Assembly: GCF_001427985.1 (NCBI RefSeq)
Contig: NZ_LMSA01000002.1
Span: 603,865 to 664,560 of the forward strand
From: Knoellia sp. Soil729
GTDB taxonomy: Bacteria; Actinomycetota; Actinomycetes; Actinomycetales; Dermatophilaceae
DNA: 60,696 bases
Direction: 5' to 3'
Position 1 is the first letter of the stretch. Each line of letters begins with the position of its first letter. The notes under the pieces are model-generated. The model did no database searches. It saw only the letters and a list, made by a program, of their open reading frames with translations, and was not told the DNA's origin. Both the position numbers and the translations under genes were made by a program. Below, piece after piece: positions 1-60,696 of this stretch.

Positions 1-398
1 CTCAGGCACGCGGTCTCGCGCACCAGGATCATCGCCCGACGCTCACTGATCTCCCCACGCGTGAGCGCGCCCATCGTCTCCGGCATCTCCGACACCAGCG
101 CCTTCGCCACCCCCACGTGCTGGTCCGCCAGGGTCGGTGAGCACCGACGCGCCAGCGCGACCTCCGCGCGCACACTGCGCGAGTCCTCCCCCAACCCCTC
201 ACGGTCCACCACCGCAGCCGCCGTCAACCGCGCCTGCGCCGCCGCAGCCGCACCCTTGAGCGCCTCCAACGCCGAGACCGCCTCCAAGCGCTCCCGCTCG
301 CTCACGCCCTCGGGGTCCACCGACGACAACCACGACACCAAAGAGACCACCTGCGCTGCAGGTACCCCACCCAGGATCGCGATCTCGTCCATACCCAT
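1..398 (-). CDS. DUF222 / 13E12-repeat family protein, N-terminal part only (runs off the left edge)
   Basis: Reading the minus strand from ATG at 398 gives an uninterrupted frame to the window edge, starting MGMDEIAILGGVPAAQ and continuing with a helical, Ala/Arg/Glu-rich stretch (EALKGAAAAAQARL, then LARRCSPTLADQHVGVAKAL and LTRGEISERRAMILVRET). This order is typical of the DUF222 domain of the 13E12 family, which usually carries a C-terminal HNH nuclease domain; that part lies outside the window. ATG at 392 is an alternative start. Codons end in G unusually often (GTG, TTG, GCG, GGT), unlike the C-ending codons of the neighbours, which suits the repetitive, mobile nature of this family. 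The molecular role is not known. Confidence 0.75.
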   Translation of the reverse strand, partial: MGMDEIAILGGVPAAQVVSLVSWLSSVDPEGVSERERLEAVSALEALKGAAAAAQARLTAAAVVDREGLGEDSRSVRAEVALARRCSPTLADQHVGVAKALVSEMPETMGALTRGEISERRAMILVRETACL

Positions 399-678
399 CA
401 ACCTATCGACGACCACTGACAACGAGCCGTCGCAGCAAGCCGAACCGGTTGCGGCACAGGGCATCTGCGGCCCCGGGGTCGTGGCCTGTCGTAAGGGAGG
501 CACTACAGGAAGGCGACGTGCGCCTCCCTCCCCAGCCGGACTCACAGGCTCACCCATGCGCACAGAGCTCCCGGCGAGCACTGACACTACCGGTGACGTC
601 ACGAGCCGACAGTGATGGCGTCCTTCAGAGGCCAAGCGGTTGGAGGGCCACGGCGCAGGCCACAGTGAGCACCCGGCA
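399..678. other. Intergenic region with one hairpin
   Basis: About 280 bases without a convincing gene. A 7-bp inverted repeat (GGGAGGC at 495-501, GCCTCCC at 522-528) is the only clear structure. It lies between the divergent DUF222 and mycothione reductase genes and must hold the DUF222 promoter, which I could not pinpoint. Confidence 0.4.
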
Positions 679-684
679 TACCCT
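679..684 (+). promoter_or_regulatory. -10 hexamer of a leaderless mtr promoter
   Basis: TACCCT ends 6 nt before the ATG at 691, so transcription should begin at or next to the start codon. No Shine-Dalgarno sequence is present. The hexamer overlaps a copy of the CGGCATAC octamer. Confidence 0.5.
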
Positions 685-690
685 GAGCGC

Positions 691-2109
691 ATGGCGACTC
701 ATCACGACCTCATCATCATCGGGACGGGGTCCGGGAACTCGCTCCTCACGCCCGAGCTGGACGGTCTCGACATCGCGATCGTCGAGGAGGGCACGTTCGG
801 CGGCACCTGCCTCAACGTCGGGTGCATCCCGACCAAGATGCTGGTGCTTCCCGCCGACCGTGTCCTCGAGTCGCGCGAGGCCCAGCGACTCGGCGTGACC
901 ATCGGCGGCGACGTCAAGGTCGACTGGCCCGCGATCCGGGACCGCATCTTCACCGACCGGATCGACCAGATCGCCTCCGGTGGGGAGCGGTTCCGCCGCA
1001 GCCAGGCCTTCGTCACCGTGTATGCCGCGACTGCTCGTTTCGTGGGCGACCGTCGCCTGGCCCTGTCGACGGGTGAGGAGATCACCGCCGACCGGGTCGT
1101 CGTCGCGGCAGGCTCGCGCGCGAACCTCCTCGAGATCGACGGGCTCGACCGGGTCGACCCCTCGCGCGGGGTGCACACCAGCGACACCGTGATGCGCGTT
1201 GACGAGCTCCCCCGGCGGATGGCCATTGTCGGCGGCGGGTTCGTGGCCTGCGAGTTCGCCCACGTCTTCAGCGGCCTCGGCGTCGAGGTCACCCAGATCC
1301 AGCGGTCGGGTGCGCTGCTACGGGCCGAGGACGACGAGATCTCGCGCCGCTACACCGAGCTCGCCCGAGGTCGCCACGACCTGCGGCTCGAGACCGTGAT
1401 CTCGTCGGCGACCCGGTCCGACGACGGCACGTGGACGCTGGAGCTCGAGGGCCTCGACGGCCGCACCGACGTCGAGGTGGACGCCGTCCTCATCGCGGTC
1501 GGTCGCACACCCAACGGTCCCCGGCTCGAGGTCGCGGCCGGCGGCATCGACGTCGACGAGGACAACATCGTGGTGGTCGACGCGCAGCAACGCACGACGG
1601 CCGAGGGCGTCTGGGCGCTCGGCGACGTCGCCAACTCGTGGCAGCTCAAGCACGTGTCCAACCATGAGGCCCGCGTGGTCGCGCACAATCTCGCCGTCGA
1701 CACCGGGCGCCTTGACGGAGAGCCCATCGAGGCGGACCACAGGTTCGTCCCGCACGCGGTCTTCGGTCATCCCCAGATCGCGGCGTTCGGACCGACCCGG
1801 GCGCAGCTCGACGACGCCGGGACGCCCTACGTCCACTACACCCAGTCCTTCGGCGACACGGCCTACGGCTGGGCGCTCGAGGACTCCACGGGCATCCTCA
1901 CCGTCTGCGCCGACCCGGACACCGGCCTGCTCCTCAGCGCCCACTGCATGGGGCCGCAGGCCTCGACCCTCATCCAGCCGCTCATCCAGGCGGCATCGTT
2001 CGGGCAGAAGGCGCACGACGTCGCGCGCGGCCAGTACTGGATCCACCCGGCTCTCGCCGAGGTCGTCGAGAACGCGCTGCTCGGCCTGGACTTCTCCGGC
2101 ACGAGCTGA
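691..2109 (+). CDS. mtr: Mycothione reductase
   Basis: A 472-residue pyridine nucleotide-disulfide oxidoreductase that reduces mycothiol disulfide with NADPH, keeping the cytosolic thiol pool of actinobacteria reduced. The N-terminus has the FAD-binding GTGSGN (residues 11-16) and the redox disulfide C40-x4-C45 in GGTCLNVGCIPTKM. A second Rossmann motif (VGGGFVACEFA) binds NADPH, and the C-terminus has the dimer-interface signature YWIHPALAEVVENALL with the catalytic His. The GTGSGN block and the lack of a lipoamide-type context favour mycothione reductase over dihydrolipoamide dehydrogenase. A longer frame opens at 640, but ATG at 691 fits the family and sits behind a -10 hexamer. It converges directly on the MFS gene at 2110. 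Confidence 0.9.
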   Translation: MATHHDLIIIGTGSGNSLLTPELDGLDIAIVEEGTFGGTCLNVGCIPTKMLVLPADRVLESREAQRLGVTIGGDVKVDWPAIRDRIFTDRIDQIASGGERFRRSQAFVTVYAATARFVGDRRLALSTGEEITADRVVVAAGSRANLLEIDGLDRVDPSRGVHTSDTVMRVDELPRRMAIVGGGFVACEFAHVFSGLGVEVTQIQRSGALLRAEDDEISRRYTELARGRHDLRLETVISSATRSDDGTWTLELEGLDGRTDVEVDAVLIAVGRTPNGPRLEVAAGGIDVDEDNIVVVDAQQRTTAEGVWALGDVANSWQLKHVSNHEARVVAHNLAVDTGRLDGEPIEADHRFVPHAVFGHPQIAAFGPTRAQLDDAGTPYVHYTQSFGDTAYGWALEDSTGILTVCADPDTGLLLSAHCMGPQASTLIQPLIQAASFGQKAHDVARGQYWIHPALAEVVENALLGLDFSGTS

Positions 2110-3395
2110 TCAGGGCGAGGGCTCGCGCGCGTCGTAGCGCAGGAACCCCGACTGCAGCCGCGCGAGCACGACGATCGCTGTGATGCAGGCGAGTCCGCCG
2201 ATCACCGCGGTCATGCCCTCGCCGACGTTGACGGCGACGAACCCCCCGACCAGCTCCCCGAGACGCGGTCCGCCTGCCACAACGACGATGAAGACGCCCT
2301 GCAGCCGCCCTCGCAGGTGGTCGGGTGTCGCGGACTGCAGGATGGTCGTGCGGAACACAGCGCTCACCGAGTCGGCGCCACCGGCGACGGCCATCGCCAC
2401 CAGACCCGCCCACAGGGCCTGCCCCCGAGTCAGCACGTCCCCCGCGGCAAGCATGGCGGCGCCCAGGCCGGTGATCGCGGCGCCCCAACCGACGATCGAG
2501 ATGAGGATGGCGCGTCCTTGGTGGATCACGGTGCCCAGGCGTCCTGAGAAGAACATCGCGCCGATCCCACCGAACGCCGCAGCGGCCGAGAGGGCACCGA
2601 CGGTCGACGCCCCACCGCCGAAGATCACCGCCCCGGCCGCGGGGAACAGCACCCTCGGCTGCGCCAGGACCATGGCACAGATGTCGGAGATGAAGGTCAT
2701 GCGCACGTTGGGTCGCGTCGCGAGGAACGTGAACCCATCGAGAACCGACCGTATGCCGGGTGCTCGCCGCTGCGCCTCAACCTCGCCAGTGTCGGCGGGT
2801 TCCGGTGGCAGGGAGGGCAGCCGGGCCAACCCCCAGAGAGCAGCTGTCGTGATCACGGCGTCGACGGTGTAGGCCGACTTGAAGCCACCCAGTCGACGAG
2901 CACGCCGGCGAGCAAGGGGCCGACGGTCATCGACGCGTTCATTGCGAAGACAGACAGCGCGTTGGCAGCGGGCAGCTGGTCGCGCCGCAGGATGCGCGGA
3001 TAGATCGAGCTCCGCGCCGGGGACGACACGGCGTACGCGGCGTTCCAGGCGGCGACGAGCGCATAGAGCACCCACACCTGCGTGTTGCCCGTCCACGCCT
3101 GGAGGGCGCACAGGATGCTCACGACGAACGCGACGCTCTGCGCGATGAGCCCGACCACCCGCCGGTCGAAGTGATCGACCAGCGTGCCGCCGTACAGGCC
3201 CATGATGACGAGCGGGACGAGCGCGCACAGCCCCACGATGCCGACGGACGCCGTGGACCGGGTCAGCTCGTAGACCTGCAGCCCGATCGCGACCACCGCG
3301 AGCTGGGAGCCGACGTTCGACAGGGTGTAGCCGGCATACAACCGGCGGTAGTCCGGGTTGCTCCTCAGCGGTTCGGTGTCGAGGATCAGGGCCAC
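2110..3395 (-). pseudogene. MFS exporter (enterobactin-exporter-like), interrupted by a -1 frameshift
   Basis: Two overlapping minus-strand frames together encode one major facilitator protein of about 428 residues. The N-terminal half starts at GTG 3395 (VALILDTEPLRSNPDYRRLY) and carries the helices up to GPLLAGVLVDWV. The C-terminal half continues in another frame with GFKSAYTVDAVITTAALWG and ends FLRYDAREPSP. The join is near 2885-2887, where the coding strand reads GGGTGGCTTC; one extra G would restore DWVGFKSAYT. Both halves are otherwise intact and MFS-like, so either a recent single-base deletion inactivated the gene or the assembly lost a base in a G run. The substrate is unknown; siderophore or drug export is typical for this subgroup. 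Confidence 0.8.
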
Positions 3396-3405
3396 GCGGA
3401 CGACC

Positions 3406-3579
3406 CTAGGGCCGCCGAGAGGTGAGGCAGTAGACGGGACCGACAGGGTCTCGCATGACGGTCCAGAACTCGTGCTCGGAGACCAGCCTCGCCCCGGCGG
3501 CAAGGTGCACGTCGCGTGTGGCGTGCCGGTCGAGAGCTTTCGTGCGGGCGCGCGGCCCGTCGATGGCGGAGCGCGTCAC
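3406..3579 (-). pseudogene. C-terminal remnant of a glyoxalase/VOC-family protein
   Basis: A 57-codon frame starting at GTG 3579 ends with HEFWTVMRDPVGPVYCLTSRRP, the typical last strand and loop of a vicinal-oxygen-chelate protein (pattern W.VMRDP.G.YC.T). The family normally needs at least about 110 residues with two beta-alpha-beta-beta-beta modules, and only one partial module remains. GGAG lies upstream of the GTG, so the fragment could still be translated. It follows menC on the same strand and directly precedes the broken MFS gene, so the 2.1-3.6 kb interval looks degenerate. Confidence 0.45.
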
Positions 3580-3619
3580 CCTGCTCCAGAACCCGCGCGA
3601 ACGGCTGGCGTCGCCTCGA

Positions 3620-4603
3620 TCATGCGTGCTCCCACGCGGCGGTGAGTCGGTCCCGCCACCACCGCACGCGGTCCGGGGCGGCGGCATGACGGTCGAGCAG
3701 GTCGGGGTCCGCGACAACGCGGTGCACCGGCAGCTCGCCGTCGACGGGGATGAGCGAGTCGGTGGTGACGTCGCCGGCGAGCAGGGCCACGGTGCCGAGC
3801 CCGCAGGCGTGGTCCAGCCGGGGAAGGGCGGCCGCGAGCGCGACACCGGCAGCCATCCCGACGCTCGTGTCGAGGGCCGACGACACGACGGCCGGCAGTC
3901 CGCACTCCTCCACGATCTCGAGCGCACGACGCACTCCTCCGAGCGGTGCTGCCTTGATGACGATGAGGTCGGCGGCATCGAGGTCGCGCACCCGCATCGG
4001 GTCCTCGGCCTTGCGGATCGACTCGTCGGCTGCGACCGGGATGTCGATCCCCTTGCGCGCCAGCGCAAGTCGCAGGTCACGCAGCTCCTCGACGCTGGCA
4101 CAGGGCTGCTCCGCGTACTCGATGTCATGGGTCGCCAGGCGCCCCAGCACGTCTGTGGCCGTGGCCACGTCCCATGCGCCGTTGGCGTCGACCCGGACCC
4201 GAGCGTGAGGTCCCATGGCATCGCGAACCGCAGCGACACGGCATACATCGTCCTCAGTGGACTGACCACGCTCGGCGACCTTGACCTTGGCGGTCGTGGT
4301 GCCCGGGAATCGTTGCAACACACCGGGGACGGCCTCGGGTGCAACAGCCGGGACGGTGGCGTTGACCGGCACAGAGAGGCGCAGCGGGTCCGGCCAGCCC
4401 GACCACGCCGCCTCGACCGCGGCCGCGAGCCAGCGACCAGCCTCGGGGGGGGCGTACTCGAGGAAGGGACCGAACTCGCCCCACCCCGCCGGACCCTCGA
4501 GGAGGGCGACCTCGCGCTCGGTGACGCCGCGGAACGTCACGCGCATCGGGATCGAGACGACCCGAAGTGTCGCGAGCAGGTCCTCGAGCGACGGCCCGGT
4601 CAT
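3620..4603 (-). CDS. menC: o-Succinylbenzoate synthase
   Basis: A 327-residue enolase-superfamily enzyme that dehydrates SHCHC to o-succinylbenzoate in menaquinone synthesis. Catalytic and metal-binding positions are visible: K106-V107-K108 (TAKVKVAE), D139 in VDANGAW, E165 in EYAEQP, D193 in AADES, and K217 in IVIKAAP as the second catalytic lysine. Length and residue order agree with actinobacterial MenC. The frame starts at ATG 4603. It is divergent from the small 4656 gene and menB, and with menB, menE and menA forms a loose menaquinone cluster on both strands. Confidence 0.92.
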   Translation of the reverse strand: MTGPSLEDLLATLRVVSIPMRVTFRGVTEREVALLEGPAGWGEFGPFLEYAPPEAGRWLAAAVEAAWSGWPDPLRLSVPVNATVPAVAPEAVPGVLQRFPGTTTAKVKVAERGQSTEDDVCRVAAVRDAMGPHARVRVDANGAWDVATATDVLGRLATHDIEYAEQPCASVEELRDLRLALARKGIDIPVAADESIRKAEDPMRVRDLDAADLIVIKAAPLGGVRRALEIVEECGLPAVVSSALDTSVGMAAGVALAAALPRLDHACGLGTVALLAGDVTTDSLIPVDGELPVHRVVADPDLLDRHAAAPDRVRWWRDRLTAAWEHA

Positions 4604-4643
4604 CGGTTCCCTGAGGAGAGGAGCAAAAGCATGCTGCCGAACC

Positions 4644-4649
4644 TACTCT
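4644..4649 (+). promoter_or_regulatory. -10 hexamer upstream of the 81-codon gene
   Basis: TACTCT lies 6 nt before ATG 4656. The GGAGG between them is too close to the ATG to act as a normal ribosome-binding site, so a leaderless start is more likely. Confidence 0.45.
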
Positions 4650-4655
4650 GGAGGC

Positions 4656-4898
4656 ATGCAGACCACGATCAGCCTCGACTCGGCTCTCCTCAAGCAGGCC
4701 CGTGCGTACGCCAAGCGCGAAGGCCTGGCGTGGGACGAGTTCGCCGAGGGCGCTCTGCGTGCCCACCTCGAAGTCGTCGACCCGGACGGCACGGTCGACC
4801 CCGCGTCGCTCACCGAGGCCGAGCGGACCCACTTCGTCGTCGTGCCGGACGCGGTCGTCGAGGCCGAGGCCGGCGCCGACTACACTTGGCAGCGCTGA
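4656..4898 (+). CDS. Small antitoxin-like (ribbon-helix-helix) protein
   Basis: An 80-residue protein whose first 40 residues (MQTTISLDSALLKQARAYA, then AWDEFAEGALRAHLE) follow the strand-helix-helix pattern of VapB/CopG-type antitoxins. The acidic, extended C-terminus (VVEAEAGADYTWQR) is the part that would wrap a toxin. No VapC or other toxin gene is adjacent: menB follows after 42 nt with its own promoter. It may be a solitary antitoxin or a DNA-binding regulator. In M. tuberculosis a VapBC pair lies near menB (recalled from memory), so this could be the relic of such a pair. Confidence 0.6.
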   Translation: MQTTISLDSALLKQARAYAKREGLAWDEFAEGALRAHLEVVDPDGTVDPASLTEAERTHFVVVPDAVVEAEAGADYTWQR

Positions 4899-4927
4899 CT
4901 CCGGAGGTCGGGCCGCTGGCTTCCCGT

Positions 4928-4933
4928 TAGGCT
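4928..4933 (+). promoter_or_regulatory. -10 hexamer of a leaderless menB promoter
   Basis: TAGGCT is followed by 7 nt and then GTG 4941. This promoter lies downstream of the 4656 gene, so menB need not depend on read-through. Confidence 0.5.
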
Positions 4934-4940
4934 CCGACCC

Positions 4941-5891
4941 GTGACTGCGATCGATGGCGTGAGTGAGACGTTCGACCCGGCGGCGTGGGACGAGGTCGAG
5001 GGCTTCGACTTCACCGACATCACCTACCACCGGGCCAAGGGGCTCGGCGCGGTGCGCATCGCGTTCGACCGGCCGGAGGTCCTCAACGCCTTCCGGCCGC
5101 ACACCGTCGACGAGCTCTACCGCGCGCTCGACCACGCGCGGCGTACGTCCGACGTCGGCGTCGTCCTGCTGACCGGCAACGGCCCGGGTCCCTCGGGCAC
5201 CGGCAGCGCGGGCAAGTGGGCCTTCTGCTCCGGCGGCGACCAGCGCATCCGCGGGCGCTCGGGCTACCAGTACGCCCAGGAGGGCACCGACGACGTGACG
5301 GCCGCAGGCGTCGATGAGCGACGCGTCAAGACCGAAGGCGGGCGCCTGCACATCCTCGAGGTGCAGCGCCTCATCCGCACGATGCCCAAGGTCGTCATCG
5401 CCCTCGTGGGCGGCTGGGCGGCCGGCGGCGGGCACTCGCTGCACGTCGTCTGCGACCTCACGATGGCCTCGCGCGAGCACGCCCGCTTCAAGCAGACCGA
5501 CGCCGACGTGGGCAGCTTCGACGGTGGTTTCGGCTCGGCCTACCTCGCCAAGATGGTCGGCCAGAAGTTCGCCCGCGAGATCTTCTTCCTCGGCCGGACC
5601 TACTCCGCCGACGACATGCACCGCATGGGGGCAGTCAACATCGTCTCGGCGCACGCCGAGCTCGAGTCCGACGCCCTGCAGGTGGCGCGCGAGATCCTGT
5701 CGAAGTCCCCCCAGGCCCAGCGGATGCTCAAGTTCGCGTTCAACCTCGTCGACGACGGGCTCATGGGGCAGCAGGTCTTTGCCGGTGAGGCGACCCGCCT
5801 GGCGTACATGACCGACGAGGCCGTCGAGGGGCGCGACCAGTTCCTCGAGAAGCGGAAGCCCGACTGGTCTCCCTTCCCCTGGTACTTCTGA
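4941..5891 (+). CDS. menB: 1,4-Dihydroxy-2-naphthoyl-CoA synthase
   Basis: A 316-residue crotonase-fold enzyme that closes the second naphthalene ring from o-succinylbenzoyl-CoA in menaquinone synthesis. Diagnostic blocks are the oxyanion-hole segment WAFCSGGDQRIRG, the long MenB-specific loop after it (GYQYAQEGTDDV), VGGWAAGGGHSLHVV, and the active-site block FKQTDADVGSFDGGFGSAYLA. The C-terminus KPDWSPFPWYF is the characteristic MenB tail. The GTG start gives the family length. It ends 4 nt before a convergent minus-strand gene. Confidence 0.95.
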   Translation: MTAIDGVSETFDPAAWDEVEGFDFTDITYHRAKGLGAVRIAFDRPEVLNAFRPHTVDELYRALDHARRTSDVGVVLLTGNGPGPSGTGSAGKWAFCSGGDQRIRGRSGYQYAQEGTDDVTAAGVDERRVKTEGGRLHILEVQRLIRTMPKVVIALVGGWAAGGGHSLHVVCDLTMASREHARFKQTDADVGSFDGGFGSAYLAKMVGQKFAREIFFLGRTYSADDMHRMGAVNIVSAHAELESDALQVAREILSKSPQAQRMLKFAFNLVDDGLMGQQVFAGEATRLAYMTDEAVEGRDQFLEKRKPDWSPFPWYF

Positions 5892-5894
5892 GCC

Positions 5895-6350
5895 TCATCC
5901 CTGACCGCCGATGTCCACCTCGTAGGCCTCGTAGATCAGGTCCGCCCCACGCTGCCGGTGCCGGATGATCCGCCCGACGAGCTCGGTCGCCGCTTCCCGG
6001 TGCGCCGCGACGGCGTCCGCGCTCTCGAGCCCGGCCTCTCGCTCACCCAGCAGCCGCTGCACCACCTCGACGAACTCGACGTGCTCGTCCATCTGCACCT
6101 TGGACATCGAGGCGAGCCGTGGCGCCCGGGCCACGGCGTCGGCATACAGGCCACCCGGCTCCTCGGTGATGGCACGGTGGTCGCGCAGGTCGTGCTCGAG
6201 CTCGGTCAGCGCCGCACGCACCCGTCGCCGCCACAGGGGCCCCAGGCCGACCGGCAGGGCCAGGGCCGCGTCGAGCGCCGTCAGCGACTCCCCCAGCTCG
6301 GCCCGGTGCGCCCGGACCCGCTCGAGGTAGGCCGTGAACTCGGCGTCCAT
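5895..6350 (-). CDS. Conserved hypothetical helical protein
   Basis: About 151 residues, almost wholly alpha-helical and charged (EFTAYLERVRAHRAELGE, ALTELEHDLRDHRAI, VQMDEHVEFVEVVQRLLGERE, ELVGRIIRHRQRGADLIYEAYEVDIGGQG). I see no signal peptide, membrane segment or catalytic motif and do not recognise the family. ATG 6350 is chosen because it opens the first clean helix; ATG 6359/6362 and GTG 6368 are possible. It is divergent from menE (start 6398) and convergent with menB. Its place among men genes suggests a link to the pathway, but nothing in the sequence shows one. Confidence 0.6.
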   Translation of the reverse strand: MDAEFTAYLERVRAHRAELGESLTALDAALALPVGLGPLWRRRVRAALTELEHDLRDHRAITEEPGGLYADAVARAPRLASMSKVQMDEHVEFVEVVQRLLGEREAGLESADAVAAHREAATELVGRIIRHRQRGADLIYEAYEVDIGGQG

Positions 6351-6384
6351 CCCGCCCATCATCCTCACGATGCGGCGCGCTGCC

Positions 6385-6390
6385 TAGAGT
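6385..6390 (+). promoter_or_regulatory. -10 hexamer of a leaderless menE promoter
   Basis: TAGAGT plus 7 nt precedes ATG 6398. This favours 6398 over the in-frame GTG at 6389, which would lie upstream of the predicted transcript start. Confidence 0.5.
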
Positions 6391-6397
6391 GGTCCGC

Positions 6398-7579
6398 ATG
6401 AGGATCGAGCCGCTCGCGGTGCCGGGCGGCGCGGCGGTGGCGACGGTCCTGCCGCGTCTCGCGCGAGCCCTCGAGGGTGGTCACCCCATTGCCCCGTATG
6501 CCGCGGGCTCGCCTCCCCCACAGCTGCCACCCCACGATGTGGCCGGGCTCCCTCGAGACCTGGGCGTCGTCGTGGGGACCTCCGGGTCCACGGGCCAACC
6601 CAAGCGGGCGATGTTGGGCGCAGGCTCCCTGCACGCGAGCATCAATGCCACCCATACCCGGCTCAGCGGCCCCGGTCAGTGGCTTCTCACCATGCCGGCC
6701 CACCACATCGCCGGGCTCCAGGTGCTCCTGCGCTCCCTGGTCGCCGGGACCACTCCCCACGTCATGGACCTCGGTGGGGGCTTCACTCCGTCGGCGTGGA
6801 CCACCGCCGTCGACGCCATGCCGGCAACGGACCGGCCGACCTATGTCTCGCTCGTCCCCACCCAGCTGACCAGGCTGCTGGCCGACGCAGGTGCCACCCA
6901 GCGCCTGACGACCTTCGCCGCCGTCCTCGTCGGGGGTGCGGCCACCCATCCCGACCTCCTGGCCAGGGCTGCGGAGGCCGGAGTGACCGCCGTGACGACC
7001 TACGGAATGAGCGAGACCGCGGGCGGCTGCGTCTATGACGGCGAGCCGCTGGACGACACCACGGTGCTCGTCGACCATGACGGCCGCATCCACCTCGGCG
7101 GGGCAACGTTGGCGCACGGCTACCTCGGTGATCCCGCGCTGACCGCCACCGCCTTCCCCTCTTTCGGGACGCGGCTGGGCCGCGTGTTCCGTACCGACGA
7201 CGTCGGCCATGTCGACGACAACGGGCGGCTCCACGTCGACGGGCGCATGGACGACCTGGTCAACACGGGAGGCCTCAAGGTCGCACCCCGGATCGTCGAG
7301 GAGGCCGTGGCCCGGCTCCCCGGCATCGCCGAGGCGGTTGCCGTGGGCATCCCCGACCCGGAGTGGGGCCAGGCCATCGCTGTCGCCGTCCGGCGCGGCG
7401 CCGGCAGTGCACCCAGCCACCCCCTCACGGTGGGCGAGCTGCGCGAGCAGCTGCGCGGCATACTGCCCGACCATGCCCTGCCCAGAGCGCTCCTGGAGAT
7501 CGAGGACCTCCCGACCCGCGGGCCCGGCAAGCCCGACCGTGCGGCCGTGATCGCGCTGTTTGCCGGCGTGGGAGAATGA
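6398..7579 (+). CDS. menE: o-Succinylbenzoate-CoA ligase
   Basis: A 393-residue ANL-superfamily acyl-CoA synthetase, short as actinobacterial MenE proteins are. The ATP/AMP-binding P-loop is VVGTSGSTGQPKRAML, the A5 motif is TYGMSETAGG, the hinge region carries FRTDDVGHVDDNGRLHVDGRMDDLVNTGG, and the C-terminal catalytic Lys sits in GPGKPDR. The reaction activates o-succinylbenzoate for MenB, matching its neighbours. The short PLDc_N-like gene follows 4 nt after the stop. Confidence 0.9.
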   Translation: MRIEPLAVPGGAAVATVLPRLARALEGGHPIAPYAAGSPPPQLPPHDVAGLPRDLGVVVGTSGSTGQPKRAMLGAGSLHASINATHTRLSGPGQWLLTMPAHHIAGLQVLLRSLVAGTTPHVMDLGGGFTPSAWTTAVDAMPATDRPTYVSLVPTQLTRLLADAGATQRLTTFAAVLVGGAATHPDLLARAAEAGVTAVTTYGMSETAGGCVYDGEPLDDTTVLVDHDGRIHLGGATLAHGYLGDPALTATAFPSFGTRLGRVFRTDDVGHVDDNGRLHVDGRMDDLVNTGGLKVAPRIVEEAVARLPGIAEAVAVGIPDPEWGQAIAVAVRRGAGSAPSHPLTVGELREQLRGILPDHALPRALLEIEDLPTRGPGKPDRAAVIALFAGVGE

Positions 7580-7583
7580 ACAC

Positions 7584-7832
7584 GTGCTCCGCTTCCTGCC
7601 CGTGCTCATCGGCCTCGCGCTCTCGATCTACTGCGTCGTCGACTGTGTCCAGAGCGACGACAGCCAGGTCCGGGGCATCCCCAAGCTCGTGTGGGTCTTC
7701 GTGATCCTGCTCTTCCCGTTCGTCGGGGCGATCGCGTGGCTCGTGGCCGGCCGCCCCAAGGCGACGCCGACCGTGCGTCGGCAGATGCCACGTGGACCGG
7801 ACGACGACCCCGACTTCCTCAAAGGACTGTAG
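7584..7832 (+). CDS. Small PLDc_N-domain membrane protein
   Basis: 82 residues from GTG 7584. Helix 1 (LRFLPVLIGLALSIYCVVDCVQS) and helix 2 (KLVWVFVILLFPFVGAIAWLVAGRP) with the linker SQVRGIPKLVWV match the phospholipase D-nuclease N-terminal domain, a two-helix membrane module often found alone in actinobacteria. The cytoplasmic tail is short and acidic (GPDDDPDFLKGL). It lies between menE and menA on the same strand (gaps 4 and 12 nt), so co-transcription is likely. Its function is unknown. Confidence 0.8.
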   Translation: MLRFLPVLIGLALSIYCVVDCVQSDDSQVRGIPKLVWVFVILLFPFVGAIAWLVAGRPKATPTVRRQMPRGPDDDPDFLKGL

Positions 7833-7844
7833 GCACCCACTTCC

Positions 7845-8729
7845 ATGGCCACGTTCCAACAGTGGGTCGCCGGTGCGCGCCCTCGTACGCTCTTTGCCGC
7901 CGTGGCTCCCGTCATCATCGGCACGGCAGCCGCCGCCCAGCACTCCGAGCCCAGCTACGCGATCGCCATCCTCGCCGGCGTCGTGGCCCTCGCCCTGCAG
8001 ATCGGCGTGAACTACGCCAACGACTACTCAGACGGCATCCGCGGCACCGACGACTCGCGCGTGGGGCCGGTGCGCCTCGTCGGGCAGAGGCTGGCCCGGC
8101 CCGAGAGCGTCAAGGCAGCGGCGTTCCTCACGTTCGGTTTCGCGGCGATCGTCGGGCTGGCGCTCGTCGCCATCGCCGAGGCGTGGTGGCTGCTTCCCCT
8201 CGGCATCGCCTCGATCGTGGCGGCATGGAAGTACACCGGCGGCGACAACCCTTACGGCTACATGGGGCTCGGCGAGATCTTCGTCTTCGTGTTCTTCGGC
8301 CTCGTCGCCACGCTCGGAACGATGTATGCCGAGACCGGAACCCTCACATGGTTCGCCGTGGCTGCGGCCGTCGGGGTCGGCGCCATCGCCTCGGCGATCC
8401 TCGTCGCCAACAACCTGCGTGACATCCCGACCGACAGCGAGACCGGCAAGCACACGCTGGCCGTGCGTCTGGGCGACCGGGGCACCCGCTACCTCTGGCT
8501 GGGGCTCATCGTCACCAGCGTTCTCGCCGTCGGCGTCATGGCGATCTGGCAGCTGTGGGCCCTGCTCGGGCTGGTCGCGGTGCTCACGATCTACCGGGGA
8601 ACCCAGGTGGTCATGGGCGGCGCCCAGGGGCGCCAGCTCGTGCCGGTGCTGGGCTCGACCGGCAAGTACGAGCTGGCCTACGCGGTCGCCGTCTTCGCGG
8701 GAGTCCTCATCGCGCGCACCATTGCCTGA
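7845..8729 (+). CDS. menA: 1,4-Dihydroxy-2-naphthoate polyprenyltransferase
   Basis: A 294-residue UbiA-family membrane prenyltransferase that attaches the polyprenyl chain to DHNA, making demethylmenaquinone. The first Asp-rich motif is NYANDYSDGIRGTDD and the second region is NNLRDIPTDSETGKHTLAVRLG; about eight hydrophobic segments follow the UbiA pattern. ATG 7845 follows the PLDc_N gene by 12 nt. It is the last + strand men gene here; menD and menF/menH are not in the window. Confidence 0.95.
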   Translation: MATFQQWVAGARPRTLFAAVAPVIIGTAAAAQHSEPSYAIAILAGVVALALQIGVNYANDYSDGIRGTDDSRVGPVRLVGQRLARPESVKAAAFLTFGFAAIVGLALVAIAEAWWLLPLGIASIVAAWKYTGGDNPYGYMGLGEIFVFVFFGLVATLGTMYAETGTLTWFAVAAAVGVGAIASAILVANNLRDIPTDSETGKHTLAVRLGDRGTRYLWLGLIVTSVLAVGVMAIWQLWALLGLVAVLTIYRGTQVVMGGAQGRQLVPVLGSTGKYELAYAVAVFAGVLIARTIA

Positions 8730-8765
8730 GCCCGCGCGCAACCCCACGTCCCGTCAGACGCGGGC
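8730..8765 (+). terminator. Possible terminator after menA
   Basis: Inverted repeat GCCCGCG (8730-8736) and CGCGGGC (8759-8765), starting right at the menA stop, with a 22-nt loop and no T run. Weak. Confidence 0.3.
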
Positions 8766-8897
8766 ACTGGGCCGCCCCTGACAGGACACACCTCAGCACG
8801 CCTCGGCCTGTCCACAGGACGCAGCTGAGCCGTCGACTGTCCACAGGCACCCTCGCGCCGCTGGAGTCGAGGCGGCCGAGCAGCCACCCTCATCCGT
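8766..8897. promoter_or_regulatory. Upstream region of the DUF559 gene with two DnaA-box-like CTGTCCACA sites
   Basis: CTGTCCACA occurs at 8808-8816 and 8837-8845, and again inverted (TGTGGACAG) at 9103-9111 inside the next gene. Each differs by one base from the actinobacterial DnaA box TTGTCCACA. No clear promoter hexamer was found for the gene at 8898. Confidence 0.35.
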
Positions 8898-9818
8898 ATG
8901 TCCCGCACGAGATCGACCGAACGACAGCGCCTCGCCGCTGAGCTCGCCGCCGACCACGATGGCGTCGTCCATCGGGCCGATCTCCGTGGTCTGGGCGTCT
9001 CGCGGCACGAGGTGCGCGTCGAGGTGGAAGCAGAGCGCTGGGTGTGCGTCGGCCGGAACACCGTGCGCATCCTCGCCGTCGGGACAGGCCTGCGTGCCCC
9101 ACTGTGGACAGCAGTGTGGGAGAGCGGCTGCGGCGCGGTTCTCGATGGGGCAGCCGCCCTCGTCGCGCAGGGGATGAAGGGGTTCGACCTCGCCACCATC
9201 GATGTGGCACTGCCCAAAAGCGCGAGGGTCCACCCCCTCAGCGGCGTCACGCCACATCTACGCCGGGACCTGGGACCGGTCATGGGCTCGGGTCTGCCCC
9301 GGACTCGCCCGGAGAACGCCCTCATCCGCGCTGCACAGTGGGCGCGGTCGGATCGGCAGGCGGCCCTGCTCGTCTGCCTCCCAGTGCAGCAGCGACTGGT
9401 GCGGCCGGCCGATGTACTCGCAGCGTGGGCTGCGGTGCAGCGATCCCCCCGCAGGGTGCTGATCGGCTCGGTGCTCCGAGACGTCTGCGACGGCGCCCAC
9501 TCGCTGGGAGAGCTCGACTTCGCTGGGTGGTGTCGTGCCTACGGCTTGCCGCCACCTCGACGGCAGTCCGTGCGCGTATCACCCACGGGGAGGGTGTACC
9601 TCGACGTGGAGTGGGATGGCCTCGTCGTCGAGATCGACGGGGGCCACCACTTGGCGGGGCTCAACCCCATGGACGACGCGCTGCGTGCCAACGAGGTCGT
9701 GCTCGACGGCACACCCGTACTGCGGTTGCCCGTGCTGGGGCTGCGGCTGCAACCGGAGGCCTTCATGGCGCAGGTCCGGCGGGCAGTCGAGCGCTATGTC
9801 CTGCCAAGTGCGGCCTAG
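8898..9818 (+). CDS. Orphan winged-helix + DUF559 nuclease-like protein (AbiEi-type N-terminus)
   Basis: 306 residues. The N-terminal 60 residues (LAAELAADHDGVVHRADLRGLG, HEVRVEVEAERW) match the AbiEi-like winged-helix found in many actinobacterial proteins. The C-terminal 100 residues carry a PD-(D/E)XK-like core: GELDFAGWCRAYGL, then YLDVEWDGLVVEIDGGHH, where E/D, D and E-x-D would bind metal, followed by RLPVLGLRL. This is the DUF559 (Vsr/MutH-like) fold. No methylase or toxin partner is adjacent. It is paralogous in architecture to the gene at 41848-42771. The gene ends inside a 12-bp perfect palindrome. Function unknown; DNA nicking or mobile-element defence are possibilities only. Confidence 0.8.
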   Translation: MSRTRSTERQRLAAELAADHDGVVHRADLRGLGVSRHEVRVEVEAERWVCVGRNTVRILAVGTGLRAPLWTAVWESGCGAVLDGAAALVAQGMKGFDLATIDVALPKSARVHPLSGVTPHLRRDLGPVMGSGLPRTRPENALIRAAQWARSDRQAALLVCLPVQQRLVRPADVLAAWAAVQRSPRRVLIGSVLRDVCDGAHSLGELDFAGWCRAYGLPPPRRQSVRVSPTGRVYLDVEWDGLVVEIDGGHHLAGLNPMDDALRANEVVLDGTPVLRLPVLGLRLQPEAFMAQVRRAVERYVLPSAA

Positions 9819-9838
9819 GACCCGCGCTTGGCAGGACA
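9797..9838. terminator. Palindrome over the 3' end of the DUF559 gene
   Basis: TGTCCTGCCAAG (9797-9808) and CTTGGCAGGACA (9827-9838) pair perfectly over 12 bp; an inner GCGG/CCGC pair can extend the stem. The left arm encodes the last residues of the gene. It lies between convergent genes and can serve as a bidirectional terminator, without a T run. Confidence 0.6.
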
Positions 9839-9854
9839 CAACGCCGCGCGCGGG

Positions 9855-10184
9855 TCAGCGGAAGTCGGTGTCCGGGTCGGTCCTGCTCGCCGGCTGGGCG
9901 GGGTGGGGCGCCGTCGAGTGCTCGACCTCCGCGTCCTCGGCGGCCTCGTCGGCGCCTTCGGCCCGCTTGTGCTCCAGACGGCGGTCGACGCGCGACGCGA
10001 TGTCGGCCGAGGCCCGCTGACGGAACGGCTTGAGCACAACTGCCGAGATCAGGAGTGACGCGAACGCGGCGATGATGACGGCGAGGACCTGGTCCTCGCG
10101 GTCGCGCAGGCCGAGCAACCAGACCAGCGACAGACAGCCGATGAAGACCATCGTCCGCAGGATCAGGTAGCGCACCATGGCCAT
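9855..10184 (-). CDS. DUF4229 small membrane protein
   Basis: 109 residues: two membrane helices (YLILRTMVFIGCLSLVWLLGL and QVLAVIIAAFASLLISAVVL), then a basic segment (KPFRQRASADIASRVDRRLEHK) and an acidic/polar tail (EGADEAAEDAEVEH). This is the DUF4229 layout. ATG 10184 lies 1 nt after the ccsB stop; ATG 10178 is an alternative. It is the last gene of the cytochrome c maturation operon, as in other actinobacteria. Its role is unknown. Confidence 0.8.
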   Translation of the reverse strand: MAMVRYLILRTMVFIGCLSLVWLLGLRDREDQVLAVIIAAFASLLISAVVLKPFRQRASADIASRVDRRLEHKRAEGADEAAEDAEVEHSTAPHPAQPASRTDPDTDFR

Positions 10185-10185
10185 G

Positions 10186-11199
10186 TCAGAGGCCCGAGTA
10201 GGAGTGCTGGCCGACGAAGTACACGTTGACCACGGCGTAGTTGATGATGATGCACGCGAAGCCCGCGACGGCCACCCAGGTCGCTGCCTGCCGGCGCCAG
10301 CCGCGCGTCACCCGAGCGTGCAGGTAGGCCGCGTAGACGACCCAGATGATGAAGGTCCAGACCTCCTTGGGGTCCCAGTTCCAGTAGGAGCCCCACGCCT
10401 GACGCGCCCAGATGGCGCCGGCGATGACGGTGAACGTCCACAGCGGGAACGCGATGATGTGCAGCCCGTAGGCAAGCCGCTCGAGCACGCGTGGCTCGGG
10501 CAGCGCACGCAGCACCCGTGGCCCCCCGCCCCCGGTGCCGAAGTGGTCCTTGGCGAGGTAGAGCGCGGCGATGACGAAGCCGACGGCGAAGAGCCCGACC
10601 GAGATGGTCGCCACGGTGACGTGGATGATCAGCCAGACGCTCTTGAGCGAGGGCATGAGCTCAGCGGCCTCGGTGTACCAGACCGTGTTGGCGAGCCCGA
10701 GCAGGATGAGGACCGGCGCGACGACGAAGACGCCGAGCCAGCGCAGGTCACGACGCAGACCGGAAACTACGAAGACGACCATCGTGAACAGCGCCGCGGC
10801 AACCCCGAACTCGAACATGTTGCCCAGCGGCCAGCGCTCCACCGAGGCCCCGCGCAGGGCGGCGGAGGCGAAGAGCAGCACCGTGCCGAGCAGGGCCAGG
10901 GTCTGGGCGATGCCACCGGCCTTGCGCGCCCGCAGCGGCACCTCGGCGTCAGGGGCCGCCGAGGGTGTGGAGCGCTCGGCCACCGAGGAGCCCGGAGCCG
11001 ACCCACCACCGGCGGCGGCCACCAGCTCGCGGTCGCCCGCGGTGACGGTCGCGTTCTCGTCGGAGGACTCACCCGCCGCGTCGCGCGAGGGCAGCAGCCC
11101 GGCGAGGTAGCCGGCATACCCGAGCATGGACAGCGTCAGGACGGCCATCGCCGAATAGAGGCTGAGGTTGGCATAGGTCGCCAGGTTCTCGTGCGTCAC
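10186..11199 (-). CDS. ccsB: Cytochrome c biogenesis protein CcsB/CcsA (haem handling)
   Basis: A 337-residue CcmC/CcsA-family integral membrane protein. The haem-handling tryptophan-rich signature WGSYWNWDPKEVWTFIIWVVYAAYLHAR is present, flanked by helices with conserved His (SLKSVWLIIHVTVA; RLAYGLHIIAFPLW; FVGQHSYSGL). With ResB it forms the system II cytochrome c synthase that delivers haem across the membrane. An 80-residue polar insert follows the first helix. GTG 11199 overlaps the resB stop in a GTGA arrangement, indicating translational coupling. Confidence 0.92.
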   Translation of the reverse strand: MTHENLATYANLSLYSAMAVLTLSMLGYAGYLAGLLPSRDAAGESSDENATVTAGDRELVAAAGGGSAPGSSVAERSTPSAAPDAEVPLRARKAGGIAQTLALLGTVLLFASAALRGASVERWPLGNMFEFGVAAALFTMVVFVVSGLRRDLRWLGVFVVAPVLILLGLANTVWYTEAAELMPSLKSVWLIIHVTVATISVGLFAVGFVIAALYLAKDHFGTGGGGPRVLRALPEPRVLERLAYGLHIIAFPLWTFTVIAGAIWARQAWGSYWNWDPKEVWTFIIWVVYAAYLHARVTRGWRRQAATWVAVAGFACIIINYAVVNVYFVGQHSYSGL

Positions 11200-12785
11200 G
11201 TGCGTCGTTCCTTCAGTCGCGTGAGGACATCGTCCAGGAGCTCGTCCATGCCCTCGTCGTCGTCCTTGGCCAGGCCGCCGACACTCACTACGGTACGGCC
11301 CTGTTGCTCGGCGGGCGCAACCCGCACGAAGACCCGGCGCCGACGGATGGTCAGCGACAGGATGAGCCCCAGCAGCGCAGCCAGCGCCGAGACCAGCGTG
11401 AGCTCCTTGCCGGGGTCGTTGCGGATGGAGATCCCGGCGAAGCGCTCGACCCCGTCGAAGGTGATCGTGCCCTGCCCACCGGGCAGCGTGTACGTCTGGC
11501 CCGGGGTCAGCCAGATGCGCAGGAGGTCTGTGCCCTCCTTGTTCTTGAGCTGGGTCATGCCCGAGGTGTCGAGCGAGTAGACCGACTGCGGCCGCCCGCC
11601 CGGGAAGAGCGTGCCCTCGAACGCCGAGAGCGCGAGCGCCGGCTCGAGCGCGTCCGGGAAGATCGAGTGCGGGCCCTGCTTGTCGAGCACCGCCGTCGGC
11701 AGGAACAGCCCGGCGAACCCGAGCTGCTTGCCCGCCGGCCCGGCCCCGGCGACCTTGACCGCACCCACCGACGTGTAGTTGTTGTCCTGCGCGAGGAACG
11801 GCGTCGCGTCGGAGTAGGTCACGTTGCCCTGGGCGTCCTTGACGGTGATGTGCGGCGCGTAGCCGTTGCCGAGCAGGAACGCCGTGCCACCACCGGTCTC
11901 CAGCGGGCCGTTGACCCGGATGACCTTCTTCTCGACCTTGGCTCCTGGCGCCTTCTGGAAGTCGACGTATGCCGTGAAGTCCCGTGGCGAGCCGAACTGG
12001 CCCTTGCCCTTGACGTCCCTCTCGAACTGCGCGTCGAAGCGGGTGAGCTTCATCGTGAACGGGGTGAAGTCGGCGGGGTCGACGAGGGGGCCCGGGCTCA
12101 GCGTGTCGAAGCGGGCCGCCGTGTTGGCGAAGGTCTGCCCCACCGGGAGGATGACGTCGCCCTTCCACCCGAAGAGGTGCCCGAAGGCCACGCCCAGGAT
12201 GACCCCGATGAGCGAGAGGTGGAACAGGAGGTTGCCGGTCTCCTTGAGGTAGCCCTTCTCGGCGGAGACCGTGGTGTCGTCGTGCGAGTGGGTGCGGAAC
12301 CGGCCGGACCTCAGCGCACCCCGGACGTCCTCGAGCACCTCCTCCGGCGAACCGTCGAGCGTCACCGACTCGTGAGCGGCCAAGCGCTCCAACCGCTTCG
12401 GCGCGCGCGGCGGCTGGGAACGCATCGCCTTCCAGTGGACCTTGGACCGCGGCAGCACGCAGCCGACGAGCGAGACGAAGAGCAGCAGGTAGATGGCGGC
12501 GAACCACGGCGAGGCATAGACCTCGAAGAAGCCGAGCCGGTCCAGGATCGGGCCGGCGGTCTCGTGCTGGGCGATCCACTCCGTCGTGCGCACGACGTTG
12601 ATCGAGCGCTGGGGGAAGATCGAGCCCGGCAGCGCGGCGACGGCGAGCAGGAGCAGCAGGAAGAGCGCGGTGCGCATCGAGGTGAGCTGCCGCCACGCAA
12701 AGCGGAGCATCCCGAGAGCGCCCAGCGTGGGCTGGGTGATGTCGTCGTCGCGGCGGGGGTCGTTGGGCTGGGTGGACAGGCTCAT
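11196..12785 (-). CDS. resB: Cytochrome c biogenesis protein ResB
   Basis: A 529-residue ResB/Ccs1 protein, partner of CcsB. Three N-terminal membrane helices (MRTALFLLLLLAVAALPGS; FAAIYLLLFVSLVGCVLPRSKVHW; NLLFHLSLIGVILGVAFGHLFG) are followed by a large extracytoplasmic domain and a last helix (LVSALAALLGLILSLTIRRRRVFVRV). PGSIFPQRSIN and KGYLKETGNLLFHLSL are family signatures. ATG 12785 overlaps the ccdA stop (ATGA), so translation is coupled along resA-ccdA-resB-ccsB. Confidence 0.93.
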   Translation of the reverse strand: MSLSTQPNDPRRDDDITQPTLGALGMLRFAWRQLTSMRTALFLLLLLAVAALPGSIFPQRSINVVRTTEWIAQHETAGPILDRLGFFEVYASPWFAAIYLLLFVSLVGCVLPRSKVHWKAMRSQPPRAPKRLERLAAHESVTLDGSPEEVLEDVRGALRSGRFRTHSHDDTTVSAEKGYLKETGNLLFHLSLIGVILGVAFGHLFGWKGDVILPVGQTFANTAARFDTLSPGPLVDPADFTPFTMKLTRFDAQFERDVKGKGQFGSPRDFTAYVDFQKAPGAKVEKKVIRVNGPLETGGGTAFLLGNGYAPHITVKDAQGNVTYSDATPFLAQDNNYTSVGAVKVAGAGPAGKQLGFAGLFLPTAVLDKQGPHSIFPDALEPALALSAFEGTLFPGGRPQSVYSLDTSGMTQLKNKEGTDLLRIWLTPGQTYTLPGGQGTITFDGVERFAGISIRNDPGKELTLVSALAALLGLILSLTIRRRRVFVRVAPAEQQGRTVVSVGGLAKDDDEGMDELLDDVLTRLKERRT

Positions 12786-13534
12786 CAGAGCGCCACCTCG
12801 AACCCGTTGATCAGCTCGGTCTGGACCCAGCGCATGAGGTCCTCCCAGACACCCGTGACGAGGAGGATGCCGATGGCGATGAGGAACCCGCCGCCGACGA
12901 CCTGCACCGCGCGGTGGTGACGACGCACCCACGTTGACGCCCGGTCGAACCGCTCCAGGCCAGCCGCCGCAAGGATGAACGGCAGCCCCAGGCCCAGTGC
13001 ATAGGCGGTCGCCAGGGTGACGGCACGCCCTTGGCTCGGGTCCGTCACCGATGCCGACATCGCGAGCACGGCTCCGAGCGTGGGGCTGGTGCAGGGCGCC
13101 CAGCCGAGGGCGAACACCGCACCGAGCACGGGAGCGCCGAGCAGGCCGGCGCGCGGCCGCCACTTCGGGCCGAACTGGCGCTGCGAACCGGCGCCGGCCC
13201 CCACCCCGAGGAAGACGAGGCCCATGAGGATGACCAGCACTCCTCCCACCCGCATGAGCACCTGCCGGTGCTCGGTGAGGGCGCGCCCGAGCGAGGCGAC
13301 GAAGAGGAACATGAGGATGAAGACGACGGTGAACCCGAGGACGAACAGCAGGGCACCCAACACCATGCGGCCGCGCGAGCGCTGCTCGAGCGCCGTGTCG
13401 CTCAGCCCGGTGACGTAGCCGAGGAAGCCGGGCACGAGGGGCAGCACGCACGGTGACGCGAACGAGACGAGCCCGGCGAGCGCCGCCACGAGGACGGCGA
13501 GCGGCAGGGCTCCAGAAGCGATCGTGTCGGTCAT
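12785..13534 (-). CDS. ccdA: Thiol:disulfide carrier CcdA
   Basis: A 249-residue six-helix DsbD/CcdA membrane protein that passes electrons from cytosolic thioredoxin to extracytoplasmic ResA. The two redox cysteines sit in FASPCVLPLVPGFLGYV and GWAPCTSPTLGAVLA, both with the family's Pro context. Short polar loops separate the six hydrophobic segments. ATG 13534 lies 10 nt after the resA stop. Confidence 0.94.
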   Translation of the reverse strand: MTDTIASGALPLAVLVAALAGLVSFASPCVLPLVPGFLGYVTGLSDTALEQRSRGRMVLGALLFVLGFTVVFILMFLFVASLGRALTEHRQVLMRVGGVLVILMGLVFLGVGAGAGSQRQFGPKWRPRAGLLGAPVLGAVFALGWAPCTSPTLGAVLAMSASVTDPSQGRAVTLATAYALGLGLPFILAAAGLERFDRASTWVRRHHRAVQVVGGGFLIAIGILLVTGVWEDLMRWVQTELINGFEVAL

Positions 13535-13544
13535 CGGCGTCGCG

Positions 13545-14165
13545 TCAGGAGGCGAGCACGTCGTCGATGAGGCCGCGCAGCGTCGTCTCGGTCACGGCTC
13601 CGTTGGCGCGGGCGGCGACCCGGCCCTCGCGGTCGAGGATGAGGGTCGACGGAGGGCTCGTCGGGGCCTGGCGCCCGAAGGCGAGGATGAGCACGCCCGA
13701 CTCGTCGCTCAGGCTGGGGTAGGTCATCTTCTGGGTGCGCACGAACGCCGCACCGCGCTGGGCGTCCTCCCGGAAGTCGATGCCCATGAACTGCACCGGC
13801 TTCTTCTGCGCCTGGACGTCGGTCCAGACCTTCTCGAGTGCGGGGACCTCCTCGATGCAGGGCGGGCACCACGAACCCCAGAGGTTGACCACGACGACCT
13901 GCTTGCCGCGCTCCGACGCGCTCGACCACTGGCGGCCGTCGAGGGTCGTGCCCTCGAGCGTGACCGGCTCGAGCCGCTTGTCGACCGGGATCTGCTCGAT
14001 CGCACCGTTGCCGGCGATGTAGCCCTTCTGGTCACCCTTCTTGGCCTGCTCCGCGATGGAGTTGGGGTCCGAGGAGCAGGCCCCAAGCGTGGCCAGGGCG
14101 GCGGCAGAGGCGAGGGCCAGAGCGGCACGCCGCGACACGGCATACCGAGGGATTGCAGGGGTCAT
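13545..14165 (-). CDS. resA: TlpA/ResA-like thioredoxin lipoprotein
   Basis: 206 residues. The N-terminus has a twin-arginine-like SRRAALALASAAALATLGAC with the lipobox cysteine at residue 30, so the protein is probably a membrane-anchored, externally facing lipoprotein. The thioredoxin domain carries VVVNLWGSWCPPCIEEVPAL with the WCPPC active site, then GIDFREDAQRG and SPPSTLILDREGRV with the cis-Pro region. It reduces apocytochrome c haem-binding cysteines. ATG 14165 overlaps the stop of the phosphatase gene upstream. Confidence 0.92.
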   Translation of the reverse strand: MTPAIPRYAVSRRAALALASAAALATLGACSSDPNSIAEQAKKGDQKGYIAGNGAIEQIPVDKRLEPVTLEGTTLDGRQWSSASERGKQVVVVNLWGSWCPPCIEEVPALEKVWTDVQAQKKPVQFMGIDFREDAQRGAAFVRTQKMTYPSLSDESGVLILAFGRQAPTSPPSTLILDREGRVAARANGAVTETTLRGLIDDVLAS

Positions 14166-14824
14166 GCACCGGCTCCCGAGTGGGCGAGCGGAAGCAGGGC
14201 GGCGGCCGGCTCGCTGTAGGCAAGCGACTCGAGCTCGTTCCCGCGGTAGGTCAAGGAGGTGAGCGAGGCCAGGGTGCACTCGCGCCGGCGCGGGTCGTGG
14301 ACGAAGCGACGCCCCTCGATGGCCAGGCGAAGCATCCAGATCGGCGCCTGGTGCGACACGATCACCGCCTCGTGCCCACGGGCCAGGTCACGCGCGGCGT
14401 CGACGGCCTGCTGCATGCGGGCGGCGAGGTCGACGTAGGGCTCACCCCAGGACGGACGCATCGGGTTGACCATGAGCTTCCAGAGCTTGGGGTCACGGAA
14501 GATGCCCTTGCCGCCGGCGACGGCCCGCCCCTCGAAGGCGTTCTCGGCCTCGAGGAGGCGCGGGTCGAGCTCGATCTCGAGGCCATGGCTCGCCGCGATC
14601 GGGGCCGCGGTCTCCTGCGCGCGCTCCAACGGGCTCGAGATCACGTGGGTGATGTCGTGGTCGGCCAGGTGCGTCGCGACGAGGTCGGCCATCTCGCGAC
14701 CCAGGGCGGAGAGGTGGAACTCGGGAAGGCGCCCATAGAGGATGCGGTCGGGGTTGTGGACCTCGCCGTGCCGCACGAGGTGCACGACCGTGCGGTCGGC
14801 TGCGATCGGGTTCCCGGCGGTCAT
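14162..14824 (-). CDS. Histidine phosphatase (phosphoglycerate-mutase-like)
   Basis: 220 residues. VVHLVRHGEVHNPDRILYGR is the catalytic RHG motif; the second His lies in EAVIVSHQAPIWMLRLA. This branch of the superfamily is a phosphatase rather than a mutase, of unknown substrate, and in actinobacteria it is regularly placed between hemL and the resA homologue. ATG 14824 is preferred over the longer frame to 14845 because a -10-like hexamer lies just upstream. Its stop overlaps the resA start, so it probably heads the cytochrome maturation operon. Confidence 0.88.
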   Translation of the reverse strand: MTAGNPIAADRTVVHLVRHGEVHNPDRILYGRLPEFHLSALGREMADLVATHLADHDITHVISSPLERAQETAAPIAASHGLEIELDPRLLEAENAFEGRAVAGGKGIFRDPKLWKLMVNPMRPSWGEPYVDLAARMQQAVDAARDLARGHEAVIVSHQAPIWMLRLAIEGRRFVHDPRRRECTLASLTSLTYRGNELESLAYSEPAAALLPLAHSGAGA

Positions 14825-14830
14825 GGGAGA

Positions 14831-14836
14831 AGTGTC
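14831..14836 (-). promoter_or_regulatory. -10-like hexamer upstream of the phosphatase gene
   Basis: GACACT on the minus strand, 6 nt before ATG 14824, placed in the 34-nt gap after hemL. Confidence 0.35.
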
Positions 14837-14858
14837 GCAAACCAACCTGAGCGTCCGA

Positions 14859-16199
14859 TCAACCGGAGTGGGCGGCCGCGCGGGCCGCTGCGGGGAGGGC
14901 GTCGAGGATCACACCCACCGCCTCCTCGTCGTGCGAACCGCTGACGAACCACGCCTCGAACGCGCTCGGCGGCAGGTGGACTCCCGACTCGAGCATGGAG
15001 TGGAAGAAGCGTCCGTATGCCGCGGTGTCCTGGTCGCGTGCCTCGTCATAGTTCGTGACCGGCGAGTCGCGGAAGAAGACCGAGAACATGGAGCCCGCCC
15101 ACTGGACGGTGTGGGCGACGCCCTCTGCGGCAAGGGCAGTACGCGCGGCGTCCGCGATGGTGTGCGCGGTGGTCTCGAGGCGGGGATAGAGCTCGTCCGT
15201 GCAGCCCCGGAGGGTGGCCAGCCCCGCGGCCGTGGCCACGGGGTTGCCGCTCAGCGTGCCGGCCTGGTAGACGGGGCCGACCGGGGCGAGGTGGGCCATG
15301 ATCTCGGTGCTCGCACCGAAGGCGGCCGCCGGGAAGCCGCCACCCATGACCTTGCCGAAGGTGAAGATGTCGGGTGCGCCACCGGCATACGGGCCCTCGA
15401 GGCCGAACCAACCGGCCTTGCTGCACCGGAAGCCGGTCATCACCTCGTCGGAGATGAGCAGGGCGCCGTGCTCACGGCTGACCCGTCGCAGGGCTTCGGT
15501 GAAGCCGCGTGCGGGCGGGACGACACCCATGTTGCCCGCGGCAGCCTCGGTGATGACGGCCGCGATCTCACCCCCGCGAGCCGCGAAGACGGCCTCCAGC
15601 GCTGCAACGTCGTTGTAGGGCAGGACGATGGTGTCGGCCGTCATCTCGGCCGGGACACCCGCGGAGTCCGGCAGGGCGAGGGTGGCCAGGCCCGAGCCCG
15701 CGGCGGCGAGCAGGGCGTCGACGTGGCCGTGGTAGCAGCCGGCGAACTTCACGATGACGGCCCGGCCGGTGACGCCCCGGGCGAGGCGGACGGCACTCAT
15801 GGTGGCCTCGGTGCCCGAGGACACGAGGCGGACCTGCTCCAACGGCTCGATGCGCGCGACGATCTCCTCGGCGAGGAGGACCTCGTTCTCGCTGGGCGTG
15901 CCGAAGGAGAAGCCCTTGGCTGCGGCCGTCCGCACGGCCTCGAGCACGTCCGGGTGGGCGTGCCCCAGGATCATCGGCCCCCAGGAGCAGAGCAGGTCGA
16001 CATATCGCTTGCCGTCGACGTCGGTGAGCCAGGGCCCCTGCGCGGAGGCGATGAACCGGGGGGTGCCGCCGACGGCCCGGAAGGCGCGCACCGGCGAGTT
16101 CACGCCGCCGGGGATGACGCGGGTGGCTCGCTCCAGCAGCGCCGCGGAGGCGGGCGCGTCGGAGTCGGGGGCGGTGGAGGGGGCAGGGCTGGGCGTCAT
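14859..16199 (-). CDS. hemL: Glutamate-1-semialdehyde 2,1-aminomutase
   Basis: A 446-residue PLP-dependent class III aminotransferase-fold enzyme that makes 5-aminolevulinate from glutamate-1-semialdehyde, the product of HemA. Signatures are [52 protein letters not shown] and the PLP lysine in [15 protein letters not shown]. It is separated from hemB-hemD-hemC-hemA by marR and yceI but belongs to the same C5 haem pathway. ATG 16199 follows a -10-like hexamer by 6 nt; the longer frame to 16244 is not needed for the fold. Confidence 0.95.
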
Positions 16200-16205
16200 G
16201 CGTCC

Positions 16206-16211
16206 ATTGTC
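16206..16211 (-). promoter_or_regulatory. -10-like hexamer upstream of hemL
   Basis: GACAAT on the minus strand, 6 nt before ATG 16199. Confidence 0.4.
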
Positions 16212-16215
16212 GCGC

Positions 16216-16710
16216 TCAGGCGATCTGGTCGTCCGCCCGGGCACCCGGCACGAGGTGGGCGCGCACGACCGCGAACGCTTCGTGCAGGGCCGCCATCTGC
16301 TCGGGGGTGAGCAGGTCGATGAAGTTGCTGCGCACCGATGCGACGTGGGTGGGCGCCACGCGCTCGATCATGCGACGGCCGTCCTCGGTGAGGGCAAGGG
16401 CCACTCCCCGGCCGTCCTCGGGCGTGCGCTCTCGCCGCACCCAGCCACGCCGCTCGAGGCGCTTGGCGGTGTGCGTGACCCGGCTGCGGCTCTGGACGAT
16501 GAGGTCGGCCAGCACCGACATGCGTGCCCGGTCGCCCTCCTGCTCGGAGAGCATCGAGAGCAGCTCGTACTCCGGCAGGCTGATGCCGAACTCGGTGAGG
16601 TCGAGGTCGAGCGCCACCTGCAGCTCACGGTGGGCACGCAGATAGGCCCGCCAGGCCTGTTGCTCCTCCTGCGTCAGCCAGCGGGTCGCGGGAGTCTCCT
16701 GGGCGGCCAC
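16216..16710 (-). CDS. MarR-family transcriptional regulator
   Basis: 164 residues with the MarR winged-helix: [51 protein letters not shown] is the HTH and wing, and [23 protein letters not shown] the conserved DxR wing region. Flanking helices would form the dimer and ligand pocket. GTG 16710 has a -10 hexamer 6 nt upstream. It is divergent from yceI over a short, strikingly AT-rich gap, so yceI is the likely target along with itself. The ligand is unknown. Confidence 0.9.
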
Positions 16711-16716
16711 GACCGC

Positions 16717-16722
16717 ATGCTA
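16717..16722 (-). promoter_or_regulatory. -10 hexamer of a leaderless marR promoter
   Basis: TAGCAT on the minus strand ends 6 nt before GTG 16710. Confidence 0.5.
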
Positions 16723-16764
16723 GCGAACCGTGACGACTCCCCTGCCCCGTTGCGGAAACACATC

Positions 16765-16800
16765 TTGTGGAGATTATTGAAATATCTATGAGATTGGGAG
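16765..16800 (+). promoter_or_regulatory. AT-rich yceI promoter/operator region
   Basis: A possible -35 TTGTGG (16765-16770) is 16 nt before TATGAG (16787-16792). The stretch 16771-16797 is about 75% A+T in a 70% G+C genome and includes a TATT-GA-AATA dyad. MarR proteins favour AT-rich pseudopalindromes in such divergent gaps, so this is a candidate MarR operator. Confidence 0.4.
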
Positions 16801-16847
16801 TGTTGAAACCCCTCGACAGGAACCACCCTTCTCTCAAGGAGTCGCAC

Positions 16848-17390
16848 ATGAGCACCACCATCACCGAGCAGCAGATCCCCGCCGGCACCTGGGTCGTCGA
16901 CGCCTCCCACACCGAGGTGGGCTTCGTCGCCCGCCACCTCATGGTGAGCAAGGTCCGCGGCACCTTCCGCGAGGTCTCCGGCACGGTCGAGGTCGCGGAG
17001 GACGTCACCCAGTCGGTCGTCGACGTCACCGCCCAGATCGCCTCCGTCGAGACCGGCAGCCCGGACCGCGACACCCACCTCAAGAGCGCCGACTTCTTCG
17101 ACGCCGAGCAGTTCCCCACCATGCACTTCGTCTCCACGTCCTTCGACGGTGACACGCTCACCGGCGACCTCACCATCAAGGACGTCACCAAGCCCGTCAC
17201 GTTCGACGTCGACTTCGGTGGCGTCGGTCAGGACCCGTGGGGCAACACCAAGGCCGGCTTCGAGGCCACCACGACCGTCAACCGCAAGGACTGGGGCCTC
17301 ACCTGGAACGCAGCGGTCGAGGGCGGCGGCGTCCTCGTCTCCGAGAAGATCACCATCAACATCGACGTGCAGCTCGCCAAGCAGGCCTGA
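16848..17390 (+). CDS. YceI-family lipid-binding protein
   Basis: 180 residues of the YceI lipocalin-like beta-barrel that binds polyisoprenoids or related lipids: IPAGTWVVDASHTEVGFVARHLMVSKVRGTF at the start, LKSADFFDAEQFPTMHF in the middle, WGNTKAGFEATTTVNRKDWGLTW near the end. No signal peptide is visible, unlike E. coli YceI, so it is probably cytosolic. ATG 16848 has AAGGAG 6 nt upstream and is not leaderless, unlike many neighbours. It is divergent from marR. Confidence 0.92.
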   Translation: MSTTITEQQIPAGTWVVDASHTEVGFVARHLMVSKVRGTFREVSGTVEVAEDVTQSVVDVTAQIASVETGSPDRDTHLKSADFFDAEQFPTMHFVSTSFDGDTLTGDLTIKDVTKPVTFDVDFGGVGQDPWGNTKAGFEATTTVNRKDWGLTWNAAVEGGGVLVSEKITINIDVQLAKQA

Positions 17391-17413
17391 GCTTCACCCG
17401 CACCACGGACTTG

Positions 17414-17455
17414 TTGCCCGTTTGGCCAGTTGCGAAGCACTGGCCAAACGGGCAA
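17414..17455. terminator. 17-bp perfect hairpin between yceI and hemB
   Basis: Left arm 17414-17430 (TTGCCCGTTTGGCCAGT) and right arm 17439-17455 are exactly complementary, with an 8-nt loop TGCGAAGC. The loop contains GCGAAGC, itself a very stable mini-hairpin in DNA. It lies between convergent genes and could stop transcription from both sides; there is no T run. Confidence 0.7.
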
Positions 17456-17472
17456 TACGTCGTTCAGGGGGG

Positions 17473-18438
17473 TCAGCGCAGGCGGCTTGCGACGTCGAGG
17501 GCGCTGTAGGTGAGGATGATCTGCGCGCCCGCCCGCTTGATGTGGAGCAGTGACTCCAGGACCGCGCGGTCCTCATCGATCCAGCCGCGTTCCGCTGCCG
17601 CCTTGATCTGGGCGTACTCGCCCGAGATCTGGTAGGCCGCGACCGGCACCGGCGACAGCTGGGCCGCCAGCGCGATGATGTCGAGGTGGGGCTGCGCGGG
17701 CTTGACCATGATGATGTCGGCGCCCTCCGCGAGGTCGAGCTCGATCTCGCGTGCCGCCTCGTGCGCGTTGGCGGGGTCCTGCTGGTATGCCGCCCGGTCC
17801 CCTTGCAGGGACGACTGCACCGCCTCGCGGAACGGGCCGTAGAGGGCGGAGGTGTACTTCGCGGCATACGCCAGCAGGATCATGTCCGTGAAGCCGGCCT
17901 CGTCGAGCGCCTCGCGGACGTGGGCCACCTGACCGTCCATCATGCCGCTGAGGCCGAGGACGTGTGCGCCCGTGCGGGCCTGGGCCAGCGCCATGGAGGC
18001 ATAGCGCTCGAGCGTGGCGTCGTTGTCGACGCGCCCGTCGGCGGCGAGCACTCCGCAGTGACCGTGGTCGGTGAACTCGTCCAGGCACAGGTCGGACATG
18101 ATGACGAGGTCGTCCCCGACCGCGTCGACGAGGGCTCGCAGCCCGACGTTGAGGATGCCGTCGTCGGCGTCCGCTCCGGACCCGACGGCGTCCTTGGCCT
18201 CCGGGACACCGAAGAGCATGATGCCGCCGAGGCCGGCCTCCACGCACCGGTGCGCCTCGGCCACGAGCGTGTCCAGGGTGTGCTGGAGGACGCCCGGCAT
18301 GGCCGCGATGGGCACCGGCTCGTCGATGCCCTCACGCACGAACACGGGCAGCACGAGGTCGGCCGGGTGCAGCCGGGTCTGGGCGACGAGCCGGCGCACT
18401 GCCGGCGACTGGCGCAGCCGGCGAGGACGGTGGATCAC
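17473..18438 (-). CDS. hemB: Porphobilinogen synthase (5-aminolevulinate dehydratase)
   Basis: A 321-residue TIM-barrel enzyme that condenses two 5-aminolevulinates. LCLDEFTDHGHCG is the metal-site region with only part of the zinc-type cysteines, suggesting a Mg-type enzyme. Schiff-base lysines lie in YAAKYTSALYGPFREAV and DIIMVKPAQPHLDII. GTG 18438 overlaps the hemD stop (GTGA), so it is translated as the last gene of the rex-hemA-hemC-hemD-hemB operon. Confidence 0.95.
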   Translation of the reverse strand: MIHRPRRLRQSPAVRRLVAQTRLHPADLVLPVFVREGIDEPVPIAAMPGVLQHTLDTLVAEAHRCVEAGLGGIMLFGVPEAKDAVGSGADADDGILNVGLRALVDAVGDDLVIMSDLCLDEFTDHGHCGVLAADGRVDNDATLERYASMALAQARTGAHVLGLSGMMDGQVAHVREALDEAGFTDMILLAYAAKYTSALYGPFREAVQSSLQGDRAAYQQDPANAHEAAREIELDLAEGADIIMVKPAQPHLDIIALAAQLSPVPVAAYQISGEYAQIKAAAERGWIDEDRAVLESLLHIKRAGAQIILTYSALDVASRLR

Positions 18439-20060
18439 TTCGCGCGGCGGCGAGCCGTGGGCCGCTTCTGGCTCGGACGCATGGTGCTCTCGCCGGCCTC
18501 CGCAGCCGTCAGCGCGAGCGAACGACCGTGGTCGGCGAGGGCGTCGACGAGCTCGTCGGCGCTGGGCTCCGGCGCGAGGACGTCGACGCGCAGACCGCAC
18601 TCCTCGGCCGTCTTGGCGGTGGCCGGTCCGATGCAGGCGATCACCGTGGAGGGGTGCGGCTTGCCGGCGATGCCGACGAGGTTGCGCACCGTCGAGCTCG
18701 AGGTGAAGACGACCGCGTCGAAGCTGCCGCTCTTGATGGCGTCGCGGATGTGCGCCGCCGGTGGAGCCGCCCGCACGGTCCGGTAGGCGGTGACGTCGTC
18801 GACCTCCCAGCCCATGCCCTGCAGCCCGGCGACCAGGGTCTCGGTGGCGATGTCGGCGCGCGGCAGGAAGACGCGGTTGATCGGGTCGAGCAGGTCGTCG
18901 AAGGGCGGCCACTCCTCGAGCAGGCCCTTGGCGGACTGCTCACCCTCGGGCACGAGGTCGGGGTTGATGCCCCAGTCGCGCAGGGCGTCGGCGGTGACCC
19001 CACCAACGGCGGCGACCTTGAGCCCGGCGAAGGAGCGGGCGTCGAGACCGAACTCCTCGAACTTCTCGCGGATCGCCCGCACGGCGTTGACGGAGGTGAA
19101 GCCGACCCACTCGTAGCGGCCGGTCACCAGGCCCTTGACGGCCCGCTCGATCTGCTGCGGGGTGCGGGGCGGCTCGACGGAGATCGTGGGCACGCTGGTC
19201 GCCTGCGCGCCGTAGCGCTCGAGGCGGCGGACCATCGAGCCCGACTGGTCCTTGGTGCGGGGCACGAGGACGTTCCAGCCGAAGAGCGGCTTGGTCTCGA
19301 ACCACGAGAGGTTCTCGCGCAGGGACACCGTCTCGCCGACGACCGCCAGGGCGGGGAACTGCATGGACTTCGCAGCGGTCGCGACCTCGGCGAGGGTCGT
19401 CGTGATCGTCACCTGCTGCACGGTGGTGCCGCGCTCGGTGATGGCGACGGGCGTCTCGTCGGCGCGACCGGCGCCGCGCAGGGCCTCGAGCGTGCGCACG
19501 AGCGTGTCGGGCTGGCCGAGCACCACGACGGTGACCGACGGGTCGATCGCCACGGCGATGTCCTTGAGCTTCTCGCCGGCGGTGATGATGTGGATGCCCC
19601 GCGAGCTCGTCGTCGTGAGCGGCACACCGGCGTAGGTCGGGACGGCGCTCACCGCACTGACACCCGGGACGACCTCGAAGGGCACGCCGGCCTTGACGCA
19701 GGCCGCAGCCTCCTCGGCGAGACCGTTGAAGGTGGCCGGGTCGCCATCCATGAGTCGCACGACGAGGCCGCGCGGGTGGGCCTTGGCGGCCTTGACGACG
19801 AGCTTTGCGCGCGAGGCATGGGTGAGCGGCTGGCCGTGCTCGCCGTGTCCGGCGTCGACGATCTCGACCCCCTCACGGGCGTGCCGCGCGACGACGTCCT
19901 CGCGGGCGACCTGGTCGATGACGACGGCGTCGGCCTCAGCGAGGTACTCGAGTGCCCTGACGGTCATCAGTCCGTCGTCCCCTGGTCCGGCGCCGACGAA
20001 GGCGACCCTTGCAGGGGTACGTGCGGTCGTGGTGGGTCGGCTCGAGCGGGTGGTGCTCAC
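18435..20060 (-). CDS. hemD: Fused uroporphyrinogen-III C-methyltransferase / uroporphyrinogen-III synthase
   Basis: 541 residues with two enzymes. Residues about 17-265 are the SUMT (CobA/CysG) SAM methyltransferase: VAFVGAGPGDDGLMTVRALEYLAEADAVV, VVRLMDGDPATFNGLAEEA, PFEVVPGVSAVSAVPTYAGVPLT. Residues about 275-525 are the HemD synthase: VLVPRTKDQSGSMVRRL, WVGFTSVNAVRAIREKF, FDAVVFTSSSTVRNLVG. It closes uroporphyrinogen III and methylates it, the branch point of haem and sirohaem/cobalamin. The C-terminal tail (SQKRPTARRRAK) is basic. GTG 20060 lies 3 nt after the hemC stop. Confidence 0.94.
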   Translation of the reverse strand: MSTTRSSRPTTTARTPARVAFVGAGPGDDGLMTVRALEYLAEADAVVIDQVAREDVVARHAREGVEIVDAGHGEHGQPLTHASRAKLVVKAAKAHPRGLVVRLMDGDPATFNGLAEEAAACVKAGVPFEVVPGVSAVSAVPTYAGVPLTTTSSRGIHIITAGEKLKDIAVAIDPSVTVVVLGQPDTLVRTLEALRGAGRADETPVAITERGTTVQQVTITTTLAEVATAAKSMQFPALAVVGETVSLRENLSWFETKPLFGWNVLVPRTKDQSGSMVRRLERYGAQATSVPTISVEPPRTPQQIERAVKGLVTGRYEWVGFTSVNAVRAIREKFEEFGLDARSFAGLKVAAVGGVTADALRDWGINPDLVPEGEQSAKGLLEEWPPFDDLLDPINRVFLPRADIATETLVAGLQGMGWEVDDVTAYRTVRAAPPAAHIRDAIKSGSFDAVVFTSSSTVRNLVGIAGKPHPSTVIACIGPATAKTAEECGLRVDVLAPEPSADELVDALADHGRSLALTAAEAGESTMRPSQKRPTARRRAK

Positions 20061-20063
20061 AGG

Positions 20064-21035
20064 TCACGCTCCGTGGCGTTCGTTAGGTGCAGAAAGGACG
20101 GTGTTGATCGTGCTGACGGTGCTGAAGGACGTGAGGTCGGCGGCGCCGTCCTCGAGGAGCAGGCGAGCGAGCCGGCGACCGACGGAGGACGCCTCGGAGG
20201 GACTGCCGGTGGCCGACCTCCGGATGTCACCGGCGCCCTCGGGGCTCGCGACGACGGCGCGCAGCGAGAGCTCGTCACCCGCGTCACCGAGGACGATCTC
20301 GGCAAATGCCCCGACGGGGGCGGAGCAGCCGGCCTCGAGCTCGTTGAGGACGGCACGCTCGGCGTCGACGCAGGCGCGGGTGTCGGGGTCATCGAGAGCG
20401 GCGACGGCGTCGCGGGTGGCGGCGTCGTCGGCGCGGACCTCGACGGCGAGGGCGCCCTGGCCCGGCGCCGGAAGCATCTGGATCGGGTCGAGGACCTCGG
20501 TGACGACTCCGTCACGCCCGAGGCGGCGCAGGCCGGCGTGGGCGAGGACGACGGCGTCCAGGTCACCGCTCGTGACGCGACCGAGCCGGGTCTCGACGTT
20601 GCCGCGCAGCTCGCGGATGTCCAGGCCCAGGCCGAGCGCCTCGAGCTGCGCCCGGCGGCGCGGTGAGCCGGTGCCGACCGTCGCGCCCGCGGGGAGCTCA
20701 CCGAGGGTGAGGCCGTCGCGAGCGACGAGGGCGTCTCGGGGGTCCTCACGCAGCGGGACGGCGGCGACGACGAGGTCCTCCTCGGGCGTCGTGGGCAGGT
20801 CCTTGAGGGAGTGCACGGCGAGGTCGACCGAGCCGTCGCGCAGCGCGTCGCGCAGCGCCGACACGAACACGCCTGTCCCGCCGAGGGTCGCCAGCGGGGT
20901 GGTGCGGTCGCGGTCGCCGGCGGTCGTGATCTCGACGAGCTCGACCTCGTGGCCGAGGGCGCGCAGCTGGTCCGCGACCCAGGTGGCCTGGGTGGTGGCG
21001 AGGGTCGAGCGTCGGGTGCCCAGGCGGAGCCTCAT
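20064..21035 (-). CDS. hemC: Hydroxymethylbilane synthase
   Basis: A 323-residue porphobilinogen deaminase. The N-terminus [22 protein letters not shown], the substrate loop [33 protein letters not shown] and the dipyrromethane-cofactor cysteine in [19 protein letters not shown] are all present. ATG 21035 overlaps the hemA stop, giving coupled translation. The extra C-terminal segment after [13 protein letters not shown] is short. Confidence 0.95.
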
Positions 21036-22357
21036 CGCTCGGCCCCCTCGTCCTCCGGCGCGACGAGCATGGGCGGTGTCGAGACCACGGAGACCTCGCG
21101 CGGGTCGAGGTCGAACAGCTCGCTCAGGGCCTTGGCGTAGCTGCCGCCCTGGCCGTTCTGTGCCATCTCCTTGACGCGCACGGTCGGGGCGTGGAGCAGC
21201 TTCTCGATGATGCGGTGGACGGCCCGCTGGACCTCGGCGCGGTCACTGTCGCTCAGTTCGGGCGTGCGGCGCTTCAGACGGCTCATCTCCCGGTCCACGA
21301 CCTCCTGCGCCCGCGAGCGCAGCGCGGCGACGGTGGGCGCGACGGCTTCGGTGGAACGCTCGGTGAGGTAGGCCGCGACCTCACCCGTGACGATGTCGCG
21401 CGCATCGCGCACCTGGGGGACGTCACCGGCGTCGCTGAGCATCTGGCCCAGCTCGGCGAGCCCGATGCGGGTGGCTCCCTCGAGGTCGGCCACGGCCAGG
21501 TCGACGTCGTGCGGGAGGGCCAGGTCGATGAACACCTGCGGGCGACCACCGCGCGAGGCAGCCGCGGCCGCGACGTCACGGGAGGTGAGGACCACGCCGG
21601 TGGCGCCGGTGCTCGAGATGATGATGTCGGCGTCGGCCAGGGCGTCGAAGCGGGCGTCCCAGGGCAGGGCGCGGCCTCCGACCCGCTCGGCCAGGCGCTC
21701 TGCCCGGGCCAGTCCACGGTTGGCGATCGTCACCGACGCGGCACCCGCGTGGCTCACCGTGGTCGCCGCGAGGGCACCCATGCCACCCGCCCCGAGGACG
21801 AGCACGCGAGCGTCACTGATGGAGCCGACGACCTCACTGGCCGCAGCGAGCCCGGCGCCCACGAGGGAGCGGCTCACGTCGTCGATCCCCGTCTCGGTGT
21901 GGACCCTCTTGCCGACGCGAAGTGACTGCTGCAGAAGGGTATTGAGCGATGGGCCGACGTGGCCGCGGCGTTGCGCGCGGGTCAGGGAGTCGCGCAGCTG
22001 CCCGAGGATCTGGGCCTCACCGACAGCCATCGAGTCGAGGCCGGCGGCGACGGAGAACGCATGGGCGATGCCGCGGTCCTCGTAGTGGACGTAGAGGTGG
22101 GGCTGGAGGTCGGCCAGGGCCACACCCGTGGCGGCCGCCAGGGCGTCCGAGACGTCGGTGAGGGCTCCGTGGAAGGTCAGCCCCTCGGCATAGACCTCGG
22201 TGCGGTTGCAGGTCGAGACCACGACGGACTCGACGACGTGCTCGGAGGAGACGATCGCGGCCTCGAGGCGACCGCGGGCGGCCGGGTCCAGGACCGCGGA
22301 CTCGAGGAGCTCCATCGGGGTGCCGTGGTGGGACAGGCCGAGGACGAGCAGGCTCAC
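21032..22357 (-). CDS. hemA: Glutamyl-tRNA reductase
   Basis: A 441-residue NADPH-dependent enzyme reducing glutamyl-tRNA to glutamate-1-semialdehyde, first step of C5 haem synthesis. The catalytic cysteine lies in [13 protein letters not shown]; the NADPH-binding motif is [14 protein letters not shown]; the dimerisation helix ends in [18 protein letters not shown] 22357 overlaps the rex stop (GTGA), so synthesis is tied to Rex, a direct redox control of pathway entry. Confidence 0.95.
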
Positions 22358-23046
22358 AGGGCCACCTCCTCGACCTCGGTCTTGGTGACCAGGTCGAGCT
22401 CACCGGTGCGCCGCTGCTCGTGGAACGCGAGGATCTGCAGCTCGGTCGACATGTCGACCTTGCGCACCATGACGTCGTCCGGGACGTCGAGGACGCAGGG
22501 AGCGAAGTTGAGGATGGAGCGGACCCCTGCCTTCACGAGACGGTCGGCGACGTCCTGCGCGGAGTCGGCCGGGGTGGCGATGACACCGATGGCGAGGCCA
22601 TCGGTGCGCACCAGCGCCTCGACGTCTCCCATGGGCCGGATCGAGCGCTCCCCCACGGGCGTGCCGACGAGCGCGTCGTCGTGGTCCAGCAGGGCGATGA
22701 CGTTGAACCCGCGGGTGGCGAAGCCGCTGTAGGCGGCCAGCGCGCGACCCAGGTTGCCCATCCCGACGATGGCCACGGGCCAGTCCTGGGTGAGGCCGAG
22801 GGCGGTGGAGATCTCGTAGGCGAGCCGGTCGACCTCGTAGCCGACACCGCGCACGCCGTAGGAGCCGAGGTGGGAGAGGTCCTTGCGCAGCTTGGCCGAG
22901 CTCACGCCCGCGGCCGAGGCCAGCTCCTCGGAGCTCACCGAGCTGATCCCGCGTTCGGCGAGGTTGGTGAGCGCCTGGAGGTATCCCGGAAGTCGAGCCA
23001 CGGATGCGTCAGGAATGCCCCTGCGAGCTGCGACGACGGCGGACAC
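22354..23046 (-). CDS. rex: Redox-sensing transcriptional repressor Rex
   Basis: About 230 residues. The winged-helix domain (VARLPGYLQALTNLAERGISSVSSEELASAAGVSSAKLRKDLSHLGSYGVRGVGY) is followed by a Rossmann domain (VAIVGMGNLGRALAAYSGFATRGFNVIALLDHD) that senses NADH/NAD+; the C-terminal helix swaps between subunits. GTG 23046 (VSAVVAARRGIPDA) matches family length; the longer frame to 23322 includes the operator and cannot be real. The rex-hemA-hemC-hemD order is that described for Streptomyces coelicolor, where Rex represses the operon. A matching operator lies at 23101-23118. Confidence 0.95.
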   Translation of the reverse strand: MSAVVAARRGIPDASVARLPGYLQALTNLAERGISSVSSEELASAAGVSSAKLRKDLSHLGSYGVRGVGYEVDRLAYEISTALGLTQDWPVAIVGMGNLGRALAAYSGFATRGFNVIALLDHDDALVGTPVGERSIRPMGDVEALVRTDGLAIGVIATPADSAQDVADRLVKAGVRSILNFAPCVLDVPDDVMVRKVDMSTELQILAFHEQRRTGELDLVTKTEVEEVAL

Positions 23047-23089
23047 GTGGCCTTCGACTCCTGTCTGGACGCTGTGGTGGTGCCTGTTC

Positions 23090-23118
23090 AGGGTACGCAC
23101 TTGTGAAGCCTTGCACAA
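23090..23118 (-). promoter_or_regulatory. rex-hem operon promoter with Rex operator
   Basis: TTGTGAAGCCTTGCACAA (23101-23118) differs from the Rex operator consensus TTGTGAAnnnnTTCACAA at one base. On the minus strand the same bases supply a -35 TTGTGC, with a 17-nt spacer to a -10 TACCCT (23090-23095). Rex bound here would cover the -35 and spacer, giving direct autorepression relieved by high NADH. The leader to GTG 23046 is about 40 nt. Confidence 0.85.
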
Positions 23119-23344
23119 AGTCGTGATCCGACCCCGAGACGCACGGCTCACCCCGTTCTGGTACAAGCGCCTTGCGGAACCGCTTGCACCCCTTGCGTAT
23201 GCCGTCCGCTCGCCTTGGCGCTTGGGCTCCACGCACGTATGCCGTTCGCCGCTGTCCCATCCGCACTCGCGCGCTGAGCGCGCTTCGCGCTCCCGCCAGA
23301 CCCAGCCAGCGGCGACCGACATACGTGCGTTTCGCCTGAGTCGC
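23119..23344. other. Intergenic region upstream of rex
   Basis: About 225 bases without a gene. It holds two GTATGCCG octamers and an 11-bp inverted repeat, ACGCACGTATG (23231-23241) and CATACGTGCGT (23320-23330), 78 nt apart. The run CGCGCGCTGAGCGCGCTTCGCGCTC between them is also self-complementary. It also contains the 3' flank of the glutaredoxin gene. Confidence 0.4.
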
Positions 23345-23608
23345 CTAGCGCTGGGGCTGGGTCAGGGCTGCTCGCAGGCGGGCCTCGTTGACTCGCCAGA
23401 AGTCGTGCTGCTTGCCGTCGACCAGAGTCACCGGGATCTCCTCGGCGTAACGCGCCATCAGGTCGGGGCGCTCCAGGATGCTCAGTTCGTCGAAGGACTC
23501 ACCCAGGTCTTCGGTGACTCTCGCGATGATCCGCCTTGCGTCGTCACAGAGGTGGCAGCCGGGCTTGCCGATCAAGGTGACGCGCGGCGGGACGGGAGCG
23601 GACGGCAT
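23345..23608 (-). CDS. Glutaredoxin-like protein (DUF836 type)
   Basis: 87 residues: a thioredoxin-fold strand-helix start VTLIGKPGCHLCDDARRIIARV with a CxxC pair (C-H-L-C) and the cis-Pro strand EEIPVTLVDGKQHDFWRVNEARLRAAL. The short single-domain form is the glutaredoxin/DUF836 type found beside hemA and plsC in other actinobacteria. ATG 23608 lies 15 nt after the plsC stop. It probably reacts with mycothiol rather than glutathione, by inference from the host. Confidence 0.85.
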   Translation of the reverse strand: MPSAPVPPRVTLIGKPGCHLCDDARRIIARVTEDLGESFDELSILERPDLMARYAEEIPVTLVDGKQHDFWRVNEARLRAALTQPQR

Positions 23609-23622
23609 ACGCGAACCTGGCC

Positions 23623-25065
23623 TCAGAAGAAGACGGAACGTCGCTGCATGAGCAACGAGTAGAGCGTCTGCTGGATCGTCTCGCGCACCTGGTCGGTGAG
23701 GTCGAAGACGAGCATCGGGTCCTCGGAGGCCGCCGGGCCGTGGCTGGCGGTCTCGATGGGCGCACCGAACTCGATGATCCACTTGCTGGGCAGCGGGATG
23801 AGCCCGAGCGGCCCGAGCAGCGGGAAGGTCGGCGTGATCGGGGCATAGGGCAGACCGAGCAGGCGTGCCACGGTCTTCATGTTGCCGAGAATCGGGGCGA
23901 TCTCCTCGGCGCCGACGACGGAGACCGGGATGATCGGGACCCCCGCCTTGAGCGCCGCTGCGACGAAGCCCCCACGGCCGAAGCGCTGCAGCTTGTAGCG
24001 CTCCTTGAACGGCTTGCCGACACCCTTGAAGCCCTCGGGGCAGACACCGACGAGCTCGCCCTTGGCGAAGAGGCGCTCGACGTCGGCGGTGGTCGCGAGC
24101 GTCGAGCCGCCCCGGCGGGCGAAGGCACTCACGAACGGGGTCTGGAAGACGAGGTCGGCCCCGAGCGCGCGCATGACGCGGTGCTGGGGGTGCTCGTCGT
24201 GGATCGCCTGGGCGATCATCAGCGCGTCGATGGCGATCGTCCCGGAGTGGTTGGAGACGATGAGGGCGCCACCGTCGGCCGGGATGTTCTCGATGCCCCG
24301 CACCTCGACCCGGAACCAGTTCTTGTAGATGGGGCGGAGCAACGGGAAGATCACGTTCTCGGCGAAGTGCTCGTCGTAGCCGAACTCGTCGACCGAGTAG
24401 TCCCCCTCGATCCGGCGGCGCAGGAAGGCCAGCGTCGCGGCGACCCGTCGCTCGATCTCGTCGGGCGAGAGCCCGGCGCCCTGCGCGGCCAGGCGCATGG
24501 CAGCGATCGAGGCGCCCAGCAGCTCCTCGATGCCGGGCACGGGCAGCGACATGTCGGTCTGCGTGGCGGTGGGGTCCGGTGACGGCTTGGCGGTCGGCGC
24601 GGGAGGTGTGGCGACCCGCAGGTGGCGCCGAGCGGCCTCGTCGGCAGCGCGCTTCGCGCGCGGGCTCTGCGGGCGTATGCCGGCCTGCCTGGATGCCTTG
24701 GACGACGCCTTCGAGACCGCTTGCGGTCGCGGTCGGTGGGCCGCACGCGGCGAGCTCGCTGCCGAGGGAGTGGCCGTCACGCCTGCCTCGGCGCTGGCCC
24801 GAGGGCTCTCCTGCGCGGACAGCAGTGGGGTCGACCGGCGGCGGGCGCGCTCGCCGGAGGCGCGAGCCGCTCCGGCAGCGACCGACGGCGTCGCCTTCTT
24901 GCGGGGCTTCGCCGGCGCCTTCGCCGCGGTCGCCTTCGCCGGCGCCTTCGCCGACGGGGCCTTGGCCGGAGTCCTTGCCGCAGCCTTCCCCGGTGCCTTG
25001 GCAGTTTTCGCCGGGGTGCGCTTCGCGGTCTTGGCCGCGGTGGCAGCGGCCTTCTTCGTGGCCAT
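23623..25065 (-). CDS. PlsC-type acyltransferase with a long histone-H1-like Lys/Ala/Pro-rich N-terminal tail
   Basis: 480 residues. The C-terminal 300 are a lysophospholipid acyltransferase: SNHSGTIAID (residues 271-280; the NHSG...D variant of the HX4D motif), VCPEGFKGVGKPFKERYKLQ (the EG motif) and VPIIPVSVVGAEE. The first about 170 residues are low-complexity, with many K-A-P, A-K-T and P-A-K repeats like the C-terminal domains of histone H1 or mycobacterial HupB, then Arg/Ser-rich. That tail would bind DNA, RNA or anionic lipid. ATG at 24552 could give a tail-less protein. ATG 25065 overlaps the epimerase stop (ATGA). Confidence 0.88.
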   Translation of the reverse strand: MATKKAAATAAKTAKRTPAKTAKAPGKAAARTPAKAPSAKAPAKATAAKAPAKPRKKATPSVAAGAARASGERARRRSTPLLSAQESPRASAEAGVTATPSAASSPRAAHRPRPQAVSKASSKASRQAGIRPQSPRAKRAADEAARRHLRVATPPAPTAKPSPDPTATQTDMSLPVPGIEELLGASIAAMRLAAQGAGLSPDEIERRVAATLAFLRRRIEGDYSVDEFGYDEHFAENVIFPLLRPIYKNWFRVEVRGIENIPADGGALIVSNHSGTIAIDALMIAQAIHDEHPQHRVMRALGADLVFQTPFVSAFARRGGSTLATTADVERLFAKGELVGVCPEGFKGVGKPFKERYKLQRFGRGGFVAAALKAGVPIIPVSVVGAEEIAPILGNMKTVARLLGLPYAPITPTFPLLGPLGLIPLPSKWIIEFGAPIETASHGPAASEDPMLVFDLTDQVRETIQQTLYSLLMQRRSVFF

Positions 25066-26108
25066 CAGTGCGTCCCTCGGGTCGGTCGGGCCAGGACGTG
25101 CTGCGCGGCACCGACGATCCCGCCGACCGCGCCGCTCACGGCGTCGAGCGAGGGATAGATCGGGCTCACGGTGCGGGCGAAGTCCTCGAACGCCGCCCGC
25201 GTGGTGAAGGTGGGGGTGAAGCCGAAGCTCTCGCGCATGACCGTCGTGTCCATGCCGCGCCCGTAGGCGAGGAAGGACATCTGGTCGGGGCTGAAGTCGA
25301 CGAGGCCCAAGCGCTTGCCCAGCCCCCCGAGGGGCCCGGCTGCTGCCATGGGGACCATGACGACCGGCCGGCGGGCAATCGCGGCCGCCTGCAGCGCGGT
25401 GAGCACGCCGTCACCGGCGAGGTTCACGACACCCGTTGCCGAACCCGTCACGCCACGGACCAGCGCCGCGATCGCGTCGTCCTCGTGGATGAACTGGAGC
25501 CGGGCGTCGAAGCCGAACGGCACCGGGATGACGGGCAGGTTGAAGTAGTCCGTGATGGAGGTGCGGATGCGCGGACCGACGATGTTGGCAAAGCGCAGCG
25601 TGAGGATCTCCGCGTCCGGACGGCGCCGGGCGAAGCCTCGCACGTAGCCCTCGACCTCGATCGAGTCCTTGCCGAAACCCGAGGACGGCAGGCGCTTGGC
25701 CGACATCTCCTCGGTGAACATCGCGGGGTCCCGCGGCGTCGAGCCATAGACCGCGGCGGTGGACTTGACGATGAGCCGCTTGACCGACGACGCCTTCTGG
25801 CAGGCAGCGAGCAGCTGCATGGTGCCGATGACGTTGATCTCCTTCTGCGGAGTACGTCCCCCGGCGAAGGTCGGCGTCGCGATGACGTTGGCGTGCACGA
25901 CCGTGTCGACGTCGCCCTGGGAGATGACCTTGCCGATCATCGGGTTGCGGATGTCCGCGCGGATGAACTCCGCGCGGCCGAGGTCGCGCGGGGGCGGGAT
26001 GACGTCGACACCGATGACCTTGTCGACGGCAGGGTCGGCCGCGAGTCGCCGTGCAAGGACGCCACCGACGTGGCGGGAGACTCCTGTCACGAGAACCACT
26101 TGTCCCAC
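25065..26108 (-). CDS. NAD-dependent epimerase/dehydratase (extended SDR)
   Basis: 347 residues. VVLVTGVSRHVGGVLARRLAADP is the nucleotide-binding TGxxxxxG motif; the central region has VVHANVIATP and LIVKSTAAVYGSTP. The usual YxxxK catalytic pair is not evident, so epimerase activity is uncertain. GTG 26108 is chosen because GGAGAGG lies about 9 nt upstream; the longer frame to 26237 lacks fold elements. It forms a coupled pair with the acyltransferase gene, the arrangement seen at galE2-Rv0502 in M. tuberculosis, which suggests a shared envelope-lipid role. Confidence 0.85.
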   Translation of the reverse strand: MGQVVLVTGVSRHVGGVLARRLAADPAVDKVIGVDVIPPPRDLGRAEFIRADIRNPMIGKVISQGDVDTVVHANVIATPTFAGGRTPQKEINVIGTMQLLAACQKASSVKRLIVKSTAAVYGSTPRDPAMFTEEMSAKRLPSSGFGKDSIEVEGYVRGFARRRPDAEILTLRFANIVGPRIRTSITDYFNLPVIPVPFGFDARLQFIHEDDAIAALVRGVTGSATGVVNLAGDGVLTALQAAAIARRPVVMVPMAAAGPLGGLGKRLGLVDFSPDQMSFLAYGRGMDTTVMRESFGFTPTFTTRAAFEDFARTVSPIYPSLDAVSGAVGGIVGAAQHVLARPTRGTH

Positions 26109-26280
26109 GGGCGACGACCTCTCCTGGTGCACAGTCCTGGATTTCGACTCTTCGGGCTCGACCCTACTTTGCGCCGGTGGGTGACGGGAGAGGGTGGAGA
26201 GACCTCTCACCCCGGTGACGGTGGAACTGCACCTCACAGCGGGAGGCGGGCGGACGGCATACGCGCCGGGAACGCGAAAC

Positions 26281-26304
26281 GACCCCCACCGGAAGGTGAG
26301 GGTC
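26281..26304 (-). terminator. Terminator after bS22
   Basis: A 10-bp stem, GACCCCCACC (26281-26290) and GGTGAGGGTC (26295-26304), with one mismatch and a GGAA tetraloop, 11 nt downstream of the bS22 stop on the minus strand. Confidence 0.6.
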
Positions 26305-26315
26305 GCTCGATCACG

Positions 26316-26414
26316 TCACTTCTTGTTGCGGCGCTGGTGGCGCGTCTTGCGAAGCAACTTGCGGTGCTTCTTCTTCGCCATGCGCTTGCGGCGCTTCTTG
26401 ATCACTGAACCCAT
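26316..26414 (-). CDS. 30S ribosomal protein bS22 (AURKAIP1/COX24-domain protein)
   Basis: Only 32 residues, starting MGSVIKKRRKRMAKKKH and ending RHQRRNKK, about half of them Lys or Arg. This is the AURKAIP1/COX24 domain described in mycobacterial ribosomes as bS22, a small peptide that sits near the decoding centre of the 30S subunit. ATG 26414 has GAGG about 7 nt upstream. It lies between bldC and the epimerase gene, as in M. tuberculosis (Rv0500B), and is followed by a hairpin terminator. Confidence 0.92.
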   Translation of the reverse strand: MGSVIKKRRKRMAKKKHRKLLRKTRHQRRNKK

Positions 26415-26584
26415 GAGCAGTCCTCGCTGATTGAGAGAATTTCGAACGACGGTGGACCAGCAGCTGCTGATCGGCCTGCGCGGCCGACCGGCGCGCGTGT
26501 GTCGAGGCGCAACCCTACCGGCGCGCGGCCCGACTGCCCAAACGGGCATCCGGCCAGCAGGGAGATCCGTGGTGGGAACGGCGA

Positions 26585-26609
26585 AGGCCGGGCCCGATCG
26601 GCCCGGCCT
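26585..26609 (-). terminator. Terminator after bldC
   Basis: A 10-bp perfect GC stem: AGGCCGGGCC (26585-26594) and GGCCCGGCCT (26600-26609), loop CGATC, 22 nt past the bldC stop on the minus strand. A smaller TGCCC-AAAC-GGGCA hairpin follows at 26535-26548. Confidence 0.6.
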
Positions 26610-26630
26610 CCATCGTCTGGTGCGGCTCGC

Positions 26631-26828
26631 TCACGCGGTGCCCATGTAGGACTCCCGGAGGTACTTCTGCACCTCGTCCTCGGGAACCCGAAAAGACCTG
26701 CCCACGCGCACTGCCGGCAGTTCGCCTCCATGCACCATGCGGTAGACGGTCATCTTCGACACGCGCATGATCGAGGCCACCTCAGCAACGGTGAGAAACC
26801 GCACCTCGGCAAACCGTTCCTGGGACAT
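26631..26828 (-). CDS. bldC: BldC-like MerR-type DNA-binding protein
   Basis: 65 residues. RFLTVAEVASIMRVSKMTVYRMVHGGELPAVRVGRSFRVPEDEVQKYL is a single winged-helix of the MerR/excisionase type, nearly filling the protein. It matches BldC, a regulator that binds direct repeats cooperatively and delays development in Streptomyces. ATG 26828 has GAGG 6 nt upstream; the longer frame to 26969 is not supported. Its place next to bS22 and near proC is the conserved actinobacterial context. What it controls in a non-sporulating host cannot be told from sequence. Confidence 0.92.
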   Translation of the reverse strand: MSQERFAEVRFLTVAEVASIMRVSKMTVYRMVHGGELPAVRVGRSFRVPEDEVQKYLRESYMGTA

Positions 26829-26993
26829 TGCCACCTCGATCTCTGCATGCTCGCATCGCCGGCTTCCCCACCGGCGGTCATCTACGGGCGTGCAAGAAGC
26901 AACCATAGGGGCTGATGTGACCCTTGGGGAAGTCATGGGAGCGGAATGTTTCCCACGTCCAGTCGACACGCGGTGGAGTGGATGAAAAGTGGG

Positions 26994-28184
26994 TCATTCG
27001 AACCATGCGTCGAGCCCATGGAGCGGGAACACCGCTTGACGCGTGGCGAGGATGGCGGCGTCCGCAGCCCTGTCCGGGTTGTGCCCGGTCTCCCACGGAC
27101 GGACCCAGATCGGCAGGTCCTTCTCGGCCAGGTCCCCCATCATCGTGGGCGCCTCGACGCCGAAGCTCTCGAGCACGTGGTCGCGCCAGGACTGCGGGAC
27201 CGGGGTCGCGCACGGCACGGGCGCATGGGCCGCGATCGCGGTGAGGTGGGCCCACGAACGCGGCACGACCTGGATGAGCTCGTAGCCACCACCGCCCAGC
27301 GCCACCCACTTGCCGTGCGCGTGGTCGTGCGCCAGTCGGTGCAGGAACTCGTGGGCACGCCGTTGGGCGTCGAGCGAGATGGAGAGGTGGGCCAGCGGGT
27401 CCTGGCTGTGGCTGTCGCAGCCGTGCTGGGTGACGAGCACGTCTGGAGTGAAGGCGGACACGAGCTGAGGAACGACGGACTCGATGGCGCGCAGCCAGTC
27501 GGAGTCGCCCGTGCCCGGCGGGAGCGCCACGTTGACGGCCGTGCCGCGGGCGTCGGGACCACCGATGTCGCCCGGCCAGCCCGTGCCGGGGAAGAGGGCT
27601 CGGCCCGACTCGTGGACGGAGATGGTGAGCACGCGCGGGTCGTTCCAGAAGATGCGCTCGACGCCGTCTCCGTGGTGCACGTCGATGTCGACGTAGGCCA
27701 CACGTTCGGCGCCACTGTCGAGCAGCCGCTGGATGCCCACCGCGATGTCGTTGTAGATGCAGAAGCCCGAGGCGTGCGTCGCCATCGCGTGGTGCAGGCC
27801 GCCGCAGTAGTTCACGCCGTGGTCGATCTCGCCCCTCCACACCGCATCACACAGGTCGACGGTGCCCTGGACGATGCGCGCGCTCGCCTCGTGCATCCCC
27901 TCGAACGCCGGGTCGTCCTCCGTGCCCAGGCCCCAGCGGCCCGTGGCACTCCTTGGGTCCAGGGAGGCCGCGCGCACCGCCGCGACGTAGTCCGCCTCGT
28001 GCACCGTGGTGAGCAGCTCGTCGCTCGCGATCGCAGGGCTGACGACCTCGACGTGCTCGAGGACACCGAGGTCGTCGAGGAGCCGGGTCGTGAGGGCGAG
28101 ACGGGTCGGCCCCATCGGGTGTCCCGGCCCGAAGTTGTAGGCCGTGAAGCCGTCGTCCCAGACGAGGCGCGTGCGGTGAGCCAT
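26994..28184 (-). CDS. AcuC-type acetoin utilisation / histone-deacetylase-family protein
   Basis: 396 residues of the zinc-dependent arginase/deacetylase fold: FGPGHPMGPTRL at the start, NYCGGLHHAMATHASGFCIYNDIAVGIQ, the zinc-binding VDIDVHHGDGVERIFW, and VLVTQHGCDSHSQDPLAHL. In bacteria such enzymes deacetylate acetyl-CoA synthetase or small acetylated compounds. ATG 28184 is preferred because TAGCGT lies 7 nt upstream; GTG 28193 is in frame. It is divergent from the TrkA-like gene and upstream of bldC, separated by 165 nt. Confidence 0.88.
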   Translation of the reverse strand: MAHRTRLVWDDGFTAYNFGPGHPMGPTRLALTTRLLDDLGVLEHVEVVSPAIASDELLTTVHEADYVAAVRAASLDPRSATGRWGLGTEDDPAFEGMHEASARIVQGTVDLCDAVWRGEIDHGVNYCGGLHHAMATHASGFCIYNDIAVGIQRLLDSGAERVAYVDIDVHHGDGVERIFWNDPRVLTISVHESGRALFPGTGWPGDIGGPDARGTAVNVALPPGTGDSDWLRAIESVVPQLVSAFTPDVLVTQHGCDSHSQDPLAHLSISLDAQRRAHEFLHRLAHDHAHGKWVALGGGGYELIQVVPRSWAHLTAIAAHAPVPCATPVPQSWRDHVLESFGVEAPTMMGDLAEKDLPIWVRPWETGHNPDRAADAAILATRQAVFPLHGLDAWFE

Positions 28185-28191
28185 GTCGGGC

Positions 28192-28197
28192 ACGCTA
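28192..28197 (-). promoter_or_regulatory. -10 hexamer of the acuC-like gene
   Basis: TAGCGT on the minus strand, 7 nt before ATG 28184. Confidence 0.45.
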
Positions 28198-28269
28198 CCC
28201 GGCGCGCCCCGAATGGGGGCTAGCCTCGACCCGAACGTCCACCGGCCGGAACGACCTCAGGAGGAAACC

Positions 28270-28935
28270 TTGGGCGCCAAGAACAGCGACCTCGACGTGC
28301 TCGTCGTCGGCCTGGGCCGATTCGGTGGGGCTGCCGCCCTCGAGCTGCGCCGCCTCGGGCACCGCGTCGTCGCCATCGAGAAGGACGGCCTGCTCGCCGA
28401 GAAGTTCCTCGGACGGCTCAGCTCGATCATCCACGGCGACGCCAGCGACTCCTCGGTCATCCACGACGCCAAGGCGTCGCGCTACCAGATCGCGATCGTC
28501 GGGGTCGGATCCTCGATCGAGGCCTCGGTCCTGGCGTCCGCCAACCTCGTCGACGCGGGCGTCCCCGACATCTGGGCCAAGGCGATGTCGCCGGAGCATG
28601 CCCGCATCCTCGACCGGATCGGTGTCCAGCACATCGTGCGGCCCGAGGCCGACACGGGCCGCCGGGTGGCCCACCTCGTCGGCGGCAAGCTCCAGGACTA
28701 CATCGAGTTCGACGACGGCTTCGCCATCGTCAAGATGCGCCCGCCGACCGAGGCCATCGGCTTCACGCTGGAGCAGAGCAAGCTGCGCAGCAAGTACGGC
28801 GTGACGATCGTGGGCGTGAAGGCTCCCGGTGAGGACTTCACGTATGCCGTTCCCTCCACCAAGGTCTCGGCTCACGACACGTTGATCGTCAGCGGGCCGA
28901 CGGAGCTCCTCGAGCGCCTCGCCGCCCGCCCCTGA
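28270..28935 (+). CDS. TrkA/KtrA-type potassium channel regulatory subunit
   Basis: 221 residues. The RCK_N Rossmann domain has VLVVGLGRFGGAAALELRRLGHRVVAIEKD and IIHGDASDSSVI; the RCK_C domain follows from about residue 140 (DDGFAIVKMRPPTEAIGFTLEQSKLRSKYGVTIVGVK to DTLIVSGPTELLERL). It would gate a KtrB/TrkH-type potassium transporter, which is not in the window. TTG 28270 is chosen because AGGAGG lies 5 nt upstream, a clear case where the ribosome-binding site decides the start. Confidence 0.88.
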   Translation: MGAKNSDLDVLVVGLGRFGGAAALELRRLGHRVVAIEKDGLLAEKFLGRLSSIIHGDASDSSVIHDAKASRYQIAIVGVGSSIEASVLASANLVDAGVPDIWAKAMSPEHARILDRIGVQHIVRPEADTGRRVAHLVGGKLQDYIEFDDGFAIVKMRPPTEAIGFTLEQSKLRSKYGVTIVGVKAPGEDFTYAVPSTKVSAHDTLIVSGPTELLERLAARP

Positions 28936-28951
28936 CCCTCGGGGCTCGCCC

Positions 28952-29479
28952 TCAGAACTCGGCCGGGGGCGACCCGCGGTCGCCACCGAGGGCAAGGACC
29001 ATGGCGACCTCGTCCTCGTCGTCCTCGCTCACGACCCGCATGGGACGACGCTCCGCGGTGGGCCGGAACCCGAAGCCGCTGGCGAAGGCCACGGCCCGGC
29101 CGTTGTCGCTGCCGACCCAGTAGGTGAGCTGGCTCTGTCCCTGCTCGCGGGCCAGGTTGGCGCCGGCGCGCACCAGGGCCGTCGCCACGCCACTGCCGCG
29201 GGCCTCCGGCGTCACCCAGAGCCCGAACAGCTGTGAGGTCTTGGGGTTCTCGTCGCTCGAGCGGCCGAGGCTGACGATGCCGAGCGGGGTCTCCTCGCGC
29301 TCTGCGAGCAGCCGTGCCGAGCGGTTCATCCGCAGCCGCCAGAAGTCCTCCTCGAAGGCCTCCTCCTCCTCGGCCGTGGCCACGAACGCCTCGGGCGACT
29401 CCCGCAGAGCGGTCAGTCGGGCGTCGCGGTACGTCTGCCAGTCCTCTTCGCCCAGCGGGCGCACGCTGATCTCACTCAT
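28952..29479 (-). CDS. GNAT-family N-acetyltransferase
   Basis: 175 residues. The acetyl-CoA-binding motif A is LFGLWVTPEARGSGVATALVRAGANLAREQ, followed by LTYWVGSDNGRAVAFASGFGF. Typical length for a single-domain GNAT; substrate unknown. ATG 29479 overlaps the stop of the second GNAT gene upstream (ATGA), so the two are translated together and may have arisen by tandem duplication, though they have diverged far. Confidence 0.85.
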   Translation of the reverse strand: MSEISVRPLGEEDWQTYRDARLTALRESPEAFVATAEEEEAFEEDFWRLRMNRSARLLAEREETPLGIVSLGRSSDENPKTSQLFGLWVTPEARGSGVATALVRAGANLAREQGQSQLTYWVGSDNGRAVAFASGFGFRPTAERRPMRVVSEDDEDEVAMVLALGGDRGSPPAEF

Positions 29480-30009
29480 GCCCCCACTGTCCCCGACGGC
29501 ACCGATGCCGGGCAAGCCGGGTCGACGGAGACGGCGTACCCGATCTCGCAGATCCCGCCATAGAGCGGGTTGTCCCACGTGGTGCCCGTGCGGGTGAACC
29601 CGTGGCGTTCGTAGAGGCGCTGGGCCGGCCGGTTCTCCTGGGCCACCTCGAGGTGCACGCGTCCGTAGCCGTCTTCGGACGCAGCAGCGAGAGCGGTCGA
29701 GACGAGGAGGTCGCCGACGCCACGACCCCGCGCCGATGCCGAGACCCACATCCCGATGAGGTAGATCTCGTCGTCGGGCTGGTCGGCGCTGTGCCAGATC
29801 GAGACCGTGCCCACCGGCCGGTCGGCATCGAGGGCCAACCAGGTCGTCATGGAGGTGAGTCGAGCGAGCCAGGAGGAGTCCGGGTAGGCCGCGCTCACGG
29901 CATACGTGTTGGCGAAGGCCCGCGGGGTGTCGAGCAGCGCAGCGAGACGCACGTCGCGGTAGGTGCGCCAGTTCTCGCGCGTGACGCGCACGACCCTCGC
30001 AGGGACCAC
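29476..30009 (-). CDS. GNAT-family N-acetyltransferase
   Basis: 177 residues. Motif A is YLIGMWVSASARGRGVGDLLVSTALAAASEDG, then VHLEVAQENRPAQRLYERHGFTRTGT, the standard GNAT C-terminal core. GTG 30009 has AGGAGG 8 nt upstream, placed in the end of proC; the longer frame overlapping proC is not real. It starts 4 nt after the proC stop, so proC, this gene and the next GNAT form one minus-strand unit. Confidence 0.85.
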   Translation of the reverse strand: MVPARVVRVTRENWRTYRDVRLAALLDTPRAFANTYAVSAAYPDSSWLARLTSMTTWLALDADRPVGTVSIWHSADQPDDEIYLIGMWVSASARGRGVGDLLVSTALAAASEDGYGRVHLEVAQENRPAQRLYERHGFTRTGTTWDNPLYGGICEIGYAVSVDPACPASVPSGTVGA

Positions 30010-30013
30010 CCGT

Positions 30014-30814
30014 TCAGCCTCCTGACAGCTCGCGCGAGCGGACGGCGGCGGCCTCGATGGCGCTGACGAAGGCGGCGCGCACCTTGTGGTCGTCGAGGAC
30101 GCGCAGCGCAGCAGCCGTCGTGCCACCGGGCGAGGTGACCTGCTCGCGCAGCACGGTGGGGTGCTGGCCCGTCTCGCGCAGCATCGTCGCCGCGCCGAAG
30201 AGCGTCTGGGTGACGAGCTCGGTGGCGGTGGCGCGGGGCATGCCGAGGACGACTCCGGCCTCGATCATCGCCTCGACCACATAGAAGATGTAGGCCGGGC
30301 CGCTGCCCGACATGGCGGTGACGGCGTCCTGGAGCTTCTCGGGGACCTCGGTGACCTTGCCGGTCGCGGCGAGGAGCCCACGTGCCTGCTCGAGGTGCTC
30401 CGGCAGGCAGTGGCGGCCGCCGCTGATCGCCGCCATGCCCTGGTCGACGAGGGCGGGGGTGTTGGGCATGACCCGCACCACGGAGCGGCCCTCGGGCAGG
30501 TGGCTCTCGATGAAGTCGGTGGTGATGCCCGCGGCGAGGCTGACGACGAGGTTGGCCTCTCCCACGTGCGGCCCGATCTCGTCGAGGAGCGCCGCCATGT
30601 CCTGCGGCTTGACCACGAGGATGAGCGTCTCGGCCTCGGCTGCGGCGTCGACGTTGCTCACGGCGCGCACGCCGTAGGTCTCGGTCAGCTCCGCGGCGCG
30701 CTCGGGACGGCGCTCGGTGATGACGAGCTCGTCAGCCGGGCGACCGGCCCGCAGCAGCCCCGAGAGCAGGGTCTCGCCCATGACACCAGCACCGAAGATC
30801 GCAACCGTTCCCAT
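30014..30814 (-). CDS. proC: Pyrroline-5-carboxylate reductase
   Basis: A 266-residue enzyme for the last step of proline synthesis. VAIFGAGVMGETLLSGLLRAG is the NAD(P)H Rossmann motif; VVRVMPNTPALVDQGMAAIS, VTAMSGSGPAYIFYVVEAM and REQVTSPGGTTAAALRVL are signature blocks of the C-terminal dimer domain. ATG 30814 fits the family. The proline dehydrogenase gene, which catalyses the opposite direction of flux, lies just upstream on the same strand across a structured gap. Confidence 0.95.
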   Translation of the reverse strand: MGTVAIFGAGVMGETLLSGLLRAGRPADELVITERRPERAAELTETYGVRAVSNVDAAAEAETLILVVKPQDMAALLDEIGPHVGEANLVVSLAAGITTDFIESHLPEGRSVVRVMPNTPALVDQGMAAISGGRHCLPEHLEQARGLLAATGKVTEVPEKLQDAVTAMSGSGPAYIFYVVEAMIEAGVVLGMPRATATELVTQTLFGAATMLRETGQHPTVLREQVTSPGGTTAAALRVLDDHKVRAAFVSAIEAAAVRSRELSGG

Positions 30815-30901
30815 GCCGGGAGACTATGCCGGTTTCCGTTCGCGGTTCACGCGTGTTTCATTGCGGGGGTATGCCGGCCGCTCGTCCACCAGCGAAGCAA
30901 C

Positions 30902-30985
30902 GGACATGCAGTGCTCACCTGCGCGGACGCGGCTGAGCACGCGCTGGGCGGTTCGGGTCCGGCTCATGGGGACCACTGCATGTCC
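30902..30985. repeat. Nested inverted repeats between proline dehydrogenase and proC
   Basis: Outer arms GGACATGCAGTG (30902-30913) and CACTGCATGTCC (30974-30985) are exact complements. Inside, GTGCTCA and TGAGCAC pair, with GTG shared with the left outer arm, so inner and outer stems compete. The outer loop is 60 nt. It may end the proline dehydrogenase transcript or act as a switch; no T run is present. Confidence 0.5.
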
Positions 30986-31011
30986 ATTGCCCCGGGCCGG
31001 CCCGCGCCGCG

Positions 31012-31962
31012 TCAGCCCGTGGTGATCAGGCTGCGCAGGAAGAACTGCAGGTTCGCGGGGCGCTCGGCCATCCGGCGCATGAGGTAGCCGTACCACTGCT
31101 CCCCGAAGGGGACGTAGACGCGCATCTGGTGGCCGCGGTCGGCGATGCGCTTCTGCTCGTCGGGGCGGATGCCGAAGAGCATCTGGAACTCGTAGCTGTC
31201 GGGCTCGCGCCCCTGACGGCTGGCGAGGGCCCGGGCGATGTCGATGATGCGGGGGTCGTGGCTGGCGATCATGGGGTAGCCGTCGCCCGCCATGAGCACC
31301 TTGAGGCAGCGCACGTAGGACAGGTCGACGTCCTCGGCGTCCTGGTAGGCGACCGAGGCCGGCTCCTTGTAGGCGCCCTTGCACAGGCGGACGCGGCTCC
31401 CGGCCGTGGCGAGGTCCCGGCAGTCGGACTCGGTGCGGTGCAGGTAGGACTGCAGGACGGCGCCCGTGTCGGGGAAGTCCTTGCGCAGCTCGGCGAGCAC
31501 CGACAGCGTCGAGTCCGTCGTCGTGTGGTCCTCCATGTCGAGGGTGACCGTGGTGTCGGCGTCCTTGGCGACCTCGCAGATGCGGCGCGCGTTGTCGAGC
31601 GCGATCTGCTCGCCGTCGCGGGGCAGTGCCTGGCCGACGGCGCTGAGCTTGACGCTCACCTCGGCGGCACCGAACTGGGTCAGGTCGCGCGCCTTGAGCG
31701 CCCGCAGGAGCCCGACATAGGTGTCGACCGTGTGCGCGGCCTGCCCGGCGTCGAGAGTGTCCTCCCCCAGGTAGTCGATCGTCACCATCCGGTTGGTCGA
31801 GCGCAGCTCGGCTGCCGCGTTCACCGCGTCGGAGACGTCGGTGCCGGGCACGTAGCGCTGCACGACGTGGCGGCTGACCGGTGCCTTCTCGATCGTGCTG
31901 CGCACGAGGGAGGAGTCCGAGAGGTGCAGGAGGCTGGATCGAAGCAGGTCTGAGGCGTCCAC
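31012..31962 (-). CDS. Proline dehydrogenase
   Basis: A 316-residue single-domain FAD enzyme oxidising proline to pyrroline-5-carboxylate. TVTLDMEDHTTTDSTLSVLAEL, GAVLQSYLHRTESDC, RLCKGAYKEPASVAY and FGEQWYGYLMRRMAERPANLQFFLRSL match the PutA barrel, including the YxxRRxxER-type substrate motif near the C-terminus. No P5C dehydrogenase domain is fused, as usual in Gram-positives. GTG 31962 (VDASDLL) gives the family length; the frame to 32031 is unneeded. Confidence 0.92.
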   Translation of the reverse strand: MDASDLLRSSLLHLSDSSLVRSTIEKAPVSRHVVQRYVPGTDVSDAVNAAAELRSTNRMVTIDYLGEDTLDAGQAAHTVDTYVGLLRALKARDLTQFGAAEVSVKLSAVGQALPRDGEQIALDNARRICEVAKDADTTVTLDMEDHTTTDSTLSVLAELRKDFPDTGAVLQSYLHRTESDCRDLATAGSRVRLCKGAYKEPASVAYQDAEDVDLSYVRCLKVLMAGDGYPMIASHDPRIIDIARALASRQGREPDSYEFQMLFGIRPDEQKRIADRGHQMRVYVPFGEQWYGYLMRRMAERPANLQFFLRSLITTG

Positions 31963-32073
31963 GCAGGTCAGGTTATCCGTTCCGCCGACGTCCTCATGAC
32001 CCGTATGCCGTCCGCCCACCTCCGCGCCCACCTTCCCCGAGCTCCCCCCTCACCGTTGCCCTTGCGTCGGGCG

Positions 32074-32808
32074 TCAGGCGGTGCGGCGTCGCAGGGTGAG
32101 GCTGCCCAGCGCCAGGGCCACGACGATCGCGCCGGCGATGATCGCCAGGTCGCTCGCGATGTCACCGAGTGGTTCGGGGACGGCAGTGATCGTGCGCATG
32201 GCGTCCACGGCATACGACAGGGGAAGGACGTCCGAGATCGGCCCGAGGAGCGAGGGCAGGTTGTCGCGCGAGACGAGCAGGCCGCACAGGAGGAACTGCG
32301 GGAGCACGAGGGCCGGCATGAACTGCACAGCCTGGAACTCCGTCGAGGCGAACCCGCTCACGAGCAGGCCGAGCGCCGTGCCGAGGAGAGCATCACCGAC
32401 CGCCACGACCACCAGCAGCCACGTGGGTCCGGCGACGTCGAGGCCGCACACCCAGACGGCGAACCCGGTGGCCAGCAGCGCCTGCACGACGGCCATCGCC
32501 CCGAAGGCGAGCGCGTAGCCGATCATGAAGTCGCCCTTGCCGAGCGGTGTGGTGAGCAGTCGTTCGAGCGTCCCCGAGGTCCGCTCACGCAGGGTTGCGA
32601 CGCTGGTGACGATGAACATCACCACGAACGGGAAGACGCCGAGCAGGGCCGCACCGATGCTGTCGAACACCGGTGTCCCGTCGTAGATCCAGGCAAGCAG
32701 GCCGATGAGGACGCAGGGCACGACGAGCATGAGCGCGATGGTCCGCGGGTCGGCCCTGAGCTGGCGCAGGACGCGGGCCGCGGTGGCAAGCGTGATGCGG
32801 GGGCTCAT
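32074..32808 (-). CDS. ABC-2 type transporter permease
   Basis: 244 residues with six predicted helices, for example RTIALMLVVPCVLIGLLAWIY, LLGVFPFVVMFIVTSVATL and QFMPALVLPQFLLCGLLVS, and the ABC-2 signature RERTSGTLERLLTTPLGKGDFMIGY between helices 2 and 3. It is the membrane partner of the ATPase gene that overlaps its start. Substrate unknown; drug or lipid export is usual for the family. Confidence 0.88.
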   Translation of the reverse strand: MSPRITLATAARVLRQLRADPRTIALMLVVPCVLIGLLAWIYDGTPVFDSIGAALLGVFPFVVMFIVTSVATLRERTSGTLERLLTTPLGKGDFMIGYALAFGAMAVVQALLATGFAVWVCGLDVAGPTWLLVVVAVGDALLGTALGLLVSGFASTEFQAVQFMPALVLPQFLLCGLLVSRDNLPSLLGPISDVLPLSYAVDAMRTITAVPEPLGDIASDLAIIAGAIVVALALGSLTLRRRTA

Positions 32809-33578
32809 GACGCGTCTCCTGATGTGGTGCTCGGGGAGGAGCTCTGGCGGCCTGCGGCCCGGTCCACGAGGGCGAGGAAGGCCTGTTCGGCGTCGGCCGC
32901 GCCCGTGCGCTCGAGCAGCTCGGGGAGGGTCGAGTCGCTGAAAACCTCACCCTCACGCAGCAGGAGCAGGCGGTCGCACCGGGTCGCCTCGTCCATGACG
33001 TGGCTCGAGACGAGCAGGGTGCGCCCCTCGTTGTGGGCCAGCCTGCGGAACAGCTCCCACAGGTCACGGCGCAGGACCGGGTCCAGCCCGACCGTCGGTT
33101 CGTCGAGGACGAGCAGCTCGGGGTCGCCGACGAGCGCTGCGGCCAGGGAGACACGGGAGCGCTGTCCGCCGGAGAGAGTGCGGACCGGGGCATCTGCGTG
33201 GGAGGTGAGGTCCACCGCGTCGATCGCGCGGTCGACGGCGCCACCTGCCGCACCGAGCACCGCGGCGAAGTAGCGGAGGTTGTGGCGCACCGACAGGTCC
33301 GCATAGACGCTCGGCGCCTGGGTGACGTACCCGACCCGGTGCCGCAGCCCGGGTGAGCCGGCGGGCTCGCCGAGCACCGTCACCTCGCCCGACCGGACCT
33401 GCTGCACCCCCACGATGGCCCGCATGAGGGTGGACTTGCCGCCACCGCTCGGGCCCAGGAGTCCGACGACCTGACCGGTGGGGACGGTGACGCTGAGGTC
33501 AGGCAGGACCTCACGCTTCCCGCGCACCACGCGCAGGTGCTCGACGACGATGGCGTCGCCGTCCGCTCTTTTCATCAT
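32805..33578 (-). CDS. ABC transporter ATP-binding protein
   Basis: 257 residues. Walker A GLLGPSGGGKSTLMRAIVG, Q-loop YVTQAPSVYADLSV, signature RTLSGGQRSRVSLAAALV, Walker B ELLVLDEPTVGLDP and switch His in VSSHVMDEA are all intact. Two adjacent ATGs (33578, 33575) start the gene, both inside a palindromic operator. Its stop overlaps the permease start. The tetR gene is upstream on the same strand, giving a regulator-exporter unit. Confidence 0.92.
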   Translation of the reverse strand: MMKRADGDAIVVEHLRVVRGKREVLPDLSVTVPTGQVVGLLGPSGGGKSTLMRAIVGVQQVRSGEVTVLGEPAGSPGLRHRVGYVTQAPSVYADLSVRHNLRYFAAVLGAAGGAVDRAIDAVDLTSHADAPVRTLSGGQRSRVSLAAALVGDPELLVLDEPTVGLDPVLRRDLWELFRRLAHNEGRTLLVSSHVMDEATRCDRLLLLREGEVFSDSTLPELLERTGAADAEQAFLALVDRAAGRQSSSPSTTSGDAS

Positions 33579-33590
33579 GTGATGAATTTA
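33571..33590 (-). promoter_or_regulatory. Operator and leaderless promoter of the ABC exporter
   Basis: TTCATCA-TG-TGATGAA (33571-33586) is a 7+7 palindrome containing the start codons. On the minus strand TAAATT (33585-33590) lies 6 nt before ATG 33578. A repressor bound here, most likely the TetR protein encoded next door, would block both RNA polymerase and, on a leaderless message, the only start site. Confidence 0.55.
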
Positions 33591-33618
33591 AACCCCACTC
33601 CCAGCCGCGCGCAACCCC

Positions 33619-34227
33619 TCAGCCGCCCGTGGACATGAGGTGGTGCTGCAGGGTGGGCCCGAGGATGGCGACGATCTCGTCGTCCGACGCCTGCGCCAGC
33701 GCCGGGATCTTCACGACGTAGCGCAGCACGCCCATGCCGATGAGCTGCGCAGCGCCGAGCTCGGCCCGCAGCCCCACCGATGGCACGTCGCCGGGCTCGA
33801 CCCCTTCGCTCAGCCGCTCGATGAGGCGCACGAAGATCTCGCGCCCGACGAACTCGCGCACCATCCGCGCGTGCTCGTCGTTGGCGGCCGCCGCAGCGAA
33901 GAGCGCCGCGAACCGCTCACGACCCACGGGGCTGTCCCACACCGAGAGGAACACGCGGACGAGGGCATCGCCCAGCTCCTCGCGAGGGACGGCCACGAGC
34001 CGGTCGACCAGCTCGCCCGGGTCCGCGGGGAAGGACAGCACCTCGGCGAAGAGCTCGGTCTTGCCGTCGAAGTAGTGGTGGACCAGCTTGGCGTCGACTC
34101 CGGCCTCGCGGGCGATGCCTCTCAGGGAGGTCCCGTCATAGCCGCGCCGCGCGAACTCCGAGCGCGCAGCGGCGATGATCGCCGCCCGCGTGTCCTCTCC
34201 CCCGGGTCTGCGACCCCTCGGGCTCAC
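33619..34227 (-). CDS. TetR-family transcriptional regulator
   Basis: 202 residues. The N-terminal HTH is [51 protein letters not shown], a textbook TetR DNA-binding domain with the HYF turn. The C-terminal ligand domain ([31 protein letters not shown]) resembles the actinobacterial TetR_C subgroup often paired with ABC exporters. GTG 34227 overlaps the upstream gene's stop (GTGA). It precedes the ABC genes by 40 nt, where a palindromic operator lies. Confidence 0.9.
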
Positions 34228-35051
34228 GACCCGCCGCCGGTCTCGAGGGCCGCGGCGAGGTGCAGCCGCGAGAACGCCAGGGACTCCGCCAGCGCGACCT
34301 CGCGCTGCTCCACGGAGAGCCGGCGGGTGGAGACCTCGATCACGACGGAACCACCAAAACCGTTGTGCACCAACCAGTCCAGCACCTCGCCACATGGCTG
34401 GGAGCCACGGCCCGGGACGAGGTGCTCGTCCTTCATCGACCCCAGCCCGTCGGCGAGGTGCAGGTGTGCCAGGCGCGGCCCGAGGGCCTCGACCATGGCC
34501 AGGGCATCGGAACCCGCCGTCGCCGTGTGCGAGAGGTCGAGCGTCACGTGGTCATACGGCTGCGGCACCGGGTCCCAGTGCGGGAGGTAGGCCTCGATCT
34601 CCCGGCCACCGACCCGCCACGGGAACATGTTCTCGACGGCGAGGGTGATGCCCGACTCGTGCTCGCGGGTCGCGATGCCGTCGGTGAAGTCGCGGGCGTA
34701 CTCCTTCTGCCACCGGAACGGCGGGTGGAGCACGACCGTCTCGGCACCGACGTCGTGCGCCAGCTCGAGGGAACGGTCCACCTTGCCCCAGGGCTCCGCC
34801 CCGAAGATGCGCTGGCTGATGAGCAACGTCGGCGCGTGGATGGACAGGATCGGTATGCCGTGCAGCTCGGACAGTGCCCTGAGCGCACCTGCCTCCTGGG
34901 TCACCGGGTCGGTCCAGACCATCACCTCCACGCCGTCGTAGCCCAGTCGAGCCGCGTGCTGGAAGGCGGCGGCGCAGTTCTCGGGATAGACGGAGGCGGT
35001 GGACAGGGCCACGGGGATGTCCGGGATGGTCACGGCGTCGCCGGACCCCAT
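34224..35051 (-). CDS. Sugar phosphate isomerase/epimerase-like TIM-barrel protein
   Basis: 275 residues of the AP-endonuclease-2-like barrel: [94 protein letters not shown] and [11 protein letters not shown] carry the His, Glu and Asp metal ligands at strand ends. The homologue next to ppx in M. tuberculosis is Rv0498. Substrate unknown. ATG 35051 lies 13 nt after the ppx stop; GTG 35033 is possible. Confidence 0.85.
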
Positions 35052-35064
35052 CACTGACCGCCCA

Positions 35065-35991
35065 TCAGTGCATCCCGTCGAGCCTGCGCAGGATGATGCC
35101 CTCGCGCATCGCCCACGGGCAGATCTCGATGCGGTCGAGCCCGAGGAGGTCCATCGTCGCCGAGGCCACGAGCCCTCCGGCGAGCAGCTGGTGGGCACGC
35201 GACGACGACACGCCCGGGAGTGAGCTGCGCTGTGCCGCAGTCATTCCCGAGATCGTGGGCAGGATCTCATCGAGAGCCGCGCGCTCGAGGAAACGGACGG
35301 CATACATGCCCTCCGAGCTCGGAGCGGCGCCGGTGATCCGGGCGAGCGAACGCATGGTCTTCGATGTGCCGACGACACGGTCGGCCGCCCCGGCCTTGGT
35401 GAGGGGCCGCAGCTGGCGCGCGATCGTCGCGCGGACGTGGGTGCGGGCAGCGCGCACCGCCTCGACCCCGGGCGGGTCGCCGAGCAGGTGCTCACGGGTG
35501 ACGCGACCGGCGCCAAGCGGCAGGGAGATGGCGACGTCAGGATCCTCGTCCATGCCCTGCGCGATCTCGAGGGAGCCACCACCGATGTCGGCGACGAGGA
35601 GCGTGCCGGCCGACCAGCCGAGCCAGCGCCTGGCTGCGAGGAAGGTCAGTCGCGCCTCGTCCTCGCCCGACAGCACGTCGAGCACCACGCCCGTGCGCTC
35701 CTTGACCTCACTGAGGACGTCGTCGCCGTTGGGCGCCTCACGGATCGCGCTCGTGACGAAGCCCATGAGGTCCTCGACGCCCTGGTCCTCGGCGACGACG
35801 AGGCACTCCGCGACGAAGTCCGCCAGCTGCTCGCGCCCCGCGTCGTCGATCTCACCGGTGTCGGTCACGTGCTCCGAGAGGCGCAGCTCACGCTTGTGCG
35901 AGCTCGTCGGGAGCGGTTGGGCGCCGAGGTGCGCGTCCACGACGAGGAGGTGCACGGTGTTGGAACCCACATCGATGACCCCGAGCCGCAT
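35065..35991 (-). CDS. ppx: Exopolyphosphatase / pppGpp phosphohydrolase (Ppx/GppA)
   Basis: 308 residues of the actin-like Ppx/GppA fold. [21 protein letters not shown] is the phosphate-1 motif; [18 protein letters not shown] and [15 protein letters not shown] the catalytic Glu and phosphate-2 region; [16 protein letters not shown] the adenosine-like motif. The single short domain pair is like mycobacterial Ppx1, which hydrolyses short-chain polyphosphate. ATG 35991 is leaderless by its -10. It is divergent from the Cys-rich gene, 40 nt away. Confidence 0.92.
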
Positions 35992-35997
35992 GGGTCC

Positions 35998-36003
35998 ACG
36001 GTA
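35998..36003 (-). promoter_or_regulatory. -10 hexamer of leaderless ppx
   Basis: TACCGT on the minus strand, 6 nt before ATG 35991. Confidence 0.5.
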
Positions 36004-36019
36004 GTCGGCGCGCTCGACA

Positions 36020-36025
36020 TAGGCT
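36020..36025 (+). promoter_or_regulatory. -10 hexamer of the leaderless Cys-rich gene
   Basis: TAGGCT, 6 nt before GTG 36032. With the ppx -10 it makes back-to-back promoters only 16 nt apart, so the -35 regions overlap the opposite promoter. Confidence 0.5.
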
Positions 36026-36031
36026 GAGCCA

Positions 36032-36847
36032 GTGGCTGAGACCCCGCTCGACATCCCCCGCACGTGGGTGGAGTTCCCCGACCCCGCGGACCCCGCCCAA
36101 CGCTTCCGCTGCGACCTCACCTGGCTGACGTCACGGTGGACCTGCATCTTCGGGTCCGGCTGTGAGGGCATCTATGCCGACCAGCCCGACGCCGGCTGCT
36201 GCACCCTCGGCGCCCACTTCTCCGACGACGACGACCTGCGGCGCGTGGCCGCGATCGTCGAGGAGCTCGGTGAGGACGAGTGGCAGATGCGCCCCGACAG
36301 GAAGAACCCGACCAAGGTCTCGGCGTGGACCGAGCTCGAGGACGGCGCCCGCAAGACCAAAGTCGTCGACGGCGCCTGCATCTTCCACAACCGGCCCGGC
36401 TTCCCCGCCGGCACCGGCTGCGCGCTGCACCAGCACGCGGTCCTCACCGGCCAGCCTCCGCACACCCAGAAGCCGGACGTCTGCTGGCAGCTGCCCATCC
36501 GGCGGACCTTTCGCACGGTCGAGCTGCCCGACGACACGAGCTACCTCGAGGTGTCGATCGGCGAGTACGACCGTCGCGGGTGGGGCCCGGGCGGCCACGA
36601 CCTCGACTGGTACTGCTCGGGCAACCCCGAGGCGCACGTCGGCGCCGAGCCGGTCTATCGCAGCAACCGCGCCGAGCTCGTCGAGCTCATGGGTCAGGGC
36701 GGCTACGACGAGCTGGTCGTGCGCTGTGAGGCCCACCTCGCGACGGTCAAGGCGCTGCGCAGTCCAGCCGCCCGCCGGCTCCTCCCCTTGTTCGTGCACC
36801 CGGCGACGATCGCGGCCGGCACGCCACCCCTGCGCAAGGGCCACTGA
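36032..36847 (+). CDS. Conserved cysteine-rich protein of unknown function
   Basis: 271 residues. The N-terminal third is rich in cysteine: C27, C38, C44, C56, C57, with the pattern [15 protein letters not shown]...GCCTLGAHF, and more follow in [27 protein letters not shown] and [11 protein letters not shown]. Such a set of Cys and His suggests a metal or Fe-S cluster site, as in YkgJ-type proteins, but I cannot assign the family. No signal peptide or membrane segment is present. GTG 36032 is leaderless. It shares a short divergent promoter region with ppx and converges on nadC. Confidence 0.75.
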
Positions 36848-36856
36848 GCACCACGG

Positions 36857-37750
36857 TCAGGGACGCAGGTCCAGCGCAACGTCGAGGATGGGCGAGGAGT
36901 GCGTCAGCCCACCGACGCTGAGGTAGTCGACACCCGTGGCGGCATAGTCCGCAGCCACCTCGAGGGTCAGACCACCCGTGGCCTCGAGCTCCACCGTCTC
37001 GCCCGTGGCCCGCACCGCCTCCACCGTCGCGCGCAGCATCTCCGTGGACATGTTGTCGCACAACAGGAACCGCGCACCCGCCTCGACCGACTCGAGCGCC
37101 TCGGCCGTCGTGGTCACCTCGACCTGGACGGGGACCTCTGGGAACTGCCGACGAACGGCGGCGTATGCCGCGTGGAGACTTCCCGCGGCCAGCTTGTGGT
37201 TGTCCTTGATCATGGCGACGTCGTACAGGCCCATGCGCTTGTTGGTGCCGCCGCCGGCACGCACGGCGAACTTCTCGAGGGACCGCAGTCCCGGCGTCGT
37301 CTTGCGCGTATCGAGCACCATGGCCCCGGAGCCCTCGAGGGCGTCGGCCCACCGGCGGGTGTGGGTGGCGATGCCGGAGAGCCGGCTGACGATGTTGAGG
37401 AGCGTGCGCTCCCCCGTGAGCGTGACGCGGGTCGAGCCCGAGAGCTCTGCGATGACGTCACCACGGGCGACCCGGTCGCCGTCGGCAAGCCTGAGGTCGA
37501 CCGTGACGGGCGCGGCCGCAAGGCGCTGCGCGACCTCCCTCAGCGTGAGGGCGATGACCTCGACACCGGCGACGACGCCGTCCTCCCGGGCGACCACCGC
37601 CCCATCGGACGTCTGGTCGGCGGGGATCGTCGCGGTGGTCGTCACGTCGACACCGTCGGCACCCCCGAGGTCCTCGTCGAGGGCGCCGGTGACGACGCGA
37701 CGAGCGTCAGCCAGCGGGAAGGCGAGGTCAGGAGCCGAGGGCGAGCTCAC
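36857..37750 (-). CDS. nadC: Nicotinate-nucleotide pyrophosphorylase (carboxylating)
   Basis: A 297-residue quinolinate phosphoribosyltransferase. ERTLLNIVSRLSGIATHTRRW, VLDTRKTTPGLRSLEKFAVRAGGGTNKRMGL and VQVEVTTTAEALE are signature segments; the barrel ends with ELEATGGLTLEVAADYAATGVDYLSVGGLTHS. It makes nicotinate mononucleotide from quinolinate. Its start overlaps the nadB stop, so the two are co-translated; nadA is not seen in the window. Confidence 0.95.
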   Translation of the reverse strand: MSSPSAPDLAFPLADARRVVTGALDEDLGGADGVDVTTTATIPADQTSDGAVVAREDGVVAGVEVIALTLREVAQRLAAAPVTVDLRLADGDRVARGDVIAELSGSTRVTLTGERTLLNIVSRLSGIATHTRRWADALEGSGAMVLDTRKTTPGLRSLEKFAVRAGGGTNKRMGLYDVAMIKDNHKLAAGSLHAAYAAVRRQFPEVPVQVEVTTTAEALESVEAGARFLLCDNMSTEMLRATVEAVRATGETVELEATGGLTLEVAADYAATGVDYLSVGGLTHSSPILDVALDLRP

Positions 37751-39483
37751 GGCATACTCCGTTCGGTCACGGTGAGGGAGCGGTCAGGTGCGACGACGAC
37801 GCTCTGGCGCACCAGCCAGCGGGCGTCGTCGCGCTCGGGGAAGTCGCTGCGCACGTGGCCGCCGCGGGTCTCCTCGCGGCGGGAGGCCAGCTCGGTGAGC
37901 ACTTGCGCGAGGTGCAGGAGGTTGGTCGTCTCCCAGGTCCTCGGTCCCGGCTCCGCCGTCGAGGGCGGCAACCCGGCCAGCTCACCGAGGGTGGCGGCGG
38001 TGGCGGCGGTCGACGCGGTCGAGCGCACCGGGCCCGAGCCGGTCGTCATGGCCCTCTGCACGGTCAGGCGCTGCGAGTGGTCGAGGAGGGCGCCCTCCCC
38101 GCGGTTGGGTCCACCAGCGCGGGCAGGCGTCGAGGGCGCGGTGGCCTCGGGCAGCTTCCCCGACGCGATGCGCGCGGGGATGTCGGAGGCGATGCGGCTC
38201 GCGAACACCAGGCCCTCGAGGAGGCTGTTGGAGGCGAGCCGGTTGGCGCCGTGGACGCCGGTGCACGAGCACTCCCCGCAGGCGTAGAGGCCCGGGAGGG
38301 ACGACCGCCCCCACAGGTCGGTCTCGATGCCGCCCGACGCGTAGTGCTGCGCCGGCGCCACGGGCAGCAGGTCGCTCGCCGGGTCGAAGCGCAGCGATCG
38401 GCACGACGCGACGATCGAGGGGAAGCGCTCCTGGAGGAACGCAGCCCCGAGGTGGCGTGCGTCGAGGAAGACATGGTCGGTGCCCTGCTCACGCATCGTC
38501 TCGAGGATGGCGCGGGCCACGACGTCGCGGGGGGCCAGGTCGGCGAGCTCGTGGCGGCCCTCCATGATCCGTCGACCCGTGCCGTCGACGAGGAAGGCTC
38601 CCTCGCCGCGCACCGCCTCGGAGATGAGCGGCTGCTGACCGGTCGACCCCTCACCGAGGAAGAGCACGGTCGGGTGGAACTGGATGAACTCGAGGTCGGT
38701 GATGCGCGCGCCCGCCCGCAAAGCCGCCGCCATGCCGTCGCCGGTCGCGACGGGTGGGTTCGTCGTGGACGTGTAGATCTGGCCGAGCCCGCCAGTGGCC
38801 AGGACGACGGCCCGGGCATGGGCGGCGCCCACGCCGTCCAGCTGCCCCTCGCCGATGACGTGGAGCGTCACCCCGTTGACGCGGCCAGCCCCGTCGTCGA
38901 GCAGGTCGACGACGAGCGCGTGCTCCACGACCTCGATGCCCGGGTCGTCCCGGACGCGGTCGAGCGCGGCGATGAGAGCGCGGGAGATCTCGCGCCCGGT
39001 GGCATCGCCGCCCGCGTGGGCGATGCGGTCGCGGTGGTGCCCACCCTCGCGGGTCAGCTTGATCTCACCCTCGGCGTCGCGGTCGAACTCGGCGCCGAGG
39101 GCGACGAGCTGGCGCACCCGCCTGGGACCCTCGGTGACCAGCGCCTCGACGGCGTCGCGGTCACACAGTCCGACACCGGCGACCAGCGTGTCTTCGAGGT
39201 GCTCCTCCGGGGAGTCCTCGGGGTCCAGGGCGGCCGCGATGCCGCCCTGCGCCCACGCTGTCGAGCCCTCGTCCAGGACCGTCTTGGTGACCAGGAGGAC
39301 CCTGTCCACCCTCTCGCGCAGTCGCAGCGCGCAGGTCAGCCCGGCGATGCCCGAGCCGACGACGATGACGTCAGCGGACGTCGTCCACCCGGGGGCAGGC
39401 GCGGCGAGCGCACGCGGAAGCCGCACGCCCGCGGGGGCACCCGGCATACCGGCGGTGTCGGAACCCGGAGGGGTCGCGCTCAC
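37747..39483 (-). CDS. nadB: L-aspartate oxidase
   Basis: A 578-residue flavoprotein that oxidises aspartate to iminoaspartate for NAD synthesis. [21 protein letters not shown] is the FAD motif; [42 protein letters not shown] and [47 protein letters not shown] are family blocks; [15 protein letters not shown] lies in the C-terminal domain. Its start overlaps the panD stop, joining the NAD and pantothenate genes into one minus-strand unit. Confidence 0.95.
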
Positions 39484-39905
39484 CCGTGCGAGCGCTTGGT
39501 CACGGCCGACGTCATGAGCCCGTAGCCCTCGGGCACGTCTCCGCCGTCGTCACCGACCTCGACGATCCTGTTGTCCTTGTCGACGAAGACCACGTGCGGC
39601 TCGTGGGCACGCGCGTCCTCGTCGGACATCGAGGCGTAGGCGATGATGATGACCGTGTCGCCGGGGCTGATGAGGCGGGCTGCCGCGCCGTTGATGCACA
39701 GGATGCCCGAGCCGCGTTCGCCCTCGATGGCATAGGTCGTGAGGCGGTTGCCGTTGTCCACGTCCACGACGTCGACCTGCTGGCCGGGGAGCAGGTCGGC
39801 CGCCTCCATGAGGTCGAGGTCGATCGTCAGCGAACCGACGTAGTGCAGGTCGGCCTGCGTCACCGTCGCACGGTGGATCTTGCTGTGCAGCATGTAGCGA
39901 TACAT
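39480..39905 (-). CDS. panD: Aspartate 1-decarboxylase
   Basis: 141 residues. The pyruvoyl enzyme is cut between Gly24 and Ser25 in [21 protein letters not shown]; Lys9 ([11 protein letters not shown]) and [18 protein letters not shown], with IIIAYASMS, complete the double-psi barrel. It supplies beta-alanine to PanC encoded next to it. ATG 39905 has AGGAG 8 nt upstream; the longer frame to 39947 is rejected because the family begins MYRYML or similar. Confidence 0.95.
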
Positions 39906-39943
39906 GGGTGGAGCTCCTGGTGGGGTGCCGGTGGGATGGCCGG

Positions 39944-40906
39944 TCACGTGGCCGGACGAGCGGGGATGCCCGGGGTGACGGACTGCGAGAAGACGTCGAG
40001 TCTCCCACCGCCCGGGCCCACGAGGATCGGGGTGTTGTCGATGAGCCGGGTCGTGCCGACCTTGGCGGCGATCGCGAGCAGGGCCTCACCGCGGTACCAC
40101 TCGGGGACGTCCTGCAGCGTGCTCGGGTGGACGAGGACGAGGTAGTCGACGAGGGCGAGCGGCTCGGCGACGAGGACCTCGCGTGCCGCTCGACGGATCG
40201 CCGACGGACCGTATGCCGCCTGGTCGGCTCCCGCGGTGAGGGCGCGGCTCAGGCACAGGGCGACCTCGCGGTCGGACTCGGTGAGGTAGGTGTTGCGGCT
40301 GCTCAGGGCCAGGCCGTCGGGCTCGCGGACGGTCGGCACCGACACCACCTCGACCGGGAAGTCGAGGTCGCGGGCCATGCGGCGGATGAGCAGGAGCTGC
40401 TGGGCGTCCTTCTGGCCGAAGAAGGCCCGGGTGGCGCCGGTGAGGTGCAGCAGCTTGCCGACGACGGTCAGGACACCGTCGAAGTGGCCGGGGCGCGACT
40501 TGCCCTCGAGGACGTCGCCCAGGGGGCCCGCCGAGACACGCACGCCCGGGTCCCCGTCGGGATAGACGACGTCGGGGGTCGGGGCGAAGACGATGTCGAC
40601 CCCCTCGGCCGTGGCGATCTGCAGGTCATCGTCGAACGTGCGCGGGTAGCGCGACAGGTCCTCCTTGGGCCCGAACTGCAGCGGGTTGAGGAAGATCGTG
40701 AGGATGAGGTGGTCGGCGGAGCGGCGCGCCTCCCGGAGGAGCTGGGCGTGGCCCTCGTGCAGGGCGCCCATGGTCATGACCACGGCGACGTCCCTGCCGG
40801 TGAGGTCGCCGCGGGCAGCGCGCAGCTCGTCGCGGGTGCTCGCGATGACCGGTGTCGCGGTGAGCCGTTCAGCCGCTTGAGCTTCGGTCACTTCGGCTTG
40901 TGTCAC
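39944..40906 (-). CDS. panC: Pantothenate synthetase
   Basis: 320 residues. [20 protein letters not shown] is the HIGH-like ATP motif, [20 protein letters not shown] the substrate loop, [16 protein letters not shown] and [16 protein letters not shown] the KMSKS-like region. It ligates pantoate and beta-alanine. GTG 40906 overlaps the DUF2520 gene stop. The panC-panD order with the DUF2520 gene upstream is a conserved actinobacterial set; panB is absent here. Confidence 0.95.
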
Positions 40907-41799
40907 GAGGCGGGCTCCTGGTGCTCCGGGTCGGCGAGGGTGTCGAGCAGTGGTTCGGCGGCCGCCGACTGGAGCCGGCCGCTCTCGAGCGCACGCACCG
41001 CGGTGGCGCGGGCCAGGGCGACGTAGGTCGTCCTGATCTCGGGCGAGATCCGCTCCAGCTCCCGAAGGTGCGTGCCCACGGTACTCACATCTCCGCGGGC
41101 GACGGGACCAGTGAGCGCTGCGTCACCGAGGCGCAGCGCGTTGTCGAGGGCTGCCCTGGCGAGGGGCCCGAGGACGGCTCGCGGCTGTTCGACCCCGGCG
41201 GCCACGAGGACCTCCATCGCCTCGGCGACGAGGGTCACGAGGTGGTTGGAGCCGTGGGCGAGGGCCGCGTGGTAGGCCGCGCGCTGGCCCTCGGCCACCC
41301 ACACGGGCTCACCACCCATCTCGACGACGAGCGCCTCGGCCATGGGCCGCAGGGCCTCGGGGCCGGTCACCCCGAAGGCGCAGTCCTCGAGGCGGCCGAG
41401 GTCGAGGGCGGTGCCCGTGAAGGTCATCGCCGGGTGGATGGCGACGGGCAGGATGTGGGAGCCGAGCGCAGGCCGCAGCACGTCGGCGCCGTAGCGCCCA
41501 CTCGTGTGGACCACGATCTGGCCCGCCTGCCAGGTGTCGGTCGCCGTCAGCCCCGAGACGAGCTCGGGCAGGGCGTCGTCGGGGACGGCGAGGAGCACGA
41601 GGTCGGCGCCGTCGATGACGCCGGGCACGTCCTTGAGCGGGACCCCCGGCAGCAGCGCGGCGGCACGCTCACGACTGGCGTCGCTGACGGCATACGCGGC
41701 CTGGATGTGGTGTCCCGCACGTGCGAGGGCGGCAGCGAGAACGGCACCCACCCGACCCGCACCGATCAACCCGATGGACAGGCGCGCTGGATGGGTCAC
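40903..41799 (-). CDS. Rossmann + DUF2520 domain protein (PanE-like)
   Basis: 298 residues. LSIGLIGAGRVGAVLAAALARAGH is the NAD(P)-binding motif; VVHTSGRYGADVL and LPVAIHPAMTFTG are typical; the C-terminal helical DUF2520 domain runs from about residue 160. Its steady place before panC in actinobacteria suggests that it supplies pantoate by reducing ketopantoate, but this is inference. GTG 41799 has TAGGTT 6 nt upstream. Confidence 0.85.
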   Translation of the reverse strand: MTHPARLSIGLIGAGRVGAVLAAALARAGHHIQAAYAVSDASRERAAALLPGVPLKDVPGVIDGADLVLLAVPDDALPELVSGLTATDTWQAGQIVVHTSGRYGADVLRPALGSHILPVAIHPAMTFTGTALDLGRLEDCAFGVTGPEALRPMAEALVVEMGGEPVWVAEGQRAAYHAALAHGSNHLVTLVAEAMEVLVAAGVEQPRAVLGPLARAALDNALRLGDAALTGPVARGDVSTVGTHLRELERISPEIRTTYVALARATAVRALESGRLQSAAAEPLLDTLADPEHQEPAS

Positions 41800-41805
41800 G
41801 CCTCA

Positions 41806-41811
41806 AACCTA
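41806..41811 (-). promoter_or_regulatory. -10 hexamer of the pan-nad operon
   Basis: TAGGTT on the minus strand, 6 nt before GTG 41799, immediately downstream of palindrome copy 1. This is the only promoter I see for the DUF2520-panC-panD-nadB-nadC unit. Confidence 0.5.
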
Positions 41812-41812
41812 A

Positions 41813-41862
41813 GCCTTGTGTGCCCCAGCGCGAGTCAGAGGTCGCGCTCAGGCACACAAGGC
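41813..41862. repeat. 50-bp palindromic element, copy 1
   Basis: GCCTTGTGTGCC (41813-41824), a 2-nt bulge, AGCGCGA (41827-41833), 8-nt loop, TCGCGCT (41842-41848), 2 nt, GGCACACAAGGC (41851-41862). Both stems, 12 and 7 bp, are perfect. The stop codon of the nuclease gene (41848-41850) lies inside. It is almost identical to copy 2 at 42840-42889, in reverse orientation judged by the bulges. Confidence 0.85.
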
Positions 41863-42771
41863 GCCGAGTCCGAGGGCCCGGAGGTCTGCCGCGAGCTGGA
41901 ACGGCTCGTCCCTGACCTCGCGAGACGTGCAGCGGACCACGACCCGGCCCGGCGTGGTGAGACCGCGCTGGCGCTGGATGTCGTCCTCCCAGTGCTCCAC
42001 GTCCATGTGGAAGGCTCCGTCCACCTCCATGACGAGAACCCGGCCGTCGGGGAGCTCCCACTCGCAGTCTGTGTATCGCCACTTCCCCGACCGGTCCTTG
42101 CGGCGCTTCTGGCGTGTCGGCAGGGGCAAGCCGTAGTCGACACACATGCGCGTCACATCGACCTCGGCCAGCGACTGTGCTCCGCCCTCGAACTCGGTCA
42201 GGAGGACACGAAACCGAGGCGCTCGACGAAGTGGCTTCATGCGTTCGAGCTGCTGACGCAGCGCCGCCGGTGTCGTCAGGCGTTGTTGGACCACGGCCGC
42301 CAACAACCCTTGGGACGTGCGCCAGCCCGGCTCGTAGGCTGCCTGCAGCAGCGCCGCTGGCTCGACCCGGGCCATGGGCAGCGTGTGGTTCTTCGCGTGC
42401 CAGACGTCCAGGGGTCTGCGGGTACGGAACCAGTTGATGCCCTCCAGCGGCTCGAGGTGCTCCTCGTCATCCACCAGGATGGTGAGGTCGTCGCGAGGCC
42501 AGTTCTTGAGGCCCTGGAACTCGAGGGACGAGTAGCCACCCACGATCGCCGGCGGCCCAGCATGGAGCACTCCCAGCCATGCACGCTGCTCGCGGGTCAA
42601 CTCACCTGTGAAGGTGCTGACCACAACAGAGCTCCGCTCGGCCCACCGCTGCGCTCGAATGTTGGCGGCCACCTGGTCCCTGTTGACGCCCAGCCGCCGG
42701 ACCTGCCGACGCGCCAACATGCCGCCTTGCGCCTGCGCCAGGGCGAGCAACCCAGTGGGAAGTCGGCTCAT
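41848..42771 (-). CDS. AbiEi-type winged-helix + DUF559 nuclease-like protein flanked by palindromes
   Basis: 307 residues from ATG 42771 (MSRLPTGLLALAQAQGG). The N-terminal winged helix is GGMLARRQVRRLGVNRDQVAANIRAQRW. The C-terminal part has SLAEVDVTRMCVDYGLPLPTRQ, TDCEWELPDGRVLVMEVDGAFH and RQRGLTTPGRVVVRCTSREV, the same PD-(D/E)XK-like E...D...E-V-D pattern as the 8898 gene. The two proteins are clearly paralogous in layout but distant in sequence. The longer frame to 42882 runs through a palindrome and is rejected. No partner toxin, methylase or integrase is adjacent. Function unknown. Confidence 0.82.
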   Translation of the reverse strand: MSRLPTGLLALAQAQGGMLARRQVRRLGVNRDQVAANIRAQRWAERSSVVVSTFTGELTREQRAWLGVLHAGPPAIVGGYSSLEFQGLKNWPRDDLTILVDDEEHLEPLEGINWFRTRRPLDVWHAKNHTLPMARVEPAALLQAAYEPGWRTSQGLLAAVVQQRLTTPAALRQQLERMKPLRRAPRFRVLLTEFEGGAQSLAEVDVTRMCVDYGLPLPTRQKRRKDRSGKWRYTDCEWELPDGRVLVMEVDGAFHMDVEHWEDDIQRQRGLTTPGRVVVRCTSREVRDEPFQLAADLRALGLGALCA

Positions 42772-42839
42772 GAAGACAGATCGTGCCCAATTTCGACATG
42801 TCGACCGCGGGGTCATCCACAGGCCTCGCCTCACCCCTC

Positions 42840-42889
42840 GCCTTGTGTGCCTGAGCGCGAGGTATAGGTCGCGCTGGGGCACACAAGGC
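42840..42889. repeat. 50-bp palindromic element, copy 2
   Basis: Same stems as copy 1: GCCTTGTGTGCC (42840-42851), AGCGCGA (42854-42860), TCGCGCT (42869-42875), GGCACACAAGGC (42878-42889). Only the bulges and the 8-nt loop (GGTATAGG) differ from copy 1. TATAGG in the loop resembles a -10 for the methyltransferase gene 4 nt downstream. Confidence 0.85.
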
Positions 42890-42892
42890 AGG

Positions 42893-43858
42893 ATGTGGCC
42901 GGTGAAGGTGGACCCTCGACCCTGGCGTGACGCGTGGTGGGACGCGCTCTACGGGCCCGCCGGGTTCTATCGCGGGGTCGAGGGACCGGCCGGTCACTTC
43001 ACGACATCTGCCCACGGCCCCCTGGGCGCGGTCCTTGCCGCGGTCGTCGCGCACCTCGCCGACCAAGCCGGCGTATGCCGGGTGGTCGACCTCGCCTGCG
43101 GCCGCGGCGAGCTGTTGGCGCACCTCCACGACCAGCGCCCCGACCTCGAGCTCCTGGGCGTGGACATCGTCGAGCGGCCCAGCTCGCTCGCCCCGGGCAT
43201 CGACTGGCTGCGCTCCGCCGGCGGACCAGCCCTGCCGGACGAGCTGCGCGACCTCGATGCCCTCGTCCTCGCGCACGAGTGGCTGGACGTCGTGCCGTGC
43301 ACGATCGCGCAGGTCGACGACGAGGGGGTGCTGCGCACGGTCCTCGTCGACGAGGACGGCACGGAGACCCTCGGTGAGGAGCTCACCGGCGAGGACCGGT
43401 CCTGGGCCGACACCTGGTGGCCCGACGCCCGGCCGGGTGAGCGCGTCGAGGTCGGCCTCTCCCGCGACCGGGCCTTTGCGGACCTGGTGTCCCGCAACCC
43501 TGCTGGGCTCACTGTGGCCGTCGACTACGGGCACACGAAGGCGACGCGTCCGGCCCAGGGCACGCTCACGGCATACCGGGAAGGCAGCCTGACCGAAGCG
43601 GTCCCGGACGGACGACGGGACCTCACGGCGCACGTCGCGACCGACTCACTCGGCGCCGATGAGGTGGTGAGGCAGCGGGCCCTGCTCCACCGGCTCGGCC
43701 TCGACGGCGCCACGCCCAGCCATGCGACGGCGAGCACCGACCCGTTGGGCTACGTGCGCGCCCTGGGCCGAGCGAGCAGCATCACCGCCCTCACCGACCC
43801 CCACGGGCTCGGCGGGTTCCACTGGGCCATGACCCGGCATACTCGGGTCCATGCCTGA
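42893..43858 (+). CDS. MidA/NDUFAF7-type SAM-dependent methyltransferase
   Basis: 321 residues. The start ([17 protein letters not shown]...GHFTTS), the SAM motif [41 protein letters not shown] and [26 protein letters not shown] follow the MidA/DUF185 family, whose human member NDUFAF7 methylates an arginine of NDUFS2, the NuoD homologue. The gene overlaps the NuoD-like gene by 8 nt, so enzyme and likely substrate are made together. ATG 42893 is used; GTG 42902 is an alternative. Methylation of NuoD here is inference from family and context. Confidence 0.82.
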
Positions 43859-45029
43859 CGCGCCCGCCGCCACGCCGCAGACGACGACTGTCGCCGTCGG
43901 CGCAGGAGGGCTTGCCACGGCCGACATGGTCCTCAACATCGGCCCGCAGCACCCGGCGACGCACGGGGTGCTCCGCCTGCGCCTCACCCTCGACGGCGAG
44001 CGCATCGTGCACGCCGAGCCGATCATCGGCTACATGCACCGGGGCGCGGAGAAGCTCTTCGAGGTGCGCGACTACCGGCAGATCATCGTGCTGGCCAACC
44101 GCCATGACTGGCTCAGCGCCTTCAGCAACGAGCTCGGGGTCGTCCTCGCCGTGGAGGAGATGCTCGGCATGGAGGTGCCCGAGCGGGCGGTGTGGCTGCG
44201 CACGATGCTCGCCGAGCTCAACCGGGTGCTCAACCACCTCATGTTCCTGGGGTCGTACCCACTCGAGCTCGGCGCGATCACGCCGGTCTTCTATGCCTTC
44301 CGCGAGCGCGAAGAGCTCCAGGCGGTGATGGAGGAGGCCTCCGGAGGGCGGATGCACTACATGTTCAACCGCGTGGGCGGCCTCAAGGAGGACGTGCCGG
44401 CCGGGTGGCTCGGGCGCGTCGAGCACTCCGTCCAGGCGGTGCGGGGCCGGCTGCCCGACCTCGAGTCGATGCTCATCGGCAACGAGATCCTCACGGCACG
44501 CACCCGCCGCGTCGGCGTGCTCGATGTGGCGACCGCCCACGCCTACGGCGTCTCCGGTCCGATCGCCCGGGCGTCCGGCGTGGACGTGGACCTCCGTCGG
44601 GACGCCCCGTACCTCGCCTATGGCGAGCTCTTCGGCGAAGGTGGCCCGGGTCGCGTCGTCACCCGGACCGCCGGCGACTGCCTCTCACGCCTCGAGGTGC
44701 TCCTCGAGCAGGTCCATGTCAGCCTCGACCTCGTCGAGCACTGCCTTTCGGTGCTCGGCTCGATGGCGCCGGGCCCCGTGAACCAGCGGCTGCCCAAGGT
44801 CCTCAAGGTGCCCGAGGGCGAGACCTACGTCGCGACCGAGAACCCGCTCGGCTTCAACGGCTACTTCCTCGTGTCCCGCGGTGAGAAGACGCCGTGGCGC
44901 CTCAAGCTGCGCTCGGCCTCGTTCAACAACGTCCAGGTGCTGACCCAGCTGCTGCCGGGGACCCTGGTCTCGGACATGGTGGCGATCCTCGGCTCGACGT
45001 TCTTCGTCGTCGGCGACGTCGACAAGTAG
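43851..45029 (+). CDS. NuoD-like 49-kDa subunit of NADH:quinone oxidoreductase (stand-alone copy)
   Basis: 392 residues. [48 protein letters not shown]-like [14 protein letters not shown], and [39 protein letters not shown] are NuoD signatures. Arg64 in YMHRGAEK is the position equivalent to the NDUFS2 arginine methylated by NDUFAF7. The protein lacks the N-terminal extension of some NuoD and is encoded without other nuo genes, so it is probably a second, divergent NuoD. Whether it joins complex I is unknown. Confidence 0.88.
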
Positions 45030-45037
45030 CCGCCGGA

Positions 45038-45079
45038 CAGTCGTGAGTCGTCAGTCGTCAGTCGTCAGTCGTCAGTCGT
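45038..45079. repeat. Tandem 7-bp repeat (CAGTCGT, six units)
   Basis: Six consecutive CAGTCGT units, the second with a C-to-G change, between the convergent NuoD-like and DUF3180 genes. The last unit contains the DUF3180 stop codon, and partial units continue into its Asp-rich C-terminus (DTDD). Confidence 0.85.
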
Positions 45080-45533
45080 CGGTGTCACGGGGGTCGACGC
45101 GGCACCAGCGCTGGGCCAGCAGGCCCGCGATGCACAGCACCACTGAGGCACCGACGAGGATCGCCAGGCGCCAGAGCCGGTCCTCGTTGGCCACGAGCGA
45201 GAGGTCACTGGCGACGACGGCCAGCTGGCCGGCATACCAGCCCGCGGCAGCGGCACCGGTGAGGGTCGCCGCCTGGGCGAGCACGACGACGCGAGCAGCG
45301 CGCAGCGGGTCGAGGCGGCGCGTCGAGCTGCCGGCGAGGTAGGAGCGCACCGGCCAGGCGAAGCCGATGACGAACGCCGCCATCGCCGCGAGCAGCCCGG
45401 CAGCGAGCCACGACGGGCGCGGCACGAGGGTGCCCTCACCGGTGACGAGCATCCACAGCAGCCACGACGCCACGCCGATGACGACCACGACGAGGGCGGC
45501 GACGCGCGCGCGCACCCCATGACCCGTCACCAT
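45072..45533 (-). CDS. DUF3180 membrane protein
   Basis: 153 residues with four membrane helices (ARVAALVVVVIGVASWLLWML; SWLAAGLLAAMAAFVIGFAWPV; AARVVVLAQAATLTGAAAAGWYAGQL; WRLAILVGASVVLCIAGLLAQRW), the DUF3180 layout. It follows the folB/folK gene with overlap, the usual place of DUF3180 in actinobacterial folate operons. Function unknown. The gene's end is formed by the heptamer repeat. Confidence 0.82.
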   Translation of the reverse strand: MVTGHGVRARVAALVVVVIGVASWLLWMLVTGEGTLVPRPSWLAAGLLAAMAAFVIGFAWPVRSYLAGSSTRRLDPLRAARVVVLAQAATLTGAAAAGWYAGQLAVVASDLSLVANEDRLWRLAILVGASVVLCIAGLLAQRWCRVDPRDTDD

Positions 45534-46411
45534 CCGTCCTCCAGCAGGTCCACGTCGGGGCCGAGCGTGACACCGCCCGTCCCCACTTCAGCCACCAGCT
45601 CGGCGACCCGTCGCACCTCACCGTCGACGCGCAGCGTGGCCTCGGAGTCGGCGTCCGCCCAGGGCACGAGGACGAACCCGCGCTCGTGGGCCCTCGGGTG
45701 CGGGAGCGTGAGCGCCTCCGTCGAGAGCCGCACGTCGGTGTCGAAGACGGGGTCGCCGTACTGGATGAGGTCGAGGTCGAGGGTGCGCGGCCCCCACCGC
45801 TCCTTGCGGACCCGCCCGTTGTCGAGCTCGATGTCCTGCATCGTCCGCAGCAGGCGCTGCGGTGACATGGAGGTGGTGCCGACGAGGACGGCGTTGAGGT
45901 AGGCCCCCTGTGACGGTCCGCCCACCGGTGCGGTCTCGTAGACGCGTGAGGCCGCCTTGAGCTCGAGCGCGAGCCAGAGGGAGCCGACGGCGTTCTGGAT
46001 GGTCTCGACCGAGTCGCCCATGTTGGAGCCGACCGCGATGACGACCGGTGTCTCGCGCAGCCGCTCCACGTTGACGGCCACGTCGGTGAACGGGTGGCCG
46101 ACCGGCGCCTGCGGCTTGTGCACCGTGACGACGACGGCCTCGACGAGTGGCCGGGTGAGGACCTTGGCGGCGATGCGGTCGGCGAGCGCCTCGATGAGGT
46201 CGAGCGACTCCCCCTCGATGAGCTCGACAACATCACCGGCGACCTCGGCGTAGTTCACCGTGTCGGCGAGGTCGTCGCTCGTGCCGGCGGGCGCGAGGTC
46301 CACCTCCATCTCGACGTCGACGACGAAGGTCTGGCCGTCACGCTTCTCGAAGTCGAGGACTCCGTGGAAACCCTTGGCGGAGATGCCCTTGAGGGCGATG
46401 CGGTCGCTCAT
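45527..46411 (-). CDS. Fused dihydroneopterin aldolase / HPPK
   Basis: 294 residues joining FolB and FolK. Residues 1-118: IALKGISAKGFHGVLDFEKRDGQTFVVDVEMEVDL, EALADRIAAKVL and VTVHKPQAPV, the FolB fold. From residue 122: TPVVIAVGSNMGDSVETIQNAVGSL, YETAPVGGPSQGAYLNAVL, RWGPRTLDLDLIQYG and LPHPRAHERGFVLVPWADA, the HPPK fold. The two steps are consecutive in folate synthesis, so the fusion may channel the pterin. In many actinobacteria they are separate overlapping genes. ATG 46411 overlaps the folP stop. Confidence 0.92.
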   Translation of the reverse strand: MSDRIALKGISAKGFHGVLDFEKRDGQTFVVDVEMEVDLAPAGTSDDLADTVNYAEVAGDVVELIEGESLDLIEALADRIAAKVLTRPLVEAVVVTVHKPQAPVGHPFTDVAVNVERLRETPVVIAVGSNMGDSVETIQNAVGSLWLALELKAASRVYETAPVGGPSQGAYLNAVLVGTTSMSPQRLLRTMQDIELDNGRVRKERWGPRTLDLDLIQYGDPVFDTDVRLSTEALTLPHPRAHERGFVLVPWADADSEATLRVDGEVRRVAELVAEVGTGGVTLGPDVDLLEDGW

Positions 46412-47253
46412 GACTCCTTCTCGGTTGGCTCTCGAAGTGCGTCGGCTACGTCGAGTGCCTGCACCGTCGCAGCGACGTCGTGCACGCGCACCGCCCAGGC
46501 GCCGTGGCGAGCCGAGTGGAACGACGTGACGGCGGTGGTGAGGTCGCGCTCGGTCGCGGGACGCGGTTCGGCACCCGCCGGCCGACCCAACCGCCCCAGG
46601 AACGCCTTGCGTGAGGTCCCGACGAGCAGCGGGTGCCCGAGTGCGACGAGGGCATCGAGGTGACGCAGCAGCGCCCAGTTGTGCTCGGCCGTCTTGGAGA
46701 AGCCGAACCCCGGGTCGAGGATGATCTGGTCGGAGTGAACCCCGCTGTCCTTCAACGTCTCCACCCGCGCCGTCAGCTCGGCACACACATCCGAGACGAC
46801 ATCGCCATAGACGGCCTGTGACTGCATCGTGGTGCTGTGCGCGCGCCAGTGCATGACGACGAACGGTATGCCGGCCTGCGCCACGACCGCTGCCATCTCA
46901 CCGTCCGCCTGGCCCCCGGAGACGTCGTTGACCAGCGCTGCACCGGAGTCGAGGGCGGCGGCGGCCACGGCCGCCCGCATGGTGTCGATCGAGACCGCGG
47001 TGCCCTCGGCGGCGAGTGCCTTGACGACGGGGACGACCCGGCGGAGCTCCTCCTCGAGCGGCGGGCGCTCTGCTCCCGGCCGGGTCGACTCGCCGCCGAC
47101 GTCGATGAGGTCGGCACCGGCAGCGATCAGCTCACGTCCGTGGGCGATCGCCGCCTCCGGCTCGAACCACTCACCGCCGTCGCTGAACGAGTCAGGTGTG
47201 ACGTTGACGACCCCCATGACCAGGGGCCGGGACCGGGGAGCGAGCGAGATCAC
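46408..47253 (-). CDS. folP: Dihydropteroate synthase
   Basis: A 281-residue TIM-barrel sulfonamide-target enzyme. VMGVVNVTPDSFSDGGEW, LIDVGGESTRPGAERPPLEEELRRV, VNDVSGGQAD, IILDPGFGFSKTAEHNWALL and LLVGTSRKAFLGRL carry the pterin and pABA binding residues. GTG 47253 lies 14 nt after folE, so folE-folP-folB/K-DUF3180 are one operon behind ftsH. Confidence 0.95.
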   Translation of the reverse strand: MISLAPRSRPLVMGVVNVTPDSFSDGGEWFEPEAAIAHGRELIAAGADLIDVGGESTRPGAERPPLEEELRRVVPVVKALAAEGTAVSIDTMRAAVAAAALDSGAALVNDVSGGQADGEMAAVVAQAGIPFVVMHWRAHSTTMQSQAVYGDVVSDVCAELTARVETLKDSGVHSDQIILDPGFGFSKTAEHNWALLRHLDALVALGHPLLVGTSRKAFLGRLGRPAGAEPRPATERDLTTAVTSFHSARHGAWAVRVHDVAATVQALDVADALREPTEKES

Positions 47254-47267
47254 CGCGTGTCGACCGC

Positions 47268-47915
47268 TCAGCGCTTGCCGCCGAGCAGGAGCGACATCGC
47301 CTCTGCCCGGGTGGCAGGGTCACGCAGCTGGCCGCGCACCGCCGAGGTGATCGTGCGCGAGCCGGGCTTGTGCACGCCACGCATCGACATGCACAGGTGC
47401 TCGGCCTCGATGACGACGATGACGCCCTGCACGCCGAGGTGCTCGACGAGCGCATCGGCGACCTGCGTGGTGATGCGCTCCTGGACCTGGGGCCGGCGCG
47501 CGAAGACATCCACGAGGCGGGCCAGCTTGGACAGCCCCGTCACCGTCCCGTCGGGCGACGGGATGTAGCCGACGTGGGCGACACCGTGGAAGGGCAGCAG
47601 GTGGTGCTCGCAGGTGGAGTAGATCTCGATGTCGCGCACGATGATGAGCTCTTCGTGGTCGATCGAGAAGCGCGTGGACAGGATGTCGGCAGGGTCCTGC
47701 GACAGGCCGGCATACAGCTGGGTCGCGGCACGCGCGACCCGGTCCGGGGTGTCCTGCAGGCCTTCACGGTCGGGGTCCTCGCCGATCGCGAAGAGCAGCT
47801 CACGCACGGCCGCGCGGGCACGCTCGTGGTCCACCTGGCCGGGCGGGAGGGTGTCGGACTCCTCGAACTGCTCGCCCGAGGAGCCGCCGGCGTCAGTGGG
47901 CGTCTGGGTCGACAC
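47268..47915 (-). CDS. folE: GTP cyclohydrolase I
   Basis: 215 residues. [72 protein letters not shown] and [17 protein letters not shown] carry the zinc ligands (CEHH, C in EHLCM) and catalytic His. First step of folate synthesis. GTG 47915 lies 23 nt inside the end of ftsH. Confidence 0.96.
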
Positions 47916-50016
47916 GCTCGCCCTCCGGAACCTCGATCACCTTGGTGGGCGGGTGCTCACCGGCTGCCTCGGCGGCCGGGTGGGCCCCGTCGGTGGCCGC
48001 CTTGTCGATCGCCGCGGCCGTGGTGGGGTCACCCTCGTTGGCGCGGGAGCCGGCGGGCGCACCCGAGGCGTCGTGGCCGTTGAGGGCGGCCTTCTCGGCC
48101 GGGGTGAGGACCGGGGGCAGGTCGGAGATGCCCCGGTGCTCGCTCGAGAGCCACGTCGGGCGCACCGGGCGCTTGACGATGTCCTGGAAGATGACGTCGA
48201 GCTCCTTGCGGTTCAACGTCTCCTGGTCGAGGAGATCGAGGACCAGGCGGTCGAGAACATCGCGGTTGTCGTTGATGGCATGCCACGCCTCGTCGTGGGC
48301 AGCCTCGATGAGAGCCCGCACCTCTTCGTCGACGATGCCAGCGATCTTCTCGGAGTAGTCGCGCTGGTGCCCCAGGTCGCGGCCGAGGAAGACCTCGCCC
48401 TGGCTCTGGCCCAGCTTGATCGCGCCGACCCGCTCGCTCATGCCGTACTCGGTCACCATCTTGCGGGCCATCGAGGTGGCCTTCTCGATGTCGTTGGCCG
48501 CACCGGTCGTCGGGTCGTGGAAGATGATCTCCTCGGCGACACGACCACCGAGCGCGTAGGCCAGCTGGTCGAGGATCTCGTTGCGCGTCGTCGAGTACTT
48601 GTCATCCAGCGGCATGACCATCGTGTAGCCGAGTGCCCGGCCGCGCGGCAGGATCGTCACCTTGGTGACCGGGTCGGTGTTGTTCATCGCCGAGGCGACG
48701 AGCGCGTGGCCACCCTCGTGGTAGGCCGTGATCTTGCGCTCCTTGGCCGACATGATCCGGGTCTTCTTCTGCGGACCGGCAATGACGCGGTCGATCGCCT
48801 CGTCGAGCGTCTCGTCGTCGATGAGCTTCTTGTCGGTGCGGGCCGTGAGGAGCGCGGCCTCGTTGAGGACGTTGGCGAGGTCGGCACCGGTGAAGCCGGG
48901 GGTGCGCCGCGCGACGGCGAGCAGGTCGACACCCGGGGCCATCGGCTTGCCCTGCGAGTGGACCTCGAGGATGCGGTGGCGGCCGAGCATGTCGGGGGCC
49001 TCGACGGCGATCTGGCGGTCGAATCGACCCGGGCGGAGCAGGGCCGGGTCGAGGATGTCGGGACGGTTGGTCGCGGCGATCAGGATGACGTTGGTCTTGA
49101 CGTCGAAGCCGTCCATCTCGACGAGCAGCTGGTTGAGGGTCTGCTCGCGCTCGTCGTGCCCGCCACCCATGCCGGCGCCACGGTGACGACCGACGGCGTC
49201 GATCTCGTCGACGAAGACGATGGCGGGTGCGTTGGCCTTGGCCTGCTCGAACAGGTCGCGGACACGGGAGGCACCGACACCGACGAACATCTCGACGAAG
49301 TCCGAGCCGGAGATCGAGTAGAACGGCACCCCGGCCTCGCCGGCGACGGCGCGCGCGAGGAGGGTCTTGCCGGTTCCGGGAGGGCCGTAGAGGAGGACGC
49401 CCTTGGGGATCTTGGCCCCGACGGCAAGGAACTTCGCCGGGTCGGAGAGGAACTCCTTGATCTCGTAGAGCTCCTGGACGGCCTCGTCGGCACCGGCCAC
49501 GTCGTCGAAGGTGACCTTGGGCGTGTCCTTGGTGGCCAGCTTGGCCTTGGACTTGCCGAACTGCATGACGCGCGAGCCACCCCCTTGGGCCTGGCTCATC
49601 ATGAACCAGAAGAGCCCGACGAGCAGCAGGATCGGGAAGATGCTGATGAACAGGGTCCAGAAGGGGTTCTGGGTCTCGCGCTTGTCGTTGTAGCCGTCGG
49701 TGGGCTCGTTGGCCTTGACCAGCTCGACCAGCGACTCGGCGCGGGCGTCGACGTACTCGGCGCGCACCTTGTCGGTCGCCGAGACGTTGGCGTCCTTGTC
49801 GGAGTACTCCGACCCCTTCTTGAGGTCGAGGTTGAGGACGTTGTCGCTGGTGAACTCGGCCTTGTCGACCTTCTTGTCGGTGATGAGCTTCTCGGCCTTG
49901 GCGGTGTCGATCGTCGTGTAGCCGGAGTCACCCCCGAGCGAGAACATCACCACGGTGATGGCGATGACGGCAAGGACCCAGAACAACGGGGTCTTGAACA
50001 CGCGCTTGGCATCCAT
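47893..50016 (-). CDS. ftsH: ATP-dependent zinc metalloprotease FtsH
   Basis: 707 residues. Helix 1 (about 10-27), an external loop, helix 2 (about 118-140), then the AAA+ domain: Walker A GPPGTGKT at 211-218, Walker B VFVDEID at 267-273, SRH arginine region around RPGRFDRQ, and the HEGGH zinc site at 433-437. It degrades membrane and regulatory proteins. The C-terminal tail after residue about 640 is Ala/Pro/Glu-rich. Its end overlaps folE. A GC hairpin (GGGGCCAGCGGCCCC) lies in the leader just upstream of the ATG. Confidence 0.97.
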
Positions 50017-50189
50017 GAAATGTGTATGGGGCCAGCGGCCCCACGTCCTCCTGATCAGCGAAATCTCCGTACGCGCTCACGCGGCACAGGCCTGGGTGCA
50101 CACGCTACCCGCCAGAAGGCTGGCTCCACGGGGCGCGTCCGAGGGGACAACGAGCGGCGTATGCCGCGTGTTCCGCGCGGCCCTGCGGC

Positions 50190-50906
50190 TCAGGAGCGGT
50201 GGCGGGCCAGGAACGCGCCGATCGCGGCGCGCGGGTTGTCGCGCAGCTCGGGCCCGTGGGTGAACGCGGCCGTCGTGTACTCGAGGGTCGTGAGTCGCTC
50301 GGCCGTCTGCGTCGTCATGACGAAGTTGGTGCAGAAGGACCTGACCGGCCACCGGAGCCCGCGGACGTTGAAGATCGAGTCGCCGGTGATGAGGACACCG
50401 CTGTCGCGGTGGAGGTATGCCGCGTGCCCCGGTGAGTGCCCGGGCGTGTGGACGACCTCCAGGCCGCCCGCGACAGGGACGACATGACCGTCCACGAAGG
50501 TCTCGCCGACCTCGACCGGCTCGAACGCGCGGCGCCCACCGGTGAGGCGGTTGGCGAGGGCGCCGATGCGCACGGAGCTGTCACGAGGTGGCGCGAAGCC
50601 CGTGCGGATGAACTCGGCGTCGTCCTCGTGGATGTCGACGGGGCGCCCGGTCTCGCGCGAGATGTGGGCGGTGCCACCGGCGTGGTCGGGGTGGGCATGG
50701 GTGAGCAGGAGCCGGGTGACGTCGACCGGCCCGGAGCCGATGCTGCGGAGCGCCGCCATGACCTTGGGGCCGTGCGACTTCAGGCCCATGTCGACGAGCG
50801 TCACCTGCCCGTCGTCGTCACGGAAGATGAACCCGTTGATGAAGTCGCGCAGCAGGGGGATGCGCCACACGCCGGGAGCGAGTGGGACGACGAGGTCTGG
50901 GCCCAT
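50190..50906 (-). CDS. Metallo-beta-lactamase-fold hydrolase
   Basis: 238 residues. THAHPDHAGG is the HxHxDH metal motif; VVHTPGHSPGHAAYLHRDSGVLITGDSIFN carries the further His and Asp ligands. This is the glyoxalase-II-like subgroup, substrate unknown. It lies between ftsH and hpt on the same strand, 15 nt after hpt. The 173 nt between it and ftsH hold the ftsH promoter and an octamer copy. Confidence 0.85.
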   Translation of the reverse strand: MGPDLVVPLAPGVWRIPLLRDFINGFIFRDDDGQVTLVDMGLKSHGPKVMAALRSIGSGPVDVTRLLLTHAHPDHAGGTAHISRETGRPVDIHEDDAEFIRTGFAPPRDSSVRIGALANRLTGGRRAFEPVEVGETFVDGHVVPVAGGLEVVHTPGHSPGHAAYLHRDSGVLITGDSIFNVRGLRWPVRSFCTNFVMTTQTAERLTTLEYTTAAFTHGPELRDNPRAAIGAFLARHRS

Positions 50907-50921
50907 GCCGTGCTCCTTCGG

Positions 50922-51473
50922 TCAGCTGTAGACGTGGGGCGCGAGGGTGCCCACCTGGCGCAGCCCGCGGTACTGCTCCGCGTAGTCGAGGCCGTAGCCG
51001 ACGACGAACTCGTTGGCGATGTCGAACCCGACCCACCTGACGTCGACCTCGACCTTGGCGGCCTCGGGCTTGCGCAGCAGGGTGACGATCTCGACCGACG
51101 CCGGCTTGCGCGACTCGAGGTTGGCCTTGATCCACGACAGCGTCAGGCCCGAGTCGACGATGTCCTCGACGATGAGCACGTGCTTGCCGGAGATGTCGGC
51201 GTCGAGGTCCTTGAGGATGCGCACGACGCCGGAGCTCTTCGTGCCCGACCCGTAGGACGAGACGGCCATCCAGTCGACCGGCGCGGTCATCGGCAGCGCG
51301 CGCATGAGGTCGGCCATGACCATGACGGCCCCCTTGAGCACGCCCACGAGCAGCAGGTCCTTGCCGGCATACTCCTGCGCGATCTCCTCGGCGAGCTCCG
51401 CGAGCCTGGCGTGGATCTCGTCCTCGCTGATGAGGACCCGCTCGAGGTCGGCTCCCATGTGGGCAGCGTCCAC
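50922..51473 (-). CDS. hpt: Hypoxanthine phosphoribosyltransferase
   Basis: 183 residues. LLLVGVLKGAVMVMADLMRAL, SSYGSGTKSSGVVRILKDLDADISGKHVLIVEDIVDSGLTLSWI (the PRPP-binding motif VLIVEDIVDSGLT) and VDVRWVGFDIANEFVVGYGLDYAEQYRGL match purine-salvage HPRT. GTG 51473 has AGGAG 8 nt upstream; ATG 51458 is alternative. In actinobacteria hpt is normally between tilS and ftsH, as here, with one small gene interposed. Confidence 0.94.
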   Translation of the reverse strand: MDAAHMGADLERVLISEDEIHARLAELAEEIAQEYAGKDLLLVGVLKGAVMVMADLMRALPMTAPVDWMAVSSYGSGTKSSGVVRILKDLDADISGKHVLIVEDIVDSGLTLSWIKANLESRKPASVEIVTLLRKPEAAKVEVDVRWVGFDIANEFVVGYGLDYAEQYRGLRQVGTLAPHVYS

Positions 51474-51616
51474 GGTGCACTCTCCTGGTCTTGCTGGTCG
51501 TCGTGGTCGATCGGTGTCGCCCCACAGTCAACCGGACAACGGGGGCCCACGGACACCCGGGCACCCGTACTCTGCGAATCAGCCCGGAGCCGGGCCTGTC
51601 GACGAGAGGCACTCCC

Positions 51617-51913
51617 ATGACCGAACTCCACGTCGTTGCGACCATTCCGGTGAAGCCCGAGCACGTCGAGGCGATGCGCGGCCCGCTGACCCAGCTCGCC
51701 GAGGCCACCCGGCAGGAGTCCGGGTGCGTGGCCTACGACCTCTACGAGTCCGCCGCCGCGCCCGGTGTCTTCGTGACCGTCGAGAGGTGGACCGACCAGG
51801 ACGCGCTGGACGCCCACATGCGGACGCCGCACGTCGCGGCAGCCTTCGCCGCGGCCGGTGACGCTCTCGCCGGCGAGGTCGCCATCCACCCCCTGAGCCC
51901 GGTCGAGGGCTGA
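51617..51913 (+). CDS. Antibiotic-biosynthesis-monooxygenase-domain (ABM) protein
   Basis: 98 residues of the dimeric ferredoxin-like ABM fold: HVVATIPVKPEHVEAMRGPLTQLAEATRQESGCVAYDLYES and VFVTVERWTDQDALDAHMRTPHVAAAF. Such proteins are quinol- or haem-type monooxygenases or putative isomerases, or have unknown roles. GAGAGG lies 7 nt before ATG 51617, and a TACTCT -10 at about 51569. It sits between hpt and tilS but on the opposite strand, likely an insertion into the conserved hpt-tilS pair. Confidence 0.85.
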   Translation: MTELHVVATIPVKPEHVEAMRGPLTQLAEATRQESGCVAYDLYESAAAPGVFVTVERWTDQDALDAHMRTPHVAAAFAAAGDALAGEVAIHPLSPVEG

Positions 51914-51923
51914 CCACACTTCC

Positions 51924-52967
51924 TCAGGATGACACGGTGACCCTGTCGTCTCTCCGCGTGACCCGCAGGGCACCCGGGACGTGAATGGGTCCCTGACCGT
52001 GCCAGTTCGTGAGCAAGGCATCACAGGCTTCCGTATGCCGGGTGCTCACCTGCCCGGCCGGCGCACCTGCTGCCACGAGGAGCCGTCGCCACGCCCGCGT
52101 CCGGACGGCCCGGGGCAGGTTCGTCAGGGCCCCGACGTCCCACGGACCGGCTCCGAGCACCCCCACGGCCTCGTCCGCCAGCACATCGAGGTGGTCGGCG
52201 TCCTCGCGCAGCTGTGCCGCCGAGCGCCCCAGTGCCGCAACGACTCCGGGTCCGAGGTCGGCCTCGAGGTCGGCCACGGCCCGCCGGGCTCGCACCCGGG
52301 TGAAGGAGGGGTCGTCGTTCATCGGGTCGTCCCACCACGGCACCTCCTCCGCACGCAGCGACTCCCGGCACTCCGCGCGGCTCACGCCGAGCAGGGGTCG
52401 TCGATACGTCCCGCGCACGGCCGCCATGCCGGCGAGAGACCGTGCACCTGAACCACGCACCAGTCCCAGGAGCACCTGCTCGGCCTGGTCGTCGAGGGTG
52501 TGCCCGAGGAGCACCACGGCGGCACCGGACTGGTCGGCGACGCGCGACAACGCGGCATACCGGGCGTCCCGAGCGGCAGCCTCGAGCCCGGAGCCCCTGT
52601 CGGACACCGCAACCCGCTCGACCACCACAGGGTCCAGCCCCAGCTCGGTCAGCCATCCGGCCGCCCGCGATGCCACAACATCGGAGCCCGGCTGCAGGGC
52701 ATGGTCGACGACGACCGCGCCGGCTCGCCACACCGCGTGACGGGCCTCGTGCGCCACGGCCTCGGCGAGCGCCATGGAGTCCCCTCCGCCACTGCACGCG
52801 ACCAGGACCAACGGCGCGTCCGTGCTTTTCTCACCAATTCCCGGGTTGTGCACCGGCGTGTCCGTGCTTTTCGGGGGAATTGGTGAGAAAAGCACGGGTG
52901 GGAGGTCAGCGAGGGCCGCGCGGACGGCATACCGGATCTTCGCGGTCGACGGGTGCGGACCGGGCAT
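51924..52967 (-). CDS. tilS: tRNA(Ile)-lysidine synthetase, with an in-frame palindromic insert
   Basis: 347 residues. The PP-loop is LVLVACSGGGDSMALAEAV (residues 53-71; SGGGDS 59-64), followed by VDHALQPGSDVV, VLLGHTLDDQAEQVLLGLVRGSGARSL and PLLGVSRAECRE, the N-terminal ATPase core, and a helical C-terminal region. It makes lysidine at position 34 of tRNA-Ile(CAU), an essential step. Residues about 25-51 (VLFSPIPPKSTDTPV...GEKSTDAP) interrupt the usual short link between the first helix and the PP-loop and are encoded by a 23-bp perfect palindrome. ATG 52967 follows the metalloprotease gene. Confidence 0.92.
   Translation of the reverse strand: MPGPHPSTAKIRYAVRAALADLPPVLFSPIPPKSTDTPVHNPGIGEKSTDAPLVLVACSGGGDSMALAEAVAHEARHAVWRAGAVVVDHALQPGSDVVASRAAGWLTELGLDPVVVERVAVSDRGSGLEAAARDARYAALSRVADQSGAAVVLLGHTLDDQAEQVLLGLVRGSGARSLAGMAAVRGTYRRPLLGVSRAECRESLRAEEVPWWDDPMNDDPSFTRVRARRAVADLEADLGPGVVAALGRSAAQLREDADHLDVLADEAVGVLGAGPWDVGALTNLPRAVRTRAWRRLLVAAGAPAGQVSTRHTEACDALLTNWHGQGPIHVPGALRVTRRDDRVTVSS
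52820..52897. repeat. Palindromic element inside tilS
   Basis: Left arm 52820-52842 (begins CCGTGCTTTTCTCACC) and right arm 52875-52897 are exactly complementary over 23 bp. A second direct copy of CCGTGCTTTT at 52862-52871 can pair with the right arm instead. The element is in frame and free of stops on the coding strand. Confidence 0.88.
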
Positions 52968-52986
52968 CGCGAGCGAAACCGGCGAC

Positions 52987-54033
52987 TCAGCCGTGCACGC
53001 GGGTGACCCAGGCCGCCGGGTCGGTGATCTCGAGCGGCTTGGGCAGCGTCTCGGGCGAGGTCCAGATGGCGTTGAAGCCGTCGACGCCGACGCGCTCCTG
53101 GACGCCGCGGACGAACGCCGCACCGTCCTTGTACTGGCGCATCTTGGCCTCGAGGCCGAGCAGCCGGCGCAGCATCTTGTCGACAGCACCAGCACCCTTG
53201 CGACGCTCGGTGAACTTGGCGCGGATCTGCGCCACGGTCGGGATGTGGGCGGGGCCCACGTCGTCCATGACGACGTCGGCGTGCCCCTCCAGCAGGGACA
53301 TGATCGCGGTGAGCTCGGCGAGCTTGGCGCGCTGCTCGGGCGTCGTCACGAGGTCGGTGATGCCACCGGAGCCGCTGCTGAAGAGCTCGGGCAGCTTCTC
53401 GGTGATGCGCTTGGTGAGCTCCTGGATGCGCTCGGGGTCGGGCGCCATGTCGGTCGCGAGCTGGCGGGCCTCGGTGATCATGTGGTCGCGCAGCCACGGC
53501 ACCGCGGTGAACTGCACGCGGTGCGTCTCCTCGTGCATGCAGACCCAGGTGCGGAAGTCCTGGGCGTCGACGTTGAGCTCGCGCTGGGTCTGCATGAGGT
53601 TGGGCGCCACGAGCAGCAGGGCGGGAGTGCCCCCGGGCGCGAGGTCGTACTGGCCCAGGACCTTGCTCGACATGAACGCCAGCAGGGCGCCGGCCTCTGC
53701 CCCGGTGACCTTGCCCCCGATCGCCGCAGCGACGGCGTTGGGAGCTCCTCCGCGCTTGCTGACGATCTCCTCGAAGGCCGGCCCGAGCATGGCACCCATG
53801 GAGTCGGCGTTCATCGCGATCCACGTCGGACGGTCGATGACGAGAGCCTCGGGAGCATCATCGGGCGTGCGCAGCTGTGAGGTCTCGGCCACGGGTCCGT
53901 GGGCTCGCCGGGCAGCCTCGCGGATGGCCCCGACCTCGGCCGTCGCCTCGTCGGCGGACACGCTCGGACCGGCTGCCACGAGGGTGCGTCCCGTGGTCTT
54001 GGCGAACTCCCAGTCGACGTAGCTGTTGCTCAC
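52987..54033 (-). CDS. Zinc-dependent metalloprotease (DUF2342 type)
   Basis: 348 residues. WVCMHEETHRVQFTAVPWLRDHM contains the HExxH-like HEETH zinc motif, and LLEGHADVVMDDVG the EGHAD third ligand. MDRRLLGLEAKMRQYKDGAAFV-like VDKMLRRLLGLEAKMRQYKDGAAFV is typical of the actinobacterial DUF2342 family, also labelled coenzyme F420 biosynthesis-associated. Substrate unknown. GTG 54033 has AGGAGG 4 nt upstream. It precedes tilS and follows dacB, the conserved order around tilS in actinobacteria. Confidence 0.9.
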   Translation of the reverse strand: MSNSYVDWEFAKTTGRTLVAAGPSVSADEATAEVGAIREAARRAHGPVAETSQLRTPDDAPEALVIDRPTWIAMNADSMGAMLGPAFEEIVSKRGGAPNAVAAAIGGKVTGAEAGALLAFMSSKVLGQYDLAPGGTPALLLVAPNLMQTQRELNVDAQDFRTWVCMHEETHRVQFTAVPWLRDHMITEARQLATDMAPDPERIQELTKRITEKLPELFSSGSGGITDLVTTPEQRAKLAELTAIMSLLEGHADVVMDDVGPAHIPTVAQIRAKFTERRKGAGAVDKMLRRLLGLEAKMRQYKDGAAFVRGVQERVGVDGFNAIWTSPETLPKPLEITDPAAWVTRVHG

Positions 54034-54042
54034 GTGCCCTCC

Positions 54043-55488
54043 TCAGTGACAACCGCACTCGGTGAGTGCGGTGACGAACCGGTCCAACGCCTTGCGTGCT
54101 CCGAGCGTTCCCGACGAGGGTGGCACATCGTCGGCGAGAACGACGAAGGAGAGCAGGCGCCCGTCGGCGTCCACGGTCGTCCCGGCCAGGCTCGAGATCC
54201 CGGCCAGCGTGCCGGTCTTCGCCCGGGGTATGCCGGCCACGACCTTGGTCTCCTTGCTGCGGTAGCGGTCGGAGAGGCTGCCACTCAGCCCGGCCACGGG
54301 CAGGCCGGCGATCGCGCGACGCAGCTCGGGGAGCTGGTCGGTCGTGGCGAGGGTGAGCACGTCCGCGAGGGCGGTGGTGGTGACCGTCTGCCCGGGAGAT
54401 AACCCGCTGACGTCGAGCAGCTTCAGCCCCGCCGTCGGCACCCCTGCCTTCGCGAGCTGCTTGACGACGAACTGCGGCGGGGCCAACGGGGCCGCGGGCG
54501 ACTCCCCCGCAGCGACCATGGCCTGTCGCACGAGGTTCTCGGTGAGGGCGTTGTCGCTGTGCAGCAGCGCAACGCCCAGGTGCTCGCCATAGGTGGCCGA
54601 CTCGACCGCCCCCAGCTCCGTGGCCCCGGCGGGAGCAGCCGTGCCGTGTCCCTTGAGCGGGACGACCTTGGTGGGGTGGCCTCGGGTCGTGAGGGCCTTG
54701 GCGAGCGCTGCCGCCACGCCCGCCTCGGGCACCGCCGGGGCAGGGCGGCCCGCAGCGGCCCGCTGCGACACCAGGTCGAGCATCGACACCGACTGCGTGT
54801 AGCCAGCGGCGATGTCCTCCTTCTTCCACGTCGCGGGGTAGGGCGGACCGGCGGCATAGGTCGCGTCGACGCGCAGCGTGACGGGTCCGGCGGAACGGTC
54901 GATGAGGGCCTGCGCCACCTGGTCGGCCAAGGTGGCGATGCCGGCCCGCCCCTCCACGACGTCGTCGTCGGACTTCCCGGCGCCGAGCAGGGTGTCGCCG
55001 GCGGCGACGAGCACGATCTCGCCGGGGGTGTCACCGGTCACGACCCGCGTGCGCATCCGCGCGTCGAGGTCGAGGTTCTGCGTCACGGCCAGGGTGCTCA
55101 GGAGCTTGAGGGTCGAGGCAGGTGCGCGGGGCACGGAGGGCTGCACGGCATACAGCTCTCTGCCCGTGAGTCCGTCACGGACGCTGACGCCGACGCTGGG
55201 ACCCAGCCACGGGTCCTTGACCAGGGGCCCGAGGACGTCCGCGAGGCCCCGGGACGTCGGCGGCGTGGGGATGCTCGCCGAGGCGGTGGGACTTGGGATA
55301 GCAGCCGGAGCGCTGGGCAGCGGGGCCCAGGCGGGCGACTGGCTCGCCGAGCCGGTGGGCGTCGGCGGGGCGACGGGGGCGCCGTCATAGGTGAGGATCC
55401 CGGGAGCGAGGTCGACCACGTCGGCCGCCGCGTAGCCGACTCCGGCGAGGACGAGACACGTGACCCCAGCCACAACCGCCCGTCGCAT
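54043..55488 (-). CDS. dacB: D-alanyl-D-alanine carboxypeptidase/endopeptidase (PBP4 type)
   Basis: 481 residues. An N-terminal membrane anchor/signal ([21 protein letters not shown]) is followed by a Pro/Ser-rich linker to about residue 80, then the transpeptidase domain: SxxK as S125-T-L-K128 in [13 protein letters not shown] in [16 protein letters not shown] in [12 protein letters not shown]. The large insert between SxxK and SDN is the PBP4 class C layout. It trims peptidoglycan outside the membrane. ATG 55488 is divergent from ppa, 90 nt away. Confidence 0.93.
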
Positions 55489-55578
55489 CCGACCCCTTTT
55501 CCTGCAGTGCCCGACTCATGCGGGACACTGTTCCCCGAGCGTAGGTCATCCGTACCCATCCGAAAGAAGGCCACCACC

Positions 55579-56220
55579 GTGGAGTTCGACGTCACCATCG
55601 AGATCCCCAAGGGTCAGCGCAACAAGTACGAAGTGGATCACGAGACCGGGCGCATCCGTCTCGACCGGATGCTCTTCACCTCGATGGCCTACCCGTCCGA
55701 CTATGGCTACGTCGAGGACACCCTCGGTGAGGACAGCGACCCACTCGACGCCCTCGTGCTGCTCGACGAGCCGACGTGGCCCGGCTGCCTCGTGCGTGCC
55801 CGCCCCATCGGCATGTTCCACATGCGCGACGAGGCCGGTGGCGACGACAAGATCCTCTGCATCCCGGCCGGCGACCCGCGCAAGGCGCACATCAAGGAGC
55901 TCGAGGACATCAGCGAGTTCGACCGCCTCGAGATCCAGCACTTCTTCGAGACCTACAAGGACCTGGAGCCGGGCAAGTCGGTCGAGGGCGCCCACTGGGC
56001 CGGGCGTGAGGACGCGGAGCGCTGCGTCGACGAGGCGATCCAGCGCGCCAAGGACGCCGGGATGACGACCGCCCGCTGGCGCATGCCCGCCTCCCAGGAG
56101 TCCGACGCCCGGGCCGCCTCCGCCGCGCGCACGGAGGAGGAGCACGCCCACGCGGCGGCCCGCGCCAAGGACGAGCTGGCCACCAAGGACAAGCCCCTCA
56201 GCGACAACCCCGACGCCTGA
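55579..56220 (+). CDS. ppa: Inorganic pyrophosphatase
   Basis: 213 residues. [56 protein letters not shown] (Asp motif DxDPLD) and DDKILCIP match family I pyrophosphatase. Residues after about 175 ([35 protein letters not shown]) form a charged helical tail beyond the usual about 165-residue core. GTG 55579 has AGAAGG 8 nt upstream; the frame continues upstream without start need. It pulls reactions such as tRNA charging and the tilS/hpt pathways. Confidence 0.94.
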
Positions 56221-56224
56221 CCCA

Positions 56225-56306
56225 GACCCCAACTTTCCCGCCTGAAGTGGGTTTCTCTCAGTCCGCCTGATCGCCGCGATCAGGCGGACTGAGAGGTTCT
56301 GGGGTC
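56225..56306. terminator. 19-bp palindrome with outer stem, between ppa and a GNAT gene
   Basis: CTCTCAGTCCGCCTGATCG (56255-56273) pairs perfectly with 56277-56295, loop CCG. An outer stem GACCCCA (56225-56231) with TGGGGTC (56300-56306) encloses it. The GNAT stop codon (56258-56260) lies within the left arm. Bidirectional terminator without a T run. Confidence 0.75.
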
Positions 56307-56998
56307 AACCTCCTCAGCTGCTGCCCGGCCTCGTCGAAGTTCGCCGGGTCGAGCCAGGCCTCGTGCGCGGACCGCACCGCCGGCCACTCGCCGTCGGTGA
56401 CGGAGTACCAGTCGGTGTCGCGGTTGCGACCCTGCGTGACCATGTGGTTGCGGAACCGTCCCTCGTGCGTGAACCCGAGCCGGGTGGCCGCGCGCCGTGA
56501 CGGCTCGTTGAGGGTGTCGCACTTCCACTCGAAGCGGCGGTAGCCGAGGTCGTCGAAGGTGTGCCCCATGAGCAGGTGGATCGCCTCGGTGGCCGCCCGG
56601 GTGCGTCGGAGGCCCTCACCATGGAGCACTCCGGCCGCCTCGACCTGACCGTGGACCGGGTCGATGCGCTGCAGCGACACGATGCCGCTCGCCCGCCCCG
56701 AACGGTCTCCCTCGAGCGGAACCAGTGCGAAGGTCACGTTGCCGGGCGACTCCACGACGCCCGCCAGGTGCATCCACAACGTGGCCAGTGAGGTGGGCCG
56801 CGCGATCGGCCGGTAGGTCCACAGGGCGTCATCACCCGGACCACAGACCGCCTCGAACAGGTCGGAGTAGTGCACGGAGTCGAGCGGCACGACGCGCACG
56901 TAGCGGCCCGCCAGCGTCACCGGTCCCGGTGCGGGGCGCGCCTCCCACCCGGGGACGACATCGCCGACGGGCTGACCATGGGCGTTGACTTCTGGCAC
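56258..56998 (-). CDS. GNAT-family N-acetyltransferase (RimJ/RimL type)
   Basis: 246 residues, somewhat long for GNAT. GRYVRVVPLDSVHYSDLFEAV is the typical RimJ/L start; the CoA motif is AAGVLHGEGLRRTRAATEAIHLLMGHTFDDLGYRRFEWKCDTLNEPSRRAATRLGFTHEGRFRNHMV. This subgroup acetylates ribosomal proteins or small molecules; substrate unknown. GTG 56998 is leaderless. The last residues are encoded inside the palindrome shared with ppa. Confidence 0.87.
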   Translation of the reverse strand: MPEVNAHGQPVGDVVPGWEARPAPGPVTLAGRYVRVVPLDSVHYSDLFEAVCGPGDDALWTYRPIARPTSLATLWMHLAGVVESPGNVTFALVPLEGDRSGRASGIVSLQRIDPVHGQVEAAGVLHGEGLRRTRAATEAIHLLMGHTFDDLGYRRFEWKCDTLNEPSRRAATRLGFTHEGRFRNHMVTQGRNRDTDWYSVTDGEWPAVRSAHEAWLDPANFDEAGQQLRRLTPEPLSPPDRGDQAD

Positions 56999-57004
56999 GC
57001 GCCG

Positions 57005-57010
57005 AGGCTA
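57005..57010 (-). promoter_or_regulatory. -10 hexamer of the leaderless GNAT gene
   Basis: TAGCCT on the minus strand, 6 nt before GTG 56998, in the 33-nt gap after the SRPBCC gene. Confidence 0.5.
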
Positions 57011-57031
57011 GCCCAGCGGTGTGGCGGCCCC

Positions 57032-57547
57032 TCAGGGTCCGGTCGGGTGGACGGCCAGGTCCTCGCGCAGGGCGGCGAGGGTCCTGGCGATGTTGCGCTC
57101 ATGGAACGCGGCGAAGGTCCGGCCACCGGTCAGCCTCGCGTCGACGGCGTTCGCCACCCGGTCGGGCCAGCGACGACGGGCGTCGCGCCAGGTCTCGGTC
57201 ACGCGGGTGCCACCCTCGGTGGCCTCGAAGGTGTACTCCCACCGGGCGATCGCGATGCGCAGCAGCGGCGACCTCAGCCCCCAGCCCACGACGTCGAACG
57301 CAAACCTCTCGCCGGGGTCGGCCGCGCTCACCCTGCACCGCGTCTGCCACCGGGTGCCGCCGCGCTGGTTGGCGCCCACGAAGACGTGACCGACCGAGAG
57401 GCTCCCGGCACCGCGCTCGACCTGCGCCCCGGTGTTCTCCGGGCTCCACCGCGACATGCGCGTCGGGTCGCTCACCTGCGCATAGACCTCGGCGGGCGTG
57501 ACCCCGGGGATGACCACCGAGTCACTGACCTTCATCGCACGCGCCAT
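57032..57547 (-). CDS. SRPBCC-family (START-like) protein
   Basis: 171 residues: VSDSVVIPGVTPAEVYAQVSDPTRMSRWSPENTGAQ is the opening helix-grip motif, then WQTRCRVSAADPGERFAFDVVGWG and WEYTFEATEGGTRVTETWRDAR, the usual SRPBCC end. It binds hydrophobic ligands or acts in polyketide-like chemistry; no ligand can be named. ATG 57547 has TAGGCT 6 nt upstream; ATG 57535 is alternative. Confidence 0.85.
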   Translation of the reverse strand: MARAMKVSDSVVIPGVTPAEVYAQVSDPTRMSRWSPENTGAQVERGAGSLSVGHVFVGANQRGGTRWQTRCRVSAADPGERFAFDVVGWGLRSPLLRIAIARWEYTFEATEGGTRVTETWRDARRRWPDRVANAVDARLTGGRTFAAFHERNIARTLAALREDLAVHPTGP

Positions 57548-57553
57548 GTCGCG

Positions 57554-57559
57554 AGCCTA
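57554..57559 (-). promoter_or_regulatory. -10 hexamer of the leaderless SRPBCC gene
   Basis: TAGGCT on the minus strand, 6 nt before ATG 57547. Confidence 0.5.
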
Positions 57560-57561
57560 GG

Positions 57562-57655
57562 CGGAGCGACGCACGCTCCGGACCACCCGGCATACCGACG
57601 TCTTTTCGGTATGCCGTGTGGCGCGGTTCACGAGACACCGCGCCGCCTCGCGGCG
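57562..57655. repeat. Four consecutive hairpins between divergent genes
   Basis: (1) CGGAGCG 57562-57568 with CGCTCCG 57574-57580. (2) CCAC-C-CGGCATACCGA 57583-57598 with TCGGTATGCCG-T-GTGG 57606-57621, an inverted pair of the genome's frequent octamer. (3) GCGCGGT 57621-57627 with ACCGCGC 57637-57643. (4) CGCCGC 57641-57646 with GCGGCG 57650-57655; hairpins 3 and 4 share three bases. Both flanking genes read away from it, so it is not needed as a terminator. Confidence 0.7.
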
Positions 57656-57685
57656 TAGGTTCGCGACAGCCCAAGGAGGTGGCTG

Positions 57686-58888
57686 GTGCACGGTGCCGTG
57701 CGTGTCGTGGTGGCCATGCTCTGTGGCGCCCTGCTCGCGGGCTGCGGTGCACGGCCCCAGGTCGCGACGCAGTGGGCAGAGCCCCAGCTGGCGACCGGCC
57801 CCGGCTTCCGCGTCGCCGACCACGACCCGGACGGCGCGGCCCTCGCGAAGAAGTCGCGGGAGTGGGTCGAGAGCGGGTCCGTACCCGGCATGGCGACGCA
57901 GTGGGAGTCGATGAGCCGCTGGGCTCTCACCGACATCCGCCAGATGATGGTGATCGGCGAGGCTGCCGGGGACGGACCGGCAGCCGGCGCCGCCGCGCAC
58001 TGGGGCTACTTCTGGCCGCGTGACGGGGCCTTCATCATCGTGGCCCTCGACCGCACGGGGCACAGTGAGGACGCCCGCCGGTTGGTGGACTTCATGTCGC
58101 GGCTCCCGTTCGAGCGAGCCAAGGGGTTCGACGCGCGCTACCTGCTCGACGGCAGCCGCGTCACCGTGGACCCGCGCGGGCCGCAGTCCGACGGGTGCGG
58201 GTGGGTGCTGTGGGCCCTGGGGTCCGTCTCCGCTGAGTCGCTCCCGGCCTCGGCGGACGGTCTGAGGTCGAAGTGCCTCTCCAACGTGCTCTCGCTGACG
58301 TGGAGTGGCTGGCGCCTGCCTCCGCCGTCGCCGGACTACTGGGAGATCTCCGCGCCGGAGACCTCCTTGGGGACGGTGGCGCCGATGCTCGCTGGACTCC
58401 GGGCGACGGCCGACCACGGCCCCGTCGACGCCGAGCGGTGGGCCGCTGGCCAGGCCGCCAAACGCCTTGAGTCACAGGTGTTCTCATCGATGGGCCCCTC
58501 CCTGGAGAGGTTCGGGGACCACGGTGGCCTGGATGCGGCCATCGCGATCATGATGCCGCCGTTCGGTCCGGAGGACCGGCGCACGACGAAGCGCTGGCTG
58601 GACTACCAGCGACTGGCCACGAGGGAGTCGGGCGGGCTGGCGCCGGGGGTGGAGTGGAAGCAGGACGGGACGTCGTGGACGCCGGAGAGCGCCCTCGTCG
58701 CGTACACCGCGGCCGCATCGGGTCGCAAGGAGGTCGCTGGCCACTGGCTCGACTGGCTCAACGAGCACCGCACGCCGTGGGGGTCGCTGCCCGAGAAGGT
58801 CAACCGCTCGGGCCAGCCGGCCGGGCCCGCACCGCTGCTGTGGACCGCTGCGCTGGTGCTGCTGACTCTGGATGCCCTCGAGTCCTGA
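57686..58888 (+). CDS. Lipoprotein with a GH15-like (six-hairpin) glycosidase domain
   Basis: 400 residues. The lipobox LLAGC puts the lipidated cysteine at residue 20, so the protein is an exported, anchored lipoprotein. HWGYFWPRDGAFIIVALDRTGHSEDARRLVDFM, SPDYWEISAPETSLGTVAPMLAGL, FGDHGGLDAAIAIMMPPFG, WTPESALVAYTAAASG and SLPEKVNRSGQPAGPAPLLWTAALVLLTL resemble the (alpha/alpha)6 barrel of glucoamylase-type enzymes, with WPRD and PEK as likely active-site regions. AAGGAGG lies 6 nt before GTG 57686. Substrate unknown; an alpha-glucan or trehalose-type sugar would fit the fold. Confidence 0.75.
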   Translation: MHGAVRVVVAMLCGALLAGCGARPQVATQWAEPQLATGPGFRVADHDPDGAALAKKSREWVESGSVPGMATQWESMSRWALTDIRQMMVIGEAAGDGPAAGAAAHWGYFWPRDGAFIIVALDRTGHSEDARRLVDFMSRLPFERAKGFDARYLLDGSRVTVDPRGPQSDGCGWVLWALGSVSAESLPASADGLRSKCLSNVLSLTWSGWRLPPPSPDYWEISAPETSLGTVAPMLAGLRATADHGPVDAERWAAGQAAKRLESQVFSSMGPSLERFGDHGGLDAAIAIMMPPFGPEDRRTTKRWLDYQRLATRESGGLAPGVEWKQDGTSWTPESALVAYTAAASGRKEVAGHWLDWLNEHRTPWGSLPEKVNRSGQPAGPAPLLWTAALVLLTLDALES

Positions 58889-58913
58889 GCTGCGTGCCTG
58901 CGAGACTGCGTTC

Positions 58914-59294
58914 ATGACCGATTGCCCGAGGGTTCGCTCGGTCGAGCTGGCGTTCACGGTCACCGAGGCGGACACGGCGGCGGCGCTCGGGTCCGGCAGC
59001 CTGCCGGTGCTCGCGACTCCGCGGCTGCTGGCCTGGATCGAGGCCGCGACCTGTGCCGCCCTCGAGCCGGTGATCGCTGCCGGGCGCAGCAGCGTCGGAA
59101 CCCGCGTCGACCTGCAGCACAGCGGCGCCTCCCCCGTCGGCACCGAGGTCACGGTGACCGCGGACCCGTCCTACAGCGACGGGCGACTTCACCGGCTCCG
59201 GGTGAGCGGACGGCATACCGACGGCAGGATCATCGCCACCGGCGAGATCACCCGCGTCGTGGTCGACATCGACCGCTTCCTCGGCAGGCTCTGA
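58914..59294 (+). CDS. Thioesterase-like hotdog-fold protein
   Basis: 126 residues: VELAFTVTEADTAAALGSGSLPVLATPRLLAWIEAATCAALEPVI, SSVGTRVDLQHSGASPVGTEVTVTADPSYSDGRLHRLRVSG and IATGEITRVVVDIDRFLGRL follow the FlK/thioesterase hotdog pattern with the helix-capping Glu (WIEAAT). It would hydrolyse an acyl-CoA or a toxic acyl compound. ATG 58914; it follows the lipoprotein gene by 25 nt. Confidence 0.8.
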   Translation: MTDCPRVRSVELAFTVTEADTAAALGSGSLPVLATPRLLAWIEAATCAALEPVIAAGRSSVGTRVDLQHSGASPVGTEVTVTADPSYSDGRLHRLRVSGRHTDGRIIATGEITRVVVDIDRFLGRL

Positions 59295-59348
59295 CTCCTC
59301 CTGTGCGCAGATGACTGCGTGGGCCCGTCAGGCCGCCCTCGCTCGGCG

Positions 59349-59354
59349 TAGCGT
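59349..59354 (+). promoter_or_regulatory. -10 hexamer of the leader-peptide/DinB transcript
   Basis: TAGCGT, 7 nt before the ATG at 59362 that opens the 11-codon leader ORF. Confidence 0.5.
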
Positions 59355-59361
59355 CGGGGGC

Positions 59362-59397
59362 ATGACTTCCACCCGCTCCCCGGCGAAACCACGATGA
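59362..59397 (+). CDS. 11-residue leader peptide coupled to the DinB gene
   Basis: A leaderless mini-ORF reading MTSTRSPAKPR then TGA. Its stop overlaps the DinB start (ATGA at 59394-59397), so ribosomes ending here can restart on DinB. The DinB start has no Shine-Dalgarno sequence of its own, which supports the coupling. The peptide has three basic residues and two prolines, a possible attenuation device. The prediction rests only on spacing and frame. Confidence 0.5.
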   Translation: MTSTRSPAKPR

Positions 59398-59912
59398 GCA
59401 CCACCGACGCCTTCACCTCGCTGTTCGACCGCATGCCCGACCTCGTCCACTCGGCCGTCAAGGACCTGGCCGCCGACGACCTGTCTCGGTCTCCGAGTTC
59501 CGGCGCCAACACGATCGCCTGGCTCGTCTGGCACCTCAGTCGGGTCGAGGACGACCACGTGGCCACCGCCGCGGCTGCCCTGGGGCACAAGGGGTTCGAG
59601 CAGGTGTGGGTACGCGACGGTTTCGCTGATCGCTTCGGTCTGCCACTGCCGCCCGACGACACCGGGTTCGGTCACTCAGCGGAGCAGGTGGCCCAGGTCC
59701 GGGCCGACGGCACACTGCTCGAGGACTACCACCGGGCGGTGCACGAGCAGACCCAGCGGTTCCTCGCCGGCCTCGGCGAGGAGGACTGGGAGAGCGTCGT
59801 CGACAGGCACTGGGACCCACCGGTCACCCTGCTCGCACGGCTCACGAGCGTGGCCAACGAGGTCGCCCAGCACGTGGGCCAGGCCTCCTATGTGCGCGGC
59901 CTGCTCAGCTGA
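59394..59912 (+). CDS. DinB-family protein (DUF664 type)
   Basis: 172 residues of the four-helix DinB/YfiT-like fold: TSLFDRMPDLVHSAVKDLAADDLSRSP, ANTIAWLVWHLSRVEDDHVATAAAAL, LEDYHRAVHEQTQRFLAGLGEEDWE and LTSVANEVAQHVGQASYVRGLL. The three metal-binding His positions fall in WHL, YHRA and QHVGQ. In actinobacteria the family is linked to mycothiol-dependent S-transfer, which fits mtr in this window, but the substrate is unknown. Confidence 0.87.
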   Translation: MSTTDAFTSLFDRMPDLVHSAVKDLAADDLSRSPSSGANTIAWLVWHLSRVEDDHVATAAAALGHKGFEQVWVRDGFADRFGLPLPPDDTGFGHSAEQVAQVRADGTLLEDYHRAVHEQTQRFLAGLGEEDWESVVDRHWDPPVTLLARLTSVANEVAQHVGQASYVRGLLS

Positions 59913-59939
59913 CCCCCAGGTCGGCCGCGTGCAGGTGGG

Positions 59940-60173
59940 TCAGTGCCTGGGACGGGTGACGAACAGGCCAGAGACCGCGACAGCCGTGAGGATGACCAGT
60001 CCAGCTCCCACTCGCAGCATCGACGTGCGCCCGGTGACGTCGGCTGCGTAGACGGAGAGGATGGCGCCGAGGAAGCCGTAGCCTGCGGCAAGCCACAGGA
60101 TGGCACGGGCTGCGAAGGTGTGCGAGTCATCGGTCACGAGGAGGTCCTTGCCGTGAGTTTGCCCCGCCAGCAT
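59940..60173 (-). CDS. Small two-helix membrane protein
   Basis: 77 residues with two hydrophobic segments (ARAILWLAAGYGFLGAILSVYAADV and MLRVGAGLVILTAVAVSGLFVTR). I do not recognise a family. ATG 60173 is given; GTG 60137 (VTDDSHTFAARAIL) would remove a polar stretch and is equally likely. It converges on the DinB gene. Confidence 0.6.
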   Translation of the reverse strand: MLAGQTHGKDLLVTDDSHTFAARAILWLAAGYGFLGAILSVYAADVTGRTSMLRVGAGLVILTAVAVSGLFVTRPRH

Positions 60174-60282
60174 AGATCGATCTGCGACGCCCAGCCCGGC
60201 TGAGAACTGCCCATTGTGGACGTGGCCCGCCGCAGCAGGGTCGGCGTCTGTGACCGCCTGCGTCGATCAGCCCCGAGCTCGC

Positions 60283-60696
60283 TCAGGTCGCGTGACGTTC
60301 CTCATCGCCCGACAGCCGATCATTGTCGTTGGCCGACATGGAGTCGTCTCCGAGGTCGGCCGGGCCCATGGCCTTGACGAGCCCACGGTGCTCGTAGCCG
60401 GCGGGGGCCGCCTCGGGGTGGTGCAGGTCGAAGGCGGGGCGCTCGGAACGGATCCGCGGGATCGAGTCGAAGTTGTGCCGGGGCGGCGGGCAGGACGTCG
60501 CCCACTCGAGCGAAGCGCCGTAGCCCCACGGGTCGTTGCTCTCGACGAGCGGTGCGTAGCGCCAGGTCTTCCAGACGTTGTAGAAGAACGGCAGCATCGA
60601 GGCGCCCAGGAGGAAGGCACCCATCGAGGAGACCTGGTTGGCGAACGTGAAGCCGTCCTCGGGCAGGTAGTCGGCGTAGCGCCGCGGCATGCCCCA
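60283..60696 (-). CDS. ctaD: Cytochrome c oxidase subunit I, C-terminal part (runs off the right edge)
   Basis: The visible 137 residues, [49 protein letters not shown] and a long polar tail, match the last membrane helix and C-terminus of aa3-type Cta[10 protein letters not shown] is the conserved loop before helix XII. The haem- and copper-binding part lies beyond 60696. It ends the respiratory theme of the window; the region 60174-60282 between it and the small membrane protein shows no gene or clear hairpin. Confidence 0.9.

Follow-up and report, generated by a model that had tools for sequence, protein, structure and literature searches.

A directional octamer of Knoellia and its relatives as a candidate DNA-uptake sequence core

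Known iterated words and the Knoellia octamer

HIP1 of cyanobacteria is a palindromic, highly iterated octamer with genus-wise presence, and methylase or restriction targets have been proposed for iterated words such as this one. The RecBCD Chi site and the FtsK signals KOPS/FRS are short, directional, chromosome-wide words with a strand bias, classical Chi being co-oriented with replication. The USS of the Pasteurellaceae joins a short core, AAGTGCGGT or ACAAGCGGT, to a weaker flank of A/T tracts. Pasteurellaceae and Neisseriaceae are the only groups for which the excerpts of the literature cited here describe uptake sequences, and among the matches listed in the PMC literature (preprints lying outside its scope) none is reported for actinobacteria. 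The excerpted sources give a mean spacing of about 1 kb and inverted pairs at gene ends for the USS (PMC7811141), and about 1,500 to >4,000 copies per genome for the neisserial DUS (PMC2346458, PMC3630211), with a CTG core required in all dialects (PMC3630211).

The octamer GTATGCCG of Knoellia sp. Soil729 (hereafter, the host) resembles the DUS in its copy number, its occurrence in both orientations and in genic as well as intergenic DNA, and its clade-wise dialects, but differs from it in that CTG is not fixed (none was seen at a fixed position of the host 3' flank) and in that the host genome has no type IVa PilT over cut-off, whereas the neisserial reader is ComP on type IVa pili. With the USS it shares the spacing, inverted pairs and a short core with a weaker flank; the core itself is different, two flank Ts ten bases apart take the place of A/T tracts, and the phylum and cell envelope are others. 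It is iterated and present genus by genus like HIP1, yet directional with a 3' flank; it is short, directional and chromosome-wide like Chi and KOPS/FRS, yet balanced in orientation, in a genus where recC is unmatched. From sequence data, we consider it probable (about 0.6) that GTATGCCG forms the core of a DNA-uptake sequence and owes its spread to a bias in natural transformation.

Abundance, exactness and codon cost

The window, i.e. the whole stretch of 60,696 bases that was analysed, contains 50 exact matches to GTATGCCG (23 on the + strand and 27 on the - strand), versus 0.60 expected from dinucleotide shuffling (sd 0.74, largest 3 in 100 shuffles); a third-order Markov model, for which it is the top-scoring 8-mer, predicts 2.1. 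The earlier note had estimated about 50 copies in roughly equal orientations, and each of the 11 positions it quoted lies at most 3 bases from the start of a copy. With copies numbered 1 to 50 from left to right, and besides those discussed individually below, the + strand copies lie at 1020-1027, 6496-6503, 8324-8331, 11967-11974, 15015-15022, 23197-23204, 23237-23244, 28842-28849, 30869-30876, 32003-32010, 34853-34860, 37163-37170, 40211-40218, 43073-43080, 46866-46873, 50159-50166, 50415-50422, 52033-52040 and 54228-54235, and the - strand copies at 674-681, 3332-3339, 4239-4246, 6140-6147, 23603-23610, 26255-26262, 29898-29905, 32208-32215, 35298-35305, 37750-37757, 39442-39449, 41688-41695, 43569-43576, 43835-43842, 45230-45237, 47708-47715, 51365-51372, 52553-52560, 52925-52932, 55146-55153 and 59211-59218. 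Genome-wide (3.6 Mb), 2138 copies were counted, 1055 forward and 1083 reverse, versus 89 (38/51) for the reversed-word control; a 460.7-kb host sample contains 285 copies versus 12.4 under the third-order Markov model, which thus does not account for the word. Comparison with Rfam gave no match at gathering scores.

The core is non-palindromic and its flank one-sided: in the host, T is favoured at +8 and +18 on the 3' side (copy 3, + strand, 2751-2758, has the flank GGTGCTCGCC), a bias also present in other stretches of the genus Knoellia and weaker in other genera. Both Ts together accompany 19% of exact cores and at most 8% of the copies of seven near-matches. Wholly intergenic host DNA contains 56 exact copies versus 1.7 expected from base frequencies, and 19 one-mismatch words versus 42 expected; in the host sample as a whole, 286 one-mismatch words compare with a Markov expectation of 289, so that decayed copies are scarce only in intergenic DNA and only relative to simple base frequencies. 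According to the excerpted part of PMC3630211, one-mutation DUS outnumber exact DUS in two quoted species, a loose comparison given the longer word. So marked a preference for exact cores in intergenic DNA would also suit a word recognised by a DNA methylase or a restriction system, an explanation that we nevertheless hold to be very unlikely: the core is not a palindrome, restriction would select against its sites, and the flank preference reaches +18, ten bases past +8.

According to gene calls made with a home-made codon-score caller, 59 host copies touch intergenic DNA, a density of 1.33/kb versus 0.54/kb in coding DNA. Convergent spacers are the densest (2.86/kb, 12 copies in 4.2 kb), followed by divergent (1.34/kb) and co-directional ones (1.11/kb). 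At other family loci the intergenic enrichment is small (0.71 versus 0.52), and integrase-rich Knoellia stretches show none (0.47 for both). This small or nil enrichment outside the host, like the whole-sample number of one-mismatch words, is counted against an uptake sequence.

Within genes, the word imposes minority codons, as the earlier note had argued for TAT and GCA: TAT makes up 14.9% of Tyr codons and GCA 7.3% of Ala codons, and ATA is rarer still (0.8% of Ile). Motifs contain 25 of the 40 ATA and 104 of the 360 TAT codons sampled. Where the amino acid is unchanged, rare codons are conserved in ten motif-bearing relatives in 34 of 54 cases inside motifs versus 49 of 353 outside, and in four motif-free relatives in 0 of 14 versus 1 of 120, the sample being 14 of 80 loci picked by motif content, with rows that are not independent. 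In the window, copy 8 (- strand, 7456-7463) encodes Gly-Ile with a rare ATA kept in both relatives L057 and L062, as is the TAT of copy 14 (- strand, 15383-15390); the ATA of copy 20 (+ strand, 24675-24682) and the TAT of copy 10 (- strand, 11112-11119) are kept in L057 but not in L062, and the TAT of copy 12 (- strand, 14138-14145) is kept in L057. Copies 15 (+ strand, 17785-17792) and 16 (- strand, 17862-17869) lie inside the HemB (ALAD) gene. The view that codon preference does not explain the octamer is borne out by these counts.

More generally, codon or codon-pair usage, mutation bias or transcription terminators, in which we place next to no credence, are refuted as a full explanation of the motif. 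The density of convergent spacers speaks for them, but the motif uses the rarest codons, is enriched between genes in the host, and falls to 0 copies in relatives of similar G+C (e.g. L058, L061 and L068); inverted neighbours less than 30 bases apart account for just 6 of 264 neighbour pairs. The hairpin that the earlier note placed at 57583-57621, formed by copy 48 (left arm, - strand, 57588-57595) and copy 49 (right arm, + strand, 57609-57616), is confirmed by folding of 57575-57630 (-32.6 kcal/mol, z -5.59); by our own gene calls it separates divergent genes (57032-57535 on the - strand and 57686-58888 on the + strand) and therefore is not a terminator there. A terminator role is possible for some inverted pairs.

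Distribution, orientation and spacing

Among 186 genomes of the family Dermatophilaceae, 106 are motif-rich (404-4724 copies), 66 poor and 14 in between, the last being omitted from rich/poor comparisons. Three genera contain both rich and poor genomes, and some species have thousands of copies while congeners are at background counts. One-base dialects occur by genus, namely GGATGCCG and GTATGACG, the latter accepted after a local repeat in L045 had been checked. In 20 integrase neighbourhoods, hand-chosen among the matches listed with the best-scoring ones omitted as likely XerC/XerD, 154 copies in 390 kb give 0.395/kb, compared with genome averages of about 0.6-0.9/kb; three of the 20 match the genome in density (0.70, 0.80 and 0.93/kb). 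Density, balanced orientation, dialects, the one-sided flank, scarcity near integrases and patchy presence in sister species all accord with an uptake sequence. The earlier reading is upheld on these points and on the exactness of the core, whereas uptake itself and a reader are what we infer from them.

Copies sum to 100,849 forward and 101,150 reverse over the 106 rich genomes and to 1406/1399 in the one-contig genome G078; none of 21 stretches is strongly one-sided (most uneven 6:3, 3:6, 9:5 and 5:9; window 23:27). A KOPS/FRS-like segregation signal was rejected for lack of strand bias in both the stretch-wise (n = 21) and whole-contig counts, in agreement with the earlier remark that a Chi- or KOPS-like signal should be strand-biased.

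Two further regularities, like the flank preference, go beyond the earlier reading. First, neighbouring copies alternate: 191 of 264 host neighbours have opposite orientations (p 2e-13), as do 193 of 306 close pairs elsewhere in the family (p 6e-6), in a set of 37 stretches that includes some without the motif and three from the host genus. A separate comparison of the motif with 53 control words dropped pairs of less than 30 bases. Second, each strand taken alone is evenly spaced in the host, with a CV of 0.64 versus 0.964 simulated (sd 0.055) in a comparison of 37 words, the motif among them; for both strands together the CV is 0.86, whereas two independent even processes predict 0.75. Neither feature is mentioned for the DUS in the excerpts cited here. 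In GGATGCCG genomes the copies on each strand are unevenly spaced (CV 0.95 in G034 and 0.98 in G276), and alternation is weak there and not clear-cut in four Microbacteriaceae-like loci. The intergenic versus coding density of GGATGCCG per kb is slightly raised in G034 (1.71 versus 1.20), not raised in G276 (1.54 versus 1.49) and reversed in the four loci (0.32 versus 1.01), where 2 of 71 copies are intergenic and the word may in part be codon background.

The same regularities would be expected of a Chi-like recombination site read by a non-RecBCD helicase-nuclease (e.g. AdnAB) moving in from a DNA end, since reading in one direction per orientation also yields alternation and per-strand spacing as in the host, and the non-palindromic core is in keeping with it. 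We find this rather unlikely, because orientation is balanced, unlike that of classical Chi, because the motif is gained, lost and letter-changed between sister species, and because RecC, the Chi reader of RecBCD, has matches in 45 of the 106 rich genomes, in 38 of the 66 poor ones and in none of the 9 host-genus genomes. The latter result, obtained with the recC model, led us to reject the RecBCD Chi site itself. A cytoplasmic DNA-binding protein, whether chromosome-organising or not, that needs regularly spaced, paired sites would likewise account for even spacing, alternation and some inverted pairs, but is unlikely in view of the switch from thousands of copies to background between congeners, the poorer integrase neighbourhoods and the cost in rare codons.

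Uptake machinery and a possible mechanism

The com/tad gene search suggested in the earlier note found ComEC, a ComEA-like protein (SLBB+HhH) and a tad cluster (TadE, Flp pilin, T2SSE/F) in the host genome. ComEC is present in 180 of 186 family genomes, rich and poor alike, so that the motif cannot be predicted from the machinery. None of the reader candidates (PilT, VWA-TadB, com-locus genes) tracked the motif across rich and poor genomes. A type IVa pilus receptor was rejected, the PilT model TIGR01420 exceeding its cut-off in just 2 of the 186 genomes, with a third, G182, matched in two pieces. The VWA-domain TadB, singled out by comparison of tad loci and matched in 46 of the 106 rich genomes and 18 of the 66 poor ones, was also rejected: three motif-rich members of the host genus (G075, G078 and G079) lack the match at E 1e-15, and 11 of 12 genomes of the motif-poor g46 have one. 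No com-locus gene special to rich genomes was seen by eye in a partial view of gene order (L041 and L050 without comEC, L042 and L044 with few or no genes).

If GTATGCCG is an uptake sequence core, natural transformation would involve a reader on the cell surface, linked to the Tad (Flp) pilus and to ComEA/ComEC, that binds double-stranded DNA carrying the core and 3' flank and favours uptake of that fragment. Word-bearing alleles would then be copied into recipients more often than word-less ones, and by this molecular drive the word would accumulate genome-wide, be kept, and be sparse in recently arrived DNA. Which strand enters may depend on motif orientation. In that case each orientation would be a channel of its own, there would be little advantage in another copy that points the same way less than about 1.5 kb off, and neighbours would come to alternate. 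Points against an uptake sequence are the missing reader, the non-discriminating ComEC, the uneven spacing of GGATGCCG and the all-copy CV (0.86 instead of 0.75). The strand-channel idea is further at odds with H. influenzae, where, in the excerpted part of the source, motif orientation has no effect on uptake (PMC1939737). We advance only tentatively, and as less likely than not, a wider reading: an uptake-sequence system proper to actinobacteria that arose apart from the Neisseria and Haemophilus ones and has three or more dialects in two families. In the lineages with GTATGCCG the word would be read directionally, and the strands, as separate channels, would form an alternating lattice evenly spaced per strand; the lower weight of this reading reflects the absence of even spacing in GGATGCCG genomes.

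An uptake sequence in single-membrane actinobacteria would, if real, be an independent case, implying that DNA self-tagging arises repeatedly and does not depend on type IVa pili, and would allow transformable environmental actinobacteria, and the DNA able to transform them, to be predicted. The 106 rich and 66 poor genomes, with three dialects and within-genus switches, would provide a large natural experiment for finding the receptor, and the even spacing per strand a quantitative trace for testing molecular drive and strand-polar uptake. The DUS ATGCCGTCTGAA and the commonest intergenic form of the motif here have ATGCCGTCYG in common, which we take as a coincidence.

Abundance of GTATGCCG and related words

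The earlier note had put the octamer GTATGCCG at about 50 copies in both orientations, and exactly 50 exact copies are present in the window, 23 on the + strand and 27 on the − strand, where 0.6 are expected in shuffled sequence and 2.1 under a third-order Markov model; GTATGCCG ranks first by score among the 8-mers of the window. The enrichment over the Markov model holds in a larger host sample composed of the window plus 20 stretches, each of 20 kb (460.7 kb), which contains 285 copies vs 12.4 expected. Over the whole host genome (8 contigs, 3.6 Mb), 1055 + 1083 copies were counted, compared with 38 + 51 for the reversed word used as control. This strand balance agrees with the claim that the motif lacks the bias of a KOPS-like signal and speaks against such a signal.

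By HemB, the named relative nearest to the host is Knoellia locipacati (87%), and Janibacter, Phycicoccus and a second Knoellia rank among the following matches; the host is thus probably Knoellia-like, within the GTDB family Dermatophilaceae. Of the 186 genomes of this family, 106, spread over 30 of 53 genera, are rich in GTATGCCG (404 to 4724 copies), 66 are poor (fewer than 150) and 14 are intermediate, with rich and poor genomes both present within three genera. Sampling of the order gave 198 genomes, 14 of them from the family; the highest count among the other 184 was 167, with 184 for the control.

Other words, dialects of the motif, are abundant in particular lineages. GGATGCCGT reaches 1971 copies in genome G034 and 1530 in G035 (control, 61 and 53), is found together with GTATGCCG in G036 and G037, and has elevated counts in G017, G018 and G178; GTATGACG occurs alongside GTATGCCG both in G167 (1557 copies; control, 151) and in all five genomes of genus g14, where it numbers 1622 to 1966 (control, 71 to 99). 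A second family, f19, carries 485 to 4831 copies of GGATGCCG across 22 sampled genomes and probably corresponds to Microbacteriaceae, judging from copy-rich named loci (Microbacterium yannicii, Cryobacterium tagatosivorans). Note that genome G029 displays overlapping repeats, mostly 44 bases apart (L045:7206-7573), and a row of repeats spaced 19 bases that contains GACAAGTCGGCA (L045:740-846).

Coding and intergenic copies

In the host sample, 226 copies are coding (0.54/kb) and 59 touch intergenic DNA (1.33/kb), the density peaking between convergent genes (2.86/kb). The coding copies impose rare codons, with motifs accounting for 25 of all 40 ATA and 104 of 360 TAT codons of the sample. At positions that keep their amino acid in 10 motif-bearing relatives, TAT, ATA and GCA codons are identical in 34/54 cases inside motifs vs 49/353 outside (Fisher p ~1e-13, the rows not being independent); in four motif-free relatives, the figures are 0/14 and 1/120. 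Therefore, the motif itself is maintained at synonymous sites and, as the earlier note had claimed, codon preference does not explain the copies: the motif imposes rare codons, which are kept inside it.

The exact core is sharply favored in the DNA between genes, where it occurs 56 times vs 1.7 expected from base frequencies, compared with 19 vs 42 for the one-mismatch words. The 56 wholly intergenic copies share a 3′ flank, with T at +8 (55%) and +18 (61%), C or T at +10 (87%) and +13 (89%), G at +11 (71%) and C at +14 (70%); T(+8) and T(+18) are ten bases apart, approximately one helical turn. The T(+8)/T(+18) preference is 49%/44% in other host-genus stretches and weaker in other genera (41%/32%). 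T is present at both positions in 19% of the exact cores and in at most 8% for seven one-mismatch words. Over the entire host sample, the one-mismatch words sum to 286 vs 289 by the Markov model; two are raised, GTAGGCCG (59 vs 23 expected) and CTATGCCG (25 vs 8.4), and both lack the T(+8)/T(+18) flank in this sample. Finally, the inverted pair at 57583-57621 of the window sits between divergent genes, so that the hairpin is no terminator at this site.

Orientation and spacing

Of 264 neighboring pairs in the host, 191 have opposite orientations. At distances of 30 to 1500 bases, 56 pairs share an orientation and 143 are opposite, a same-orientation fraction of 0.28 compared with 0.44 to 0.69 for 53 control octamers with comparable counts. 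Pairs sharing an orientation are scarce within about 1.5 kb (17, 15 and 25 per 500-base bin vs 29 to 46 beyond) and opposite ones over-represented (56, 49 and 44 vs 26 to 45 beyond). The spacing statistic (CV) is 0.64 per strand (simulation, 0.964, sd 0.055) and 0.86 over all copies (simulation, 0.985, sd 0.059). Two independent, evenly spaced strand processes reproduce part of this pattern, giving 66% opposite neighbors vs 72% observed and an all-copy CV of 0.75 vs 0.86.

Alternation recurs in other family loci, where 193 pairs closer than 1.5 kb are opposite and 113 share an orientation. The GGATGCCG genomes alternate weakly or not at all, and their per-strand CV is 0.93 to 0.98; therefore, even spacing is absent there. 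Same/opposite pairs in the first three bins are 76/112, 95/115 and 116/103 in G034, 37/38, 43/68 and 42/63 in genome G276, and 13/22, 20/24 and 20/13 in four Microbacteriaceae-like loci.

Same-orientation copies may thus be redundant with one another and opposite copies not, as would be the case if orientation selected the entering strand or if the word were read on one strand. The main basis for this strand-based reading of the alternation is the host together with the GTATGCCG loci. The main rival, a Chi-like site for a nuclease other than RecBCD, would share the redundancy of same-orientation copies; the classical Chi explanation is removed, because no genome of the host genus gave a RecC match.

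Putative role in DNA uptake

We chose 20 stretches of the host genus that surround tyrosine integrases (390 kb in total); they contain 154 copies (0.395/kb, compared with about 0.6 to 0.9/kb for the genomes concerned). The motif is missing from one stretch of 20 kb, and three stretches reach genome-average density. Presumably recent DNA is thus poor in the motif, and the longest gaps mostly have a lower G+C than the rest of the same stretch. In the host-genus genome G078, L181 and L178/L179 (G078:C1:715001-735000 and 1905001-1945000) hold several similar tyrosine-recombinase genes in almost motif-free DNA of lower G+C, perhaps a multi-copy mobile element.

The exact directional core with its flank, the dialects, the patchy gain and loss, the synonymous conservation, the sparsity in new DNA and the even spacing in the host lead us to infer biased uptake during transformation, which would build such a combination. 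Density, presence in both orientations, dialects, flank and conservation all fit the uptake sequence proposed by the earlier note, the function itself being putative. This function would resemble that of DUS/USS, although core and receptor place GTATGCCG outside both the neisserial and pasteurellacean families; the matches listed in the PMC literature, preprints excluded, include no actinobacterial uptake sequence.

As for the machinery, the host comEC gene is adjoined by a ComEA-like gene (SLBB and helix-hairpin-helix), and a tad cluster, which encodes TadE, Flp pilin, T2SSE and T2SSF, lies close to the gene of a ComF-like phosphoribosyltransferase. ComEC is found in 180 of the 186 family genomes and so does not set motif-rich genomes apart; type IVa PilT, over the cut-off in 2 of the 186, is not a general feature. 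A VWA-fused TadB, promising in one sister pair, failed family-wide (46/106 rich, 18/66 poor genomes). The host tad cluster lies inside a motif-free stretch of 10.6 kb (L141:7848-18482, G000:C1) with motif-dense DNA next to it. When 12 tad stretches of motif-rich genomes are taken together, 24 copies fall in the inner 10 kb and 40 in the outer 10 kb; four of the stretches (L142, L156, L157 and L160) show no depletion inside.
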